NCBI GenBank assembly: GCA_001630475.1
Contig: KV419420.1
Location: 124,001 to 188,000 of the forward strand
Source: Sistotremastrum niveocremeum HHB9708
Lineage: Eukaryota > Basidiomycota > Agaricomycetes > Sistotremastrales > Sistotremastraceae
Reading direction: 5' to 3'
Length of the DNA stretch: 64,000 nt
Part shown: positions 1 through 64,000 of the stretch, one piece after another
Layout: each line of letters opens with the position of its first letter
Numbering within the stretch: the stretch's first letter is position 1
Program-made: the position numbers and the translations under genes
The notes under the pieces: generated by a model
The model's input: only the letters and a program-made list of their open reading frames with translations
Told to the model about the DNA's origin: nothing
Database searches by the model: none

Positions 1-907
1 GATGTCCCTTTTGCTGACTGCTGGTTCATTATCCGAATCCGCCTGAGATTCCGCGTCCATGATAGTGCTTGTCACCAGGAAAAGCTCTGGCAACGATAAT
101 GTTGGTTTTGCTTGACAATCTCGCGATCGAGTCTAGATTGTCCAATCCAATTTATATGACTTGGGAGAGAGATGACCTGGTATGTCTTGATTACTTTGTG
201 CTCAGTTTCGCGGACTGATTTTCTGGTGCAGGGCCGCAGCATCGTTACCGTATGTTCCTCCTACTTCGCAGATATGGTAATTCGGCTAAGTTGATCGCTC
301 ATTCCCAACCAGGTAATTCGGCTATGGACCTCGAAAAAGATGGGGACTGCTCGGTAATCACACAGCAATCCATATTCGACATGACTATCTGCGTGTCTGC
401 TGGTTCTGATGGCGGGCTCGCGGGCTGGTATAAATGATTCAATTCTCTGACCACTTCCATTAATATTCCCTACCAATTCGAACCAGTGTGATGCACGCTA
501 TCTCTCCCTCAAGGAATCCCTCTTCGACTGATGAAGCTTCCATTGTCACCGGAGCTAAGGATATCGATGGTGAGCTCTCCGTCGCGCCGAAGAATGGTCT
601 CTCAATGCTGTCTGCCTTGATAGCCTTGAACCTGAATCAACTATTCGGAGAGATCGTTGAACAGAGCTTCGCAGGTATGACAGCTGCCTGAGGTATGATT
701 CCTGGTCACATTAAGGCTCTAGGGGATCCCATATGGAAAATATCTGGAGAAGCCGAAAGTAGCACCCTGCCTGCTGCGTTTGACGCAGGTGTGTTGTGCG
801 TTCAATACTCTTGACCGGGCCCTACTCACTGTCTGCTCAATATACTAGACCCATTTTTTGAGCACCTCCTAAACGAAGAGAGAGCTAATCTTGGAATCGA
901 CGAAAGC
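1..907. other. Left edge, no gene I can support
   Basis: Only short open frames are seen, the longest being 67 codons on the plus strand near 488-691. None joins convincingly across GT-AG introns and no family motif is visible. It could hold the upstream exons of the weak spliced gene that follows. Confidence 0.4.
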
Positions 908-1879
908 ATGGGCACAGTCGTCTCATCTCGTACCCACTCCTACGGAATGCAATCAAACCTGCAACATTCGCCCTCAAGTCATACGCAACCGAACATGTTT
1001 CCACCTGTTCTGCGGACTGATTCAGTGTCGGACGACAGTCAAGAGAACTACTCGGTGTGTCGATACTTCGTCCGGCCTGTTGTGTCTCTAAACCCACCTA
1101 GACTTGTTCGGAAGATTCGGATATTAGCATGTATACGGGAGTGAACGATCCTTATCAGGTACTCGTCAATCCTGTTCCTTTTGTGCAGATGGCTCGATGA
1201 TTTCAGCCTCAAGGTCTGGGTGATCGGTACGAACGATCTGATCTGCCCTTCCCCATCGCGGTACCCATGTCACTGGGGTCCGCTTCGAAAGCACAATCTC
1301 AGCAAGCCATGAGCATTGTTCGTGACGACATAACGTACTCACGGCCGACTGGTCTCGGACCTCAGAATGCAGCTCAGTCGCATACACCAATGGTGCAGCC
1401 TTCTGCTCCTGAGAACCAGCAGAACGTGCATTGTGCGGATGGAGGTTTCAGCAACGGTGCCGTCCCTTGCTCGTGCAAAAATCCGGTGCATGGTGTGAGT
1501 GTCACCTGGTACCCATCATTCCCACCGAACGCTGACGACTTGTTGGCTCAGCTCAATACAAAAGAAGGGACATGGCCGACAGCCAACTCTGGCTTCGTGT
1601 TCAATACTCTCGTTCCACAGGTTGTCATGCCGGTAATGTAAGTCATTCATCAATGTTGGCGGTTAGGCAGTAATCTAACATTGATACAGACCCCATTCCA
1701 CTTTTTCCGCATTCCCCGGTTTCTCCGGTTTTCCGGTCTTTCCGATCTTTCCGATCTTTCCTGTCTATACGCTGCCCTGCCCTCATCCAGCATATTCATT
1801 GGGGGGTCCATTGCAATATCCGCAACCAAGTTCCGTGCAAGGGAGGCCAGGTGACTGCGGACACGAAGGAAAATACTGA
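908..1879 (+). CDS. Hypothetical Pro/Ser/Gln-rich protein, weak spliced model
   Basis: I do not recognise this product. The best part is the open frame at 1267-1640 followed by a plausible intron (donor gtaagt after 1638, acceptor acag near 1689). It continues in frame as a Phe/Pro-rich tail (FSAFPGFSGFPVFPIF) to a TGA at 1877-1879. The upstream exon starting near 908 is a guess; its Ser-rich frame has similar composition. Residues such as CADGG and CSCKNPVHG give a small Cys cluster, but no domain is clear. No transposon or duplicate is evident around it. The start codon and the number of exons are uncertain, and the model may be wrong. Confidence 0.3.
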
Positions 1880-2339
1880 ATGATCAGATGCGACTTGTTT
1901 TTAAGTTGCGGAAGAAATTTCGCGCAGTCCGCTCGGTGTGGAGTTGCTAAGTGCGGAAACGGTTTGCAATGAGGGGTTTCAAAGCGTAATTTATTGATAA
2001 ATAGGAGATAGAAAATCATTGATACATTTGTCTGTCTCAATCAGTGAATGCAGTAGTTGACGGAATGAACTAAGAATATTTTGGGTCTGGAAGCGGATGT
2101 GCGAGTGTAAGAGCGAAAAACCCACACTGTTGGGGATGGCAAGAGAAATGGATGGCGGGCCGATCATTGCTTGTGAGACGGTGGACGAAGGCACGAGCAA
2201 TGGACATAACTCACCTCTCATAAACCATATAAGGGTAGATATCGATTGGAATCAAATGAGGGACAAGTCGACGAGCCCTTGGTTTGTTATGTGAATTGAG
2301 TCGGCTGGTAGAGGGAATCCGTAGTGCCTCGGTTTGAAT

Positions 2340-2560
2340 GGAAACAGCTGACGCTACGGATCCGTGACAGTCATTGCAGAATCCAGAAGCCTCTACTGCG
2401 CGGAATGCTGATGCGAAACCGGTTTGAGAGTCGGGATCCCGAGCGAGAGTGCGGATATCGATGTCGGGAAGTGGAGAGCGGATCCGAGATGAGAATGCGC
2501 ATGCAGAATCCGGTTCTAAAGTCTGGATCTGGATTCTGGATCCGGGTTCTGAGTCGAATA
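2340..2560. repeat. Degenerate GGATCCG-rich low-complexity repeat
   Basis: The tract is full of short variants of GGATCCG and GGATTCTG, densest at 2515-2565. It translates to Gly/Ser/Arg/Ile/Pro-rich low-complexity peptides on both strands. The open frames here are by-products of the repeat and not genes. Confidence 0.5.
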
Positions 2561-3193
2561 TGATCAATGAACGTACCTTGAAAGAATAAAAAATGTCCTC
2601 GCTGGGGCTCCATGACGGCACTTGTCGCGCTAGCACTGATAGTGATTCTACCAAGCACAATGTTCGGTCGTCGGTAGTACGAGATGAAAGGACTGATAGT
2701 TTGATCAGGATATCATCAATGCCATTGCTCTATGTTCCATCAGTGGGCTTCATTGATTGTGCGCTGATTCGACTTGAGACGTCATCAGCCTGACCGCAGT
2801 GACTGGACCGCGAAGGCAATTGAAGTTACGTCAGCGCACCGGCCCTGAAGAGACAACGATTGAACCGTGAAAGGATGTCGAACACGAGCAGCATATCTTC
2901 AAAGAAAGTATATTATGCACTCCCACGCAGTATAGCTTGACAGTATTCGGAATATCCTCTGTGTTCCATCATTGATTCCCACCGCGAGTAAAACAAAAAC
3001 GGTCATTGATAGTATGCTGAGTAAGCGGTGTAAATATATACAAATCTTTCAGCTTATCTACGCTGAGAAGACGTTGACCGTGCCTCTTGTTTTATCACAG
3101 TGCCTCCAGTGAGTATTTGTTGAGTGGAGAAGTTAGGAATTCACCGTATAATCAACGTATAATCACTGCGGATATAGGTCCGTTCCCCCTGTG

Positions 3194-4285
3194 CTATTTG
3201 GCAACCCGGTTTCCGGGGTTGCTATGATTTGAATATGATTTCTGACGTAAGCGGGATCATGATCGGTGAGTACGGCAAACGCCGATAAGCTTTCTTCTCG
3301 CCAGCCAGGACTCGTTCGACACTGGCTTTCAAGCTCCCAAGCTTCCGATCTGACCGGCTTTTCTGAAAACCTCAACTCTACCTGAACCACGGTCATACAA
3401 GCTCACAATCTCAGCTGCTCGGTGCTACAATGGTTCTATTGTTACGGCTCCAGTAGCTTCTGGCCTTCTGCAGTAGTATACTGAGATCTCCGCCCGGACG
3501 CTCCGCTCTACCAATGCGACGAAGGGATTTGCATCTGGAGTCTTGGCAGATTAATTGGATTCTGAAGATGCTAAGAACCGATGAATCACGCGTGAAGCCA
3601 TCAGGTGCGTGTGTCTTGTTTTTTTTTTTCGTTTCTCAACGAAGAGCCCTGACGATATCTCTCGCCGTCGCTCCCCCCTCGAAAGCGGAGATGATCTCCA
3701 TATAGGAGACTGGACTCGGACGCCTTCGTGATTCTGCTTGCCGCTACAAAGCTCGACGAGTCCGTGTGGAAGTGCCGCTGCGCTAACGTGATGAATGCAT
3801 CAACTTCTGGGATCTGGGAAATTGAGTTGCATCTTGTAGGTGGCAACAATATGGTCAATTCATCCAGTACGTGTGTCTCCCTTCCTCACTCACAGAATTC
3901 ACTGACGATCTTGATGTCTCTCATCGCTACATGACCGATATCACCTTCCCTTGTCCACACCCGCCTCGATGATCCCTCCACCTCTATTTATGTCAACATC
4001 GTCCCCTCTGAGTCTCAATTACTGCCAACCCAAGCTCACTGCTATTAAAATGAACATGATCGCCGCTCTCTTCCAAATATCCGTGGAACTTCCCCACCTT
4101 ATACCCCTCAGCAAACCCCCTCTCCCAATTATCCTACCGACTACAGTATGCCTTAGCACCTCATATGTATTGCTTTTCTTACAGTTGCCTGAATGAAATC
4201 TGATTTCGGAGTTCAAGAACATAATCCCGTACTCATGATTTGTAAGAAAAATCGAAACAACCCTGGAAACCGGGTTGCCAAATAG
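3194..4285. mobile_element. Non-autonomous element bounded by 28-bp inverted repeats
   Basis: The left end (3194-3221, CTATTTGGCAACCCGG then TTTCCGGGGTTG) recurs inverted at 4258-4285 with one mismatch. The interior of about 1.04 kb has no coding capacity I recognise. Each inverted repeat also folds on itself (GCAACCC against GGGTTGC). I could not settle the target-site duplication, so the exact ends and the superfamily remain open. It sits just downstream of FMO1. Confidence 0.5.
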
Positions 4286-4414
4286 TATTATCCCTATCGG
4301 AATGGACACACTGGATGGGGATTGATGATTGCAATGTCCAAAACAGAGGGATGAGCGGGGATACAAGAACTCAGGGGGTTTATTTTGCTAATATTGTCGG
4401 CGCATTTGATGATC

Positions 4415-6004
4415 TCACAATCTCTCCATTGCTGCTTGAGCCACTTCCGCAGCATTATAGCTATACAATTTCTCTTCCAATTCTCCTTCTGCACGGGTAT
4501 CAACTTTCGTCATTTTCACCCTTGCGAAAGATACTAAACTCACCGATCCTCAATACCGGTAACCCCCTTCCAATCCGATTCGACATAGTCTGTATATCAG
4601 ACGCTCGTGGCTTCCGAAGACTTTCAAACAACCTCAAACGAGTCGAGATCGTTTCCGAGTCCGAAGGGGTGCCGAGCGGGAATAATATTCCCAAAGTCAC
4701 AGCATCTTCGAATCCCTGAGCTCCGCCTTGTCCCAGCACTTCAATCCTGATCAACTTCATGCGCTCGGAAAGATGCAGTGAACGTACTGGGGAACATAGC
4801 ATGAGCGGCATCTCCTGCAAGGGCCGATCTAGAGTTTGTCCATTTAGGCAGTTCGTCCCAGATTAGGAAAGGCCATATAGATACGTCCGGAGACATCTTG
4901 ATCAACTCCTTATATCGAGGCGCGTAGTCCGAGAACGTTTCAAGGAACTCTTCCACCGACGACTGTCTGTCAAGTTTTGCTGTAAATGATAGAGTCGTTG
5001 TCAGCAGAAGAAGCACCTGTGAATTCTGAGGAACGTACAGTATTCTTCTTTGTTCTTTCCCTCCTCTCGATGATTCCCACCCACATTCAGCAAAGTCCCA
5101 TCCCGACAAGGATAAACCACTAAATTCCTGCTACCTTCCAATACCATCGCCAAAGCTTCCGGATTCGTCGAAATCCACGAAAGCGCCGGAGTAGCAGCAA
5201 CCTTCTCGAACGGAATAACCGCGCGATACGTCGCTAATCCGGAAGGTTGTGGATTGATATCTTCACCAAGAATGAACTTGCGCACAGCAGACTATCGGTA
5301 ATCAGCGACCAGGGAATATTTTTAGAGAAAAGAAACAAACATTGATTCCGTCGGCTCCAATCACAATGTCACCTGACGCAACCGTTCCATCCGCCAAAGT
5401 AATAGTCGCAGTTTCAGGATCCAGCGTCTTCACAGCCGCTCCGAGGTGCAATTCACAAGGCCGCCCCACACCCTCCGGTTCAGTCGCTAAATATCTGACC
5501 TCATTATGCAGATCGACTCGATGAACGAGATAATAAGTCTAGTAGATATTCAGTCGTTCAGCTGAATATGAAATTCCAGAGTATCTACCGCTCCGTATTT
5601 CTTGGGTAAGTCAGTCCCTTGACTGATGAACGTAGGATCATCATCCGTCTGATCCTTCTTAAAATATTTACTCTGAACGCTCATTCAGATATTATTCCCC
5701 ATAGGATAAATGAACGAGGCACCTGCACATATTCGACGCCTCTCATTCGTTTCGGATCACATCCAAGCGATAAGAGCATTTTCATAGCATTCGGTGCACA
5801 AGTGACAGCCGCACCGACTTCACGAGAGAACCGAGATTTCTCATAAATCTATCCCGACGCCAATCATCATCAGATAAGAACACGACCTAGTAAGGAGGAA
5901 CTCACAGTGACATGATGACCAGCTCTCCTGAACGCAATCCCAACTGCAGACCCGACTAGTCCAGCACCAACAACGATAACGCGCAGAGGAGTAGCACCAG
6001 ACAT
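4415..6004 (-). CDS. FAD-dependent monooxygenase FMO1 (salicylate hydroxylase-like)
   Basis: This is a flavoprotein aromatic hydroxylase of the FAD_binding_3 type; the family uses NAD(P)H and O2 to hydroxylate aromatic acids in the cytosol. The ATG at 6004 gives MSGATPLRVIVVGAGLVGS, with the dinucleotide-binding GAGLVG at residues 13-18. Further on come the GADGINV motif, the block VVYPCRDGTLLNVGGNH and the second FAD motif GDAAHAMFPST. The C-terminus reads LGQGGAQGFEDAV, then RLRLFESLRKPRA. A final phase-1 intron leads to an exon ending EVAQAAMERL at a TGA (4415-4417). Several introns of about 50 bp have good borders and no break was seen. It belongs to the same family as FMO2-4 but lies 33 kb away on the other side of the giant transposon. 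The substrate is unknown. Confidence 0.88.
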
Positions 6005-6767
6005 GGAGTGGTTCCGATAAGGAACAGAGTCGTTCGACTGAATATCTTATAGCGCGATGTGAGTCAGAGGGCGTCAAGAAGCGACCTCCCGTTCCGGGTC
6101 GCATTGCTACCGTCTGATCATCTCTGATGGGAAGGGTGAGAACTTTGAAGAACTCATTCCAATCTGGGTAGGCGTCACCGACTCATCCCAGTATTAAGAG
6201 CTTCTTGACCCTGCAAGATCGTACGCGACACAGCTCCTTCATCAGCGAGTACTCGCTGATTTTTTTTTGTACCCACCCTTCCTTGTTCAAAAGAATCCAA
6301 TTGTTAGACGAAAAAGGTTTCGGCGAAAGGCATGAGGGTGAGACTTGAAATCGGGAGAAAATTAAAACCCTGCAAACGAGTCATTAGCCTGCGTCCCTGA
6401 TGGGGGTAGGGACGACGAAGAGATCAAAGAAGCATCGATGTTCTTCGCCAAGAACACGACATGATTGGGACGTGGATAGAGCTTGCGTTGCACGGCCGGC
6501 TCGAGGTTTCGGACTTTCCCGAAGAAGCTCACACAAAGACGTATACCTCCGACAACGCCTTCGACAATCGACAAAGTACATTCTAGTTACCACGTCCGTA
6601 CATATCTCTCTAGTCTATTACAATATGTCCGTGTATCTTCAAAATTAAGTCCGGATCCTAATATAAAAATGTCCAAACGAAGGTCGAAGTTACGATAATG
6701 ATAATCGATAACTGGTGAATTCACAAAGGCATGAAGAGACGTGAAGAGACATGAAGGGGATTTGATA
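6005..6767. other. Intergenic region, FMO1 promoter side
   Basis: No convincing gene is seen. The short open frames around 6360-6700 on both strands overlap each other and show no motif. It holds the promoter of FMO1 and the 3' flank of UPO-A. Confidence 0.4.
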
Positions 6768-8095
6768 TTAGACACCGGTTACGAGTGTGCAGCCCAGAGG
6801 TCCAAAGATAGGATTCAGCTTCCCAAGTACGTACTCGAGCACCGCCTCAGGAAGTTTAAGACCGCCCGACAAAGCTACAGATCAACACAAGTCAGTAATC
6901 AATGAAGGCAAAAGCAAAGAGGGACGTACAATCCGGTGTGAAATCAGTCAACGCGATCTGATACAAAAGACACACCAAACTCTCCGCCGTAATCCCATCC
7001 TTCAATCGTCCATCTTCAAAGAATCCACCATCATCCTCAATCGCATCAAAATGTCCCGGCGCAGTATTCCCTCCAAACAAAACCGGATTCGCAAGATACA
7101 TCTCCAATATCCCCTCAACAACATCCACAAGCGTATACGGTGTCTTGCGATTATACCACCCCTCCGGTATCCTTTCAGGTTGCGCAGAATATCCCCCATC
7201 CGCCGACGGAACAGCTCCAAAGAAGGATTCAACAGTCGCTTTATCAGGAACACCACCCGGCCCATCCGACGGATAAAGCTCATAAAGAAAAGTAGCAGCA
7301 CCATACAATAGAAGCGCCTTGGGTCCAAAATAAAAATTCGGATTTTCAGCAACAGACTGATTCCATCTCTGAGCGCGATAGAGTGATATTCCCGTAAGAT
7401 CGTAGAGGGGGGATGAAAGTGATGATGTGGATGAGACGGTGGAGGTCATCATGCTGAAGAGAGTGGTGTTAAATGTGTGATCGTCGCCGTTTGAGGTGTA
7501 GTAGTCGTTTCGAGCGAGAGATGCATCGGCTTCGAACGTATTGTGGGTATTGAGTCCGCCTTCGGAACCGAGAATCCCAGAAGTAAGAAGCGCAGTTCTA
7601 TTCGTCGCATCGCCTCCAATCGACAACTAAAGCCCATCAACACCCCATCGGACCAAAAAAGAAATGAAAACGAACCTTCTGAGTAACCAGATCCCCATCA
7701 AGAGCAACGGCAAGCGTAGCAAGAAACACCGCCAAATCCCATCCAACATTAAATACATCCTGCTGCGCCTTCACTATCTCATCAAAATCCGTAATCCCAT
7801 CCCTCGCAATAAATCCATGATTCGACAATACATTCATCCCAGGACACGGTCCTCTCTGGGCACCATCAGGAGGAGGATGGAAAGCGTGTAACGCGTCGTT
7901 CGGATCTGGAACTAGATATCCGCCAGCTCCTGTTCCTGGAAGACCATCGGATGGAGAGCTCGTGTAGGGATATGAGGAGGGAGCGTTGGCCATGGCATGA
8001 GCATAGGCAGACGAGCGAGGGCGAGACGATAAAGATGGAAAAGCCGAGACCGTACCGAAACCAAGAACGAGAACGGAAAGTACTAAGGAGCGCAT
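6768..8095 (-). CDS. Heme-thiolate peroxygenase UPO-A (peroxidase family 2)
   Basis: A secreted chloroperoxidase/unspecific-peroxygenase-type enzyme; the family transfers oxygen from H2O2 to organic substrates. The ATG at 8095 opens a signal peptide (MRSLVLSVLVLGFGTVSAF). The heme-ligand motif follows as RGPCPGMNVLSNHGFIARDG, with PCP supplying the thiolate Cys. After a 53-bp intron (near 7627-7675) come LSIGGDA and the acid-base region FEADASLARND, where the motif is E-A-D and not the usual E-G-D or E-H-D. A last intron at TPD/S leads to a C-terminal exon ending FGPLGCTLVTGV and a TAA at 6768. The C-terminal Cys is conserved in all three paralogs. It is intact and in tandem with UPO-B. Confidence 0.88.
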
Positions 8096-9139
8096 TATAG
8101 AATATCGAGTGAGGGCTAGAAACGAAGATCCAAGATCTAGAGCCGTTATAACCAAGAAAGAGGAGCCAGATGTTGGCGGTAAGGACAGACTGACGTCGTG
8201 GTGGAAAAGAGAGAGAGGGGTCGGAACTCGGAAGAATCTCAACATTTGTCCATTTCGGGCGATCATAAGCGCTCAGAGGTGCCCGGGGAATTTTAAGAAA
8301 TTTCTTAGGTCAGGAACGTACACAACAGCTCTAAAATCCCACAAAAATTACAGACTACAAAGTTATGTGCCTCAAACACAATAAAACTCGGAAAGTAAAG
8401 GAAAGTAAAACATCTCCGCAGGAAAGTAGATTCTCCAACACCCAGTCCCAAGTCCCAATTGGTCCCAAGTTCTCATTGCCTCTTACTATCATTCCCGTCA
8501 AAATTCGAAGTAGAGCAGCCTAGGAACTAGAGCCAGCCGGATTCTATACCAATCTCGACTGCTCTTCAGGTGGGAGTTATTAAAACCAAAGCACCGATTT
8601 AGGAGCCCAAACCCTCAGGCTGCGCACGTAGTACGAGTAACATCGGGCCCTAAAAACCGCACTGGACACCGCCGAGCTAATACTTATCAAACGGAACGGT
8701 ATGAATGTATCGCATGCCATGGTACGATACAATACATGGAATACACCGCACCAATACAGTAGAACGAGACATACGAGGAGAGGTACGAAGTCGACAAGAA
8801 TGGCGAGCGGAACGACACAGAGACAGAGGAACGTTTAAACGAAGTGTGCAATCTGAGAAATCGGAAGATGAAGATGAAGAATGAAGAATGAAGGATCGAA
8901 GAAGCACAATGCTAGGATTTGAAGCCCAAGTCCGAGAACGAGAACGAGTTCGAAGAGTCGAATGATACGATAATGCGACGGAATGCTACGAAACGAGACG
9001 AGACGAGACGAGACGATGAATGATGAATGATAAATGATGACCGATGAAGTATGAAATAATTCGCTTGATTGCCGCGATCGGGACAATATTCTGAAATTTG
9101 ACAAGGGATCGAGAGGAATCAATCGATTGTGGTATGATA
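8096..9139. other. Intergenic region between UPO-A and UPO-B, with microsatellites
   Basis: No gene supported. It contains short tandem repeats at about 8995-9045, (GACGA)n followed by (ATGA)n. This is promoter DNA of UPO-A and the 3' flank of UPO-B. Confidence 0.45.
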
Positions 9140-10505
9140 CTATGCATCGGTATTCAAAGGACACCCAAGAGGTTCGAATATAGGGTTCAATTTCCCCGTG
9201 ATGAAATTCAGAATTTCGATCGGGAGCTTGAGGATATTACTCAGAGCTACAGTATCACACAAGCCTCAGCCTCAGTAAAGCCCATAGACAAATTTAAAAA
9301 GGAACACGTACAATCCGGCGTCTCATCAGTTGCGACAAGCTGATAAATTAAACACGCCAACTGCGTCCCCGTAACATCCGCACTCAACCTCCCATCAGAG
9401 ATCAATCCATCATCCGTAAAAATAGCATCAAAACTCCCATTCGCCGTATTCCCTCCAAATAACACCGGATTACCGGTATACATCTCCAATATCTGGATCG
9501 CCACGTCCGGAATCGTATACGGTGTAGAGCGGGAGAACCAAGAGGGGGGGATGCGTTCGGGTTGGGATGTGTAGCCTGAGGGAGAGGTGGAGGAGGGAAC
9601 GGCGCCGAAGAATGACTCGAATGTGGATTTATCGGGTAATCCGCCGTTGGTGGGGTATAGTTCGTACAGGAACGTTGCGGCTCCGTAGAGGAGGAGAGCT
9701 TTGGGACCGAAGTAGAAGTTGGGATTTTCGGCGACGGATTGACTCCACCTCTGAGCACGATACAAAGAAAGACCTTTAAGATCATAGAGAGGAGCGGATG
9801 GAGAAGAGGTGGATGATACGGTAGATGTCATCATTGCGAAGAGGGTAGAGTTGAATGAGTGATTGTCGCCGTTTGAGGAGGGGAGGAAGAAATCCGATCG
9901 AGTGAGTGAGGCGTCGGCTTCGAATGTGTTGTGTGTGTCGAGACCGCCTTCTTTGCCTAGGAGTCCTAAGCCAAGCAACGCAGTCTTGGGCGTCGCATCT
10001 CCCCCAATACTCAACTACCCATCGTCAGGATATCATCTCGCGGAAATCGAATGAAAAGACGAACCTTCTCAGTGAGAATATCCCCATCAAGCGCAACACC
10101 CAGCGTAGCTAGCAAAACCGCCAGATCATACCCCGTATTCCAAACATTCTGCTGCGCCTGCACAAGCTCATCAAAAGTCGTAATCCCATCCCTCGAAATA
10201 AACCCATGATTCGCAAGCGCGTTCATCCCCGGACAAGGACCTCTCATCGCTCCAGGCGGAGGAGGTTGGAACGCATGTGCTGTATCGGCTGGATCGGGGA
10301 CGAGGACGTTGCCTTTACCCAGGCCGGGGAGACCGTTGGATTTTGCACCGGAGTAGGGGAATTGAGAGGTTATGGGTGCTGCGGTACGTCGGTTGACGTT
10401 GGGATTGACAATTGGGTTAGGATTAGGGTTGGGATTGGGAGATCGGGGGGTTAGAGAAGGGAAGGCGAGGACGAGTGGGAGGAAAGGGAGGAGGAGGAGA
10501 TGCAT
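9140..10505 (-). CDS. Heme-thiolate peroxygenase UPO-B (peroxidase family 2)
   Basis: A second secreted peroxygenase, clearly paralogous to UPO-A. The start is the ATG at 10505, giving the signal peptide MHLLLLPFLPLVLAFPSL. A TTATAA box lies about 40 bp upstream (10545-10550). The mature N-terminus has an Asn-Pro repeat (NPNPNPNPIVNPNVN). The heme motif is RGPCPGMNALANHGFISRDG and the acid-base region is FEADASLTRSD (E-A-D). Introns match UPO-A in position (after LTEK, and at TPD/S). The last exon ends FEPLGCPLNTDA with a TAG at 9140-9142. It is intact. The left terminus of the giant CACTA element lies 178 bp upstream of its start codon, so the insertion hit this gene's promoter region. Confidence 0.88.
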
Positions 10506-10679
10506 GGCTGACTGCTTGGTGTGGGTTGGGTCTGGTGGTGGATGTTATAAAGTCAACGCGTGGTTTACGAATAAGGATACATTACTTTCGGACCTTTCCC
10601 TTCTCCTTCCCTTCTTCAACTGAACTAAACGCTAATTCGCCGACGCATTCACCGTTCGATCTGAGCCTGCTCAACGTCG

Positions 10680-10682
10680 TCA
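10680..10682. repeat. Left target-site duplication (TCA) of the giant CACTA element
   Basis: The trinucleotide TCA directly precedes CACTG at 10683 and recurs directly after CAGTG at 38669-38671. A 3-bp duplication is the hallmark of the CACTA/EnSpm superfamily. Confidence 0.8.
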
Positions 10683-11438
10683 CACTGCGGGCGGCTGCCA
10701 TTTTCAAGGGGCTGGAAATCGACGGAAAACTGTATTTAGATATTTGAAATGATCGATACACTTTCCATCTCCGACAAATAAAATTGAAACCCGAGGTGAT
10801 CCGGTCCGAAAAACTGATTTACATACTCAATATATCCTTCAAGTATCTCGGCCCCGGAAAGCCAAAGGCATCCGGTCCTGGGAATTCGGCTGAAAGCCGA
10901 ACTATTCATCGTCTGATCCAGCCCGACAAACCCGGGATCATCACCAAATTTCCAGCCTCCGGAAAATCACGAGACACTCAAAATCATCATCAAGTTTTCC
11001 AGCCACAGAAACACGAACTATCCTCCAAATTTCCACCCTCTCGAAATCTCACGAAAACTCAGAATTCCCACCATCTCTACCGGCCCTGGAAAATCAGTGA
11101 TCACTCAAAATTTCCGGCAAGATTTCCCGCCACCGCAAATCCGCCAGAAAGTTCAAGTTTCCAAGCCTCGACTACTCAAAATTCCACGGTCCAAGAAAAC
11201 TCGGGAGAAACCCAAAGTTTCCAAGGCCCGAAAATCCATCCTGCGACGGTCCCGTCCCCGGAGCGTGACCAGCCTCTGACGATCCCACTATGGTCGGCAG
11301 ACCGGCACGTCTTCGGTCCTGCGCCGAGGCAAAATGTCACGTGTCACACAAGAAAATCGTAAGGCGAAGAGAAATCACGCAAGCATAGATTGTACATATT
11401 GGATTACAGCTGCGACGAGTTGGTTAGCGCCGTATACA
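10683..11438 (+). repeat. Left terminal inverted repeat with subterminal motif array
   Basis: Matches 37913-38668 in inverse orientation up to the point where cgtataca diverges. From about 10900 to 11240 it holds a loose array of TTTCC(A/G)(G/C)CC and CTCAAAAT motifs spaced about 50-60 bp. Such subterminal repeats bind transposase in plant CACTA elements. A 192-codon open frame (10784-11362) runs through the array; its repeated KFPxS and TQN units reflect the DNA repeats, so I do not call it a gene. Confidence 0.85.
11197..11220. promoter_or_regulatory. Core hairpin in left TIR
   Basis: Arms AAACTCGGG / CCCAAAGTTT around loop AGAAA. The same hairpin occurs inverted in the right repeat at 38131-38154. 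Confidence 0.6.
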
Positions 11439-11550
11439 GATAAAAACAAGTACCAGCTACTCACAATTTCTAAGTGTACAACAAGGACGGAAATTGTCTA
11501 AGTTCGAGCGTCAAAATGGGAACTGACGAGCAATGATGGCACTTACACGC

Positions 11551-13982
11551 TCAAGTCAACAGCGAGCGAGAAAGTTGAAGCCACCGATCGTAGACACCTC
11601 GGTCTAGATTTCGGAAATTTTTGCTGGAGCGACATTTATTACGCCAACGAGTGGAGCTCAAAGGCTCAGGACTCTGTTCCAAGGAAGCAATGTGACTCTG
11701 GAACCATTGCTCGTTATCGTCCTGCCAAACTCCTTCCATATGGCCTTCCAAGTGTCGCAAAGGTGGCCAGTACGACATGACAGACTTCGGCTGGCCTGGA
11801 GAGGCTTCGACCTCGCACAGACCAATGAGCAGCTCAATCTCGTCTCTACGGAGACGAGGCTCAACACTAATAGCCTTATCGTAGACAACGATCGACAGGG
11901 CAACCTCCAAAGTCAAGACGTCAAAAGCGATGCGAGAGAGAAGTCCACCATGCATCAGACAAGCCCGCCCGCGAGCACGAATAAACTCTTCTCGTGTTTT
12001 CAAGTAGCTTTCGTACTCTGGCCGGCCGAATGTGTGTCCAGGAGGGTATGAGGGAGGTTGATAACGAGGAGAGGGGATGTGAGGAGCAAGCTTTGGAGGT
12101 ATGCTATACTGTATATTGAAAGAGACCCTGAGCTCGATGGCAGCACGCACAAGCTCATGCATGTCATGATGATGGAGACGCTCGAGCACCAAAGCGGCAG
12201 AAGCTTCATGAACGAACAGAACATATGTTGACTCCATAGGAAGGGCGAACATGTAACCCTGCCCGCTCACCCGTGCGGCAGACACAAGATATACGCCGTG
12301 AAGAGAGAAGCAGTCATGAGCAGGATATTCTGCAAGGAAAGAAAGTATCTGGTCGCCCATCGCGGGTCGAGGATGATTGGGCAAGAGACCGAGTTGCGTC
12401 ATCGCCACACGCCATTCTTGTGATTCCGCTGTCTGAGGTGTTGGCGGGAGGAACCCAGCCAACTCCGTTGACGGCAGTGACTCCTGCATGGGGATAGACG
12501 AGACGTTGATAAGCGGTGCTGTTGGGGTGATGACGATGGGAACTGATGACGGAGTCACGAGCGTGCTGGATGCGAATGTGGGCGAGTCAGACGACTCTGA
12601 AGACGAATGCTTCACTGCAACGACGGGAGAGGAGACCGATTCTTCGAGAAGTTTGAGAGGTTGAGGAGCGATGATAGGAAGTGATGGAACCATCGCAGGA
12701 TTAGAAGGACTCGAACCAGAGGAATCCACATCCATCGAGTCGTTAGTGATGATGGACGCAAGGAGAGGTAGAGCTGTAGATTGCTCAAGCTGCTGTAGCG
12801 GCTCAGAAGTCGAAGACGACAACCCCACTGGAGCCATATGGGAAATCGAGAGTGAAGGAGGAGGTAAGAGAGATACTTGTGATAGAATTGGCGGTGGAGA
12901 GCTCGGAGGAGTCACAGGAGCAACGACAGGCTGTGTGGGAGGAGGGGGGAGGGGAGGGTCGAGATCGTAAGGGTTGAAGTCATCTTCTTCGTCGAGTTCC
13001 ATCGTCGCGTTGCTGCGCGTGTATTCGTAGGCAGGATTAGTGAGAGGGACCTTATGAATCACGCGACCACAATCCCACTCTCGACGCAGTGTATTGAATA
13101 GCTGGTCCGCCTCTTTGTAAAAGGAGGCAGTGCCCACTGCCCTCCTATTAGTGAGCTCGACGCGGATCAGGAAATCTGGGTTGAGATCACTGGGTTCCCA
13201 CTCATAGTACCTGCACTTCGCTCCCTTTTCCTTCGCTCTGGGGGGAGATTTCGCCATATTGATGCGCTTCTGCCGATCCTCGGGTGTCTCTTGCGAGAGT
13301 TTGACACGGTCTTCCGCCTCCCGTCGTTCAAAAAATTGCTGCCATGTCTCTGCCGTATTCTGAGAGCGATGTTGCTCTGGATCCCTCTCGGCAAACGGAG
13401 GGGGAGAGGGGCCGCGCTCTGGAGTCGATAATCCATTACGAGCTGACAATGATCACCATGAGACGAAGCTCAAAACATTAAAACAGAAGGAAGGTACTCA
13501 CGCAGGACAGACGTCGGAGGCTGTTGCTTGAACATTTCCTCCCATGATGGAGGAGGCGAATCGTCGATCCCCCATCCAGATGGCTCTGGCTGACTCAAAT
13601 TGGCCCCCCACGAATTGGGCAACTCCCACGAACTACTAGCTCCCCAACCTTGATTTTCTTCGGCTTTGGAGGGAGGACGATCACCGGATGACGAAGGACC
13701 ATTCGTCGAAGGGAGAAACCCTTTCGACGAACCTGTCCAGTTGGTCCGGGCACGCCGGTGGCCTCCTATTTCGAATCCAGGGAGTGTCTGCGAGACAACA
13801 CTCCCAGAGTTTTCATTAACTAGGTAGAACGTTTGTCAATTAATCTACGACTTGTAAGTGATCATACCTGTGAAACGCCCAGTCTGAATAGGGGCGTCGC
13901 GACCTCCACGCCAACCGCGACCTCCACGACCACCTCCACGACCACGATTGGCGTGACCAGGATATGCCTCATAGGAAGTCAT
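11551..13982 (-). CDS. Unrecognised cargo protein with N-terminal RGG box (CACTA gene 1)
   Basis: The ATG at 13982 gives MTSYEAYPGHANRGRGGGRG and continues Arg/Gly-rich, a typical RGG box of RNA- or DNA-binding proteins. Two introns (about 13823-13868 and 13450-13505) join it to a long exon ending at 11551, for a total of about 770 residues. The middle is charged, then long Pro/Ser-rich disordered stretches follow. The C-terminal third is more globular, with repeated Arg/Leu-rich helices and SRSLL at the end. I recognise no known domain. It is the first gene inside the left TIR and is read toward that end. Two core hairpins fall in its exons (12440 and 13702) and one lies 136 bp upstream (14118). 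CACTA elements of plants encode a second DNA-binding protein (TNPA), and this could be a counterpart, but that is inference. Confidence 0.65.
12440..12463. promoter_or_regulatory. Core hairpin (coding part of gene 1)
   Basis: Arms GTTGGCGGG / CCCAGCCAAC around AGGAA, one bulged base. It lies in frame in the Pro-rich part of gene 1. Confidence 0.6.
13702..13731. promoter_or_regulatory. Core hairpin (exon 2 of gene 1)
   Basis: Arms TTCGTCGAAGGG / CCCTTTCGACGAA around AGAAA, 12 pairs with one bulge. Confidence 0.65.
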
Positions 13983-14117
13983 GATTCTAAAGGTAAAGGA
14001 AAAGTCAGCAATAGGATAGGGTAATTTTTCGGATGGGTCGATACGTACGAGGGGATTTTAACTGAGTGATTTCGCAGAACGAGCTATCAGACGACGATCA
14101 GCAGCCATGCATATCAT

Positions 14118-14147
14118 CGCTTCACGGGAGGAACCCACGTTGAAGCG
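14118..14147. promoter_or_regulatory. Core hairpin upstream of gene 1
   Basis: Arms CGCTTCACGGG / CCCACGTTGAAGCG around AGGAA. It is 136 bp upstream of the gene 1 start codon; on the gene's coding strand the core reads GGGTTCCTCCC. Confidence 0.65.
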
Positions 14148-14413
14148 TTGAATGAAAGATTGGGAGCGGAGATCGCGCTGATGAGAGTTGGGAGGAAGGG
14201 GGATTCGGAGTCACAAACCGACTATAGACGAGTGGTCGGACTTTGAATTGTGGACAGCGCGCTGGGCGCGTACGGTCAAGAAATATAAATTGCTAGCTAC
14301 GAAGCCTAACATGGGTATCTACAAGTCTTTGTATTCAGTAAATATATAGAAAAGAGGGTGGAGTAATGAGCATAGTATGAACTGAAGAGGATAAAAAGGC
14401 GGTGAGACTTAGA

Positions 14414-15630
14414 CTAATTGTCAACTAAAGTTACAGTATTTTCGTCCATGAAAGTGGCCGCGTTCTCCATCATTTCTCCGAGTTGATCGAGGATTCGATT
14501 ATAGTGAGGGATAACTCGGTTCGCAGCAGGCACAGTGGAAGGATTTAGAGGAGGGGGAAGAGCGGGTGTCACAGAGCGTGGCCTGACTGTTGTCCTCGGC
14601 GAAGAAAAGACACCCATGTGGTCTCTAGCGCTTAGCAGGCGAGCACTAAGGAGAGCATGCTCAGGATCGGGTCCTAGTAGACCCTGGCGAAGACGTCGCT
14701 GCTGGATGCGCGCACTGCGCCGGACGTATCTGACGCCACTTGGTGGAACAGGGATGCCAGCTTTGCCACGAGGTCGCAGCCAAATTTTGTCGCTCAGCGT
14801 GGAGAATTTACTGAGCATGATGATTAGAGCGATCTCAAACGACTTTGAAAGTGACTTACGCTGTTTCTGCTCTCAGAGTCCCAACAGTTTTCTCTGCAAT
14901 GGAATCGGATTGTCTGACCGATAGCTTGCAAAGAGCGCCTTTATAGAGACTCCAACTATCATCGAAGCCCATGTTGATCATAGCGATGAGGTCAGGACGA
15001 TGGCTGAAATCTCCTCGAACGAATGGGAGTAGTATATCGACGCCGCCGTGGCCGATGAAGAAGCAGACGGCTAAGACTTTACACTGCGGGTCGTAGTCCC
15101 GAATATCGAGGAGGTTCTGAATAATGAGGTTTGTGACGAATGTGGAGATGGAGTCATTGGGGTTGGCAGGAAGAGTCTGGTGGATGCGAACGACGTCGGT
15201 GACGCGGCGAAACGCAGAGATCTCGGGATTAGTGGGTAGATCCCAGAGAACGACTTTCGAGAGGTCGTGAGGAGGATCGCTTCGATAGACTTTCCGCCAG
15301 AAAGGATCGATAGGGGGGGACGATGATGGCCAGCATGACCGTGCAGGTATGGAGCGGTTGTCCTAAACGAGTTTGTGTTAAGACTCGTTAATGAGTTAAG
15401 GCGCAAGAGACACGTACAAAAAGAAGTCCTCGTAGATCTTCCGAAACTCGATCATGACTGTAATGACAGAGGGAGTTCAAAGTTTCGACAATCCGGGCTT
15501 GATTGCTTGTGAAGCAGCGGTAAGCAGTATCCGACGAGGGTAGATAGCCCTTATGGGAGACTCTGAGGAAGAGTCCACGATAGGGGATTGGGGGAGCACC
15601 AGATCTGGGAGTGTCGACGTTGAAAGGCAT
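14414..15630 (-). CDS. Unrecognised cargo protein (CACTA gene 2)
   Basis: Three exons. Exon 1 starts at the ATG at 15630 (MPFNVDTPRSGAPPIPYRGL); an in-frame ATG at 15672 is an alternative. The first intron has donor gtacgt near 15420. Exon 2 holds a well-formed globular sequence including FWRKVYRSDPPHDLSKVVLW, then FVTNLIIQNLLDIRDYDP and VCFFIGHGGVDILLPF. The second intron (gtaagt near 14860, cag near 14817) leads to exon 3, which is Arg-rich (YVRRSARIQQRRLRQG) and ends at 14414. About 360 residues. No known domain is recognised. It sits in divergent orientation to gene 3, with two core hairpins between them. Confidence 0.6.
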
Positions 15631-16088
15631 GACGAGAGTGTGTAGAAGAGGATGTAGGGAATGGAGGTACAATGAATAAAGAGAGCAATGGGGCGCACAG
15701 CGCTGCGATGAAAAAGTTCTTGGGGAGGTGAGACGATCGCTCGACGATTTTATACAGCTTGCATTCCCAATTCTTCACCACTTTCGGAACCATTTCACCT
15801 TCAGTATGGATCGTTTTCGGCCGCACAATAATAGTAATATGCTGCCGTGATCTCATAAAACAGCTGGCCGCGGGCGCGGATCGACGGATGGCGCGAATAG
15901 CTCCAGCGAACAATAAAGCGCGATTAGGCGCCCATGCGCTCTGACCACAAAATTGATCCGAGCTCAGATAGCGACAATAGAGGAAGGTGAGGACAGCGCA
16001 ACAATAGACGAAATGTCAGGAAAACGCAGGTGTTCGGTCAGGGTCAGGACGAGCGCGATCGCTCGACTTGCGGGATGAAACAACAGAC

Positions 16089-16114
16089 GTCGTTCGGGAG
16101 AAACCCGTAACGAC
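16089..16114. promoter_or_regulatory. Core hairpin between genes 2 and 3
   Basis: Arms GTCGTTCGGG / CCCGTAACGAC around AGAAA, one bulge. It lies 459 bp upstream of the gene 2 start codon. Confidence 0.68.
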
Positions 16115-16440
16115 AGATTGAACAAAAAAGAAACAATAATTCTTTTTGTTAGAGATAGCCACAACAATTGAGGAAGGGTCAGAACAGAGTGCCTTGGTGA
16201 TCATAACGAAATCAGGACCGTCGCGGCCTAGCCACTTGCAGACCTATTGCCACAACGACGCAAGGAGAGAAATCCATAGCGATAGGACAGACAATGAACG
16301 GACAATGAGTGTTGCTTTCTTGACAGGCTGCACCAATCAGACAGAAAGTCGAGAATGGAGCGATCCTAACTTTGGGGGGAGAAAAGAAAGATCCGTCGGG
16401 AGAGCAATTTTGAACTCATCACGAGGAATGGCGGCATGAC

Positions 16441-16467
16441 ATCGTTCGGGAGAAACCCGTTAACGAT
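16441..16467. promoter_or_regulatory. Core hairpin upstream of gene 3
   Basis: Arms ATCGTTCGGG / CCCGTTAACGAT around AGAAA. It is about 220 bp upstream of the gene 3 start but in the orientation that matches gene 2. Its inner arms resemble those of the 16089 copy. Confidence 0.66.
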
Positions 16468-16685
16468 ATTGCGTACAATAAATTGTCGTGCTGGCAATGA
16501 GATCGATAATTAAGTGCCGTGAAGACCGGAATGATCAAGGACAGTCGTAGCAATGAAGGGAAGGGTTTCGACATCTTCTGCGTTCAGAACAAGATCAGGT
16601 CTCTTCAAGGATATATATCGAGATAGGAAGGACATACCTGCACCACCCAGAACGAAACTTATCGAATCCAAAACTTATCGAATCC

Positions 16686-17481
16686 ATGGCTCCAGTTCGC
16701 ACCCATCCAACACCTTTGGCCAACATCTGTCTCCAGAGCGAAGCGCACAAGGCTGCAGTAGCGCACATCTTTCGCCGCTACTATCCTCGGTCTCCCACTT
16801 CCCCCATCTCAAACATATCGTATTATGCCCGACGCAGTACTCCGCCATCCTCTAAGCCATCCTCTAAGCCAGCGGACCTCGGAGCGCTGCTGTCCTCCAC
16901 TTTTCTGCAAGACGACATTCTGGTTCCAACAGTGCCTGCAGTCCCGAATGCTCCCAGCAGTACCTCTTACGACGGAGTTCGAGCAAGGCCTAGGCGGCTG
17001 GATCGGGCCTGGTACAAAGTCAAAGAACGATTGAGAGATCACGGATGGTCAGAGGAGGAGTTCGATAACCTAAAAGTGAGTGAATGGATTGATAATTGAG
17101 CATGTATTCATCACTTCTTCTAGGAATTTGTCCTGACCTTCGCTACCAAGAATCTGAAGATGGGGGTGGCTTTCCGCGATGTGCCGCTCGAATCCAAGGA
17201 ATCGCTTCACTTGAATGTGAGTGCCAATGGTCGCAATCTTCGGTCAAATTCTCATATTATCCTCAGGCAATCAAGCAGTTTCCGGCGCTGGAGGAGTTCG
17301 ATGATCACTGGCCAACAGCCGACGTCCTTCAGATGCATCTGAGCGCGATAAGATCCAAGGAGAGGGTTCGGATCCCGAAGCCAGTGAGTCCCACGTCCTG
17401 AGCAGTGGATCTTTGTCTCATGGTCTGCTGCAGTACGACATGATGGGCCGGAAGGGTGGGGTTTTGAAGAAGACGACGTGA
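16686..17481 (+). CDS. WP-motif small cargo protein, copy 1 (CACTA gene 3)
   Basis: Four exons joined by introns with clean borders: donor after 17075, then introns near 17219-17270, and 17383-17432. The protein is about 225 residues. It has a Ser/Pro-rich N-terminus, a helical region WYKVKERLRDHGWSEEEFDN, then FPALEEFDDHWPTADVLQMH followed by a basic tail. The paralog at 22309-23120 shares the intron position after LK/E and the block (F/Y)P.LE......WP....L.MHL. Similar short blocks with a conserved Trp-Pro occur in many basidiomycete proteins of unknown role. No catalytic motif is visible. It is divergent from gene 2. Confidence 0.65.
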
Positions 17482-17664
17482 TGAAGACTGACGACAGAGC
17501 TGGTTTCTGTCATATATACCCATGCCTGTACTTGTTTCGGTCGTATACATTCAACTAGTCTTGTCCAATGTTTTGCGTCAACAGCCAAGTCTTCTGGAGT
17601 GACCAAGTAAGACTTGCGATGGGCCAAATAATGCGCAAACACGCTAATGGTTCCTGATCATGAC

Positions 17665-18173
17665 TAGTGTTCCAAGGTCCAGTTGCCGTGACCGGTGGCA
17701 ACCGGCAGTCGCGACCGGACCGTGACCGGACTGCAGTTGCCGGTTGCCTAGGTTCTTGGAAAATCAGGCAACCGGCAACCGCAGTCATGACCGGTCGTGA
17801 CCGTGGTCGCAACCGAGGACCCTTAAGGGTCCCCAACCAGGGTACCCAGAGGGTATTTTGGGTCCCAAATGGGCATTTATGGTGACATATCTGGTATATA
17901 TTGGTCTCTATATGCATGTACAACATCATATGAGGTGTATATACAGTATATATAATATAATAATGATTAAAATATTGACATAAGACCAGTTGTGACTGGA
18001 AAAAGTGGCCATGACCGGTCACGCAACCGGTCGCAGCCGTGACCGGTCGCCGGACCGCAACTGCAGTCGCAGTCGCCAGTCACGCAAAATTTTGGACGGC
18101 AACCGGACCGGCAGTTGCCAGTCGCACCCTCCAGGGGTCAAAAGTCCAGTCGTGACTGGACCTCAGAACACTA
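17665..18173. mobile_element. hAT-type MITE, copy 1 (509 bp)
   Basis: Ends TAGTGTTCCAAGGTCCAGT and its inverse complement with two changes (...ACTGGACCTCAGAACACTA). It is flanked by a perfect 8-bp duplication ATCATGAC (17657-17664 and 18174-18181). An 8-bp duplication and a YARNG-like end (TAGTG) fit the hAT superfamily. The interior is rich in ACCGGTC palindromes with an AT-rich centre and has no coding capacity. It is the same length as, and closely similar to, the copy at 28144. Confidence 0.85.
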
Positions 18174-18425
18174 ATCATGACTCGCCCGTCTCCTGCTGAC
18201 GAGGCTTTAAATATATATTATTTCATACCACAATATTGCGTGACGTAGATGGCTTATTCTTGATTATCAACTAGAATACTGGAGATTACAATACAGAGTT
18301 TGATCAAAACAATGAGCTCGAGGAACAGCAAGACGATAGATCGAAGCCTTCATCACATAAAATTCACATTCCTCGCATATTTCTCGGCAGCGACGATTCT
18401 GCTGCACCATAATACAACGGAATTC

Positions 18426-19362
18426 TCAAGGAGAGGGGGGACCCTCGGATCGAGTACGGTAAGCCCGGACTAGGATAGGAGGGGGCGTCAAGAGTGGGTG
18501 CAGTAGGTGATAAGGGTTGTCAGTGATCATCTGATCCGCGTCATACGACTGTGGCACAGGGGCATCTTGAGGAGGATTGTAGTCTATCTTCAAGGTGCAC
18601 TCGAAGAATTGGCGGAGGAAGATTGTTGTCAATGGCGGATTGAGACCCCCTGTGGGGAACCTTGTGACACAGGCCGAGAGAGAAAGATTGCACGAGGACT
18701 CACCTTCAGGCTTCGGCATGTACATCATCGCAAAATTCAACCAAATGTTCACCATATCCTCTAAGGCGGCAGCCATCCTTTGAAATGTTCTTTGCAAATG
18801 CTCTTCAGTTTCTGGCGAATGTTTGGAGTAATTGCTGATCAGGCATCGGGATAGAACTGACATGAAATGAACTCGATGGGAAGGAGCATGTATTTACGGG
18901 CACTCACTCGAAAGATCAAGACAGTCCTTGGCTATGTACGAATATGCCGGAATGTGAGAGAGGTGCTTCGTGGAGTCAGTCGCCACGAATGGGTTCTCGT
19001 CGTCGATAGCTCCAAGCGTTCCTAGACGAGTAATTGCTTCAAGTATGGCAGGCTGGGAGCTCGGGACCACATCGAGTTGTGGAACTCGTTGCCGCAAGAA
19101 TTCCGCCCACAATTGCGTTACATCGTTGTTCAAGGCATCGTGATGCCCCATGAAATCAGCCACATCCTTATGCTCTTTGTCTTCGGCCTTGCAGTAATTG
19201 TCAATGAGACGAAGGAGGAGGGCTGAGGAATCACTAATAAGAAGTAAAATCACAATGGTCATGTAATTGCTGACCTCCAAGGTGATAGACATCTGGAGCT
19301 ACATATGAGAAAGCTGGATGATCGTGGGCCTTGATAATGTAGTTGAGAGGGAACATAGGCAT
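18426..19362 (-). CDS. Unrecognised cargo protein (CACTA gene 4)
   Basis: The start is taken at the ATG at 19362 (MPMFPLNYIIKAHDHPAFSY), with a TATAAATT box about 85 bp upstream. The first intron runs from gtcagc after HLG to cctcag, continuing ALLLRLIDNYCKAEDKEHKD. The second intron follows KDCLDLS near 18905. The remainder includes FQRMAAALEDMVNIWLNFAM. The last part may contain one more intron after MPKPEG (donor gtgagt) or be read straight through, ending RAYRTRSEGPPSP at 18426. About 270-290 residues, mostly helical, no known domain. One core hairpin lies 204 bp upstream of the start. Confidence 0.58.
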
Positions 19363-19565
19363 GGATAATCGAAGGCGACAAATGCGATGATGCAGGGAGA
19401 CAAGAAAAGAGTGGAGAGAGGCTGAACACCGAGCCAAAGACAATTTATAGGCAAGAAAAACGCCCTCCGAAACGCTTGTGGCTTTGGACAAATTGATGAC
19501 ATCGTCGGGAGGGAGTCGAAAGTCTCAGCATCAGCTCAGAATCATAGAAGAGACTCAACACAGCA

Positions 19566-19587
19566 TCTGCGGGAGAAACCCGTCAGA
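19566..19587. promoter_or_regulatory. Core hairpin upstream of gene 4
   Basis: Arms TCTGCGGG / CCCGTCAGA around AGAAA; 204 bp upstream of the gene 4 start. Confidence 0.65.
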
Positions 19588-19884
19588 GACTGGAGGTAGA
19601 AACGACTGAGGACGAGACGAGTGTGCGCTGCGGGCGTTGGGCGCTGGGGTATTTTGAAAGTCCGATTTCGCTCACTGATCCGTATTCAATTAGGCCTACT
19701 CAATTCATCGCTGAACATATTCAAGATGGGTATACTGGAGACGTAGAGGACAAAGACGAATATCAATAGAGTCCTTGTGTAGTTCAATCGCAAAGCCCTA
19801 ATATACATGTCCAAAGTGCTTTAACTAAATATTTGAAGCTCTGCTACCTAGGCAAGGGCAGTGCAACTCCGCGGCTCGCAGCTA

Positions 19885-21621
19885 TCAAAGCTGGTTCCGA
19901 TGGACGTTGTCACAAGTGGGAGGGCCAAATACTATGTGAGATATCCAGAGATGTAGCATACAGTTAATGACCAGGCACCCAACCCTCAGACTGGAGGCTT
20001 CGGTCGCGTGGTTGAAGAACTTGAAGATTTGAGCTGTAAAATAGCAAAGACTGAAAAGCCACAGAGCTTCCAAGCATACGAGTCGAACTCGGCGAAGGGC
20101 TAAAATGGCACTGACAATTTGGGCTGCTGCACTAGATCCGCTGTTGCTTGAAGGAAGCTCCACAGTGGCTACCGCTTCAGTCGTGGCGGATATACCGATG
20201 CGATTGGGTTCAGACTTGTGACGCGAGGAAACAATGTCAAACTCCGGATAATAAGAAATATGAAGCAATACTTACGGCGACGTGTGAGGTTATTTCAGGG
20301 CAACCAGCGCCAGCATTCTGGACGAAATAGGTGCTTGAGTGAAGATCCCGATCGTCAAGAATTCTTTGGATGAACGTACGTGGAATCGAACAAAGGCGGT
20401 GATGGTTTTGCCAGCGCTAACGATGACGTGCCGATCTGGGTACGAAAAAGCCGCTAAGCAATCCGCTGGCCAATGCGAATGAGCGAGAATTTGGTTCGTT
20501 TGGCCAGACTTGGCATCAAAGATGTGGATGTGACCTCCTTGGCACGTCGCGAGAATTATATCGCCTTTCTCAGCAAAGATGACATAGTTGGGTGGATCAT
20601 ATCGGCCTCGGGGAATGTCGTAAGTTCGTAGGAGCTTCAGCTCTGGAAATGAGTAATGACTAAAGCCTGATCGAGGTGCGCAATGACTGAAAAGCATAGT
20701 GCCTCCAACCCGATCGAGACTGCACATGTACCTGAATAGGGATTGGAAATGTATACGGATGACGAGACAGGGATCACACGCACGTTCGATCAACAGTGGT
20801 CTCTTTGTCCGTCTCGACCTCACCGGTAGCCAAAGAAAGTGAATGTCTACAATGCGTCAGTAGAGGAAGGAAAATGGATAAGCATACTAACACGGTTCCC
20901 GTAAACATGCAAACCACGCGGAGCATTGCCTGCTCGCCATCAAACGCTAGGCTGCGAATTGGATCGTGGGATCCGCCAGTGAAACCGGGCACTCTAGTCT
21001 TCCATTTCGGGATGACCACATCTGACTATAATATAAGATCTATGTCCTGTCCGCGAACCGAGAAGCGCATACCTTCGTCCAAGGAGACCGTATAAACCAC
21101 GACATCACCAACTGCAGTGGCTGCAGCGAGCTGCCCCGAAACTGCGTCATAAGCCATAGCATCGACAGAACCGTCCATATTCACATCCCATCGGTGCTCA
21201 AACTCGTTCTGACAGACTTTGATTAAGCAACAGCGATAAACTCAAGATGGATACTCACCCGCACATTGTCCTTTTGATGATACAAGGACAATAGACCGGA
21301 CTCGGTTCCGAGGGCGAATGTTCGTCTGTCGCCATTGCCGTTTGAGAGCCATTGAAAACAATATATCAAGTTCCAGTCTTCGTGAGAGAGAACCTGAAAG
21401 ACGTTCAGATGCGGCATTTCGAAGATGATGATGCGCCCGTCGTCCACTAAGAGGTAATGTTAGACAAATTCACGAGTAACGTTGGATAGATGTCATGAAG
21501 ACCGACAAGACGAACCTGTAACGCCAAGGAAGAGACCGTCAGAGTCAAAAGAAAGGCGGAAACAGCCTTGTACACGATCACGCAAGGGAAAGGTCCATAT
21601 CTTGGAGTAGTTCACGTCCAT
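19885..21621 (-). CDS. WD40-like beta-propeller protein with hydrophobic tail, copy 1 (CACTA gene 5)
   Basis: The ATG at 21621 starts MDVNYSKIWTFPLRDRVQGC. Exons run through the propeller: DDGRIIIFEMPHLNVFQVLS, then FQWLSNG and FALGTESGLLSLY. The next blocks are VDAMAYDAVSGQLAAATAVG and IRSLAFDGEQAMLRVVCMFT. The penultimate blade reads IILATCQGGHIHIFDAKSGQ and AAFSYPDRHVIVSAGKTITA. After two short introns comes a tail of about 100 residues with two hydrophobic stretches (near ALWLFSLCYFTAQIF and LRVGCLVINCMLHLWISHIV), likely membrane-associated. It is paralogous to the proteins at 23521-25120 and 31046-32736 across the whole propeller. It is divergent from the WP-motif copy 2. The role is unknown; WD40 proteins usually serve as interaction platforms. 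Confidence 0.72.
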
Positions 21622-21809
21622 GATTGGTTGATATTGATTGGTTGATGCTTGACTCTCTAGCACGGGCAGACTTGAAGCTGGAGCACGGTTTAGTGAATTT
21701 CAGAGCTTATGTAGACCACTTACTCGTCGTCTTGGTGCTCACAGCCTTGTACTCCGTTGCCTCGTCTCATCGTCTCGGTCGATAACGACTCGCCCTGCTG
21801 TACGGCGCC

Positions 21810-21830
21810 TTGTTCCTGTTGGAGGAACAA
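21810..21830. repeat. Short perfect inverted repeat
   Basis: Arms TTGTTCC / GGAACAA around TGTTGGA, in the divergent promoter of gene 5 and WP copy 2. The AGGAA string recalls the core hairpins, but the fold is different. Confidence 0.45.
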
Positions 21831-21855
21831 AAACGATGGGAAGAACAATGAAAAC

Positions 21856-21875
21856 CCTGGGAGAAACCCATGGGA
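21856..21875. promoter_or_regulatory. Core hairpin upstream of WD40 copy 1
   Basis: Arms CCCTGGG / CCCATGGG around AGAAA; 235 bp upstream of the start codon. Confidence 0.65.
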
Positions 21876-21907
21876 TCTCTTATTGTGACGCTCTCGAGGG
21901 GTAGCGG

Positions 21908-21932
21908 TCTCCCTGGAAATACCAAGTGGAGA
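21908..21932. promoter_or_regulatory. Core hairpin variant (CTGG/CCAAGT type)
   Basis: Arms TCTCCCTGG / CCAAGTGGAGA around AAATA. The two-base asymmetry is shared with the hairpins at 23215 and 25931, suggesting a subfamily. Confidence 0.6.
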
Positions 21933-22308
21933 TCACAGGACGAAACGCAGTGCGGATGTGCGACTGACGATCGCCGTCCACGACGAAGGAGACGTTGATG
22001 AGTTACACGTCACGCGTTACACGTCACGCAGCAGTTCCCCGAGCTAGCCATAGATTACATCGCGCTGGTCTCTACTGGGGTTGGCGCACCTATACAGTAA
22101 TAGAAGTCTATACATCCAAGTAAATATACAATAAGCAAGAGAATTCCAACGCTAATCATGAAATATTGCGACAATTGAACTTATGTGGTGATGGTCCGAA
22201 CAATAAGGACTGAAGGCAACGCGCCGGTCGCCTGCGAACTCAGCTGAAGAATAGAGTGAGGGCGCGATATAGTATCACCCAGCAAGTGACAAAGCGCAAG
22301 ACCATCCA

Positions 22309-23120
22309 ATGCCTCCGTATCGCTCACGTCGCCATCTCTCACTCATCGTGGATCGCATTGCATTCGAACCTGAAATCCGTCAGGTTTTGGGAACTCACAT
22401 AGCTCAACGAGAATTCGTACCTCTATCCAAGGATAGCTCTTTCGCGCACCGTGCACGCCGCCTGAACACGCATTCCTCCCGTCACGGCTCGCCGTCGCCA
22501 GACATCGCCTCCATCCTTCCAAGGCCTGAGGGTCGTCTCCCAGATGCCGCATCCTCTTCTAAAAAGACCCGGAAACAGCTCATCCTGAAACCTCCTGGAG
22601 AACCCGGCCATCCGGGTTCGGGTGGCTATAATATAATTGCCAAGCTCGTAGAATACGGCTGGACTGAAACGATGGCGTTGGAACTGAAAGTGAGTATGGG
22701 GCACGGAGTTGTGTATGTGGAATGCTCACACAGTGTCAAGGAATCCATTCAGTCATATGCCGACGCCAATCTCAATCTCGATCTCGCCTTCACATCTCAG
22801 CCAACTGCAGTGAAAGATGCTCTATACGCCAAGGTGGGAGCGCTTCCTATGTGTTTCGCGAGTGATCCATCTGACAAATGTAGATCAAGAAAGAGTATCC
22901 CCAGCTCGAGCTCTACAAGGATTATTGGCCAGTCGTCAATATTTTGAAGATGCACCTGAAGGCTTCAAAGCAGAGAGCAAGGAGTCAAGCAACGAAATTG
23001 AAAGTGAGCATGCTGGCATTTTCGAAACGAAGTGTGTATTCAAGCCGTACACAGGCGTCTGGAGTTGACGGACCAGGAGTTGGATCGAAGGATCAGGACA
23101 AGGGGCGCAGCCAGTCGTAG
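22309..23120 (+). CDS. WP-motif small cargo protein, copy 2 (CACTA gene 6)
   Basis: Paralog of the gene at 16686. The start is MPPYRSRRHLSLIVDRIAFE at 22309. The first intron (gtgagt after 22689, acceptor gtcaag) falls at LK/E exactly as in copy 1. Exon 2 reads ESIQSYADANLNLDLAF. After an intron (gtggga to tgtag) the shared block appears as YPQLELYKDYWPVVNILKMH. A last intron (gtgagc to acacag) leads to a short tail ending KDQDKGRSQS and a TAG at 23118-23120. About 220 residues. The N-terminal half is basic and Ser-rich. A perfect GAACCCGG / CCGGGTTC inverted repeat lies in exon 1 at 22600-22619. The function is unknown. Confidence 0.63.
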
Positions 23121-23214
23121 AAGCGATGATCAGAAGATGTCGATAGATATTTTAACATGACAAGTTATTCGCCAGGCGTTTGTATGGTATCGAATGCGAT
23201 CCGACGTGATTGAA

Positions 23215-23239
23215 GCCCTCTGGAGGAACCAAGTAGGGC
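23215..23239. promoter_or_regulatory. Core hairpin variant downstream of WP copy 2
   Basis: Arms GCCCTCTGG / CCAAGTAGGGC around AGGAA. It lies in the convergent gap between gene 6 and WD40 copy 2, 95 bp past the stop codon; the only intergenic copy not on an upstream side. Confidence 0.6.
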
Positions 23240-23520
23240 CACGACCGACTGAAAGCATCGAACCGATACCGCGAGAGCGAGGTCTTGATCGTGAACACGA
23301 CTAAGGTTCGATTACGTGAGACAGGCGCTCGAGACATCACCAAGTTCATGGAGACTATACCGATGGCCTAATGTAATGATAAGCTTTGTTAAACTAGACG
23401 ATCAACGCTACATTTATATACACAAGATAAGAACATTTATTTATGCAAGATAAGAACGATAGTCTGTAGTAGAGATAGACACCCCACGTCTCACTCTCAC
23501 TTGGAAGCCCGAAGCACGAC

Positions 23521-25120
23521 CTAGTTTGCCTCTGCGTCGGCCATGGCTGCACCACAAACTTGCTCGAGATGGCTGATCGAAAGTTTGCGCAACCACGAGG
23601 AGAGAAGATCCTTTCGGTCCTAGCAGGGTATTAGATGCATCAGACTGACGAAACCGGCGAACATACCAGCTGGGGAGGTAAACAATGGCCTGTTTTAATC
23701 ATATGCCCCAAAACCTCCTGTAGTATAATCCAAGCGATAATGGAAGCCGTCAAGATGAACCATAGCTCAGACATGATCCACCGCATGATTTTGACGAGAA
23801 GACGTGGTTTACGTGGCTCCTGTAGGTGTCGAATGAGGATGAATGGACGAATAAGCTCAGAATGCTGCCATACCGGAATCCGTGTGTGCGCGCAGATGGA
23901 AGAGGTTCCGCTCACGATAACGTGCCGGTCTGGATAAGAGAAAGTGGCTACGGAATGGACTGGAAGGCCGGAATGCAACAATGCCTGCTTTTGACGCCCG
24001 GTCTGAACGTCGAAGACGTATACCTTGCCGTGATCGCTTCCAGCAACGGCCAAAGTATCGCCCTCTGCGTAGACTGGATAGTTTCTGAAAGTGGTACTTG
24101 ATTTTTGAGGAACTTTGAAACTTCGGATAAGAGACATTTGAGGATATTTGAAAAGGCTGAAGCCGGGCATTCTTTTGACATTGTCGCCGATAAAATGACG
24201 TTGATCTGAGGCAAGAGATACGCTCGCACTGACGTATGATTCAGCATTATGTTGTTAAGATGAACAAAGAGACTCACATGTCCGAAGCCAAGAATTTCGA
24301 CGGTTCTACAATGTCGCCGGTGACGAGGTCCAGGGTAACTCTGAATGTGGAACGTAAGGAGGCGAGAGAAGACATAGATAAACGACATACACAACGCCTC
24401 GACCCGGAGAGAAGAGATTCACGGTCGACGAACGGCCAAACTGAAACTTCCATCCTCTTATGGTAGGATACATCTTATGGTGGAAGCTGAAAGCCCTGAC
24501 AGGGGCCGTAGTCTGCAGCTTGGTCTTCCATACAGTCGTCGGTGCAGCTAATGACGGATTCAGGTAAGCGGAATGAATACAAGAGAAGAGAAACATGATT
24601 ACGCACCCGTCCCATCTGCCAAGCCGAACAGGCGAATCACACCTCCTTCGTTAGCGATGACGAGTTGACGAGTCTCGGCGTCGAATGCAACCGCCTCTAC
24701 AGCACTGCTCGCCCGCAATGCATAAGGACTATGAAACGCGGTCTATCAAATTGTAAGCTGGACTTGTCGCCAATGATAGAGCGAGGGACGTACTTGAGCT
24801 TTTAATTGACTGTATAGACACAAGAAACCGGAGGCGGTTCCGACACAGAAAGACTTTCTGCCGATGGAATCCTCAGGTAGCCATAGAAGACAGGTGATCT
24901 GGCCCCAGGACTGGTCGAGGATTTCTTGGAATTTGGCACAGTCAGGCATTGACCAGATTACAATCCGACGATTGTCGTCTGCTATGGTTGAGAAAGGCAG
25001 TCAAGAGAAACGATTTGACATACCTGTGCTGGCGAGAAACTCTCCACGAGCATCGAAGAGTAGGAATTTGATTTCTCCTTGATGGAGATTCTCGAAAGTC
25101 TGTTGATATTGGTAGGACAT
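23521..25120 (-). CDS. WD40-like beta-propeller protein with hydrophobic tail, copy 2 (CACTA gene 7)
   Basis: The ATG at 25120 starts MSYQYQQTFENLHQGEIKFL. Propeller blocks in order: RRIVIWSMPDCAKFQEILDQ, SWGQITCLLWLPEDS, FCVGTASGFLCLYSQ, VEAVAFDAETRQLVIANEGG, LAVAGSDHGKVYVFDVQTGR and VATFSYPDRHVIVSGTSS. A short intron precedes EPRKPRLLVKIMRW, then one strong transmembrane segment (MSELWFILTASIIAWIILQE). A last intron joins a short cytosolic-looking end (DRKDLLSSWLRKLSISHLEQ) with a TAG at 23521-23523. It is closer to the copy at 31046 than to copy 1 in the first blade (SWGQITCL.WL). It is divergent from the transposase gene, with four core hairpins in the shared promoter region. Confidence 0.73.
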
Positions 25121-25294
25121 GTTGGATTTGAACTCGAGAAAGGATGAAGGTGCAGTAGATAGGTGATAGGTTGTTCTCAGAAGGTGCGTTTCTTGTTGCT
25201 TGGACGGGCTTCATCGAGTTTTGTTATAGCGCTCTTATTCTACGTGTCGTCTCGACAACGAGTGAATATGCCAGTGCTCATCCTGGGAGAAACC

Positions 25295-25862
25295 TAGGGT
25301 TTTAAAGTCCGGTCACGACTGGACTTTTTCCATTTTTGCCCGTGACTGGCAACTGCCGGTCCGGTTGCCTGCCAAAATTTTGGGCAACTGGCAACAGGAC
25401 TGCAGTTGCGGTCCAGCAACCAGTTGCCAAAAAGACCAGTTGCCTGACCAGTCNNNNNNNNNNNNNNNNNNNNNNNNNNNNNNNNNNNNNNNNNNNNNNN
25501 NNNNNNNNNNNNNNNNNNNNNNNNNNNNNNNNNNNNNNNNNNNNNNNNNNNNNNNNNNNNNNNNNNNNNNNNNNNNNNNNNNNNNNNNNNNNNNNNNNNN
25601 NNNNNNNNNNNNNNNNNNNNNNNNNNNNNNNNNNNNNNNNNNNNNNNNNNNNNNNNNNNNNNNNNNNNNNNNNNNNNNNNNNNNNNNNNNNNNNNNNNNN
25701 NNNNNNNNNNNNNGGTTGCGACCACGGTTGCGACTGGTCATGACTGCAGTTGCCGGTTGCCTGATTTTCAGAAATCCAGATGACCGGCAACTGCAGTCCA
25801 GTCACGACCCCACCACGACCTTCGGTTGCCTGCAGTCACGTGGACTGGACCTTCGAACTCTA
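25295..25862. mobile_element. hAT-type MITE, copy 3, with assembly gap
   Basis: Diverged ends TAGGGTTTTAAAGTCC and (inverse) TAGAGTTCGAAGGTCC, flanked by a perfect 8-bp duplication GAGAAACC (25287-25294 and 25863-25870). The interior shares the ACCGGT / CAACTGC-type palindromic repeats of the copies at 17665 and 28144. 260 bases in the middle are N. Confidence 0.8.
25454..25713. other. Assembly gap (N run, 260 bases)
   Basis: Unread bases inside the hAT MITE; its repeated palindromes probably defeated assembly. Open frames across it are meaningless. Confidence 0.98.
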
Positions 25863-25930
25863 GAGAAACCCTAGGATAACTTGGAGGCCGGGAACAAGGA
25901 CAATAAGACGCTAATTCTTCTGTCGACCCA

Positions 25931-25954
25931 CTTCCCTGGAGAACCAAGTGGAAG
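25931..25954. promoter_or_regulatory. Core hairpin variant, WD40 copy 2 / transposase promoter
   Basis: Arms CTTCCCTGG / CCAAGTGGAAG around AGAA. Confidence 0.6.
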
Positions 25955-26087
25955 GGAGGACAAAAGGGCGCGGGCGCGATATGATTGATGGCGGTCGCTG
26001 TGGCCGGAGCTGGTGCCTTTGTCGTTGTTAGCGGAATCGGAAATCCAAGCTAGAGACGCGTGTTCACGTTGCCTTGGCTGGCCTTAT

Positions 26088-26114
26088 TCTCCTAGTTGGT
26101 TCCTCCACAGGAGA
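26088..26114. promoter_or_regulatory. Core hairpin upstream of transposase, first of a tandem pair
   Basis: Arms TCTCCTAGTTGG / CCACAGGAGA around TTCCT; 209 bp upstream of the transposase ATG, with the core in the coding-strand orientation (TTCCT). Confidence 0.6.
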
Positions 26115-26123
26115 TGGCGGCTT

Positions 26124-26154
26124 GTTCTTCTGATTGGTTCCTCCAAAGGAGAAC
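26124..26154. promoter_or_regulatory. Core hairpin upstream of transposase, second of a tandem pair
   Basis: Arms GTTCTTCTGATTGG / CCAAAGGAGAAC around TTCCT, less perfect than its neighbour. The two form a tandem duplicate of about 36 bp. Confidence 0.5.
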
Positions 26155-26322
26155 ATGGCCTGGCCTTGTCACTTTTTCGGCTTCAAGCAAAGGGCAACAG
26201 CGGTGGTCTTGTTTCCTCGCTGCCGTCCAATTTTGCGCGGTCTTGTCCTGACTGGCCTTTAAGCCATCGCATCACGACTAGCTCGAGCTTTAACCTTCCA
26301 CTTCATCAGCTGTGGCCCCATT

Positions 26323-29300
26323 ATGCCGCCGAGAAAGCGCACCGTCCGTTGGCGCCGCTGCTTTTGTGTCAAGGCTGGATGCGTCGAAACTCTTGACGAT
26401 TCTGGACGTCCGATTGGAGAGGACCTAGACCAAGACACTTACGATCGTCATCAATCCGCGGACAAGCTTTCTGATGAGCGCATCGCCAACATCTATGCGA
26501 TGGCTGAGTTAGAACTGGAAGAGAACGAGGAGTACATCCGCAGACAGGTCGCTTCCCTCGTCCTCTTCGACAGATCAGAAGACGACTTGGCCGCTCTGCC
26601 TGGATCTCAGAAGAAGCCGAAGAAGAGGAACAAGAAGGAAGAGGCTTACAGAGTTCGAATGCTCTGCGAGCTCGATGAATCCGTTCGCGAGTTTCGATCT
26701 TCGGCCGAGCAGGAAACCAGACAATATATATCAACCACTCTCATCCTTCAGCGTCCCGAGCTATCATTTCCTCTCTCTCATCTTGAGACTCAACATGCAG
26801 TATTTCGTCGAAATCTCGACAACCTCGCCGGCGGTGGTGCTGGCGCCGAGATCATTCGCTCAGAGATCCGGGGCGATCTAGACCAACTATTGATCACTCT
26901 CAGTCGAGCGCGAACGGAATGGGAGGAACGTCTCTCTCGTTTAAGAGGCGAAACTCAAGACGGAATTAGGCAGCCGCAGAGCTCGAGTAGCGTTGTCTTC
27001 GATTGTGGTACGTTTCCCGCCGCTTCTAACTACGTACCTGCTAACGTGACTTCTTTAGAGCGTCATGCCACGCCAATCATGCAAACTGCAGATCCCATCA
27101 TGGTTCTTGTTACCTTCATGGTCCTTGCATGCCAGATTTTTGCCGGGACGCCTCGCAAGGGGTGCAACTGGATACTTCAGATGACACAGTTTGTCTGTCA
27201 AGCGCTCCTCCAGCGTATCTACCCTGATCGTATTCCCCCTCTCCACACTGCGCTCCTCAGCAGCATTCCTCGAGACATCCGCGCCGTCTCTGATCGCTTC
27301 GATCTTGGCGGTCAGACCATCGTATTCGCCGTATGCCCTGGTTGTCATACCTTGTCCGCGCCCCGATACTCCAAAGACTCTGATATCCCCATATACGCCT
27401 CGTCTTGCGCGGCCCGAAAACATCCCGGAGGTCGCAAATGCGGCGAAATTCTCACCAGACCTCGCATCGTCAGCGGCGCTACCCGTATGTCTCCAATTTT
27501 ACCGTTCGTCTTCCACAACTTTCGCGATTGGTTGGCGGGAATTCTTTCGCGGCAGAGTGTGGAAGAGCGCATGGACAAGGCATGGGATGAGGCCAAAGAT
27601 CCCGGTCCCGATGGCGAACTAACTGACATATTCGATGGAGAGGCTATCCGAACTTTCAAAGGCCCTGATAATCAGACACTCTTCTCGGTTGGAAATGGAG
27701 AGGGTCGCTACGTCTTCAGCATGTGTTTCGATTCATTTAATCCGAATCACAACATGATCTCCGGAAAGAGCATCGCCTGCGGCATCATCTCACTCATCTG
27801 TCTAAATCTTCCACCCCAGATACGATACAAAACTGAGAATATGTATCTAGCTGGGATTGTTCCGGGTCCCAGCGAGCCCGCTTTGAATGCTCTCAACCAC
27901 TATCTCACACCCCTCATCGACGACTTCTTGGAGGCTTGGGAACGGGGGGTTTTCTTCACCTCCACCGGAAATCACCCGCATGGCCGGACGGTGCGCTACG
28001 TCATTATCCCTCTCGTTTGCGACATGCCAGGGGCACGCAAGGCGGCGGGATTCGGGTCTTCACAGCATACCTACTTCTGCTACAGATGCAAGTTGAAGAA
28101 GGATAAGACCGTGAATGAGATGCAGAGGATTGACGTTCAAAACTAGTGTTCCAAGGTCCAGTTCCCGTGACCGGTGGCAACCGGCAGTCGTGACCGGACC
28201 GTGACCGGACCGCAGTTGCCAGTTGCCTAGGTTCTTGGAAAATCAGGCAACCGGCAACCGCAGTCATGACCGATCGTGACCGTGGTCGCAACCGAGGACC
28301 CTTAAGGGTCCCCAACCAGGGTCCCCAGAGGGTATTTTGGGTCTCAAATAGGTGTTTACAGTGACATATCTGGTATATATTGGTCTCTATATGCATGTAC
28401 CACATCATATGAGGTGTATATACAGTATATATAATATAATAATGATTAAAATATTAATAAAAGACAAGCTGTGACTGGAAAAACTGGCCATGACCGGTTG
28501 CGCAACTGGTCGCAGCCGTGACCGGTCGCCGGACCGCAACCGCAGTCGCAGTTGCCAGTCACGCCAAATTTTGGACGGCAACCGGACCGGCAGTTGCCAG
28601 TCGCACCCTCCGGGGGTCAAAAGTCCAGTCGCGACTGGACCTCGGAACACTATTCAAAACTGGCCTCGTCGGACAGGATCCGAACTCCGACACGCCGCCG
28701 AAAAATGGAAGGCCGCGTCTACTTTGGCCTCTCGCAACGAAATATTTGCCAAAGAAGCCGTGCGTTGGACAGAACTATTGAGGTTACCGTATTGGGATCC
28801 AATGAAGTTCACCGTCATTGATCCTATGCACACCCTCTTCCTCAATCTTGTCCAGAATCACTTTCGCTTCGTGTTAGGAATGGATCCCAAATACTCGAGC
28901 AAGAAGCGTACCCGAAAGAACCCGACAAGTCCACCGTCGAACGGCTCATCTCACCCCGTCTTCTCTTCCTCCACCCTCAAAAACATTGACTCGTTGAGGA
29001 AATGGTTGCTGCAATCCCCTGCGGAAGCTGAGCCCAAGACCATTAGCACCTGTAGTCTAGACGCTTTGAAGTTCATTGCCCATGAACTTAATCTTACAGC
29101 CCTCGTGAAAAGGCAGGACCGCAAGGCGGCCTTTCTCGACGTTTTACGGCCATGGGTGAGTCGAAGTTTTTTTTAAAAATAAAATGCAATTGTCAATTAA
29201 AGTTGTCCTCAGCATCAAATCCACCCTTATGTTCTTCCCACTCCATTGATGCCAGCGGTGGTTCCTCCCCCTGGCTCGAATGACGCACCCCCTTTGGAGC

Positions 29301-30587
29301 CTTCAGATGCGAACGACGCCTCAGATCCTGTGGAGGAAGAAGAGTCCGGTCCTCCCCAAGTCGATGAAGCTGTCGAAGTCATTCCCGGCAGAGCCCCGCC
29401 GAAGACTCCCGTACTCGATAAATTTGAGCTGGCGGAGATATGGCGTGATCTGAAGAGAGTAATCAAACCATCATGGGTCGCCGCTCTTCCCTCTGATCTG
29501 GGCCAGCCGCGTCATGGGAAGCTCAAATCTGATCAATGGCGTACTGCCGCGACTATATTTCTGCCTGTCACACTCATTCGACGCTGGGGCAAGTTGGGCG
29601 ACTCGGTGGAGGAAACGCGAAAGAAAGCGATGCTCGATAATACCATGCACCTCATCAACGCGATCATCATTGCGACGGCCGACAAAACTTCACGCAAGCA
29701 CGCCGAACGGTATACTTTCCATATCCAAAAATATCTAGAAGGATATCAGACACTGTACCCTGGACGATTATTACTTCCGTCCCACCATGCTGCCCTACAT
29801 TTGGGCGAGTTCTTGACTCAGTTTGGACCTGTCCGTGCTTGGTGGACGTTTCCCTTCGAACGTCTCATTGGATCGCTTCAAAACATGCACACCAATGAGA
29901 AACTAGGTATTGTTTCTGTCTCTATCTTCGACTTCGTTATTGACTCAAACCCTTCCAGGTGAATTGGAGGGAACCATGACATCTACATTCATCATGTCGT
30001 CCAATATGCGCAATATTCTTTCAAACCCTCGCATTCCTCCTGTTCTTCAGCATTGTCGGAGAATGTTCGACACCATGATCAATCGAAGTCATAGAAATAC
30101 CATGTTAACGGAGATTCTGAATGACGTCGATAACCATTCGGACGGCGTCTCGGCGACTCTTGACCTTGACACGGCCAAGGCGCTCCTCGGCGACACAGTG
30201 AACAACTCGAGGCTTCCTCGCGTTCTGACGTTCCGGCGCGTTGAGAAGAGTACTCGTGTTTTTACAACTTCGCGTGCCAATGCAGGGGATAGTCTGGTCT
30301 GGGTCCCTGGTGCTGGAAGAGGATCACCCGCTTCTATCTGCGAGATCTTCACGCAGGTTGATGATGCAGCTCAGGAGACTTACGTTTCCTTCAAACGTTA
30401 TTTGCCAGCTCATGCATCGCAAACGCAGAAATATGCTTACGAGGAATATCCCATATTTGGCGCTGAAGTTTGGTCGTCGGAACTATCCAGCTCTCTGGAG
30501 GTTCTTCCACTGCGTAAAATAATTTCACACTGCGCATGTACTCCCTTAGACGATGGTTCATCTGTATTCGTGCCTCTATTTCGATAA
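26323..30587 (+). CDS. Tnp2-type CACTA transposase, split by a MITE (CACTA gene 8)
   Basis: The catalytic protein of the element; the family cuts and rejoins the element ends in the nucleus. Exon 1 starts MPPRKRTVRWRRCFCVKAGC at 26323 with a helical N-terminus. A 51-bp intron (27005-27058) is followed by a Cys/His cluster (CPGCHTL, then CAARKH) and the family core: FSMCFDSFNPNHNMISGKSI, LNLPPQIRYKTENMYLAGIV, PGPSEPALNALNHYLTPLID. After the MITE (28144-28652) it resumes with TVIDPMHTLFLNLVQNHFRF. Later exons carry FGPVRAWWTFPFERLIGSLQ, typical of fungal Tnp2 proteins, and end at 30587 (SSVFVPLFR). Removing the MITE and one duplication restores an unbroken frame; with it in place a TAG follows at once, so this copy is inactive. 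Introns at about 29157-29213 and 29907-29958. Confidence 0.85.
28144..28652. mobile_element. hAT-type MITE, copy 2, inserted in the transposase gene (509 bp)
   Basis: Ends TAGTGTTCCAAGGTCCAGT / ACTGGACCTCGGAACACTA, flanked by a perfect 8-bp duplication TTCAAAAC (28136-28143 and 28653-28660). It is the same length as copy 1 and nearly identical, so both inserted recently. It interrupts the transposase between its two conserved halves. Confidence 0.88.
29252..29274. promoter_or_regulatory. Possible core hairpin in transposase exon
   Basis: Arms CCAGCGGTGG / CCCCCTGG around TTCCT with two bulges; weaker than the others. Confidence 0.4.
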
Positions 30588-30790
30588 TATAGCTCCTCAT
30601 AGATCTCCGAATGTGCTTTCATTGCGAACGACATCGCTCAGTGACCGTGACGTCACAACCCCAACGAATTCGTCAGTTCTCCAGCGCGCGACGGCCCAAG
30701 CTAGAAACCGACCATCATCGATCATGGTCATCGCTCGGATCACCAGGAAGGTCGTGATCAATAGCTTGTTGCCAGAGACTCTTTTTGTGA

Positions 30791-30812
30791 TACATCGGGT
30801 CTCTCCCATGTA
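30791..30812. promoter_or_regulatory. Core hairpin upstream of WD40 copy 3
   Basis: Arms TACATCGGG / CCCATGTA around TCTCT. It is 234 bp upstream of the ATG, the same distance as for WD40 copy 1, with the core in coding orientation. Confidence 0.65.
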
Positions 30813-30906
30813 GCACCTTATTGTCTGACTGTGCGATGGCGCACAATAAGCTCGTCCTGCCCAAAAACCCAATTCAACGCGTTTGACCGTACCATCACCC
30901 TCCTCC

Positions 30907-30981
30907 GTTCTTTTCTGCGAAAAGAACTTTTTATCTTCTGCCTCTTTGCTCTCTCTATCTTCCATCTTTTCTGTGAAAAGA
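30907..30981. promoter_or_regulatory. Pair of TTTTCTGYGAAAA palindromes in a CT-rich promoter
   Basis: Two hairpins with the same centre: GTTCTTTTC-TGC-GAAAAGAAC at 30907-30927 and TCTTTTC-TGT-GAAAAGA at 30965-30981. They lie in a pyrimidine-rich tract just upstream of the WD40 copy 3 start, where fungal transcription starts often map. Confidence 0.5.
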
Positions 30982-31045
30982 CTTTGCTTTATCTTTTTCT
31001 CCACCCCCAATCCTTATCTACACCGCTCTCTACATCCATTTTGAC

Positions 31046-32736
31046 ATGAATTACGCACTCGCGAAGCGACTTACTGGGCACTCTGCCACCGTCAACTGTT
31101 TTGCATTCGATTCTCAAGGCCAGCTTATGGCTAGCGGTGGTGGGTCTATATATTCACTTACAAAATTCATGTCGGCTGATGTCAACCCAGGCGATGATCA
31201 ACGGGTAATCATCTGGTCTATGGATAAGCTCGTCAAATTCCAAGAAATATCCAATGATTCTTGGGGTCAAATAACATGCCTTCAGTGGCTCGGAGAAGAG
31301 TCTTCGGCGTCCAAGACCCTTTGTTTTGGATGCGGGAGGGGACTGATCCATCTGTATCACCAGACTGTCCCAGGGGTACGATCTCAACCTCGATTCTATG
31401 TTCATCATTTTCACCGTCCTTTCAGGAGAAGTTCACGGAACGATGCACTATCCCTTACCAGGCGCGGACAAGCATCGAGGCCATGGCTTACGATACTCAG
31501 GGCAGACGGTTGGTGGTCGCAACAGCACATGGAGACATTGGCCTATGGCTGGTTCCCAAGGGAGGAGGTACTCATCATTCTCTGTCCTTGCATCCTCGAT
31601 TGCTCACTCGCCTTCAGGTGCCCCATCCCAGTCATGGAATGCGTCGCTGTTCGGCACCGACGCAGTGGTGCGTGGCCTAGTCTTCGATGAGGATCAGTCA
31701 TCAGTGGATGTGTTCTGTACGGAAACGGGAACCATGTACGTCACTCTCGATTGTCCTTCTTCATCAACTAATGTTGATCACAGCCACACATTCGATATCG
31801 AGACTGGTACTCAATCATCGACGCCATACCGAATTGCTGAAAGTCGAATGTACGTCTCTCGTTCTGTCGTTAAGCCATCATTAACTGAGTATCAGTGGGA
31901 GCATCTGTCATGCACCGACGAAGCGTTACGTCCTCATCGACAACTTAGGCGATGGTTGTTCGATGTATCACTACACCAAGACGAAATTGGAGTTGGTTCG
32001 CTCTTTCGATGTAATCAGGAAGGGCAAACTCTTTCCCTTCAAAGCTGTCTTCGCCGAATCTGCCACTTTAGCCGTTTCCGGCAGTGACCATGGAAAGGTG
32101 TACATCTTCGACGCCACCACGTCCCGCCTGACTCAAGTCCTTTGCCACGGAAAGGCTTCGGTGCAGACTGTCGGTTCTTTCTCGTACTCTGATCAGCATC
32201 TCATTGTGAGCGGAGAGAATGGATCGAACGCCACCATATGCGTCTATAAGCGTTCACTGGTAAGCTCATGTGTCAAATGCGTCGACAAGTTCTCTCATAT
32301 CGTGTTCTCAGTCGCGTACGCCTGCACAGTTACAAACACTCCTGCTCATGATCATCACTGCAGTGATATCGGGGTTTGTGTTGCTTATCTTGCTTTCAAC
32401 AATTGATATCCCTGGCCCGGTCGAAAAGGTATGTCGGATTCCCTTTTGTCATTATCATGCCTTGATGCTTACTCTGGTTAGACTTGGAATGCCATGCCCT
32501 CCTTTTCCTCTCTAACCAGTTTTCGCTCGATGGCCACGGTTCAGGTTCCTCACGTCAGCGAATCGCCTGGGTCAACCGTTCCCACTTTGGATGCTGGCCC
32601 AAAATTCGTCGATAACCTAGAAAGTCTCGATGCTCTGGACGATATTGATGGAGCTGACGACCTTGACGACCTTGACGACATTGACGATCTCGATACAATT
32701 AATCAAGGCTCACAACCTCTTTGCCTTGTCCCATAA
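31046..32736 (+). CDS. WD40-like beta-propeller protein with TM segment and acidic tail, copy 3 (CACTA gene 9)
   Basis: The ATG at 31046 starts MNYALAKRLTGHSATVNCFA. Propeller blocks: DDQRVIIWSMDKLVKFQEIS, SWGQITCLQWLGEES, FGCGRGLIHLYHQ, IEAMAYDTQGRRLVVATAHG, VRGLVFDEDQSSVDVFCTET, LAVSGSDHGKVYIFDATTSR and VGSFSYSDQHLIVSGEN. One transmembrane segment follows (LQTLLLMIITAVISGFVLLI). An intron near 32429-32481 then gives a soluble tail ending in an Asp/Leu repeat (DDLDDLDDIDDLD) and a TAA at 32734-32736. Short introns separate most blocks. It appears intact. The TM segment and acidic tail make it look like a membrane-anchored adaptor, but the role is unknown. Confidence 0.74.
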
Positions 32737-33094
32737 GTCTGCTATATTTCTCTTACTATGGACTTTATATACCAAATGTTATATCTACACTTCTATATCA
32801 CTTCTATCTCGTATGCCATATTTTGTTTCAAATACAATCAGCCACACTTGGATTGGTATCCATAAATATATGTTGTTTTCATGCAATCACTTGTGTGTAG
32901 AAATGCCTTGAGATCGTGTCGTACCATCCTCGCCGGCTTGTTCTCCTCGCGTCGTCAACACGACACGCTAACAACAACAACAACAAACACACGCCTGGTC
33001 CTGTCCTCGTTGATCGTCGATTGACCAAGACGCTAAACGATCACAGCTCACTTCCGATCCTTTCCATCTCCAACGGAGGTTCAACTGTCGAACA

Positions 33095-33115
33095 CTGCTT
33101 GGGTTTCTCCCGCAG
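33095..33115. promoter_or_regulatory. Core hairpin upstream of gene 10
   Basis: Arms CTGCTTGGG / CCCGCAG around TTTCT, in coding orientation about 300 bp upstream of the ATG at 33418. Confidence 0.63.
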
Positions 33116-33878
33116 AAATCGAAGTTGTGCCTTCTGTGTCTCAGCTCGCGCCCGCAACGATGGCGAAAATGCCAGCCTAGTGATTGTCTTATTGTCCATA
33201 GCTCAAACCTGCTGGCGATCCTCGCAACCGGAACAAGATTCGCGTGTTGACTCTTGTCCCGCGCCCATGGCAATCGCATAGAATCGAAGGCTTGGTGACT
33301 AGTCTAATTGTTGTTGAGAACAATAATGAGGAATGGTATGTAACGCCGAAGTCTCTCTGCCTCTCTATCAAAATCTTTCTCTAACACTGTCTCTTACACC
33401 AGCATATTACAATCAAAATGTCCAACTCCAACAACCAGAACCCGTCGGTCAATCATCCTCTGGCAGGAAATGCGCAAGAGCCGCTGGTCGGATCTTCTCA
33501 TCAGGACATCGGTGCTCAACACGATGAACCACAGAGTCATGCTCACCCTAAGGTATGCACATATATCCTCTCGTTGTCGTGTTCTGACCACTCTTCAGGG
33601 AGTTCTTCTGACCCGAGCCAGCGTCAAGCATGCTGCAGGCGATCAGCGGAAACGAGGGGCAACGTTGTTCTCAAACATTCGAGCTGGTGGTACCCGTGCT
33701 TTGCAGCGAATTCATGGCTATACGTCGGGTGCCACGGATCCTCCGGGAGCGGCGACCCTTCGAGACCTTCGAGAGTTCGTCGAACGACTCAGCGGCGAAT
33801 CTCAACCCACTAATCCTCCTGACCCTCCACTCGTTAACCCCCCCGAAGAGCTGGCCTCCCCCGTCAATCGAGACATCC

Positions 33879-33901
33879 CGCCTCGTGGTTTCTCCCAGGC
33901 G
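33879..33901. promoter_or_regulatory. Core hairpin in coding part of gene 10
   Basis: Arms CGCCTCGTGG / CCCAGGCG around TTTCT; it lies within the Pro-rich exon. Confidence 0.55.
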
Positions 33902-35763
33902 TCGTCTCCGACCACCAATCCCCATCACCTCCCCGTACAAACACAAGCTACTTCGCAGCATGTGGATGACGGCTCCGCTTTGGCAGCAGGTCTCAATGAA
34001 GAACACATGACATCCGCTTCTGCTCAACAAGTCGAACCGACACGTGCTCCAGTGGATGTCCATGCATTCGGTGCAGTCGGCGCACCCACTGCGAGCCTCA
34101 TAAGCCCACAGTCACACGGCTCTCGCAATCCGACTTCTCCTCATTCTGAGGCCAATCCTCATCTGCAATCTCTCATAGCCCCTCTCCCTGTCGAGACTCA
34201 ATCATCTCGACCTCACGAGAATGAGCCATCGCCCCTTTTTCGTAATTTCACTCCCGTCGACTCCAATCCTCATCTTCAATCTCTCATAGCCCCTCTCGCC
34301 GTTCATACTCAAACCCCTCAAGTCATTGAGACGGAGCCAACTCGCCCTCTTCACGAGTCCACTCCCATCGAGTCCAACCCTCAACAATCTCTAATAACCC
34401 CTCTCCCTGCTGAAGCCCATTCGTCTCGATCTCTTGAGATTGAGTCAGTTCGCCTTTCTCGCGATTCCATTTCTAGCGGTGAATCCAGTTCACATACCCG
34501 ATCTCCTACCCCTCCTTTGCATGCCGAGACTCAACCTATGGAGGTCGAGCATGTCCCTCCTGAACCGCAGTCTATCAATGCTGAGCAATCCTTGTCCATC
34601 CCGACAAGTGAGCCTACATCAGCTACCCCCTTTTCTGCTCAGGAACCCTCTCTACCCGCAGTAGACGTCGTCACACCTCCTATCCAGCCTGCGTCTTCAC
34701 TCGGGCTGAGCCATCTCGATCGCACAAATCCGCACGAAGCTATTCCCCAAGCTCATGGCCTCGCTTCTCCTCTCATGCACGAGACCCAGATGCCACCTCA
34801 GATTGTGACTACGGACGTCGTCGACCCTAATGTTCCTCGTGCAGAGGCCATCGTTCCAGTCAACGTGAACTCGATGTCGACTGACACTAACGCAGTTTCC
34901 CTCATCCACGAAGCCCCATCCGCCTCGAGGAATTCTCATTCCGACATCCATGATTCACCTAGGATAATGCCGGGAGCCATATCAGAAGAGGACGATAACG
35001 AGCACGATGACAGTGATGTAGAAGAAGAGATGGATACGGGAGCGGATCCCCAGAATGTCACGACCTTGGTATGTGAGCCAGACACCGATGAACCGATGAA
35101 TCCACCCGATGCCTCATCTGGGTCTGCTCCCGATGACGGTGTCGCTCTTCATCTTTCGGTTGCGTTTGCCCAGGAACCAGCCTCATCTGGGTTGTCTCCC
35201 GATGACGGTATGGGTCTGCCTGGCTCCGCCTCGTCTGCGCCACCGGTTTCGGATTCAAATCAGGTCACGGATGCTACTTCATCCTCCCCGCCGAAGACAA
35301 AGGTACTTCATTACCATAACTTCTAACTCTTCTCTAACATATCTTAGAGCATTCACCCAAACCCGCTCGTCAATGCCATCCCCGAGCATACTCCTTATGA
35401 TCCTGTTCGGCCTCCGCAGACCTTTTCCCATCCTCGAGCAGGGGGTGGGACGAACCCTGCCCGTCCTATGTTTCTTGTGAGTCGGAACATTCTGTTTGTA
35501 ACATGGTCTATGTCCTCATGCACTGCCGTTAGACTCAAGATGTTGCTATGAATTCAGCGTCTGCACCATCACCCGCCGACGTTCACTCGTCCCCACAGTC
35601 TACCACCCCGCATGCCCACACATCTTCTACTGCCGAACAACCTACTTCTGCGACACCCACGCCTGCTCCCTCGAGCACGATGGGCATTGATTCCGATATT
35701 CAGAAGGAATCTCAATTCACTCAGATCCAGAGGCAGATGAACAAGATCGAGGCTACTCAAGAT

Positions 35764-36113
35764 TAAGGTTTAACACGAGTCCATACTTGCCATACCTGGG
35801 TACCTGTGGCAGGTACCTCCCTGCTTTTTTTAGGGCCTGAGCTCATACTTGCCTCCAAAAAANNNNNNNNNNNNNNNNNNNNNNNNNNNNNNNNNNNNNN
35901 NNNNNNNNNNNNNNNNNNNNNNNNNNNNNNNNNNNNNNNNNNNNNNNNNNNNNNNNNNNNNNNNNNNNNNNNNNNNNNNNNNNNNNNNNNNNNNNNNNNN
36001 NNNNNNNNNNNNNNNNNTTGATACTTGGTACTTGCCCCTTGCTTAGTAAGCAGGTACCTTGCCAGGTATACCTGCGGGTACCTGTTTTTTGCCTGGACTC
36101 GTGTTAAACCTTA
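35764..36113. mobile_element. hAT-type MITE rich in GGTACC, with assembly gap
   Basis: Perfect 19-bp terminal inverted repeats TAAGGTTTAACACGAGTCC, flanked by a perfect 8-bp duplication CTCAAGAT (35756-35763 and 36114-36121). The interior repeats CAGGTACCTG-type palindromes. It shares interior motifs with the element at 37026. It interrupts gene 10. Confidence 0.85.
35863..36017. other. Assembly gap (N run, 155 bases)
   Basis: Unread bases inside the GGTACC-rich MITE. Confidence 0.98.
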
Positions 36114-36271
36114 CTCAAGATGCTGTTGTCGTACTTCTGAGCGACCAACCGAAGCGGCGAAGGCGTGATCGTGTTCAGAAAGAACAGGACGCGGGTGGTC
36201 GGGATAGTGATGCCGACTCGCCGAACGAGCTGGGTCAGGTTCCTAGAGGCATCTATAAGAAGCTGAAACGA

Positions 36272-36369
36272 CATCAGAAAAAATTAGAGCTCCTATTTCA
36301 ACTCTGGAGTACTCTAGAGTACTCAAAAAGACTCCAGAGTTGAAATAGGAGCTCTAATTTTTCCTGATG
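36272..36369. repeat. Long near-perfect palindrome (39-nt arms) inside gene 10
   Basis: The left arm 36272-36310 and right arm 36331-36369 are inverse complements with one mismatch. A 20-nt spacer lies between, holding a smaller palindrome ACTCTAGAGT. The arms contain TTAGAGCTCCTATTTCAAC. The outer bases CATCAG / CTGATG also pair, so no direct duplication is seen at the edges. Probably a tiny foldback element; it closes the gene 10 frame. Confidence 0.75.
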
Positions 36370-37025
36370 GAGGGGGTCCCCGCGGAGCTCTCTTGGTGAA
36401 ATATCAGGAGGTAGTCCGTACACGAATGGCGCAGGGACTCGGCATCATACACAAGAAATCTATCCCCCTTGCAGCTCACGTCTGGGATCTCGAAGCCGAG
36501 ATAATGCCCAATGATCCCGTTATCCATAAGTTCACTGCGGGTCAGAGGTTCAAACTAGATTGGCGTAAGACCATCAAGGAGAGCAAGTTCAACCAGTCAG
36601 TCTGTGATCGCTTTTGCGAAAACATTCTACAGGAAATCACAACGGGAAATGTCGGGGCCATCTCTAAAAACCTTGCGCTCAAGAACCTTATTGCCGTCGT
36701 CGACGTCTTCAAGCGCAGGTACGATCAATGGCGAACTGAGCATGCTCATTGGATCCGCACTATCAAGGAGCCTGAGCTCGACATCGACAACCTGGAGCAT
36801 CTTCAGAAGATTTCCTTGACTCATGACCTAGCAAGAGCAAAGCGGAAAGCAATTCTAACACGTAAGAACCAACGCAAAGTCAAGGTTCGTCTTCTTCCTC
36901 TATCATCTCGTCGTTTTCTCAAATTCGCACAGCTCTGCGCGCATCGCAAACAAATCCTCGAGTCTTTGATCGAACAGAAAACTCCGGAGGAGAATTCATA
37001 TCGGTGGCTTCTGAGTGTCGTAGAG

Positions 37026-37324
37026 TAAGGATAGCAACGAGTATATACTCGTGGACTCAGGTACCTGTGCACAGGTACCTGCAGTTTTTTTTCAGGCCGT
37101 GGACTCGTATCTGCCTCTGATTTTGGGCCAAAATGCTGGACTCGTACTCAGGTACCCGCGAGTCCCTCTGCCAAAAAACACAGGTACCTGCCCACGGGTA
37201 CCTGTATTTTCAAAAAATTTCCCAGAGCGGGCTGTATCTGGACTCGTGTTTGCTTAGTAAGCAGGTACCTGTACTTGAGTACCCACGAGTACCTGTATTT
37301 TTGCGGTATTCGTTGCTATCCCTA
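37026..37324. mobile_element. hAT-type MITE rich in GGTACC, second copy (299 bp)
   Basis: Ends TAAGGATAGCAACGAGTA and (inverse) TAGGGATAGCAACGAATA, flanked by a perfect 8-bp duplication TCGTAGAG (37018-37025 and 37325-37332). The interior is full of CAGGTACCTG and GGACTCGT motifs as in the 35764 element. It interrupts the C-terminal part of gene 10. Confidence 0.85.
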
Positions 37325-37912
37325 TCGTAGAGGAATTGGGGAATAAAGGCGTGAGCTCGGATGAGAGTGACCGGGACGAGAAAACACATCAGTCTATCTA
37401 CAGAGTCAAGACCTTTCGCTGGCGACACCCCGCTCTTACGGCGTACCTCGACGGAGTGGATGACGACCGACGCTGGACCAATGATGAACGTCAGCGTAAG
37501 CCTGGTGCTGGGTTCCGCGACCGTCGACGCACAGGGAATACCAGCTTGACACCTGCAGTCGGTGGAATGCATTCAGAAATCTACTCTCCAGATTACCTCC
37601 AGCATCTCCCACCCGCCGAAAGAGCGTACTTGGCCCCGAAGTTACCTCGTCCTATGCCGGAATTGCAACCTATTCTTGCGGCCAGACGGGAACTCTGAAA
37701 TGGCCATAAACTGATATATATGTAAGTGCGATGACGCTGTTTTTCTTCGTAACCGACTAACAAGTTTCTTGCAGGTGAATCGTCGCCTAACGTACTCTGT
37801 TATCGTGAGTGAGATCCCTGCGTATCACTCTGGATACCATTCTAATGACTTGTCACAGAGGATTCTGTTCCGTACAATATATTAGCCTTGTGAGTAATAC
37901 TGCTTTTCTATT

Positions 37913-38668
37913 TGTATACGGCGCTAACCAACTCGTCGCAGCTGTAATCCAATATGTACAATCTATGCTTGCGTGATTTCTCTTCGCCTTACGATTTTCT
38001 TGTGTGACACGTGACATTTTGCCTCGGCGCAGGACCGAAGACGTGCCGGTCTGCCGACCATAGTGGGATCGTCAGAGGCTGGTCACGCTCCGGGGACGGG
38101 ACCGTCGCAGGATGGATTTTCGGGCCTTGGAAACTTTGGGTTTCTCCCGAGTTTTCTTGGACCGTGGAATTTTGAGTAGTCGAGGCTTGGAAACTTGAAC
38201 TTTCTGGCGGATTTGCGGTGGCGGGAAATCTTGCCGGAAATTTTGAGTGATCACTGATTTTCCAGGGCCGGTAGAGATGGTGGGAATTCTGAGTTTTCGT
38301 GAGATTTCGAGAGGGTGGAAATTTGGAGGATAGTTCGTGTTTCTGTGGCTGGAAAACTTGATGATGATTTTGAGTGTCTCGTGATTTTCCGGAGGCTGGA
38401 AATTTGGTGATGATCCCGGGTTTGTCGGGCTGGATCAGACGATGAATAGTTCGGCTTTCAGCCGAATTCCCAGGACCGGATGCCTTTGGCTTTCCGGGGC
38501 CGAGATACTTGAAGGATATATTGAGTATGTAAATCAGTTTTTCGGACCGGATCACCTCGGGTTTCAATTTTATTTGTCGGAGATGGAAAGTGTATCGATC
38601 ATTTCAAATATCTAAATACAGTTTTCCGTCGATTTCCAGCCCCTTGAAAATGGCAGCCGCCCGCAGTG
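37913..38668 (-). repeat. Right terminal inverted repeat of the giant CACTA element
   Basis: Inverse complement of 10683-11438. It ends GGCAGCCGCCCGCAGTG, followed by the TCA duplication. It contains the same subterminal array and core hairpin (38131-38154). The 192-codon frame recurs here on the minus strand (38567-37989) with the same translation. Confidence 0.85.
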
Positions 38669-38671
38669 TCA
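38669..38671. repeat. Right target-site duplication (TCA)
   Basis: Matches 10680-10682; supports CACTA-type integration. Confidence 0.8.
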
Positions 38672-39491
38672 TCATCCCATGACTTCCTTCTCTCGCACCG
38701 ACAAGCAAGTACTGACCTCATCTCACATGCTCTCTTCTAAACAGTCATTCAACTATCCTAATCCATCGCAGAGCATGTGTTCCTGTCATGGAAAATGTGG
38801 ATCAGATCCTCGATCCTCGGTCTCGAAATCGGAAATCGGAAGACGTCAAAATCGGACGACGGAAATCGGAAGGACCCTACCCATTTCCGGAACCGAATTT
38901 CGCTTCTTCTGCCATCTACCAATCTTAGCCCCCCGATTTCGATGAGACTTTTCGTGCCTGACGATCGTTTCATTTCCCATTTTATCTAACGATGCTCTTT
39001 TTGATTTTTCGCTGGATCAAATCGCAGGATATTTGGCCGTGGATATTTCTCAGTCCGGATAGTTACACGCTCTCAAACTTTGAGGGATGTTCCCGTATTA
39101 AATCACACGCAGTGCAAGGACTACATGTCCCGTAAAACAGGCCGCTCTCTCCGGTTCCTGGGTTGTTCTGCTTCGAACTTCGACCGGAAGCCGTCGCGGT
39201 ATCCAGGCACATTACTGGCAACTGTAAATCAAGCCTGAAAGTCTAGGCCTTGATATTTACTGAGGCAATAATCTGAATAATTGATCGCTACCTTTCGCTT
39301 ACGGAGTCCGGACGGGACGGCGGGGAGATATATTTACTGAGCTACGATGAAAAAAGGTCCGCGTGTGGTTCCCAACATATTGATATTGGTAGTACAAGGG
39401 AACAAAATTGGAATATTGACTTGGACGGATGACTTGTGATTCGGAAAACAGGAACATTATATCATCACCGAGTGATAGCAACCACCACCTC
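38672..39491. other. Intergenic host DNA right of the giant element
   Basis: No gene supported. A short run of (A)AATCGGAA units is seen at 38825-38880. Before the insertion this DNA was joined to the UPO-B promoter at 10682. Confidence 0.45.
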
Positions 39492-41242
39492 CTATATCCC
39501 TCCCAATGCGTCTCTAGTAATCCCAGCAGCATCATACCCATACAACATCTCCTCCACCTCCGCCTCTACATCAAATACAAATCACAATATCAATAACATC
39601 CCATCAGTCTCATCAGTCACATCACTATTACACACAAAACAGCAACTCACCGAATTTAAGAACCGGTAATCCTCTCCCGATACGATTCGATAATGTCTGA
39701 ATCTCCGTCGCACGAGATTTCCTCAGTGATTCGAATAGTCTGAGACGGGTGTTAATCGTGTCACTTTGGTCCTTGCCGGCGTCGGATAAGGAGGTTGAGA
39801 GCGTAGAAGGGAGAAGAGTAGCGAGCGTTATCGCATCTTCAAATCCCTGCGCAGCACCCTGTCCAAGCACTATGATACAGGATCCCATTAACCCATATCC
39901 CCACTAATCCAATCCTCACAAGAAATGAACGTACTAGGAAACATAGCATGCGCCGCATCACCCACCAAACACGCCCGTCCCTTAATCCAAGTTGGAAGTT
40001 CCTCAAACAGCAACAAAGGCCAAAGCGTGACGTTATCCACAGGACAAAGACGTATAAGTTCTTTATACCGCGCCGAGAAATCTTTAAATGCTTCTAAGAA
40101 ATCTTCAGGTGACGACACATGACCTCCAAAACCTACCAACAAAAAGAAAAAACGTCAGCGATCCAACACCGCACGGAAGAAATAGTACCTTTCTCTTCCT
40201 CCAAACCACCAGCACCCGGAGTTCGAGGATGTAATCCCGCAACATTCAAAACCTCTCCCCCCCGACACGGATAAACAGTCAAATTTCTCCTTCCATCATC
40301 ATCATTAATCAAACACAACGCCCTCTTACTCTCCCTCACCCACTCCAATCCCGGCTCATTCTCCGCGTTGACGAGTGAGAAAAAAATTGTAGTTCGGAAG
40401 GCTGCTAGGCCGGAGGGGTGGGGTGTGGTGTGGGGTGTTATAAATTTGCGGAGAGAGGACTATCATACCATTTGTCAATCAAATGAGTGAGGGAGGGGAG
40501 GAAAGGGGAACGTACGTTTATCCCATCAGCGACGATGACGATATCACCCGAGATGTACGATCCATCCCCCAATCCAATCGTACCACTTTCAGCGTCGAGC
40601 GAAAGAACGGCAGAGCCCAGATGCAATATACACGATTCTCCAATTCCGACGGAGGATGTGGCTCGGTCCTTTAGTTCGGTATGAAGATCGACTCGATGGA
40701 CGAGGTAGAATTTCTATATCCAAACGTATATTATAAAGGCGTTAGTCCCAGTTTATGAGCAGAAGATTAGCAGAGCGAAAACGTACCGCTCCGAATTTCT
40801 CGAAAAGGTCCGATCCACGACTCACAAAACTCAAATCCCCATCCGCCTGATCCTTCCCAAAATACCTCGTCTACCCTCATCAACATCCCACACGAATAAT
40901 CGGAGGAGAAGGAGACAAACCTGAGTATGTTCAACCGCCCTCATCCTCCCAAAATCACACCCCAACCCCTCAAGAATCCTCGTCGCATTCGGTCCACACG
41001 TAACAGCTGCACCCACCTCTCTCGAAAAAGATGATTTCTCATATATCTACCGACGTATGTTAGTACGTCATCGCGCAAAAATGTTGTTAGGAATGAGGGA
41101 ATGGGGAGTGGGGAAGAGGGAGGGAGATGCGTACCTCGACGTGATGCCCTGCTCGACGGAGTGCGAGTGCCGTAGCGAGTCCTACGAGTCCTGCACCCAC
41201 AATAATAACATTCAACGGAGTTCCAATGGGAGATGAATTCAT
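39492..41242 (-). CDS. FAD-dependent monooxygenase FMO2 (salicylate hydroxylase-like)
   Basis: Start ATG at 41242 gives MNSSPIGTPLNVIIVGAGLV; the FAD-binding GAGLVG is at residues 16-21. Later come GDIVIVADGINV (Val before ADG where FMO1, 3 and 4 have Gly), LTVYPCRGGEVLNVAGLHP, and the second FAD motif LVGDAAHAMFPST directly followed by an intron. The C-terminal part is LGQGAAQGFEDAI and RLRLFESLRKSRATEI. After the last intron it ends AEVEEMLYGYDAAGITRDAL with a TAG at 39492-39494. Domain order and intron positions match FMO1, 3 and 4. It appears intact, about 450-470 residues. It is the first host gene right of the giant transposon. The substrate is unknown. Confidence 0.85.
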
Positions 41243-42206
41243 GTTGTCAAAAGATTTCGTCGCGTCAAGTCTGTTAGAGTTGTGTTCGTTAGAAATTCAG
41301 CAGATGAACGGGCTTTAATATACTAGCACTTCAATTATACTTGTCTATTATATGTTCATTGACTCAGCGACATTAAAGAATTGCAGATCCCGCTCCCTAT
41401 CGCGGTCGGGCTTACATGGGCTCTCTAAAACACATCTGCTATAATCAAGCACTCAAGCAAGCACTCAGGTTCTAGGGTGCGGGGTGAGAATGCTTGGAAG
41501 CCTCAGTATATGTTTCGATCCAAGCGCATCGTGGAGTAGGATTCCTGAGAATGAGGATGCGACCCAGGTGTTAGGAGGAGGAATGCGTCGAGGAAGACTC
41601 GGCGGAAAATGCCGGCATGTGTTTACTCTTTACGAACCCTAACCCTCAGCGCTTAGGCGGGATTATTTCATTGGTACATTGCAGACTTTCACTCAGACGT
41701 TCATCCTCGTCCTCATGAGCTTTCAGAATATTATTCCTGAATATTTACGCGACAGACAGAGATCATCCAAATCCGAGAACTGCTGCGTCTCCGCTTCTCC
41801 CCGAACTAGCCGAGCGTCTCTTCTATCCATCAATGACATCAAAACTCTCCTCCGAACGTTTCATCATTGACTTCGGCCGAAAAGGATCAGCCCACGGCCC
41901 GTTATCTAGAGTTGGCATTTGGCAGTCAATATTCAGCCCTACAGATTAGCTTCCGTGCCGACTGAGATGAGGTGCCAAGGCAGAATAGACTTGGCTGGGA
42001 TATTATAGCGGCATTCGTTCGGGAAGAAGTTTAGTTTCATCCTTACGCTTAGATATCGATTGAAATATCCCGTCCCAGATCGCACGTCGATGACAGCGGC
42101 AGGAAGTGTTGACACGGACGAAGTTGTCAGCAGAATTTGAGAAATATTTGCATTGCACCGTGTTCAAGCGATTCTTCGTTCATATTATGAGTTGCATCAC
42201 GCAGTA
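41243..42206. other. Intergenic region between FMO2 and FMO3
   Basis: No gene supported. A single AACCCTAACCCT string near 41636 resembles telomere repeat but is isolated. Confidence 0.45.
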
Positions 42207-43810
42207 TTATTCTCTGGGATACGCCAAAGCATCCTTCGCAACTTGAATAACATCATACGCATACAAATCCGCCTCCAACTTCCCCTCTACACAATCCAAT
42301 AAGTCTCACATTCATCAATCACAGCCTAGAGACAGCTCACCGATTTTCAAAAGCTTCTGTCCCCTCCCAAACCGATTCGACATCGTCTGAATCTCAGACG
42401 CCCTCGGCTTCCGTATACTCTCAAACAACTTCAACCTCCCCTCTATCGTCTCTTTATCATTCGGCGTGCCCAAAGGAAACATTATACCAATCGAAACAGC
42501 ATCCTCAAAACACTGCGCACCCCCTTGTCCAAGCACTACGGGGCTCTCTCAATAAAGTGAAGTCAAGTGAAGGAGAGACGTACTGGGGAACATAGCATGG
42601 GCCGCATCTCCAATGATACACGTCCGACCATGCGTCCACGTCGGAAGTTCATCCCAAATGAGAAGTGGCCAAATCGACACCTCCTTCGATAGATTAATCA
42701 AATCCTTATACCTCTCCGCAAAATCCCCAAAAGTATCCAAGAATTCCTCCCTCGTAGACGGTGCATTAATCCTGACTGTGAAAATGTGTGAGCCAAAGTA
42801 AGGTCAATATCACAGACGACGACTTCGGCACACGTTGTTCAGATGCGTCCTTTCTCCTCTCAGGATGGTTTCCTGAGAAATTCAACAGCGTTCCATCCCG
42901 ACACGGATATACGACCAAAGTCCTCTTCTCAGCCCAAACCAACCCCAATGCTTCGGGATTCGTCGTAACCCAAGACAGCGATGGATTATTCGCGACTTCT
43001 TCGAACGGAATGACAGTGCGGAACGTAGCGAGCCCAGAAGGGTACGGATTGATTTCTTCTCCCAACACGAAACGACGAACTGACGACTGTTTCGAGTTAG
43101 TCGATGGATGAAGGAAAGTGATTGCAATACGTACGTTTATCCCATCTGCCCCTATAAGAAGATCTCCCGAGACGAGTTCCCCGTCTGACAACGTTATGCT
43201 CGCAGCTTCAGGATCGATGACTTTCACAGGACAACCCAGATGCAGAATACAAGGCTTCCCTGCGCCTTCCGATCCCGTCGCCAAACGTCTCAATTCAAGA
43301 TGCAAATCAACTCTATGACAGAAGAACCAAGGCTACATGTCCCATCAGCTCAAATCACACGCAGAGAATAATCGACATGACTTACCGCTCCATAGTTCTG
43401 TTTCAGATCCGTAGTATTCACATACGTAGTATCGTCATCCGTCTCATCCTTCGTGAAATATTTGGTCTAACAACCAATTCAGTCAAGTTCCCAAGGATGA
43501 AAACTCGGCACGCGCACGTACCTGAAGCCGTTCGACTCCCCTAGCGCGCTTAATATCCAACCCAAGCGACCGAAGAGCCCTAGTAGCATTCGGCGCACAA
43601 GCGATAGCAGCGCCCACTTCATTTGCAAAGTTCGATTTCTCATAGATCTACGAGATCTCATGAGCGCCATATTCTGAAATATCACGAAATATTGAACCAG
43701 GACATAAGGCTTACATCGACACGATGGCCTGCTCGACGAAGTGCTATTCCTGTCGCGAGCCCGGTCAATCCGGCCCCGACGATGATAACATGCAAAGGGG
43801 CATTCGACAT
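42207..43810 (-). CDS. FAD-dependent monooxygenase FMO3 (salicylate hydroxylase-like)
   Basis: The start ATG at 43810 gives MSNAPLHVIIVGAGLTGLAT, with GAGLTG at residues 12-17. Further motifs are GDLLIGADGINV, LVVYPCRDGTLLNFSGNHPE and CIIGDAAHAMFPST. The end reads LGQGGAQCFEDAVSIGIMFP and RLKLFESIRKPRASEI. The last exon encodes VEGKLEADLYAYDVIQVAKD and ends ALAYPRE at a TAA (42207-42209). It is closest to FMO1 in this C-terminal part. Introns of about 50-60 bp follow the family pattern; no break is seen. Divergent from the transporter MFS1, which starts 2 kb away. Confidence 0.87.
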
Positions 43811-45855
43811 CTGCGTAAGCCCAAGCAGGAGAGGTTGCAGAAGCGAAGTTGGATAGTCATTTGGATAACGTTTGCGTTATATCTTAATCTCTTCCATCAG
43901 AGGAAGCAAGAGGGATCCGGAGTCGGGCGTTCCCTCAAAGGGGTGAGAATTTCCGAAAATGACTGGTTCAGGAACGTCTTGCTGTTGCCGAACATGCGCT
44001 GAATGTTAATTTACGAGCGAATGAGGGTCGAAGGTTCGACCAAAGCGCAGATCGCGAAGTTAGCTAGCGAAAAGATGGAATGTCGTTGCCACGTTGAGCT
44101 CTGGGATCCGGACCCCGCTCCGAATTCGGAGTTCGTGCGAGCGGCTTTATTTCCTCTCTTGCACTTTTCGGCCCTTTTATTCGCACTCCGAGCGAATCCA
44201 GCACGCCACCGAAGGTTTCACCATATCTACGGGAATTTTAGAGATCATCATCTGGTGAGTCAGTCCTAGGCCCAGCCCTCAACACTGCTCTTTGTTCTCC
44301 AAACAAAGCATACGGATAACCAAATATATCCAACAAAGGGACTTCTGAGGAACAGATGTCGTGCTATCCAGGATAACTGACGTGCTTTCGAAGTGGAGGT
44401 GATGTCTAAGCACAAGAAACTAAAATAGGCTTCCGGCGGTAGCTATTCTTCTTTCGGGCAGGGTGTAAGGGTCCGCTTTCCGTGATATCATTCTCGACGT
44501 GAGAGGTTTCTTAAAAAGTTAGGTTCGCAAATGGGTATCTGGGTTAGTTTTTGAGCGAAACGTGGGGTATGAAGAGCCAGAATTTCCTGAACAAAAACAG
44601 AATCCAAAGAAGAACGCACGCGATGCAGTCCACGAGTAGAGCTTTTGATGCAAGTCAAGACTCGCATAAAAACAAATTCCAAGTCGGATAAAGGATTGCG
44701 TCAAAATGCTGCACGAAGGTGCAGATAAGGTACACCAAACGAATCACTAAGCGTTCAGGGCCGCTCCACTTCTCAGTCCATCAAATCTAGAAGCCAGATC
44801 GCGAGATCTAGCATTTTCTCTGGTGTATTTTCGTGCCTTGGATGTCTCAGGGGACGTATTCGCTCAGCTAGCAGGAGAATCGTGCTCGTAGATAGATTTG
44901 AGTCTAGCTGGGCAAGCCAAGGCGTACATCAGGAAATACCCCCCAGTACCTTCCCTGAACTTGACCATGGTCGGACGCTCTTACGTTTCGCAAACTACCC
45001 AGTGGCTCGTCATTCGAAATATCGAAAAGTAAGCTATGCATCTTCTGACCAGAAATCTGCCTACAGAGAAGGCACCGGCGTTCAAACGTTAATTTTCTAA
45101 ACCTCGATCTCATCAAACCGGTAGTAACCTCCCTCTCGGATTCTCCAGTACATGCCGAATCAACGAGAGAATATTGACGATAGCCCTTGAGAAAATCGCC
45201 ATACTCTCGAAAATAGATCAATTGAACGGGCCGTTCGCTTCCTCCTCGAAGTCGGATGAATTACGAACCAAGGGTTCTCTCGTGAGGCGCTTAGCCTTTC
45301 GCAGTGTCCTAGCCCGACTTGGAACATTCGCCAACTTGCTCCACAACTCGGCTTGATAAGCCTCTGGTGCTTCAGTTTGAAAAACGTTGAGCTCGGATTT
45401 TCCGTAGGCTTCAATAGGTCCGGAAAACCTGAGAGCGCCGTGTAAAAATTCTGAGCACACGAGAAACGGAAGCAAACTCAAAGACCTGACTTCCGGATAG
45501 ACTCCACCAAAAATAAGCTGATTCGAACGACAGATCGGCCAAAGCGCTGGAGCTACGATTGCGACAAATTATGTAAGAATGAGGACACGCCAAAGACGAG
45601 TTTATTTCAAACTCCGCCACGACTAGCTTCTTTCTCGTCGACGCAACGCAGGGAGCTCAAGGAACAATCTCATGCAATCACATGGCCTCTCAACGCTCGC
45701 TTGCAAATCCATCTTCTTCCTTATATTCACGACAAGCGCGGCTCTCATGGTCTTCCTCGTTCCATTTCCCCCATCTAACGCTTTAACGCCTCCCGGAACC
45801 GAAGGTTGATTAGCTATCTCGTTCGCGATACTATCTCGAGGAACCTTTCAATCCG
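43811..45855. other. Long divergent intergenic region between FMO3 and MFS1
   Basis: Two kilobases without a gene I can support; small open frames (for example 44003-44269 plus and 44904-45221 minus) lack motifs and splice continuity. It presumably carries the promoters of both neighbours and may hold decayed sequence. Confidence 0.4.
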
Positions 45856-48477
45856 ATGGCTTTGAATGAGAAGGAATTCGATGGAGTGGACAGTCCTGTT
45901 CACGATGGACGTTCCTCGGAAAAGAGCTCGACGTTCGACCAAAACGTCGAGGAGAAATATAAGCATCTGCCTGCCGATGCCCATCCCGAACTCACGGAGA
46001 AAGAAATCAAGGCATTGTATCGGAAGTTGGACTGGAGGTGAGCACCATGTTGGGACTGAACGTTGTGCATTTGCTAACTCGTTACTTAGAATGATGCCCA
46101 TTCTCGCTCTCCTGTATCTTGGTTGTCTCATCGATAGAGGAAATATCGGTATGTATTCACTATAGCGTCCTTCACGGTCACGTGTGATAACGATGCTTCT
46201 GATCTAGGGAACGCTGCCATAGAGGGTTTAACGCAAGATCTTCACCTCACCGGCAATCGTTACAACATCGCCTTGGTATATACATATCAACTCATTCGCG
46301 ACAAAGACTAACACTCCTCCAATACCAGACCTTGTTTTTCATCGTAAGTCAACCTCTCATCTTTTCACAACTAAGATCACCCATTTTCTTCGACCTTTCA
46401 ATACAGCCCTACGCCCTACTCGAGTTCCCATCCAAGTACGTAAATCGCTCTCAGGGTTTGAATTAAGATCTGACTTATCCCTGCATCAGCCTTGTCCTCA
46501 AGTATTTCCGCCCTTCAAGGTAGGCTCTATTCTTAAAAGCAACTCTCACGCACTGAATTGCTCGCGTATTCAGATGGATCCCTTTCTTAACCGTACGTCT
46601 CCCATTCACTCATACATGATATTCCTTCTAATTAACCGACATAATTAGGTCCTATGGGGCATCATCATGACTACAATGGGTCTAGTAAAGACCTACCACC
46701 AGCTCGTAGCAGTCCGCGCATGTCTCGGTATCGCCGAAGCCGGTCTTTTCCCAGGTACATCCCTACACCACCCGCACCAACCCCTTGATATCTCCTATCT
46801 AATCTATTACAAGGGATCGCATACTATCTCACGTTCTGGTATCCTCGGCACGAGCTCAGCTTCCGCGTCGGTATCTTCTTCGCTTCGGCATCAATGGCGT
46901 ACGTTCCCACCATCCCTTCATTTGTTATGGAGATTCGGATCTGAGTTTTGAGAGACAGTGGTGCTTTTAGCGGTCTTTTGGCATATGGTATTCACTTCAT
47001 GGACGGAATCCAAGGTCTTCATGCTTGGCAATGGATTTTCGTAAGTTCTCCAAATATCATTATTCACGAAGCTGAGCTCACCACCCAACCTTTTCAGATC
47101 CTGGAAGGAATCGCAACAGTAGCCATAGGACTCCTAGCTGCACTCGGTACGTCCTTTCACTTAATCGCACACGACGATGACGTAATCCCCTATAGTTCTA
47201 TACGACTTCCCCGCAACAGCCAGCTATCTCAAACCACACGAACGCGCTTATCTCGTCTGGCGTCAAAGTACTCCTCCCATCATCCACCCTCCTACCGAAT
47301 GATATTAACAGAGTAATAGAATATGCGTATTCCGATCAAGGAGAGGATGAACACTTCTCATGGCAATACGTCAAGGATGCGTTGACGGATTGGCAAGTCT
47401 ATACACATGCGCTTCTGTATATGACCATCGGCGGTCCACGTGAGTCTTCTCCTGTTTCATCGCGTGGATGGATGCAGGCATTTGACTCACGAATTAGTTT
47501 ATGGTTTCTCGTTCTTCGCTCCTGGCGTCGTCAAGAGGTAAAGACGTTCTTTTGATGCGTGTATATGAAATTGACTGGCGTTGTTAGTTTCGGGTTCAAT
47601 ACTGCCGATACACAGTTGATGACCGTACCTCCAGTAAGTCCTCATCGTCATTCCTTCTCGTCCCAACCCTAACACGGTGTCAGTACGTCTTCGCAAGTAC
47701 GCCCCCATCACCCTCGAACCATTCAAAGTAATTGATCATCTCATGCAGCCATTGTCCTCCTCTTCAACACCTACTGGTCCGACCGAACCCGTCTCCGCTC
47801 GTACGTCCTTCCATTCTCTTCCTCTTCCTTTAACAAAACGTCGTCTAACAACTCCGCCAGCCCATTCATCCTCTTCTCCCTCACCCTCAACATAATAGGC
47901 TACTCAATCCTCCTCTCAAACGTCAAATGGTCCGCGCACTACGTCGGAATATACTTCATCCTCGCAGGCGGATATTCTGCTTTTCCAATTATGATTTCAT
48001 GGTCCGTCCCCTCTCCCTTTCCCGCAAATGTGGCATTAATTGTCCGATGATTTGGTGATGATGGCGATATAGGGCATCAAACAACTTCGCAGGCCACTAC
48101 AAACGCTGCGTAAGCATGGCACTCCAAATCGGCCTCGGCAATTTCGGCGGAGCCATATTCTCAAACGTCTATCGAACTCAAGATGCACCGCGGTATAAAC
48201 TCGGCTGTACGTCCCCCCTCCGTTCCCCCCTCCTCTATCTCTTCTTCCTTCAGTACTAAAGGATTGTGTGCTGATGATGATGACAGACGGCATCGTATTC
48301 ATGTTCGAATGGTTCGGAATAATAGCGACGATAGCGAATGTGTTGCTCTATCGTCATATCAACGCTAAGCGCGCTAAACTCGTTGCTGGCGATTCCGAGG
48401 GTGCAGGTGTTAAATTGAGTGGAGAGGAGACGAGGAGGTTGGGAGATAAAGCGCCTACGTTCCGGTATAACCTTTGA
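45856..48477 (+). CDS. MFS transporter MFS1 (anion:cation symporter family)
   Basis: A 12-TM carrier of the ACS family, which includes fungal nicotinate (Tna1-like) and allantoate permeases. Start ATG at 45856; the cytosolic N-terminus ends HPELTEKEIKALYRKLDWR. TM1 has MMPILALLYLGCLIDRGNIG, the DRxNIG signature. Then come NAAIEGLTQDL, WGIIMTTMGLVKTYHQLVAV, RACLGIAEAGLFPG, YYLTFWYPRHELSFRVG and MDGIQGLHAWQWIFILEGIA. The second half has FGFNTADTQLMTVPPYVFAT, RLRSPFILFSLTLNIIGYSI and SWASNNFAGHYKRCVSMALQ. It ends GDKAPTFRYNL at 48477. About 15 short introns interrupt it. It is convergent with FMO4, 110 bp apart, and divergent from FMO3. It likely imports the acid that the FMOs hydroxylate (inference). 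Confidence 0.85.
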
Positions 48478-48587
48478 TTCCTTTACGTGACAGTTTACTT
48501 TGAACTCGAATTGCGGTTGAGACTGGTATACTACATCATTTATCTTTAGTATTGACTCCGTTTCTGTGGCCGGGACAGTGTTGTTGA

Positions 48588-50450
48588 TTATTTTCCGCCG
48601 TTCCGTAAATACTCAGCCAACGCCTGCTTCCCTTCTTTAACAACATCATACCCGTATAACCACCTCTCCAACTCACCATCTACACCCACGCCACCCAAAC
48701 CGACGCGAACAATCCAATCCAATCATCAATAAATGCGTAGGGATGATAATGAGAGGACGTACCGACGACTACGAATCCTTTCCCCGTCCTATTAGACAAC
48801 TCCATAATCCTCTCAACGCGCGGTTTGCGGAGCCGCTCGTACAGTTTGAGTCTTGATGACACGATGTCATATGAATTTGAAGTGTTGAGTGGAAATAGTA
48901 CGGGTAGGAGAGCGGCGTCTTCGATTCCTTGTGCTCCGCCTTGTCCGATATCTTCAGATTTTACAGAATAGTCAATCAGTCAACAAAATCAAAAACCAAA
49001 AATCACCAGAATCGAAGATCAAAAACGACGAAATGATCAACAAAGACGAAATGATGAGAAAAGAGGAGAGATGGGGACGTACGAGGAAGCATAGCATGCG
49101 CTGCATCGCCTATCATCACCGTTCTCCCATTCACATAAGTATTTGAATGAATATCATCCGAGTCGGAGACTGAGGAGGAGGGAGAGATGAGGAGAGGCCA
49201 TAAATGCACGTTGGGGGATAGCGAAATGAGTTCTTTAAAGCGGGGTGCGTAATCTTCGAACGCTTGCAAAAAGTCTGCGGTGGAGGGTTTGGTCGGGGCT
49301 ACGCATGTAACATATCAGTCAATTATTAGTAACGAGATGAGAGCTTTGAAATGGAAGGGACGTACGTTCCGAAGACTCGGAGGAAGATGTAGGATCGACC
49401 GGATGAATTCCGCCTATACTAATAACCTTCCCACCCCGACAAGGATATACGACCAAACTCCTCCTCTCATCTCTAATAAAAATCATCCCATGCGGATTAT
49501 CCGTCAACCATTTCAATTTCGGATTTTCGGTAAGTTGGTCGTAGGGTATCGTTGTGCGGTAAGCTGCTGATCCGGAATGAATGAGGTTTATTTCTTTTCC
49601 GAGTATGAATTTCCGGAGGGAAGACTTTCTGATAGTAAGACATGATAATGAGGGGAGGAGGGGAAAGAGCGCACGTTTATACCGTCTGCACCAACAATAA
49701 TATCCCCCTCCACCCTCTCCCCACCCTTCAAAACCACAACTCCATCCTCCGGATGACACTCCACCACCCTCCGTCCAAGATACAATTCACAAGCCTCTCC
49801 GAGTCCATCCCCCTCACTTGTTGGTTGGGTGACGAGTTGACGAAGTTCGTTAAGAAGATCGGTGCGGTGGACCATGTAGAACGGCTGTCATTGCATGAAT
49901 GAGAAATTTGAGGAGGGGAGGGAGGGGAGCGGGGAGGGGGACGTACGTAGCCGTACGTATCCCTCAAATGACTGCCCGTAACATCAACTTTATACGCCCC
50001 ACCCACCTCTTCATCATGCTTAAAATATCTTCTCTACACCCCATCAGCCCCTCCCACTCCACGAGTGGAAAGAAATAAAGGAAAACGGGGGAGACGAACC
50101 TGACGATGTTCAACACATCCCATCCTCTCAAACTCAACTCCAAAACCATCAAGTATCCTCGTCGAATTAGGCGTGAGCGAAATAGCTGCGCCTATCTCCT
50201 TCCCGAATTTATCTTCAGGGTATTTCTCATATATCTACCCATTTATCAGCACTCATCAGCGAATCAGCTCTTCAACGCGAAAGCGGGAAGGGGGGAAGGA
50301 GGGAAGTGGAAAGCAGAAGAAGTGGGGGAGGAGAGGAGGAGGACTGACGGAGACGATATGTCCCGCACGACGAAATGCAAGAGCAGCCGTAAGACCTGCC
50401 AACCCCGCACCCACAATAATCACTTTCAATTGACCAGAATCCGCGCACAT
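48588..50450 (-). CDS. FAD-dependent monooxygenase FMO4 (salicylate hydroxylase-like)
   Basis: The start ATG at 50450 gives MCADSGQLKVIIVGAGLAGL, with GAGLAG at residues 14-19. It continues with VEGDIIVGADGINV, LVVYPCRGGKVISIGGIHPV and VMIGDAAHAMLP. A Ser/Asp-rich insert (SSSVSDSDDIHSN) precedes the second FAD motif and is absent from the paralogs. The C-terminus has QGGAQGIEDAALLPVLFPLN, KLYERLRKPRVERI and, after the last intron, ELERWLYGYDVVKEGKQALA ending NGGK with a TAA at 48588. It is the most diverged of the four. Divergent from MFS2; its stop lies 110 bp from that of MFS1. Confidence 0.85.
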
Positions 50451-51499
50451 GTGTTGCTCTTCTGTAGATGCAGAGGACGAGGAGGGGGGAGGAGGCGAGG
50501 TCTGAACTCGATTCAGGTACGGAAGAACCTCAGCCGAAGGAATAGTACGTACGTGCCGCGCGAATGGTCATCTGCGATCGGAGGATTTTGGAGTGAATTG
50601 GATTTCAGGGAAGGGAAGGGAAGGGAAGGGAAGGAGTGCTTCCGTTCTTATCGTTATCGTAAAATTACGTCTTGAAGCCGAACTCATTACTGTATTAGTC
50701 AAAAATCGCAAAGTGAAAGCCAATCCGTTGATATTGGAACTGTACTAGTAGATCGAAGACCCCGAAGATCGATGTATCAAATCACATATACACACCACTT
50801 CAACAGATTACCATCAAAGAATCAAAGTTGACACGTTCAGGACATCAAGAGGAGGACCCAAATCTCCCGGCTCCACCATCACCTCTTCCAAATCGGTCCA
50901 AGGTTCAGGAGATCGAAGCCCTCGTGATATGGAGTGTATATCATTCGGAAGCATTTCTATCACGAAGCACGTTCTTCCAGGGACACAATATCTGTAGAAC
51001 TAGACCTCAGACCCTTCGGCCGCTTGGAGAGTCGGCATCCAAAGCGAAATCGACTGGCCAAACTTGACGGAAAATATCTCCTGCTGGAGAGAATCAGTGA
51101 GGAAGAGATGTATGTAGAAATTTTTGGGACCAGTATTCAAGCTATTCAAGGTTGGGGAATCAAAAGGACGAACGGCACCAAATTCGGCAGAAGAAGGAAG
51201 CACGGCCCGAATTAAACTCCGCTTCGCTTCCTCAACCTAACCTAGCCTTCTCCTTTTCCGCCTTCCCTTTCGCCTCGCCTTCTCTCCTCCAATGGATTCC
51301 AACGAATTGAATTCACCTGAACCCTTCGATATATCATTCAATGCTCTCACGCCGCACTCGTAGCCTTGTCCTTGGCTATGGCTAGGGAGCGTATATCTAC
51401 CTCCTAGCCATCCATTGACTCCCGGTTTCCTCAGGCTTTTGTCGTTCCTCCATCTAACGACACGTTCACGAATCTCAACGATCGAACGACTGGACGAAC
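50451..51499. other. Divergent promoter region between FMO4 and MFS2
   Basis: No gene supported. A (GGGAA)n microsatellite lies at about 50608-50634. Pyrimidine-rich DNA precedes the MFS2 start. Confidence 0.45.
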
Positions 51500-54400
51500 A
51501 TGACAACGCCAACTTCAAAACCCATGTCCCATTCACCTTCCTCAATTCCCTCGCTCGCACAGACAGAGAAAGAGAAAGAATACGAAGGCGAAGGCGAAGG
51601 AATCGACTCACCTCCAGAGCTCTCAGAAAAGGAAATCAAAGCTCTCTACCGCAAGATCGACTTCAGGTCCGTCCGTCCCTCTTCCCTCTTCCCCATCCCC
51701 CATCCGAGAGAGAAGATCGATGTGAGCTGAATGGTGGTGTCTCTGATGTAGGATTATGCCGATCCTCGCGTTGCTCTATCTATGCTGTCAAATTGATCGA
51801 GGGAATATCGGTGCGTCTCCCCTCCCCTGTCCTTAGGAGGAAGAAGGCTGATTGTGTGTTGGTTGGTAGCGAACGCTGCGATCGAAGGACTTACGACATC
51901 CCTCCACCTCGGTGGAAATCGATTTAATATCGCTCTGGTCTCTCCCTCCCTCCTTCTTCTAACTAAATAATGACTGATTGATTTGGGTGTAGACTTTATT
52001 CTTTATCGTACGTCCCCCTCTCTTCGATCGTTGGATGGATGGTGGAGCTGATTAGTTCGTTGTAGCCGTATTGTCTACTCGAAGTTCCGTCAAAGTACGT
52101 CCTCCTCCCTTCCCCCTGTTTCACAATCTAACTCATACTCCCAGCCTCGTAGTAAAATACTTCCGTCCATCCCGGTCCGTCCTCCTCCTCCCTTCTCAGC
52201 CCTTCTAACCTCCCCGCGTGAACAGTTGGATCCCATTCCTAGCCGTACTATGGGGAATAGTAATGACACTCATGGGCCTCGTAAAAACATATCATCAGCT
52301 CGTCGCCGTTCGCGCGTGTTTGGGTATCGCAGAAGCAGGTCTTTTTCCCGGTAGGCCCTTTCCTTCCTTTTATTTGATGGTATGTTAATGGGATGGGGTG
52401 TAGGTGTGATATATTATTTGACATTCTGGTATCCGCGTCACGAACTCTCATTCCGTATCGGATTATTCTTCGCTGCTGCTTCGATGTCGTACGTCCCTTC
52501 CTCCTGCTCCCTTTCCTCCATCTTCCCCTGCTACTCTTCCTCCACTTACTCCCCTTTTACCCTCTTCGCAACTCTCCTTCCCTCGTTTCCATTATCACCC
52601 CCTTCTTCCGCGTTCTTCTCCTTCGTCCTCGCGTTCCGCTTCGGCTCGATTGACATTGTGAGGATCTTGAACTGACTGATGGCCGTAGGGGAGCGTTCAG
52701 TGGGTTGTTAGCGTATGGAATATCATTCATGGATGGGATACAAGGATTGAGAGCTTGGCAATGGATATTCGTACGTCTCCTTACCTTACCTACGCTACAC
52801 TATTCGTCCTCCGCCTCCGTTTCGCGTCCTATTATCCTTTCTTGGCCCTTCCCTCCTCGCATTGAGATTCGCATTCAATTCAAGATTCGCATTCGCATTC
52901 GCATACCTTCTCTTCTTTCACTCGTGCTTCGTCACCTTCTTCTTCACCTTTCTTCACCTTCCTCACTTCGTCTCATTCGTCACCTTCCTTTGAAACATCT
53001 TCTTTTGATTTCGATCTCAAGTTCTCAACTCGAGCTCACGCACGTTCGCAGATCCTTGAAGGAATAGCAACAATCGCAGCAGGCCTCCTCGCTTCTCTCG
53101 GTACGTCCTGCTCCCCGTCCCCTCTCAATATCCTACTTTGCGAACGCGATATTGATCTTATTGGTGCTGGTAGTGCTCTACGATTTCCCCTCAACTGCAA
53201 CTTACCTCACGGATTCCGAACGAGCTTATATCGTCTGGCGACAGAGTACGTCCCTTCTCCCTTCTTTCACTCCCTTCTCCCCTCCTCTTCCTTCGTTCTC
53301 TGTCCTTTCCACCCACTCCTCTCGCTCCCGCACACGAACAGATGCTGAGGTCCGACTGATAGAATACGCCTACTCCGAACAAGGCGAAGACGAACAATTC
53401 TCATGGATATACGTCCGCGATGCAGTATGCGATTGGCAAGTCTGGACGCACGTCTTGCTTTACATGTCTATCGTCGGTCCCCGTACGTCCTTCTCTCCTT
53501 ATATGAGTTTGACAGTATTGACTGTTGGTGGTGCTGGCGGTGTTGGCGGTGGTAGTGTACGGCATCGTATTCTTCACACCGTACGTCCCTACCTCAGTTT
53601 GTCTCTACGTTACTGAAGGATAGGCAGAACGGTCGTCAAAACGTTAGTTCTATCTCCCACACCCGTGCAACATATATTGATCAATACTAAATATCAGATT
53701 CGGATTCAACACCCCCGATACACAACTAATGACAGTCCCTCTCGTACGTACCTCGTCTCACTTCTTCCAGCCATCCGCTAATGCTAAACTATATTTAGTA
53801 TGTCTGCGCAAGTACGTTCTCTACCATCTCGGTTCAACCGTGGCAGCTAATGGTGTCAATCGCAATTCAGCGCTCGTACTTCTAACAAATTCATACTTCT
53901 CCGATCTCACCAAACTCCGCTCGTACGTCTGTTTCCCCACATTCCCAATCCCAATCCACCATCCCCTCCCGCTTCTCAGCGAAACTATCGAATGTCTTCA
54001 ACGACGACGCTGACGCTATCATTTCCAGACCATTCATCCTCTTCTCATTCACCCTAAACGTGATCGGATTTTCTATACTTTTATCATCTGTAGGATGGGG
54101 TGTGAAATACTTCGCTCTCTTCCTCGTCCTTGCGGGCGTATACTCCGGATTTCCAGTCATGCTCTCATGGTACGTCTTTCTCTCATTTACCCACTTCACC
54201 TCCTCCTCTTCCACCCCCGCTCCTCCGCTCCTCCGCCTTCTCCACGTCTTCGCTTGTCGCTTTGTCTCATCCAACTATCGAATTCAAACCGGGCTAACGA
54301 CAAATAAAGGGCAAGCAATAATTTCGCAGGCCACTATAAAAGATGCGTAGCAATGGCCATCCACATCGGCATCGGGAATTTCTCAGGAGCTATCTTCTCA

Positions 54401-54734
54401 AACGTATATCGCTCAAAAGACGCTCCGCGATATATCTTCGGCCGTAAGTCCCCCTCTTTTCATCACAATCCTTTGTCAAATAGATAATGACGGGATCATT
54501 TGGTATGGTGTAGATGCGATGGGAATGGGATTCACATGGCTTGGGATATTCATTGTCTTGCTCAACGTATTCTTATACCGGCGGATCAATGCGCGGAGGG
54601 ATAAGATCCTTGCTGGGAATAGTGGAGGAGAGGACGGGAATGGGAATGGGAAGATAGATGTGAAGGTGAAGGTGGAGGCGGAAGAGGTGAGGAGGATGGG
54701 GGATAAAGCTGTTACGTTCAGATATAATCTGTAG
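51500..54734 (+). CDS. MFS transporter MFS2 (anion:cation symporter family)
   Basis: Paralog of MFS1 with the same exon pattern. The N-terminus from the ATG at 51500 is Glu-rich (EKEKEYEGEGEG) and ends SEKEIKALYRKIDFR. TM1 is IMPILALLYLCCQIDRGNIG. Further blocks: ANAAIEGLTTSLHLGGNRFN, RWIPFLAVLWGIVMTLMGLV, RACLGIAEAGLFPG, FMDGIQGLRAWQWIFILEGI, FGFNTPDTQLMTVPLYV, RSPFILFSFTLNVIGFSILL, SWASNNFAGHYKRCVAMAIH and FSGAIFSNVYRSKDAPRY. It ends GDKAVTFRYNL at 54734. It keeps LVLLTNSYFSDL, which lies in a loop exon. Introns are longer than in MFS1 and very pyrimidine-rich. It appears intact. Confidence 0.83.
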
Positions 54735-55116
54735 TTTGTCGTGGCGATGTTGTTGTTGTGCGTGTGCTATCACTCCGGTATATGACCTTGTATGCATTTA
54801 CGAGAAGACGCGATTGCGTTCGGCAAGCTCAGATTTCCTTTCCTTCTCTCTTGATCCTTGGCTCTGATTCGGTGGTTCCTCGCTGCGATTCCCTCCCCTA
54901 TCAATGCCTCCTCTCGTTTCTGTCCTCGATCTGACTCGGTTGATTATTTCTCGATTTTTACGCGTCGACAGTATATATGCCATCGAATTCTGCGCACTGT
55001 AAGCTCATTCCCCCGTTCCCTTTGCTGACACCAAACCATAATTCAAGAAAAGGTGGTTAACAGCGGCGCTCTTCCCCATCATTCGCACACTGGCACATAT
55101 ATTGACCAACCAAATA

Positions 55117-56955
55117 TGAGATTCGATGTCAAGACCACCGACACTCAACTCATGACAGTCCCTCTCATACGTTTTCATCCGGCTCTCAATACGCATATTC
55201 ACTAACGCTCGGCTGAATTTGATACGTCTTCGCAAAACCGTGCGTCCAGGCTTCGTTGAAGATGAAATGGCGTTGATGTCGATCTAGGACTCGTCCTCTT
55301 GACCAACTCCTACTTCTTTGATCTCACTGTTTCTTCTCACAAGACTCCGCTCGTCAGTCCTTTCACACAGTGTCGAAGTTCAAAGATGGCTTCTTTGAAC
55401 CGAGGAGGCAGATTCTCGGCTTGGGAATGTAGATAGTATGTGTATATTTCGATTGAATGATAATATCGATTTGTTGACCACTGAATATGTGTTTCCGTTG
55501 AGGGCTCAGCTAGGTGTCTGAATCGAATTGTCAGGCTTTTAGAAATTAACAGGCAGTCTCTGTGACTCGCTCAAATGATTCAGAGGCTCAGACGACTGAT
55601 GGAGAACGCACTGGCTCGAATTGTGGGGCTAAAACTGTCTTATTCTCTGGCTACCTACCTCTAGGGTCTTGAATAATCATCCTCAGCTCCATGAGTTCGA
55701 TACACCATCTCGTCAGTCTCTGTAATGCATTCTCACACTTGACTGAATAGAAAGGGAATTATTCTGTCACCTGAGCTACCCGTGAGTCACTTATTCCGGA
55801 GTCTCGTGGACCTTATCATGTGCTACCTTATGTACTCCGACGTCAGAGAGCTAGTCACGAGAGCTTTGTCGGAGCTGGTGAGAAACTAAATCGATTTTTG
55901 GAGTGAACTTGAGTGAACTGACTTGGCAGCGGAGAGAGTGGAGCCGAAAATCAGACGGCCCAGAGACTGACGGAACCTTATTACTTGTCTCTTCTGGATT
56001 TGACGGAGCACGATTCAGATCTTATAAACAATTGGAGCAACAGGAAACCAAGTGGCGCAAAATGACCGTGATCGTGGTTCTTTTTCAAACTCCGATCGTC
56101 AGGACCCCAATCCCATATCTTCCCCACCCCCCCCCCCCCCCCCCACTTTCTTAAGGAAACTACTGAGTAAATCGACACTGAAATTTAATATTACAGATCC
56201 GTCGTCATATTTTCGTTCTCGTTCAACGTCATTAGATTTTCCATCATCCTCTCTGGCGCTAGGGTGTCAATACTACTAGTACTACTTCGCCCTCTTCCTC
56301 GTCCTCTCAGGCGCTTATCCGGTTCTTCGATGATATTATTGATATCTTGGTACCTACCCTTCTTTCGTATGAATTCGAACATCGACTGCCGCAAATGACA
56401 ATCCCGATACCCAGTGCATCAAACAACTTGAACTTCGCATGCCCCCACAAACACTGCGTAGCTATGGCCATCCACATCGGCACCATCAGCAGCGATATTC
56501 TCAAATGTGTATCGGTCGCATGATGCGCCGCGGGATATTTTTGAACGCAGGTATTCCCTTGCAAAATTGTCCGTCCTTTTTGCCTTTTATTATCTCATCC
56601 ACCTCTTCTCAACATCATCCTTCCCCCTTCTCGTCATTGGCACCATATCCATTGTCTGTCGATTGAACACCCTCTCACCAAGTCTTCAATTTTGCTCAGG
56701 CATATTCGCTTTCTCGCAACCCCGATATGGCGGTATTCAAATATGCTGCTCCATAGATGCAATGGGAACAGGCTTCACATAGCTCGGAAACTTGACTATA
56801 CTACTTAATGTGTTCTTGTATCATTTCCGCATTAATTTTCAGAGGATTCAGATACTTCCCGAGAATAATGGGGGAGAGAACAGAAAGATGGAAGTGAAGG
56901 CAGAGGAGGTTAGGACTGGGTAATAGAGCCCTTACGTCTAGATACAATTTGCAAT
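55117..56955 (+). pseudogene. Decayed copy of an MFS transporter, C-terminal half only (MFS3)
   Basis: Fragments line up in order with MFS2: RFDVKTTDTQLMTVPL at 55117, LVLLTNSYFFDL at about 55290, an NFAGHYKRC-like piece (ASNNLNFACPHKHCVAMAIH) at 56407, IFSNVYRSHDAPRDI at about 56498, and DAMGTGFT followed by an in-frame stop at 56757. The N-terminal half is absent. Frames shift between fragments, several in-frame stops are present, and an 18-base C run (56127-56144) sits within. It is clearly non-functional and the remains of a third tandem transporter copy. Confidence 0.8.
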
Positions 56956-57010
56956 CTTCGCTCTTTGTTCGTGTGTTGTATACGAGCGCTACAAGTTGGT
57001 ATCATTATCA

Positions 57011-58688
57011 TCAGCTCAGCTCCTGCGATTCCGAGAAGGTACGATCGCCTCCCGCAAGCTCGAATGAAATCGATTTTGATGGGGACACTCGCACAGTAAC
57101 AAGCCTCGGTCGCGATTTGAGGTCGGGCTTGAGGTGGGCTCCAGTCAAACCCTCCTCGTTCGGTGGTTCCGGGCTAGTGCTTGTCCAGTCCAGCCCTTCT
57201 ATACTGTAGTGGGTTTCGAGCGAGAATTGATCGAGCCCTTGGATGGGCCATCCGAGCTTATGAAAAAACTGCCATAGTCCATCAATGTCCTGTTTTGTAG
57301 GAGGTTGTGCGCTTTTAATAGATTGCGAAGGCGGCGCAGACGATTGGTATAACTTCGCGTGTGGGTTGTCATATCTGGTATCAATCAACTGCTTAGGATG
57401 ATCTCGTTATCAGAATCAATGACGACCCACCCAATAAGCGCACTACATACCTCTAGAACATCGTCATCATCTTTTGGAACGTTCCTGTATTCGCAGAGCT
57501 GCGACTTGAGGAATGAAGCGGAGGGTCGATCACTGGGGTCAAACCTCCAGCACTCGGTACATATTCCCTTCAAAAATTCTCTTTCTTCGCGGCTGCATGA
57601 TATGATCTCAGACAGCTCAGACAAAGCATACAACAATTGGGGTTCTGGAATATGGTTATGTAATATACGAAGAATAACTTGAGGATCATTTTTGGCTTCG
57701 GTATAGGGCACTAACCCGTAAACCTCCTGAAATGGCCGATGGATGTCTCAATAGTGGTCACGGGAAAGGTATGCGACTTACCAGAATAACACATCCAAAG
57801 GCCCAAATATCCGTTTCACGACTTGGTTTCCCGCGCTCGTTTTGAACCAATTCCGGGGCCATAAAACGTGCCGTGCCCTTCAGATTGGTCGTGCTCGAGG
57901 TGAACGAGTCGGTGAAAAAGCCAGTACCAGCTTCCATGAGTTTCGAAAGCCCGAAATCGGCTAGAACAGGATGGCCGTCATCTGTGATGAAGATGTTTGC
58001 CTAGCGTTGCAGCATTGCACGTTATTGTGTGGAACCACAGAGATGATGAGAGACGCACTCCTTTCAGATCTGCGTGAACGATGTTCTTCCCATGTAAGTA
58101 TTTCAGCCCGTTGATTATCCCATGCAACTACGTCACACTCGTGAGTGTTGTTTCCTGAGCGGTCAGGGTGACTTCCATACCAAGCATATCCTGTCTATCT
58201 TGGGATATCTTTTGATGTATTCTTTTATAGTCCCATTTTTCATCCACGGTGAAACCATAGAGAAGACGGACTCGTCTGGGAGAGCCGTTGGAAAGAAGCA
58301 GACTCCTTTGAAAGACAAAATATTGTTATGTTCCAGTGAGTGCCACAAGCTCAGCTCATCTCGCAGTTTCTGAATAGCGTCCGTCATATTGCTGTTATAT
58401 AAAAGTCGAAGAGCATACCCGGTTCATTGACCGCTTCCTCTTCTCTTCATTTCTCTCAATGTGCCGAGAGACTTTGACCGCTACCTCCAGTCCGTCAAGA
58501 GTTGCCAGATAGATATCTGCTTGCCCGCCAGTTCTGACCGGGAATCGGTTCTCGACGAATATTAGTCGACTGGTGAGGTCATCCCAGGGGGCACCTGTCT
58601 GGCTGGGATGCGTGGAGTCCGGCTCTACGACTAGGGTGTGGGCCATTCGTCTCAGTGACTGTCGGTCCAGTGTTGGGTAGAGCGTCAA
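57011..58688 (-). CDS. TKL-like Ser/Thr protein kinase with C-terminal extension
   Basis: Start ATG at 58688 (MTLYPTLDRQSLRRMAHTLV). The kinase domain begins with a Gly-loop region RTGGQADIYLATLDGLEVAV and the Lys in VAVKVSRHIE. Next come LWHSLEHNNILSFKGVCFFP, the catalytic loop IVHADLKGANIF, the metal motif VLADFGLSK, the activation segment LKGTARFMAPELVQ and the structural block ETDIWAFGCVI. The lower lobe ends CTECWRFDPSDRPSASFLKS. H-A-D replaces H-R-D, so it is a non-RD kinase, as common in basidiomycete TKL-like kinases. After the intron near 57397-57450 a 125-residue tail (QLIDTRYDNPHAKLYQSSAP...) ends at 57011; it has no domain I recognise. About 440 residues in all. The key Lys, Asp and DFG are present, so activity is likely. 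Confidence 0.8.
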
Positions 58689-59364
58689 AGATGTTGAACA
58701 CGTGCCCGCCCCTTAACAACCTGAACATGAGCAGCGGTGTTGTTGTCACACCGCATTGACCCTTGAACTCACTTGCACCATGATAAATGATTTAGCACTT
58801 CTACGCAGAACGAGCTAAGTACTAATGTCTCGTGATACCGGTAGATGCCGAGACGTCGGTTCGGTCTGACGATCTGTTAAATAAATTAAATAAATCTTTC
58901 GATCTGATGTACTAGATTACTCTATTATATCCTAAGGGTGATGACCGTGAAAAAAAGCGAACATATTATCCCAGTGTCCCAAGACAAAGTATGGCAGAAA
59001 CATTGTCCCAATTGCCTCGCAGATCCCAAAAATAACATTTATTTTATGTATTTCCAAAATTTCTGGCAGGTTGTGTGACGTGTGACCGGGACACCAGTTC
59101 GATTTAGTCCACTTAGACTCCACTACAATGTAAATGTATCTCTCCACCGGTATTTCGAGCACATACACCCGTCTGAGTAGGTAGAGCTTTGGAGTTTTCA
59201 TCACGGATATAGCGCCCAGAGCGCTTTAGGGTTTTGCCCTCGTTGCATACACCACACCTTACTAGCACTGTAGGCCCGGGAATATTGCCTGAAGCGGGAT
59301 CACCCGATCCATTGCAACGTCGAAGCCTCAATTGCAAATATACACATACAAAGGAGACAGCGAG
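58689..59364. other. Intergenic region between kinase and UPO-C
   Basis: Short hydrophobic frames on the minus strand (58932-59204) have no supporting motif or splice context. I see nothing firm. Confidence 0.4.
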
Positions 59365-60752
59365 TCAAGTATTAATCCCCAGTGGACACCCTAGCGGCTT
59401 AAAAATAGGATCCAACTTCCCACTCAACCAATTCAAAATCTCAACCGGAATCTCAACCACATCGTCCAGTGCTAACATCCCACCATCAGCATTCCAATTC
59501 GTTCAACGTATGAAGAAAAAAACTCACAAACAGGAATTGCCTGCGTAGCAATAACTTGATACAAAAGACACGCAACCTCATCCTCGCTAATCCCAGCTTT
59601 CAACATCCCCCCACTAATCAACCCATCATCAGAATCAACAACATCAAAAACTCCCTCAGCCGTATTCCCACCGAACAACACCGGATTTTCGAGATACATA
59701 GCAACAGCTTCCGCAGCAAGCTCGGGAATCGTATAAGCGTTGGTCCGTGTATACCAATTCGGCGGAAATCTCTCCGGTTGGACTGTATACCCCTCCTCGC
59801 CCGGAATAGGCACCGCACCAAAGAACGATAAAAGAGTCTCCTTATCAGCTCCAACACCAGCTTCACTCCCATTCGCAAACAACTCATACACAAATCCCGC
59901 CGCAGCATAAAGTCCGAATCCAATAGGCCCATAAAAGAAATCCGGATTATCCCTCTGAGATTGTGCCCACCTCTGCGATCGAAAGAGCGAAAGACCGGTC
60001 CGATCGTATATTGGAGATGAGGAGGAGGATGTAGTGGATACTGTGGATGTCATCATTTGGAAGAGGGTTGCGTTGAAGGAGTGGTTGTCCCCGTTTGCGA
60101 GGAAGAAGTCGTTTCGGGTTAGGGAGGCGTCGTTCTCGATTCTGTTATGTGCGTCGAGGCCGAGTTCTCGACCGAGGAGACCGATACCGAGGAGTGAAGT
60201 CTCAGCAGTCGCATCGCCCCCAATCGACATCTACCAACCCCCAATACCAATCAAACACTCCCACTTGACACCGACGAAACAGAAACATACCTTCTCAGTA
60301 ATAATATCCCCAGAAAGCGCAATTCCCCCAGCAGCAAAAAGCACACTCGTCCCCCAATCCGCATTAAACCCATTCTGAACCCCCGCCACCATCTCATCAA
60401 AATCCGTCACTCCATCTCTCGAAATAAACCCATGATTCGCAAGCGCATTCAACCCCGGACAAGGTCCTCTCATCGCTCCCGGAGGGGGAGGCTCGAATTG
60501 GTGGGCTGTGTCTAGGGGATTGGGAGTGAGGACGTTGCCGATTCCGGGGCCGGGGAGACCGTTGGATTTGGCACCGCTGTAGGGGAATTGGGATGTGATG
60601 GGGACTGCGGCGCGTTTGTGTGGGGCTTCGGGACCAGCGTTGGGGGATGGAGAGCGGATGTTGTTTTTGGAGAGCTTGGTGGGACGGGATATCGAGAAGG
60701 ATGATACGAGAGGAAGGATGAGAACGAGGGATAGAACCGGAAAACAACGCAT
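59365..60752 (-). CDS. Heme-thiolate peroxygenase UPO-C (peroxidase family 2)
   Basis: Third secreted peroxygenase. The ATG at 60752 gives the signal peptide MRCFPVLSLVLILPLVSSFS. The heme motif is RGPCPGLNALANHGFISRDG. After an intron at ITEK come MSIGGDA and the acid-base region HNRIENDASLTRND, in which E-N-D replaces E-A-D of the other two copies. The last intron uses the gtgagt donor at AIPV/S, in the same phase as UPO-A and B. The final exon ends FKPLGCPLGINT with a TGA at 59365-59367. It is intact and shares APITSQFPYSGAKSNGLPG with UPO-B, so it is closer to B than to A, although 49 kb away (about 21 kb without the transposon). Confidence 0.87.
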
Positions 60753-62228
60753 GGTTATAGAGCAAATTTAAAGTCTGTCGAGAGCTTGAACTATAGTCGA
60801 AATTAATCTCGTTGAACGAAGGTGCGAAGGTGCGGCGAGGTGGAGAATTTATATCAACGAGGGCATTGCAGCCAGATATTGACAGATAGGGATGCACATC
60901 ATGCCGATTTACGGCTTCAGGTACCCAATCCAAGACAGGATACATTGTTGCCCATAGTCATTGGTATTAGCTCGAATCAGACCTGTCAATGTCACTTTGA
61001 GTACAACGTTCTGAGGCACGCAGTACGTCGACCTCATCACCTGAGCAGTATTCCATACGATACATCCCGAATGATCCTAGAAGTGAATAACGCACCATAT
61101 GTTCCTTCTGTCAGAATACAACACCATGCCTCCTACGACATCTCGTGTCAAGTCAAAGAAGTACTAGCAGTCCGTCGAATTACCAATCAGAACCATCAAA
61201 AACCAGATGTAGCATAACAAAAGTGAGAAGCATTGAGAAGATATAGGAAAGAATGAAACGCGAAACCAAAAGCGGTCGTGGCGTTGCTCAACCAGTGTCA
61301 TCGGAGTTCAAAATCTCGACAGGCCGTTTGGTCATTCAATTTCTCTTACAGGAACATTTACGTACTCGCTTCCGGTTCTTCTCTTCTCAGGCTGACGATC
61401 GTTTGTTGAATCCCGTTTTTAGTCCTGGGGCCTACGATATCGCGCGTTGAGAACCTTCGACACAATGTGGATGGTGGTGCAGAAGGTGTCGGAAGCCTGA
61501 ACGTTTGTCCAGAATAGTCCATTTTTTTCTCCGTTTTCTCTGACCCTTTTTAGCAGGTTCAGGGTCAAACTCGAAGTCAATTCTTTGGCATCGACCGGGC
61601 CACTGCTTAACTGAAATTAAATATACGGCTTCAAAAGATGACCACGACCATCAACTTGACGCGTGAGAATCATTCTTTACTTTCTCTATTTTTCTCTTTC
61701 GACGCCAGCTTCTCTACCATGGTCATCAGTAACAAAATTCCTATCGAAGTTGAATTCAACCATCGGCACCCGGAATCCCGAAGAAGCCGAGGGCGGAGTT
61801 TGAATCGAAAAATAGCTCCGGACTTGCCCACGTCATAGCGTTGGCTCAGCCCCAACGATTTCTTTCATCCTCAAGCAGCAAACAAGACAAGAGACAAGAC
61901 TCGATATATGATTGGAAATAAATGAAAACGATAGACAAGGGAGGGGTAATATTTGCTACAGAGAATGAAACACGGAACCACAATTGGAATACAAGAGGAA
62001 ATGGAATGCTTTCAGCCCAAAGGGAAATTCTACGATGCATCAGCTGTCACGGTGATCCAAGCACGATTAGTCCGCTGATAAGGTATTTTGATGCTTGGGT
62101 GGGTGGAGAATAGGATGTTCAGGCGTGAGTGCGAGGAATGAGTACGTGATGATCACTTTATTGAAATGTCAGATCGATTTGGTAAGAGGAAGATGAGCGG
62201 ACAGGGACATACGTGGCACTTCGATAGA
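60753..62228. other. Intergenic region without a supported gene
   Basis: The open frames at 60822-61217 and 61253-61450 (plus strand) show no motif or splice partner. This includes the UPO-C promoter. Confidence 0.4.
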
Positions 62229-62893
62229 TCACAGAGTCAAAGACAGGGCGATGAACGAGCCGAAGAAGAGTACGGAGGGGACGGTAGATGATGCGAGAGC
62301 ACCGCTCGTCTTGTTGTGGATAATATCCGTACTGAGATCAGGTTGAGGGATCGAGATACCGGCATTGGTGCAGATAGCAGTCATATCTGCGATTAATTCC
62401 AATTAGCAAAGAACTCAAAGACGGGGATGTGAAGACGTACTCTCTCCGACTGATTGAATGAGTGGTTGTGCAGAAGGTTGGACGACGATACCGCATTGTC
62501 CGCACGCTTCGATAGCCTCCGAAAATTGTTTCGTGCAAAGGCAAGTCGTGTTTAAATTCGCGTCTGGGGCGCAAGTATTGTAGATAGCTTGTATGGGCAA
62601 GCATGGGGTACCGCACTATCAGTAAAGCATCAGACTTGGTCTCATGGAGCGAGTAGATGAAATACGCACGTCAAGCGAGTTTCCAATACCGAAGAATACA
62701 GTCGGGAGCTCGCCGTCGGTCGACTGCCTCGACACCAGCGCGCCATACGGTGAGGGACTAGCGCTCACTATCCAACACAAAGCAGATCAGTATCATCGCC
62801 ATCATCCACGCTATAGCCAGAGCGCTCACCATAGCCAAACGACAGCACCAACATCACCGAAACAACGCTCCTGGCGAAATTTTGGAAGAACAT
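62229..62893 (-). CDS. Small Cys-rich secreted protein, probably GPI-anchored
   Basis: The ATG at 62893 gives a signal peptide MFFQNFARSVVSVMLVLSFG, followed by an intron (gtgagc to gatag). Exon 2 reads SASPSPYGALVSRQSTDGEL and FFGIGNSLD. Exon 3 holds the Cys core CGTPCLPIQAIYNTCAP, then TTCLCTKQFSEAIEACGQCG. After another intron comes MTAICTNAGISIPQ, a short N-glycosylation-like NKTSG stretch and a hydrophobic C-terminus (VPSVLFFGSFIALSLTL) with a TGA at 62229. The spacing of eight or more Cys resembles basidiomycete extracellular-membrane proteins of the CFEM-like type, but it is not a confident CFEM match. It likely acts at the cell surface. About 160-170 residues, four exons. Confidence 0.72.
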
Positions 62894-64000
62894 GACTGAA
62901 TGGTGCTAGAGTCGAAGGAGTCGAGGTCGAGGATAAAGGAGGGATAGAGAAAGGGAGCTCTCGGTGGGAGTTAGCTGTTATACCATCCCCCTGATACAAG
63001 ACCGCCGTATTTGGGATGGGTAGGGTGCCCTTTGTTCTGGATTTGGCAAGCGAGTTCTTGCCGCCGAAAATTTTCTTGTTGTTTCGTTTTGAACACTCAT
63101 GAGATATTCGGGAATAATAAATGAAGGCAGAGGAAACCAGTCGTTTATACAAAAATTGTCCCCAACAGCGAGGAGTATAGCAGAAATGCAGGCTGTCGTT
63201 CAATGAGATGGGGACGAAGAATTGATGCCGCCGAACCACGTGAGATTTCGGCACGCCGGCCGGAACGGAAGCAACATCCAATTCGGCTTCTCCTTCAACC
63301 GAATCGGGTGTCGGAGAACGGAAGGGAATGACTACACGTGGTCCTTCCCATCGACGAACCTTGACGATGCTGAACTGACCTTATATTCAATTCGGGTCTT
63401 GGTTACCTTATGAATATCGGAACTCCTCTTCATAGAGCCTTTATCCGCCGCCGTCGTTACTGGCCGTCCGAATCCATTTCTTGACTGCTCGAATCGTTTC
63501 GTAATTGTCGTTTTGGGTATCAGGATCTGTGCAATGGTGCTGTGCGATTCATGACAGCGAAATGTTCCCCAGTTTCTTGACTGATTCCTTTGTCTTCGTT
63601 CTATGTCTCTGTCTGTAGACCCCCTGTCATCCTGCACCAGGTACTGCTGGATTGAGACGACGATTGGACACTGAGCTGCCAGTATATGTCGACTCCAACG
63701 ATCCGCTTGACGGTTTATATTAACCAGACATCTTTCACGCTCATCTGAAGATGTGATACGTGACCTATCTGGTGGGACGCGAATAAATTGGCTTCCCGGA
63801 CATCGCCGAATTCTTCGTTGGGGAGAGGAAGGAAAGAACTGTTCATCTGTGGGACTCAGCTTCTCTAGATCAAACTTTTGAAATGGCTTCGGTCGGACTA
63901 GTACGTTATGCACGCCGGAATCTTGAGATCGTTTTCACGAGTTGCTATTTCTCCGAGGTTCGACCGTCGTCGAATTTGCGGGGCTCAATTGTGATATTCG
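62894..64000. other. Right edge, no firm gene
   Basis: A 193-codon minus-strand frame (63332-63913) is Arg/Ser-rich, has no signal, TM or known motif and no neighbouring exon; it may be chance. The plus strand here is broken by stops. Confidence 0.4.

Follow-up and report, generated by a model that had tools for sequence, protein, structure and literature searches.

Hairpins with a common core and covarying arms in a 28-kb CACTA-type transposon: candidate RNA stem-loops

Introduction

What is kept by selection, or by copying, when some twenty hairpins of one transposon share a core and have arms that differ from copy to copy? The question is raised by a locus of Sistotremastrum niveocremeum HHB9708, for which the original prediction, made from the sequence alone, described about 18 hairpins with one core (GGG-AGAAA-CCC), held that their arms differ yet pair within each copy, placed them only inside a giant transposon, and proposed that structure, or inverted copying of the target, is what is kept. 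We followed this up in the whole 64-kb stretch of DNA that was analysed (the window) and in other loci of the same genome. The observation is confirmed and its interpretation is partly supported.

Results

Members of the CACTA/EnSpm superfamily have terminal inverted repeats (TIRs) that open with CACT(A/G) and a target-site duplication of 3 bp. The element that carries the hairpins (Table 1) is a CACTA-type DNA transposon of 27,986 bp with the termini CACTGCGGG...CCCGCAGTG. Its inverted terminal arms of 765 nt are 100% identical and have the CACT(A/G) opening, the 3-bp target duplication is TCA (10680-10682 and 38669-38671), and the Transposase_21 (tnp2) domain scores 55.7 bits against a cut-off of 28.6. 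The element belongs to the CACTA/EnSpm superfamily. Its 11 gene models are the output of a simple purpose-written script, and several of the genes are without homologues. The start of R4 was set by hand, and that of WD_L2 was moved by hand from the finder's 22159 to the first Met ahead of the part shared with its paralogues. Two of the models, P16 and P22, lie in the left half and run opposite to the main direction there. Relatives of the R1 transposase are found on C17, C34 and C57, with about 50% identity over 361-376 aa, and WD_L3 has relatives elsewhere in the same genome; no relative of R4 was found in viral_contigs. The long ORF of L1 had no match in Pfam or PDB, and the structure prediction for an L1 fragment, with a pLDDT of 37, was set aside.

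The core is present at all 19 places listed earlier, and one hairpin was added, which brings the number in the transposon to 20; the one at 38131, in the right TIR, is the counterpart of that at 11197 in the left TIR. When the core was sought whatever its arms, 30 cores were found in the window. Of these, 22 lie in the element and 8 outside it; arms of at least 4 bp accompany 16 of the 22 but none of the 8. The copy near 25281 had been described as split. A hairpin is indeed there, but its form is canonical: the loop is interrupted by a 568-bp hAT-like MITE, and when the MITE and one GAGAAACC target copy are taken out, the canonical form is restored. This hairpin (at 25286) is older than the MITE insertion. 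The copy at 29252, already thought weak, has one of the low scores in Table 1, and the two tandem candidates in the R4 coding repeats reach 10.3 bits with covariance model R1 and 18 bits with model R2 (35111-35139) and 12.4 bits with model R1 (35180-35208).

Table 1. Features of the transposon, with positions in the window
Feature	Position	Strand	Basis or remark
CACTA-type transposon	10683..38668	.	inverted arms, ends, TSD, Transposase_21
Hairpin, left TIR, loop TTTCT	11195..11222	-	R1 34.1 bits (training set); fold
L1 gene (model), ~774 aa	11551..13982	-	gene finder; RGG/RG-rich N-terminal stretch
Hairpin, L1 coding region, loop TTCCT	12438..12465	-	R1 31.7 bits (training set)
Hairpin, predicted L1 exon, 9-bp arms, loop TTTCT	13703..13730	-	R1 36.1 bits (training set)
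Hairpin, 145 nt upstream of predicted L1 start, loop TTCCT	14118..14147	-	R1 22.8 bits, outside R1 training set
L1b gene (model)	14414..15630	-	gene finder
Hairpin, 467 nt upstream of predicted L1b start, loop TTTCT	16088..16115	-	in R1 training set
Hairpin, 819 nt upstream of L1b	16440..16468	-	R1 25.4 bits, outside R1 training set
Hairpin, newly added, 8-bp arms, loop TCACT	17587..17615	-	R1 14.3 bits, outside R1 training set
gene19 (model, uncertain start)	18426..19502	-	gene finder
Hairpin, 70 nt upstream of predicted gene19 start	19563..19590	-	in R1 training set
WD_L2 gene (model)	19986..21622	-	paralogue of WD_L3 and WD_R3
Hairpin, 238 nt upstream of hand-set WD_L2 start	21851..21878	-	in R1 training set
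Hairpin, 293 nt upstream of hand-set WD_L2 start, loop TATTT	21906..21934	-	R2 14.2 bits, outside training set
Hairpin, downstream of predicted WD_L3 stop, loop TTCCT	23213..23241	-	R1 14.9 bits, outside R1 training set
WD_L3 gene (model), WD40-like	23521..25120	-	gene finder
Loop-split hairpin, first part	25277..25294	-	remainder at 25863-25880
hAT-like MITE insert in hairpin loop	25295..25862	.	568 bp; 8-bp TSD GAGAAACC
Hairpin, upstream of WD_L3, 4-nt loop TTCT	25929..25956	-	R2 15.9 bits, outside training set
Hairpin, 225 nt upstream of R1 transposase start, loop TTCCT	26087..26115	+	R1, R2
Hairpin, 187 nt upstream of R1 transposase start, G-U in sense arm	26124..26153	+	fold, R1
R1 transposase gene (model)	26323..30757	+	Transposase_21 domain, PF02992 5e-15
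Hairpin (weak), R1 transposase coding region	29249..29277	+	R1 10.9 bits, outside R1 training set
Hairpin, 248 nt upstream of WD_R3 start, loop TCTCT	30788..30815	+	in R1 training set
WD_R3 gene (model), WD40-like	31046..32736	+	weak sub-cut-off WD40; paralogy with WD_L2, WD_L3
Hairpin, 316 nt upstream of hand-set R4 start	33091..33119	+	R1 15.8 bits, outside R1 training set
R4 gene (model), low-complexity protein	33418..35766	+	hand-set start; finder's is 33333
Hairpin, R4 coding region	33876..33904	+	R1 14.4 bits, outside R1 training set
Two weak tandem candidates, 6-nt loops, R4 coding repeats	35111..35208	+	R1, R2
R5 gene (model)	36426..37698	+	gene finder
Hairpin, right TIR, mirror of 11195-11222	38129..38156	+	R1
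In the last column, R1 and R2 are covariance models; in the first, R1 transposase is a gene.

The arms pair far beyond chance. With one mismatch allowed, GGGTTTCTCCC has 13 matches in the window against 1.45 expected, and none of 100 shuffles reaches 13. In 21 cores (one TIR copy dropped) the mean arm is 4.62 bp compared with 2.34 bp after the arms were swapped between copies, and none of 20,000 such permutations equalled the observed pairing sum. Seven hairpins chosen for their common bulge register align without gaps and have standard pairs in 93.5% of pair cells, against 41-57% in six slid controls, and 8 of 11 pairs have changed on both sides; for 18 distinct rows the figures are 89.3% and 45-53%, from an alignment that is fitted by the model and hence biased. 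The hairpins at 16088..16115 and 16440..16468 have similar arms that differ by a compensatory G-C/A-T exchange. Model R1, built from the seven ungapped hairpins, has 27 matches in the window at E<=10. The element, which makes up 44% of the window, holds 26 of these. Model R2 has 24 matches in the window, and two lie in the element but on the opposite strand (17741 and 21266, E 4 to 4.6). A conserved peptide was rejected as the cause because L1 and R4 read the core in different frames. Arms that differ and nevertheless pair within each copy show that it is structure that is kept, or that a copying process has made them.

The form becomes regular when the hairpins are read on the strand other than the one first described: a lower stem of free sequence, extra bases confined to the 5′-side, a short upper stem and a pyrimidine loop, mostly UUUCU or UUCCU on the sense strand. 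The extra bases are on the 5′-side in 17 of 18 scored hairpins, and the exception, 25929..25956, fits in an alternative register. The inner N-N′ pair covaries as well. All hairpins of the left half are on the minus strand and all of the right half on the plus strand, so that each matches the prevailing direction of the genes in its half, and the switch falls between 25,956 and 26,087, in the divergent region separating the WD_L3 and R1 transposase models. With the register fixed from Watson-Crick pairs alone, the first seven arm positions hold 8 G-U against 2 A-C on the sense strand, a weak excess (about 0.05, one-sided). Summed fold energy at 17 sites is -240.6 for the sense and -215.8 for the antisense strand; against shuffles the sense strand is better in 11 of 19 only, with a mean z of -2.66 compared with -2.36. 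Since shuffle-corrected folding barely separates the strands, the strand was assigned from orientation, bulge side and G-U pairs. A free stem with a 5′ bulge and a fixed loop is a familiar type of protein-binding RNA hairpin.

Relative to the genes, 10 of 18 hairpins fall within the 400-nt zones ahead of nine predicted starts, zones that cover 13.8% of the sequence (P 3.8e-5, which depends on the starts chosen, those of WD_L2 and R4 being hand-set); with the script's own starts the count is 8 of 18 (P 0.0016). The remaining 8 of 18 lie elsewhere, some within coding sequence. R5 has no hairpin upstream, and the predicted L1 region has four, one upstream of the start, two coding and one downstream in the TIR. 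The hairpin at 30788..30815 is also directly 3′ of the predicted R1 transposase stop. P16 and P22 are without a hairpin of matching sense, and adding their upstream regions gives 11 of 18 and raises the test as much as the regions of the main genes do, so that upstream enrichment alone is not proof of a sense leader. Three features went unmentioned in the original prediction: the 5′ bulge that shows when the opposite strand is read, the orientation rule of the two halves and the excess of hairpins ahead of predicted starts.

Outside the element, the 36 kb of flanks in the window contain no hairpin. The 34.7-Mb genome has 25 listed places with GGGAGRAACCC, 15 of them outside the element, and none of these 15 has arms of at least 4 bp, the longest being 2-3 bp. 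Model R2 gave one match at E<=5 in 179,358 bases of other loci, which at 14.8 bits is not convincing, and model R1 gave 14 at E<=10 in 213,610 bases, 8 of which are GGGAGAAACCC places, the reason those loci were chosen. Two host paralogues, L001 and L002 (76% identical), have the exact core with one arm broken and score 16.3 and 21.9 bits, and locus L050 scores 19.6 bits with model R1, with 4-bp outer arms in a 5-against-1 register. The L002 score is near that of the hairpin at 14118. Hairpins of the same core with 4-bp arms were absent from stretches of 20-30 kb on C17, C34, C57, C82, C33 and C35 and from 3-kb loci at the remaining Transposase_21 places. In relatives that have WD40-like and R5 genes in common with the element, the scanned parts (23 kb each on C34 and C57, a few kb each on C12 and C64) had no match to model R2 at E<=10, and the generic hairpins there are without a common core. 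Within what was searched, the hairpins are thus confined to the element, as had been claimed. Because the scanned parts of relatives in the same genome are without hairpins, the element family at large does not need them. In viral_contigs the exact 15-mer ACTTGGTTCCTCCAG occurs once in each of 24 contigs (best 19.7 bits with model R2) and was taken as chance.

Discussion

Our preferred reading, to which we give a probability of slightly under one half, is that the hairpins act as sense-strand RNA stem-loops of the transposon's mRNAs and form a common operator for one putative RNA-binding protein; the transcription, RNA folding, protein binding and outcome in this reading are what we infer from the DNA. 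The lower stem could be of any sequence, pairing alone being required, and the recognised part would comprise the 5′-side bulge, the UUUCU or UUCCU loop and the short upper stem with its closing GG-CC. As most main-direction genes would carry one or two hairpins upstream, one protein could switch, mark or translate the mRNAs jointly. The first candidate for the binder is the element's own RGG-rich L1 protein, the second a host RRM protein. That L1 would recognise the stem-loop on the transposase, the three WD40-like and other messages as well as its own, in a post-transcriptional regulon with feedback on transposition, would put an operator like that of RNA phages into a eukaryotic DNA transposon; this extension we think doubtful.

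The bulge side, the strand rule and the upstream enrichment favour an RNA stem-loop in the element's own transcripts over inverted copying, the second possibility named in the original prediction. In the latter, a small module (approximately ACTTGG-UUCCU-CCAG or ACGGG-UUUCU-CCCG) would spread and invert neighbouring bases into the second arm, with pairing as a by-product. The inner module is almost constant and the arms have no common sequence; in particular, four hairpins share ACTTGG-loop-CCAG and have very different arms, and the absence of hairpins from the scanned parts of relatives would allow them to have spread in a single lineage. However, a mobile module would be expected in host DNA too, whereas the 15 other cores, the flanks and the 179 kb of other loci yielded no convincing copy. 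A single orientation in each half is not expected either, and against such insertion are also the covarying inner pair and the excess of G-U over A-C. We regard it as unlikely.

There is also a slim chance that the hairpins work as DNA, either as protein-bound palindromes or as cruciforms or single-strand hairpins in transposition or replication that point towards the centre. An orientation towards the centre is not fully separable from gene sense, promoter sites too could be expected upstream of genes, each TIR holds one hairpin, and CACTA elements carry repeated protein-binding sites close to their ends. Yet the subterminal transposase-binding repeats of CACTA elements are short and clustered in the subterminal regions, whereas here only one hairpin lies in each TIR and the others are scattered along the element, with their concentration ahead of predicted starts rather than at the ends, and double-stranded sites need neither covarying free arms nor a one-sided bulge. 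Cutting of antisense read-through RNA at AGNN-like loops, or a part in making small RNAs, for which the antisense letters AGAAA, AGGAA and AGAA and the nearly equal antisense folding against shuffles could speak, is improbable, since yeast RNase III, which cuts AGNN loops, usually has longer stems, the loops are mostly of 5 nt, and G-U pairs and bulge side lean to the sense strand.

If the reading as RNA stem-loops is true, a DNA transposon coordinates many of its genes at the RNA level via one stem-loop, a kind of control that to our knowledge belongs to RNA phages and iron metabolism rather than to DNA transposons. About 20 natural variants already chart the free and the fixed parts, so that the binder and its rule should be findable by ordinary pull-down and reporter tests.

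A literature search found no described element of such form, and in the passages available from one paper that treats Starships and TE abundance hairpins are absent (PMC13066641). Rfam likewise has no family at the gathering threshold; at E<=5 there are 12 weak matches, the best on a foldback (36272) and on MITEs. This agrees with the original statement that no such element was known. One of the weak matches, to SNORD41 (14065-14126, 22.5 bits against a gathering threshold of 41), touches only a hairpin's edge and was rejected.

The closest likeness is to the coat-protein operators of MS2, PP7 and Q-beta and to the iron-responsive element, which is present on several messages: all have a free lower stem, a 5′ bulge, a short upper stem and a fixed loop, and the overall architecture of our hairpins, with its free pairing stem, 5′-side bulge and fixed upper stem and loop, is that of the phage coat-protein type. 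They differ in loop sequence and upper-stem length, and here there are about 20 copies in one DNA transposon with a binder that is only putative. The iron-responsive element has a CAGUGN loop and a bulged C, whereas the loops here are UUUCU, UUCCU and the like, and it is not among the Rfam matches. According to the passages available, PTB RRM1 also binds stem-loops with a pyrimidine pentaloop, and differs in that the loop is UCUUU (PMC7192611, PMC11417363). As for the carrier, the passages available on the large En/Spm (CACTA) elements of Chondrus crispus make no mention of comparable hairpins; both are enlarged CACTA elements with additional genes, of 16-20 kb with 4-5 ORFs there and of 28 kb with 11 modelled genes here (PMC6431247).

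Results

The loop core was present at every place listed in the original prediction, and an arm-blind scan of the window found 30 cores, 22 within the element and 8 outside it. Arms of at least 4 bp flank 16 of the 22 element cores and none of the 8 others. The claim that arms differing between copies nevertheless pair within each copy was borne out: mean pairing was 4.62 bp, as against 2.34 bp after left and right flanks were swapped between copies, and none of 20,000 permutations equalled the observed sum (one of the two TIR copies left out). Among seven gap-free aligned hairpins, selected for a common bulge register, standard pairs occupy 93.5% of pair cells, compared with 41–57% when the partner is slid 1 to 3 columns; for 18 distinct model-aligned matches, whose alignment is biased toward structure, the values are 89.3% and 45–53%. 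The hairpins at 16097 and 16449 have near-identical arms, with one G-C to A-T double change between them.

Read on the strand opposite to that of the original prediction, the hairpin takes a simple form: a lower arm and an upper stem closed by GG-CC, with the 5′ side carrying one to three additional bases between them; an extra base on the 3′ side is absent in most folds. The loop on this strand is T-N-N-(C/T)-T in most copies and TTCT at 25938. One subfamily reads A-CGGG-UUUCU-CCCG and another A-CTTGG-UUCCU-CCAG, and the N-N′ pair between bulge and core varies too (UG, UA, CG, AU, GC). Across 18 hairpins, with the register picked from Watson-Crick pairs alone, arm positions 1 to 7 hold 105 Watson-Crick, 8 G-U, 2 A-C and 11 other cells. 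Total fold energy at 17 sites is -240.6 kcal/mol vs -215.8 kcal/mol for the other strand; relative to shuffles the two strands are nearly equal, with the sense strand ahead in 11 of 19.

The split hairpin predicted at 25281 is accounted for: a hAT-like MITE occupies the loop, and once it is removed the site shows the canonical form, including a bulged A. The hairpin predates this insertion. The two other MITEs have numerous genomic copies, mostly at 92–97% identity.

Features of the element (window positions)
Feature	Position	Details
Transposon proper	10683-38668	ends CACTGCGGG and CCCGCAGTG
P16	16686-17481	
hAT-like MITE	17665-18173	8-bp target duplication
WD40-like paralogue	19986-21622	
P22	22309-23120	
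WD40-like paralogue	23521-25120	
Divergent gap	25120-26323	
hAT-like MITE	25295-25862	8-bp duplication GAGAAACC; in hairpin loop
Transposase_21 domain (PF02992)	26323-28146 (ORF)	5e-15
hAT-like MITE	28144-28652	8-bp target duplication; within transposase gene model
WD40-like paralogue	31046-32736	
Palindromic repeats	35800-37320	CAGGTACC/AGGTACCTG; dense, before and within R5
N run	35863-36017	amid R5 repeats
Foldback	36272-36369	49-bp arms; in R5 repeat region

The element is bounded by inverted arms (765 nt, 100% identical), and its end sequences, together with TCA on either side, delimit the transposon proper. In this genome of 34.7 Mb and 111 contigs, whose intron-rich genes resemble those of basidiomycetes, a domain search found at least 21 Transposase_21 places, the element's own included; the nearest transposases, on C17, C34 and C57, share ~50% identity across 361–376 aa. 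The only TIR matches beyond the two copies are a short foldback pair, L011 (C22:205816-206362), which matches ~180 bases of the outer TIR end at 79% identity; it is possibly a non-autonomous relative without the hairpin region. The three WD40-like paralogues in the element are diverged (24–37% identity). Homologues of a WD40-like gene and of the right-half gene R5 occur on C12, C34, C57, C64 and C105, some containing stops, so related large elements exist in the same genome.

A first covariance model, R1, built from the seven hairpins, gave 27 window matches at E ≤ 10, 26 of them inside the element. Ten scored at least 22 bits: the training hairpins, the other (identical) TIR copy and two hairpins outside the training set, at 16440 and 14118. 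R1 also scored 16 to 22 bits at two paralogous host genes and one further place, because the exact core is present there. A second model, R2, trained on the 19 top-scoring matches of R1, gave 24 window matches at E ≤ 5, all inside the element. Of these, 22 lie on the expected strand at E < 0.2, 19 of them being training rows, and the final two lie on the opposite strand. Run over other loci totalling 179,358 bases, R2 gave a single match at E ≤ 5 (14.8 bits). GGGAGRAACCC occurs at 25 places genome-wide, ten of them in the element, and in the core/arm scan the remaining 15 had arms of just 2–3 bp. Neither R2 matches nor an alternative shared hairpin core were seen in the examined parts of C12, C34, C57 and C64, and the hairpins thus seem specific to the lineage of this element.

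Read on this opposite strand, all hairpins lie on the minus strand in the left half and on the plus strand in the right half, switching between 25,956 and 26,087; the main gene models, drawn by a simple script, likewise run minus and plus. P16 and P22, paralogous small genes (proteins 28% identical), run opposite to the main left-half direction, and no hairpin is oriented with either, so that an orientation set by the direction of the main genes is not fully separable from one pointing to the element's centre. Of 18 hairpins (the 20 less two TIR copies), 10 lie no more than 400 nt upstream of one of nine predicted starts, of which those of WD_L2 and R4 were placed by hand. This zone covers 13.8% of the element once TIRs and MITEs are excluded (P 3.8e-5; 4.1e-5 at 300 and 2.7e-5 at 500 nt). 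With the script's own starts, 8, 8 and 9 of 18 hairpins fall within 300, 400 and 500 nt (P 0.0003, 0.0016 and 0.0011). With P16 and P22 included the count is 11 of 18 (P 2.6e-5), so that the enrichment applies to the regions upstream of genes generally. When the hand-placed starts are used, a hairpin precedes seven of the nine genes at a distance of 70 to 320 nt; that of L1b, a left-half gene, lies at 467 nt, and R5 has none. Given the N run, an R5 leader hairpin could be absent or hidden. Parts of the R5-region repeats match repeats on C18, C47, C66 and C89.

Discussion

We suggest, tentatively and at a probability slightly under one half, that the hairpins are protein-bound RNA operators in the element's own messages, since they combine a lower stem free in sequence but paired, a one-sided bulge, a fixed loop, a single strand per half and a site upstream of predicted starts. 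The first candidate binder would be L1, a left-half gene product whose N-terminus is RGG-rich and whose gene region holds four of the hairpins.

That the hairpins are instead sites at the DNA level we consider unlikely. Because the leader test hinges on starts placed by hand and fails to pick out sense leaders in particular, the operator reading is lowered slightly and the DNA-level one raised slightly. Inverted-copy insertion and antisense RNA cleavage are further rivals.

No Rfam family matches the hairpins at gathering thresholds, and the open-access literature searched yielded no such element. PTB RRM1 is reported to bind a stem-loop whose pentaloop is UCUUU (PMC11417363).

MS2-type operators and iron-responsive elements share the architecture of a pairing but free lower stem, a one-sided bulge and a fixed loop. 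The RNA operator is already known as a kind; as a family of ~20 copies in a giant DNA transposon, it appears to be new.
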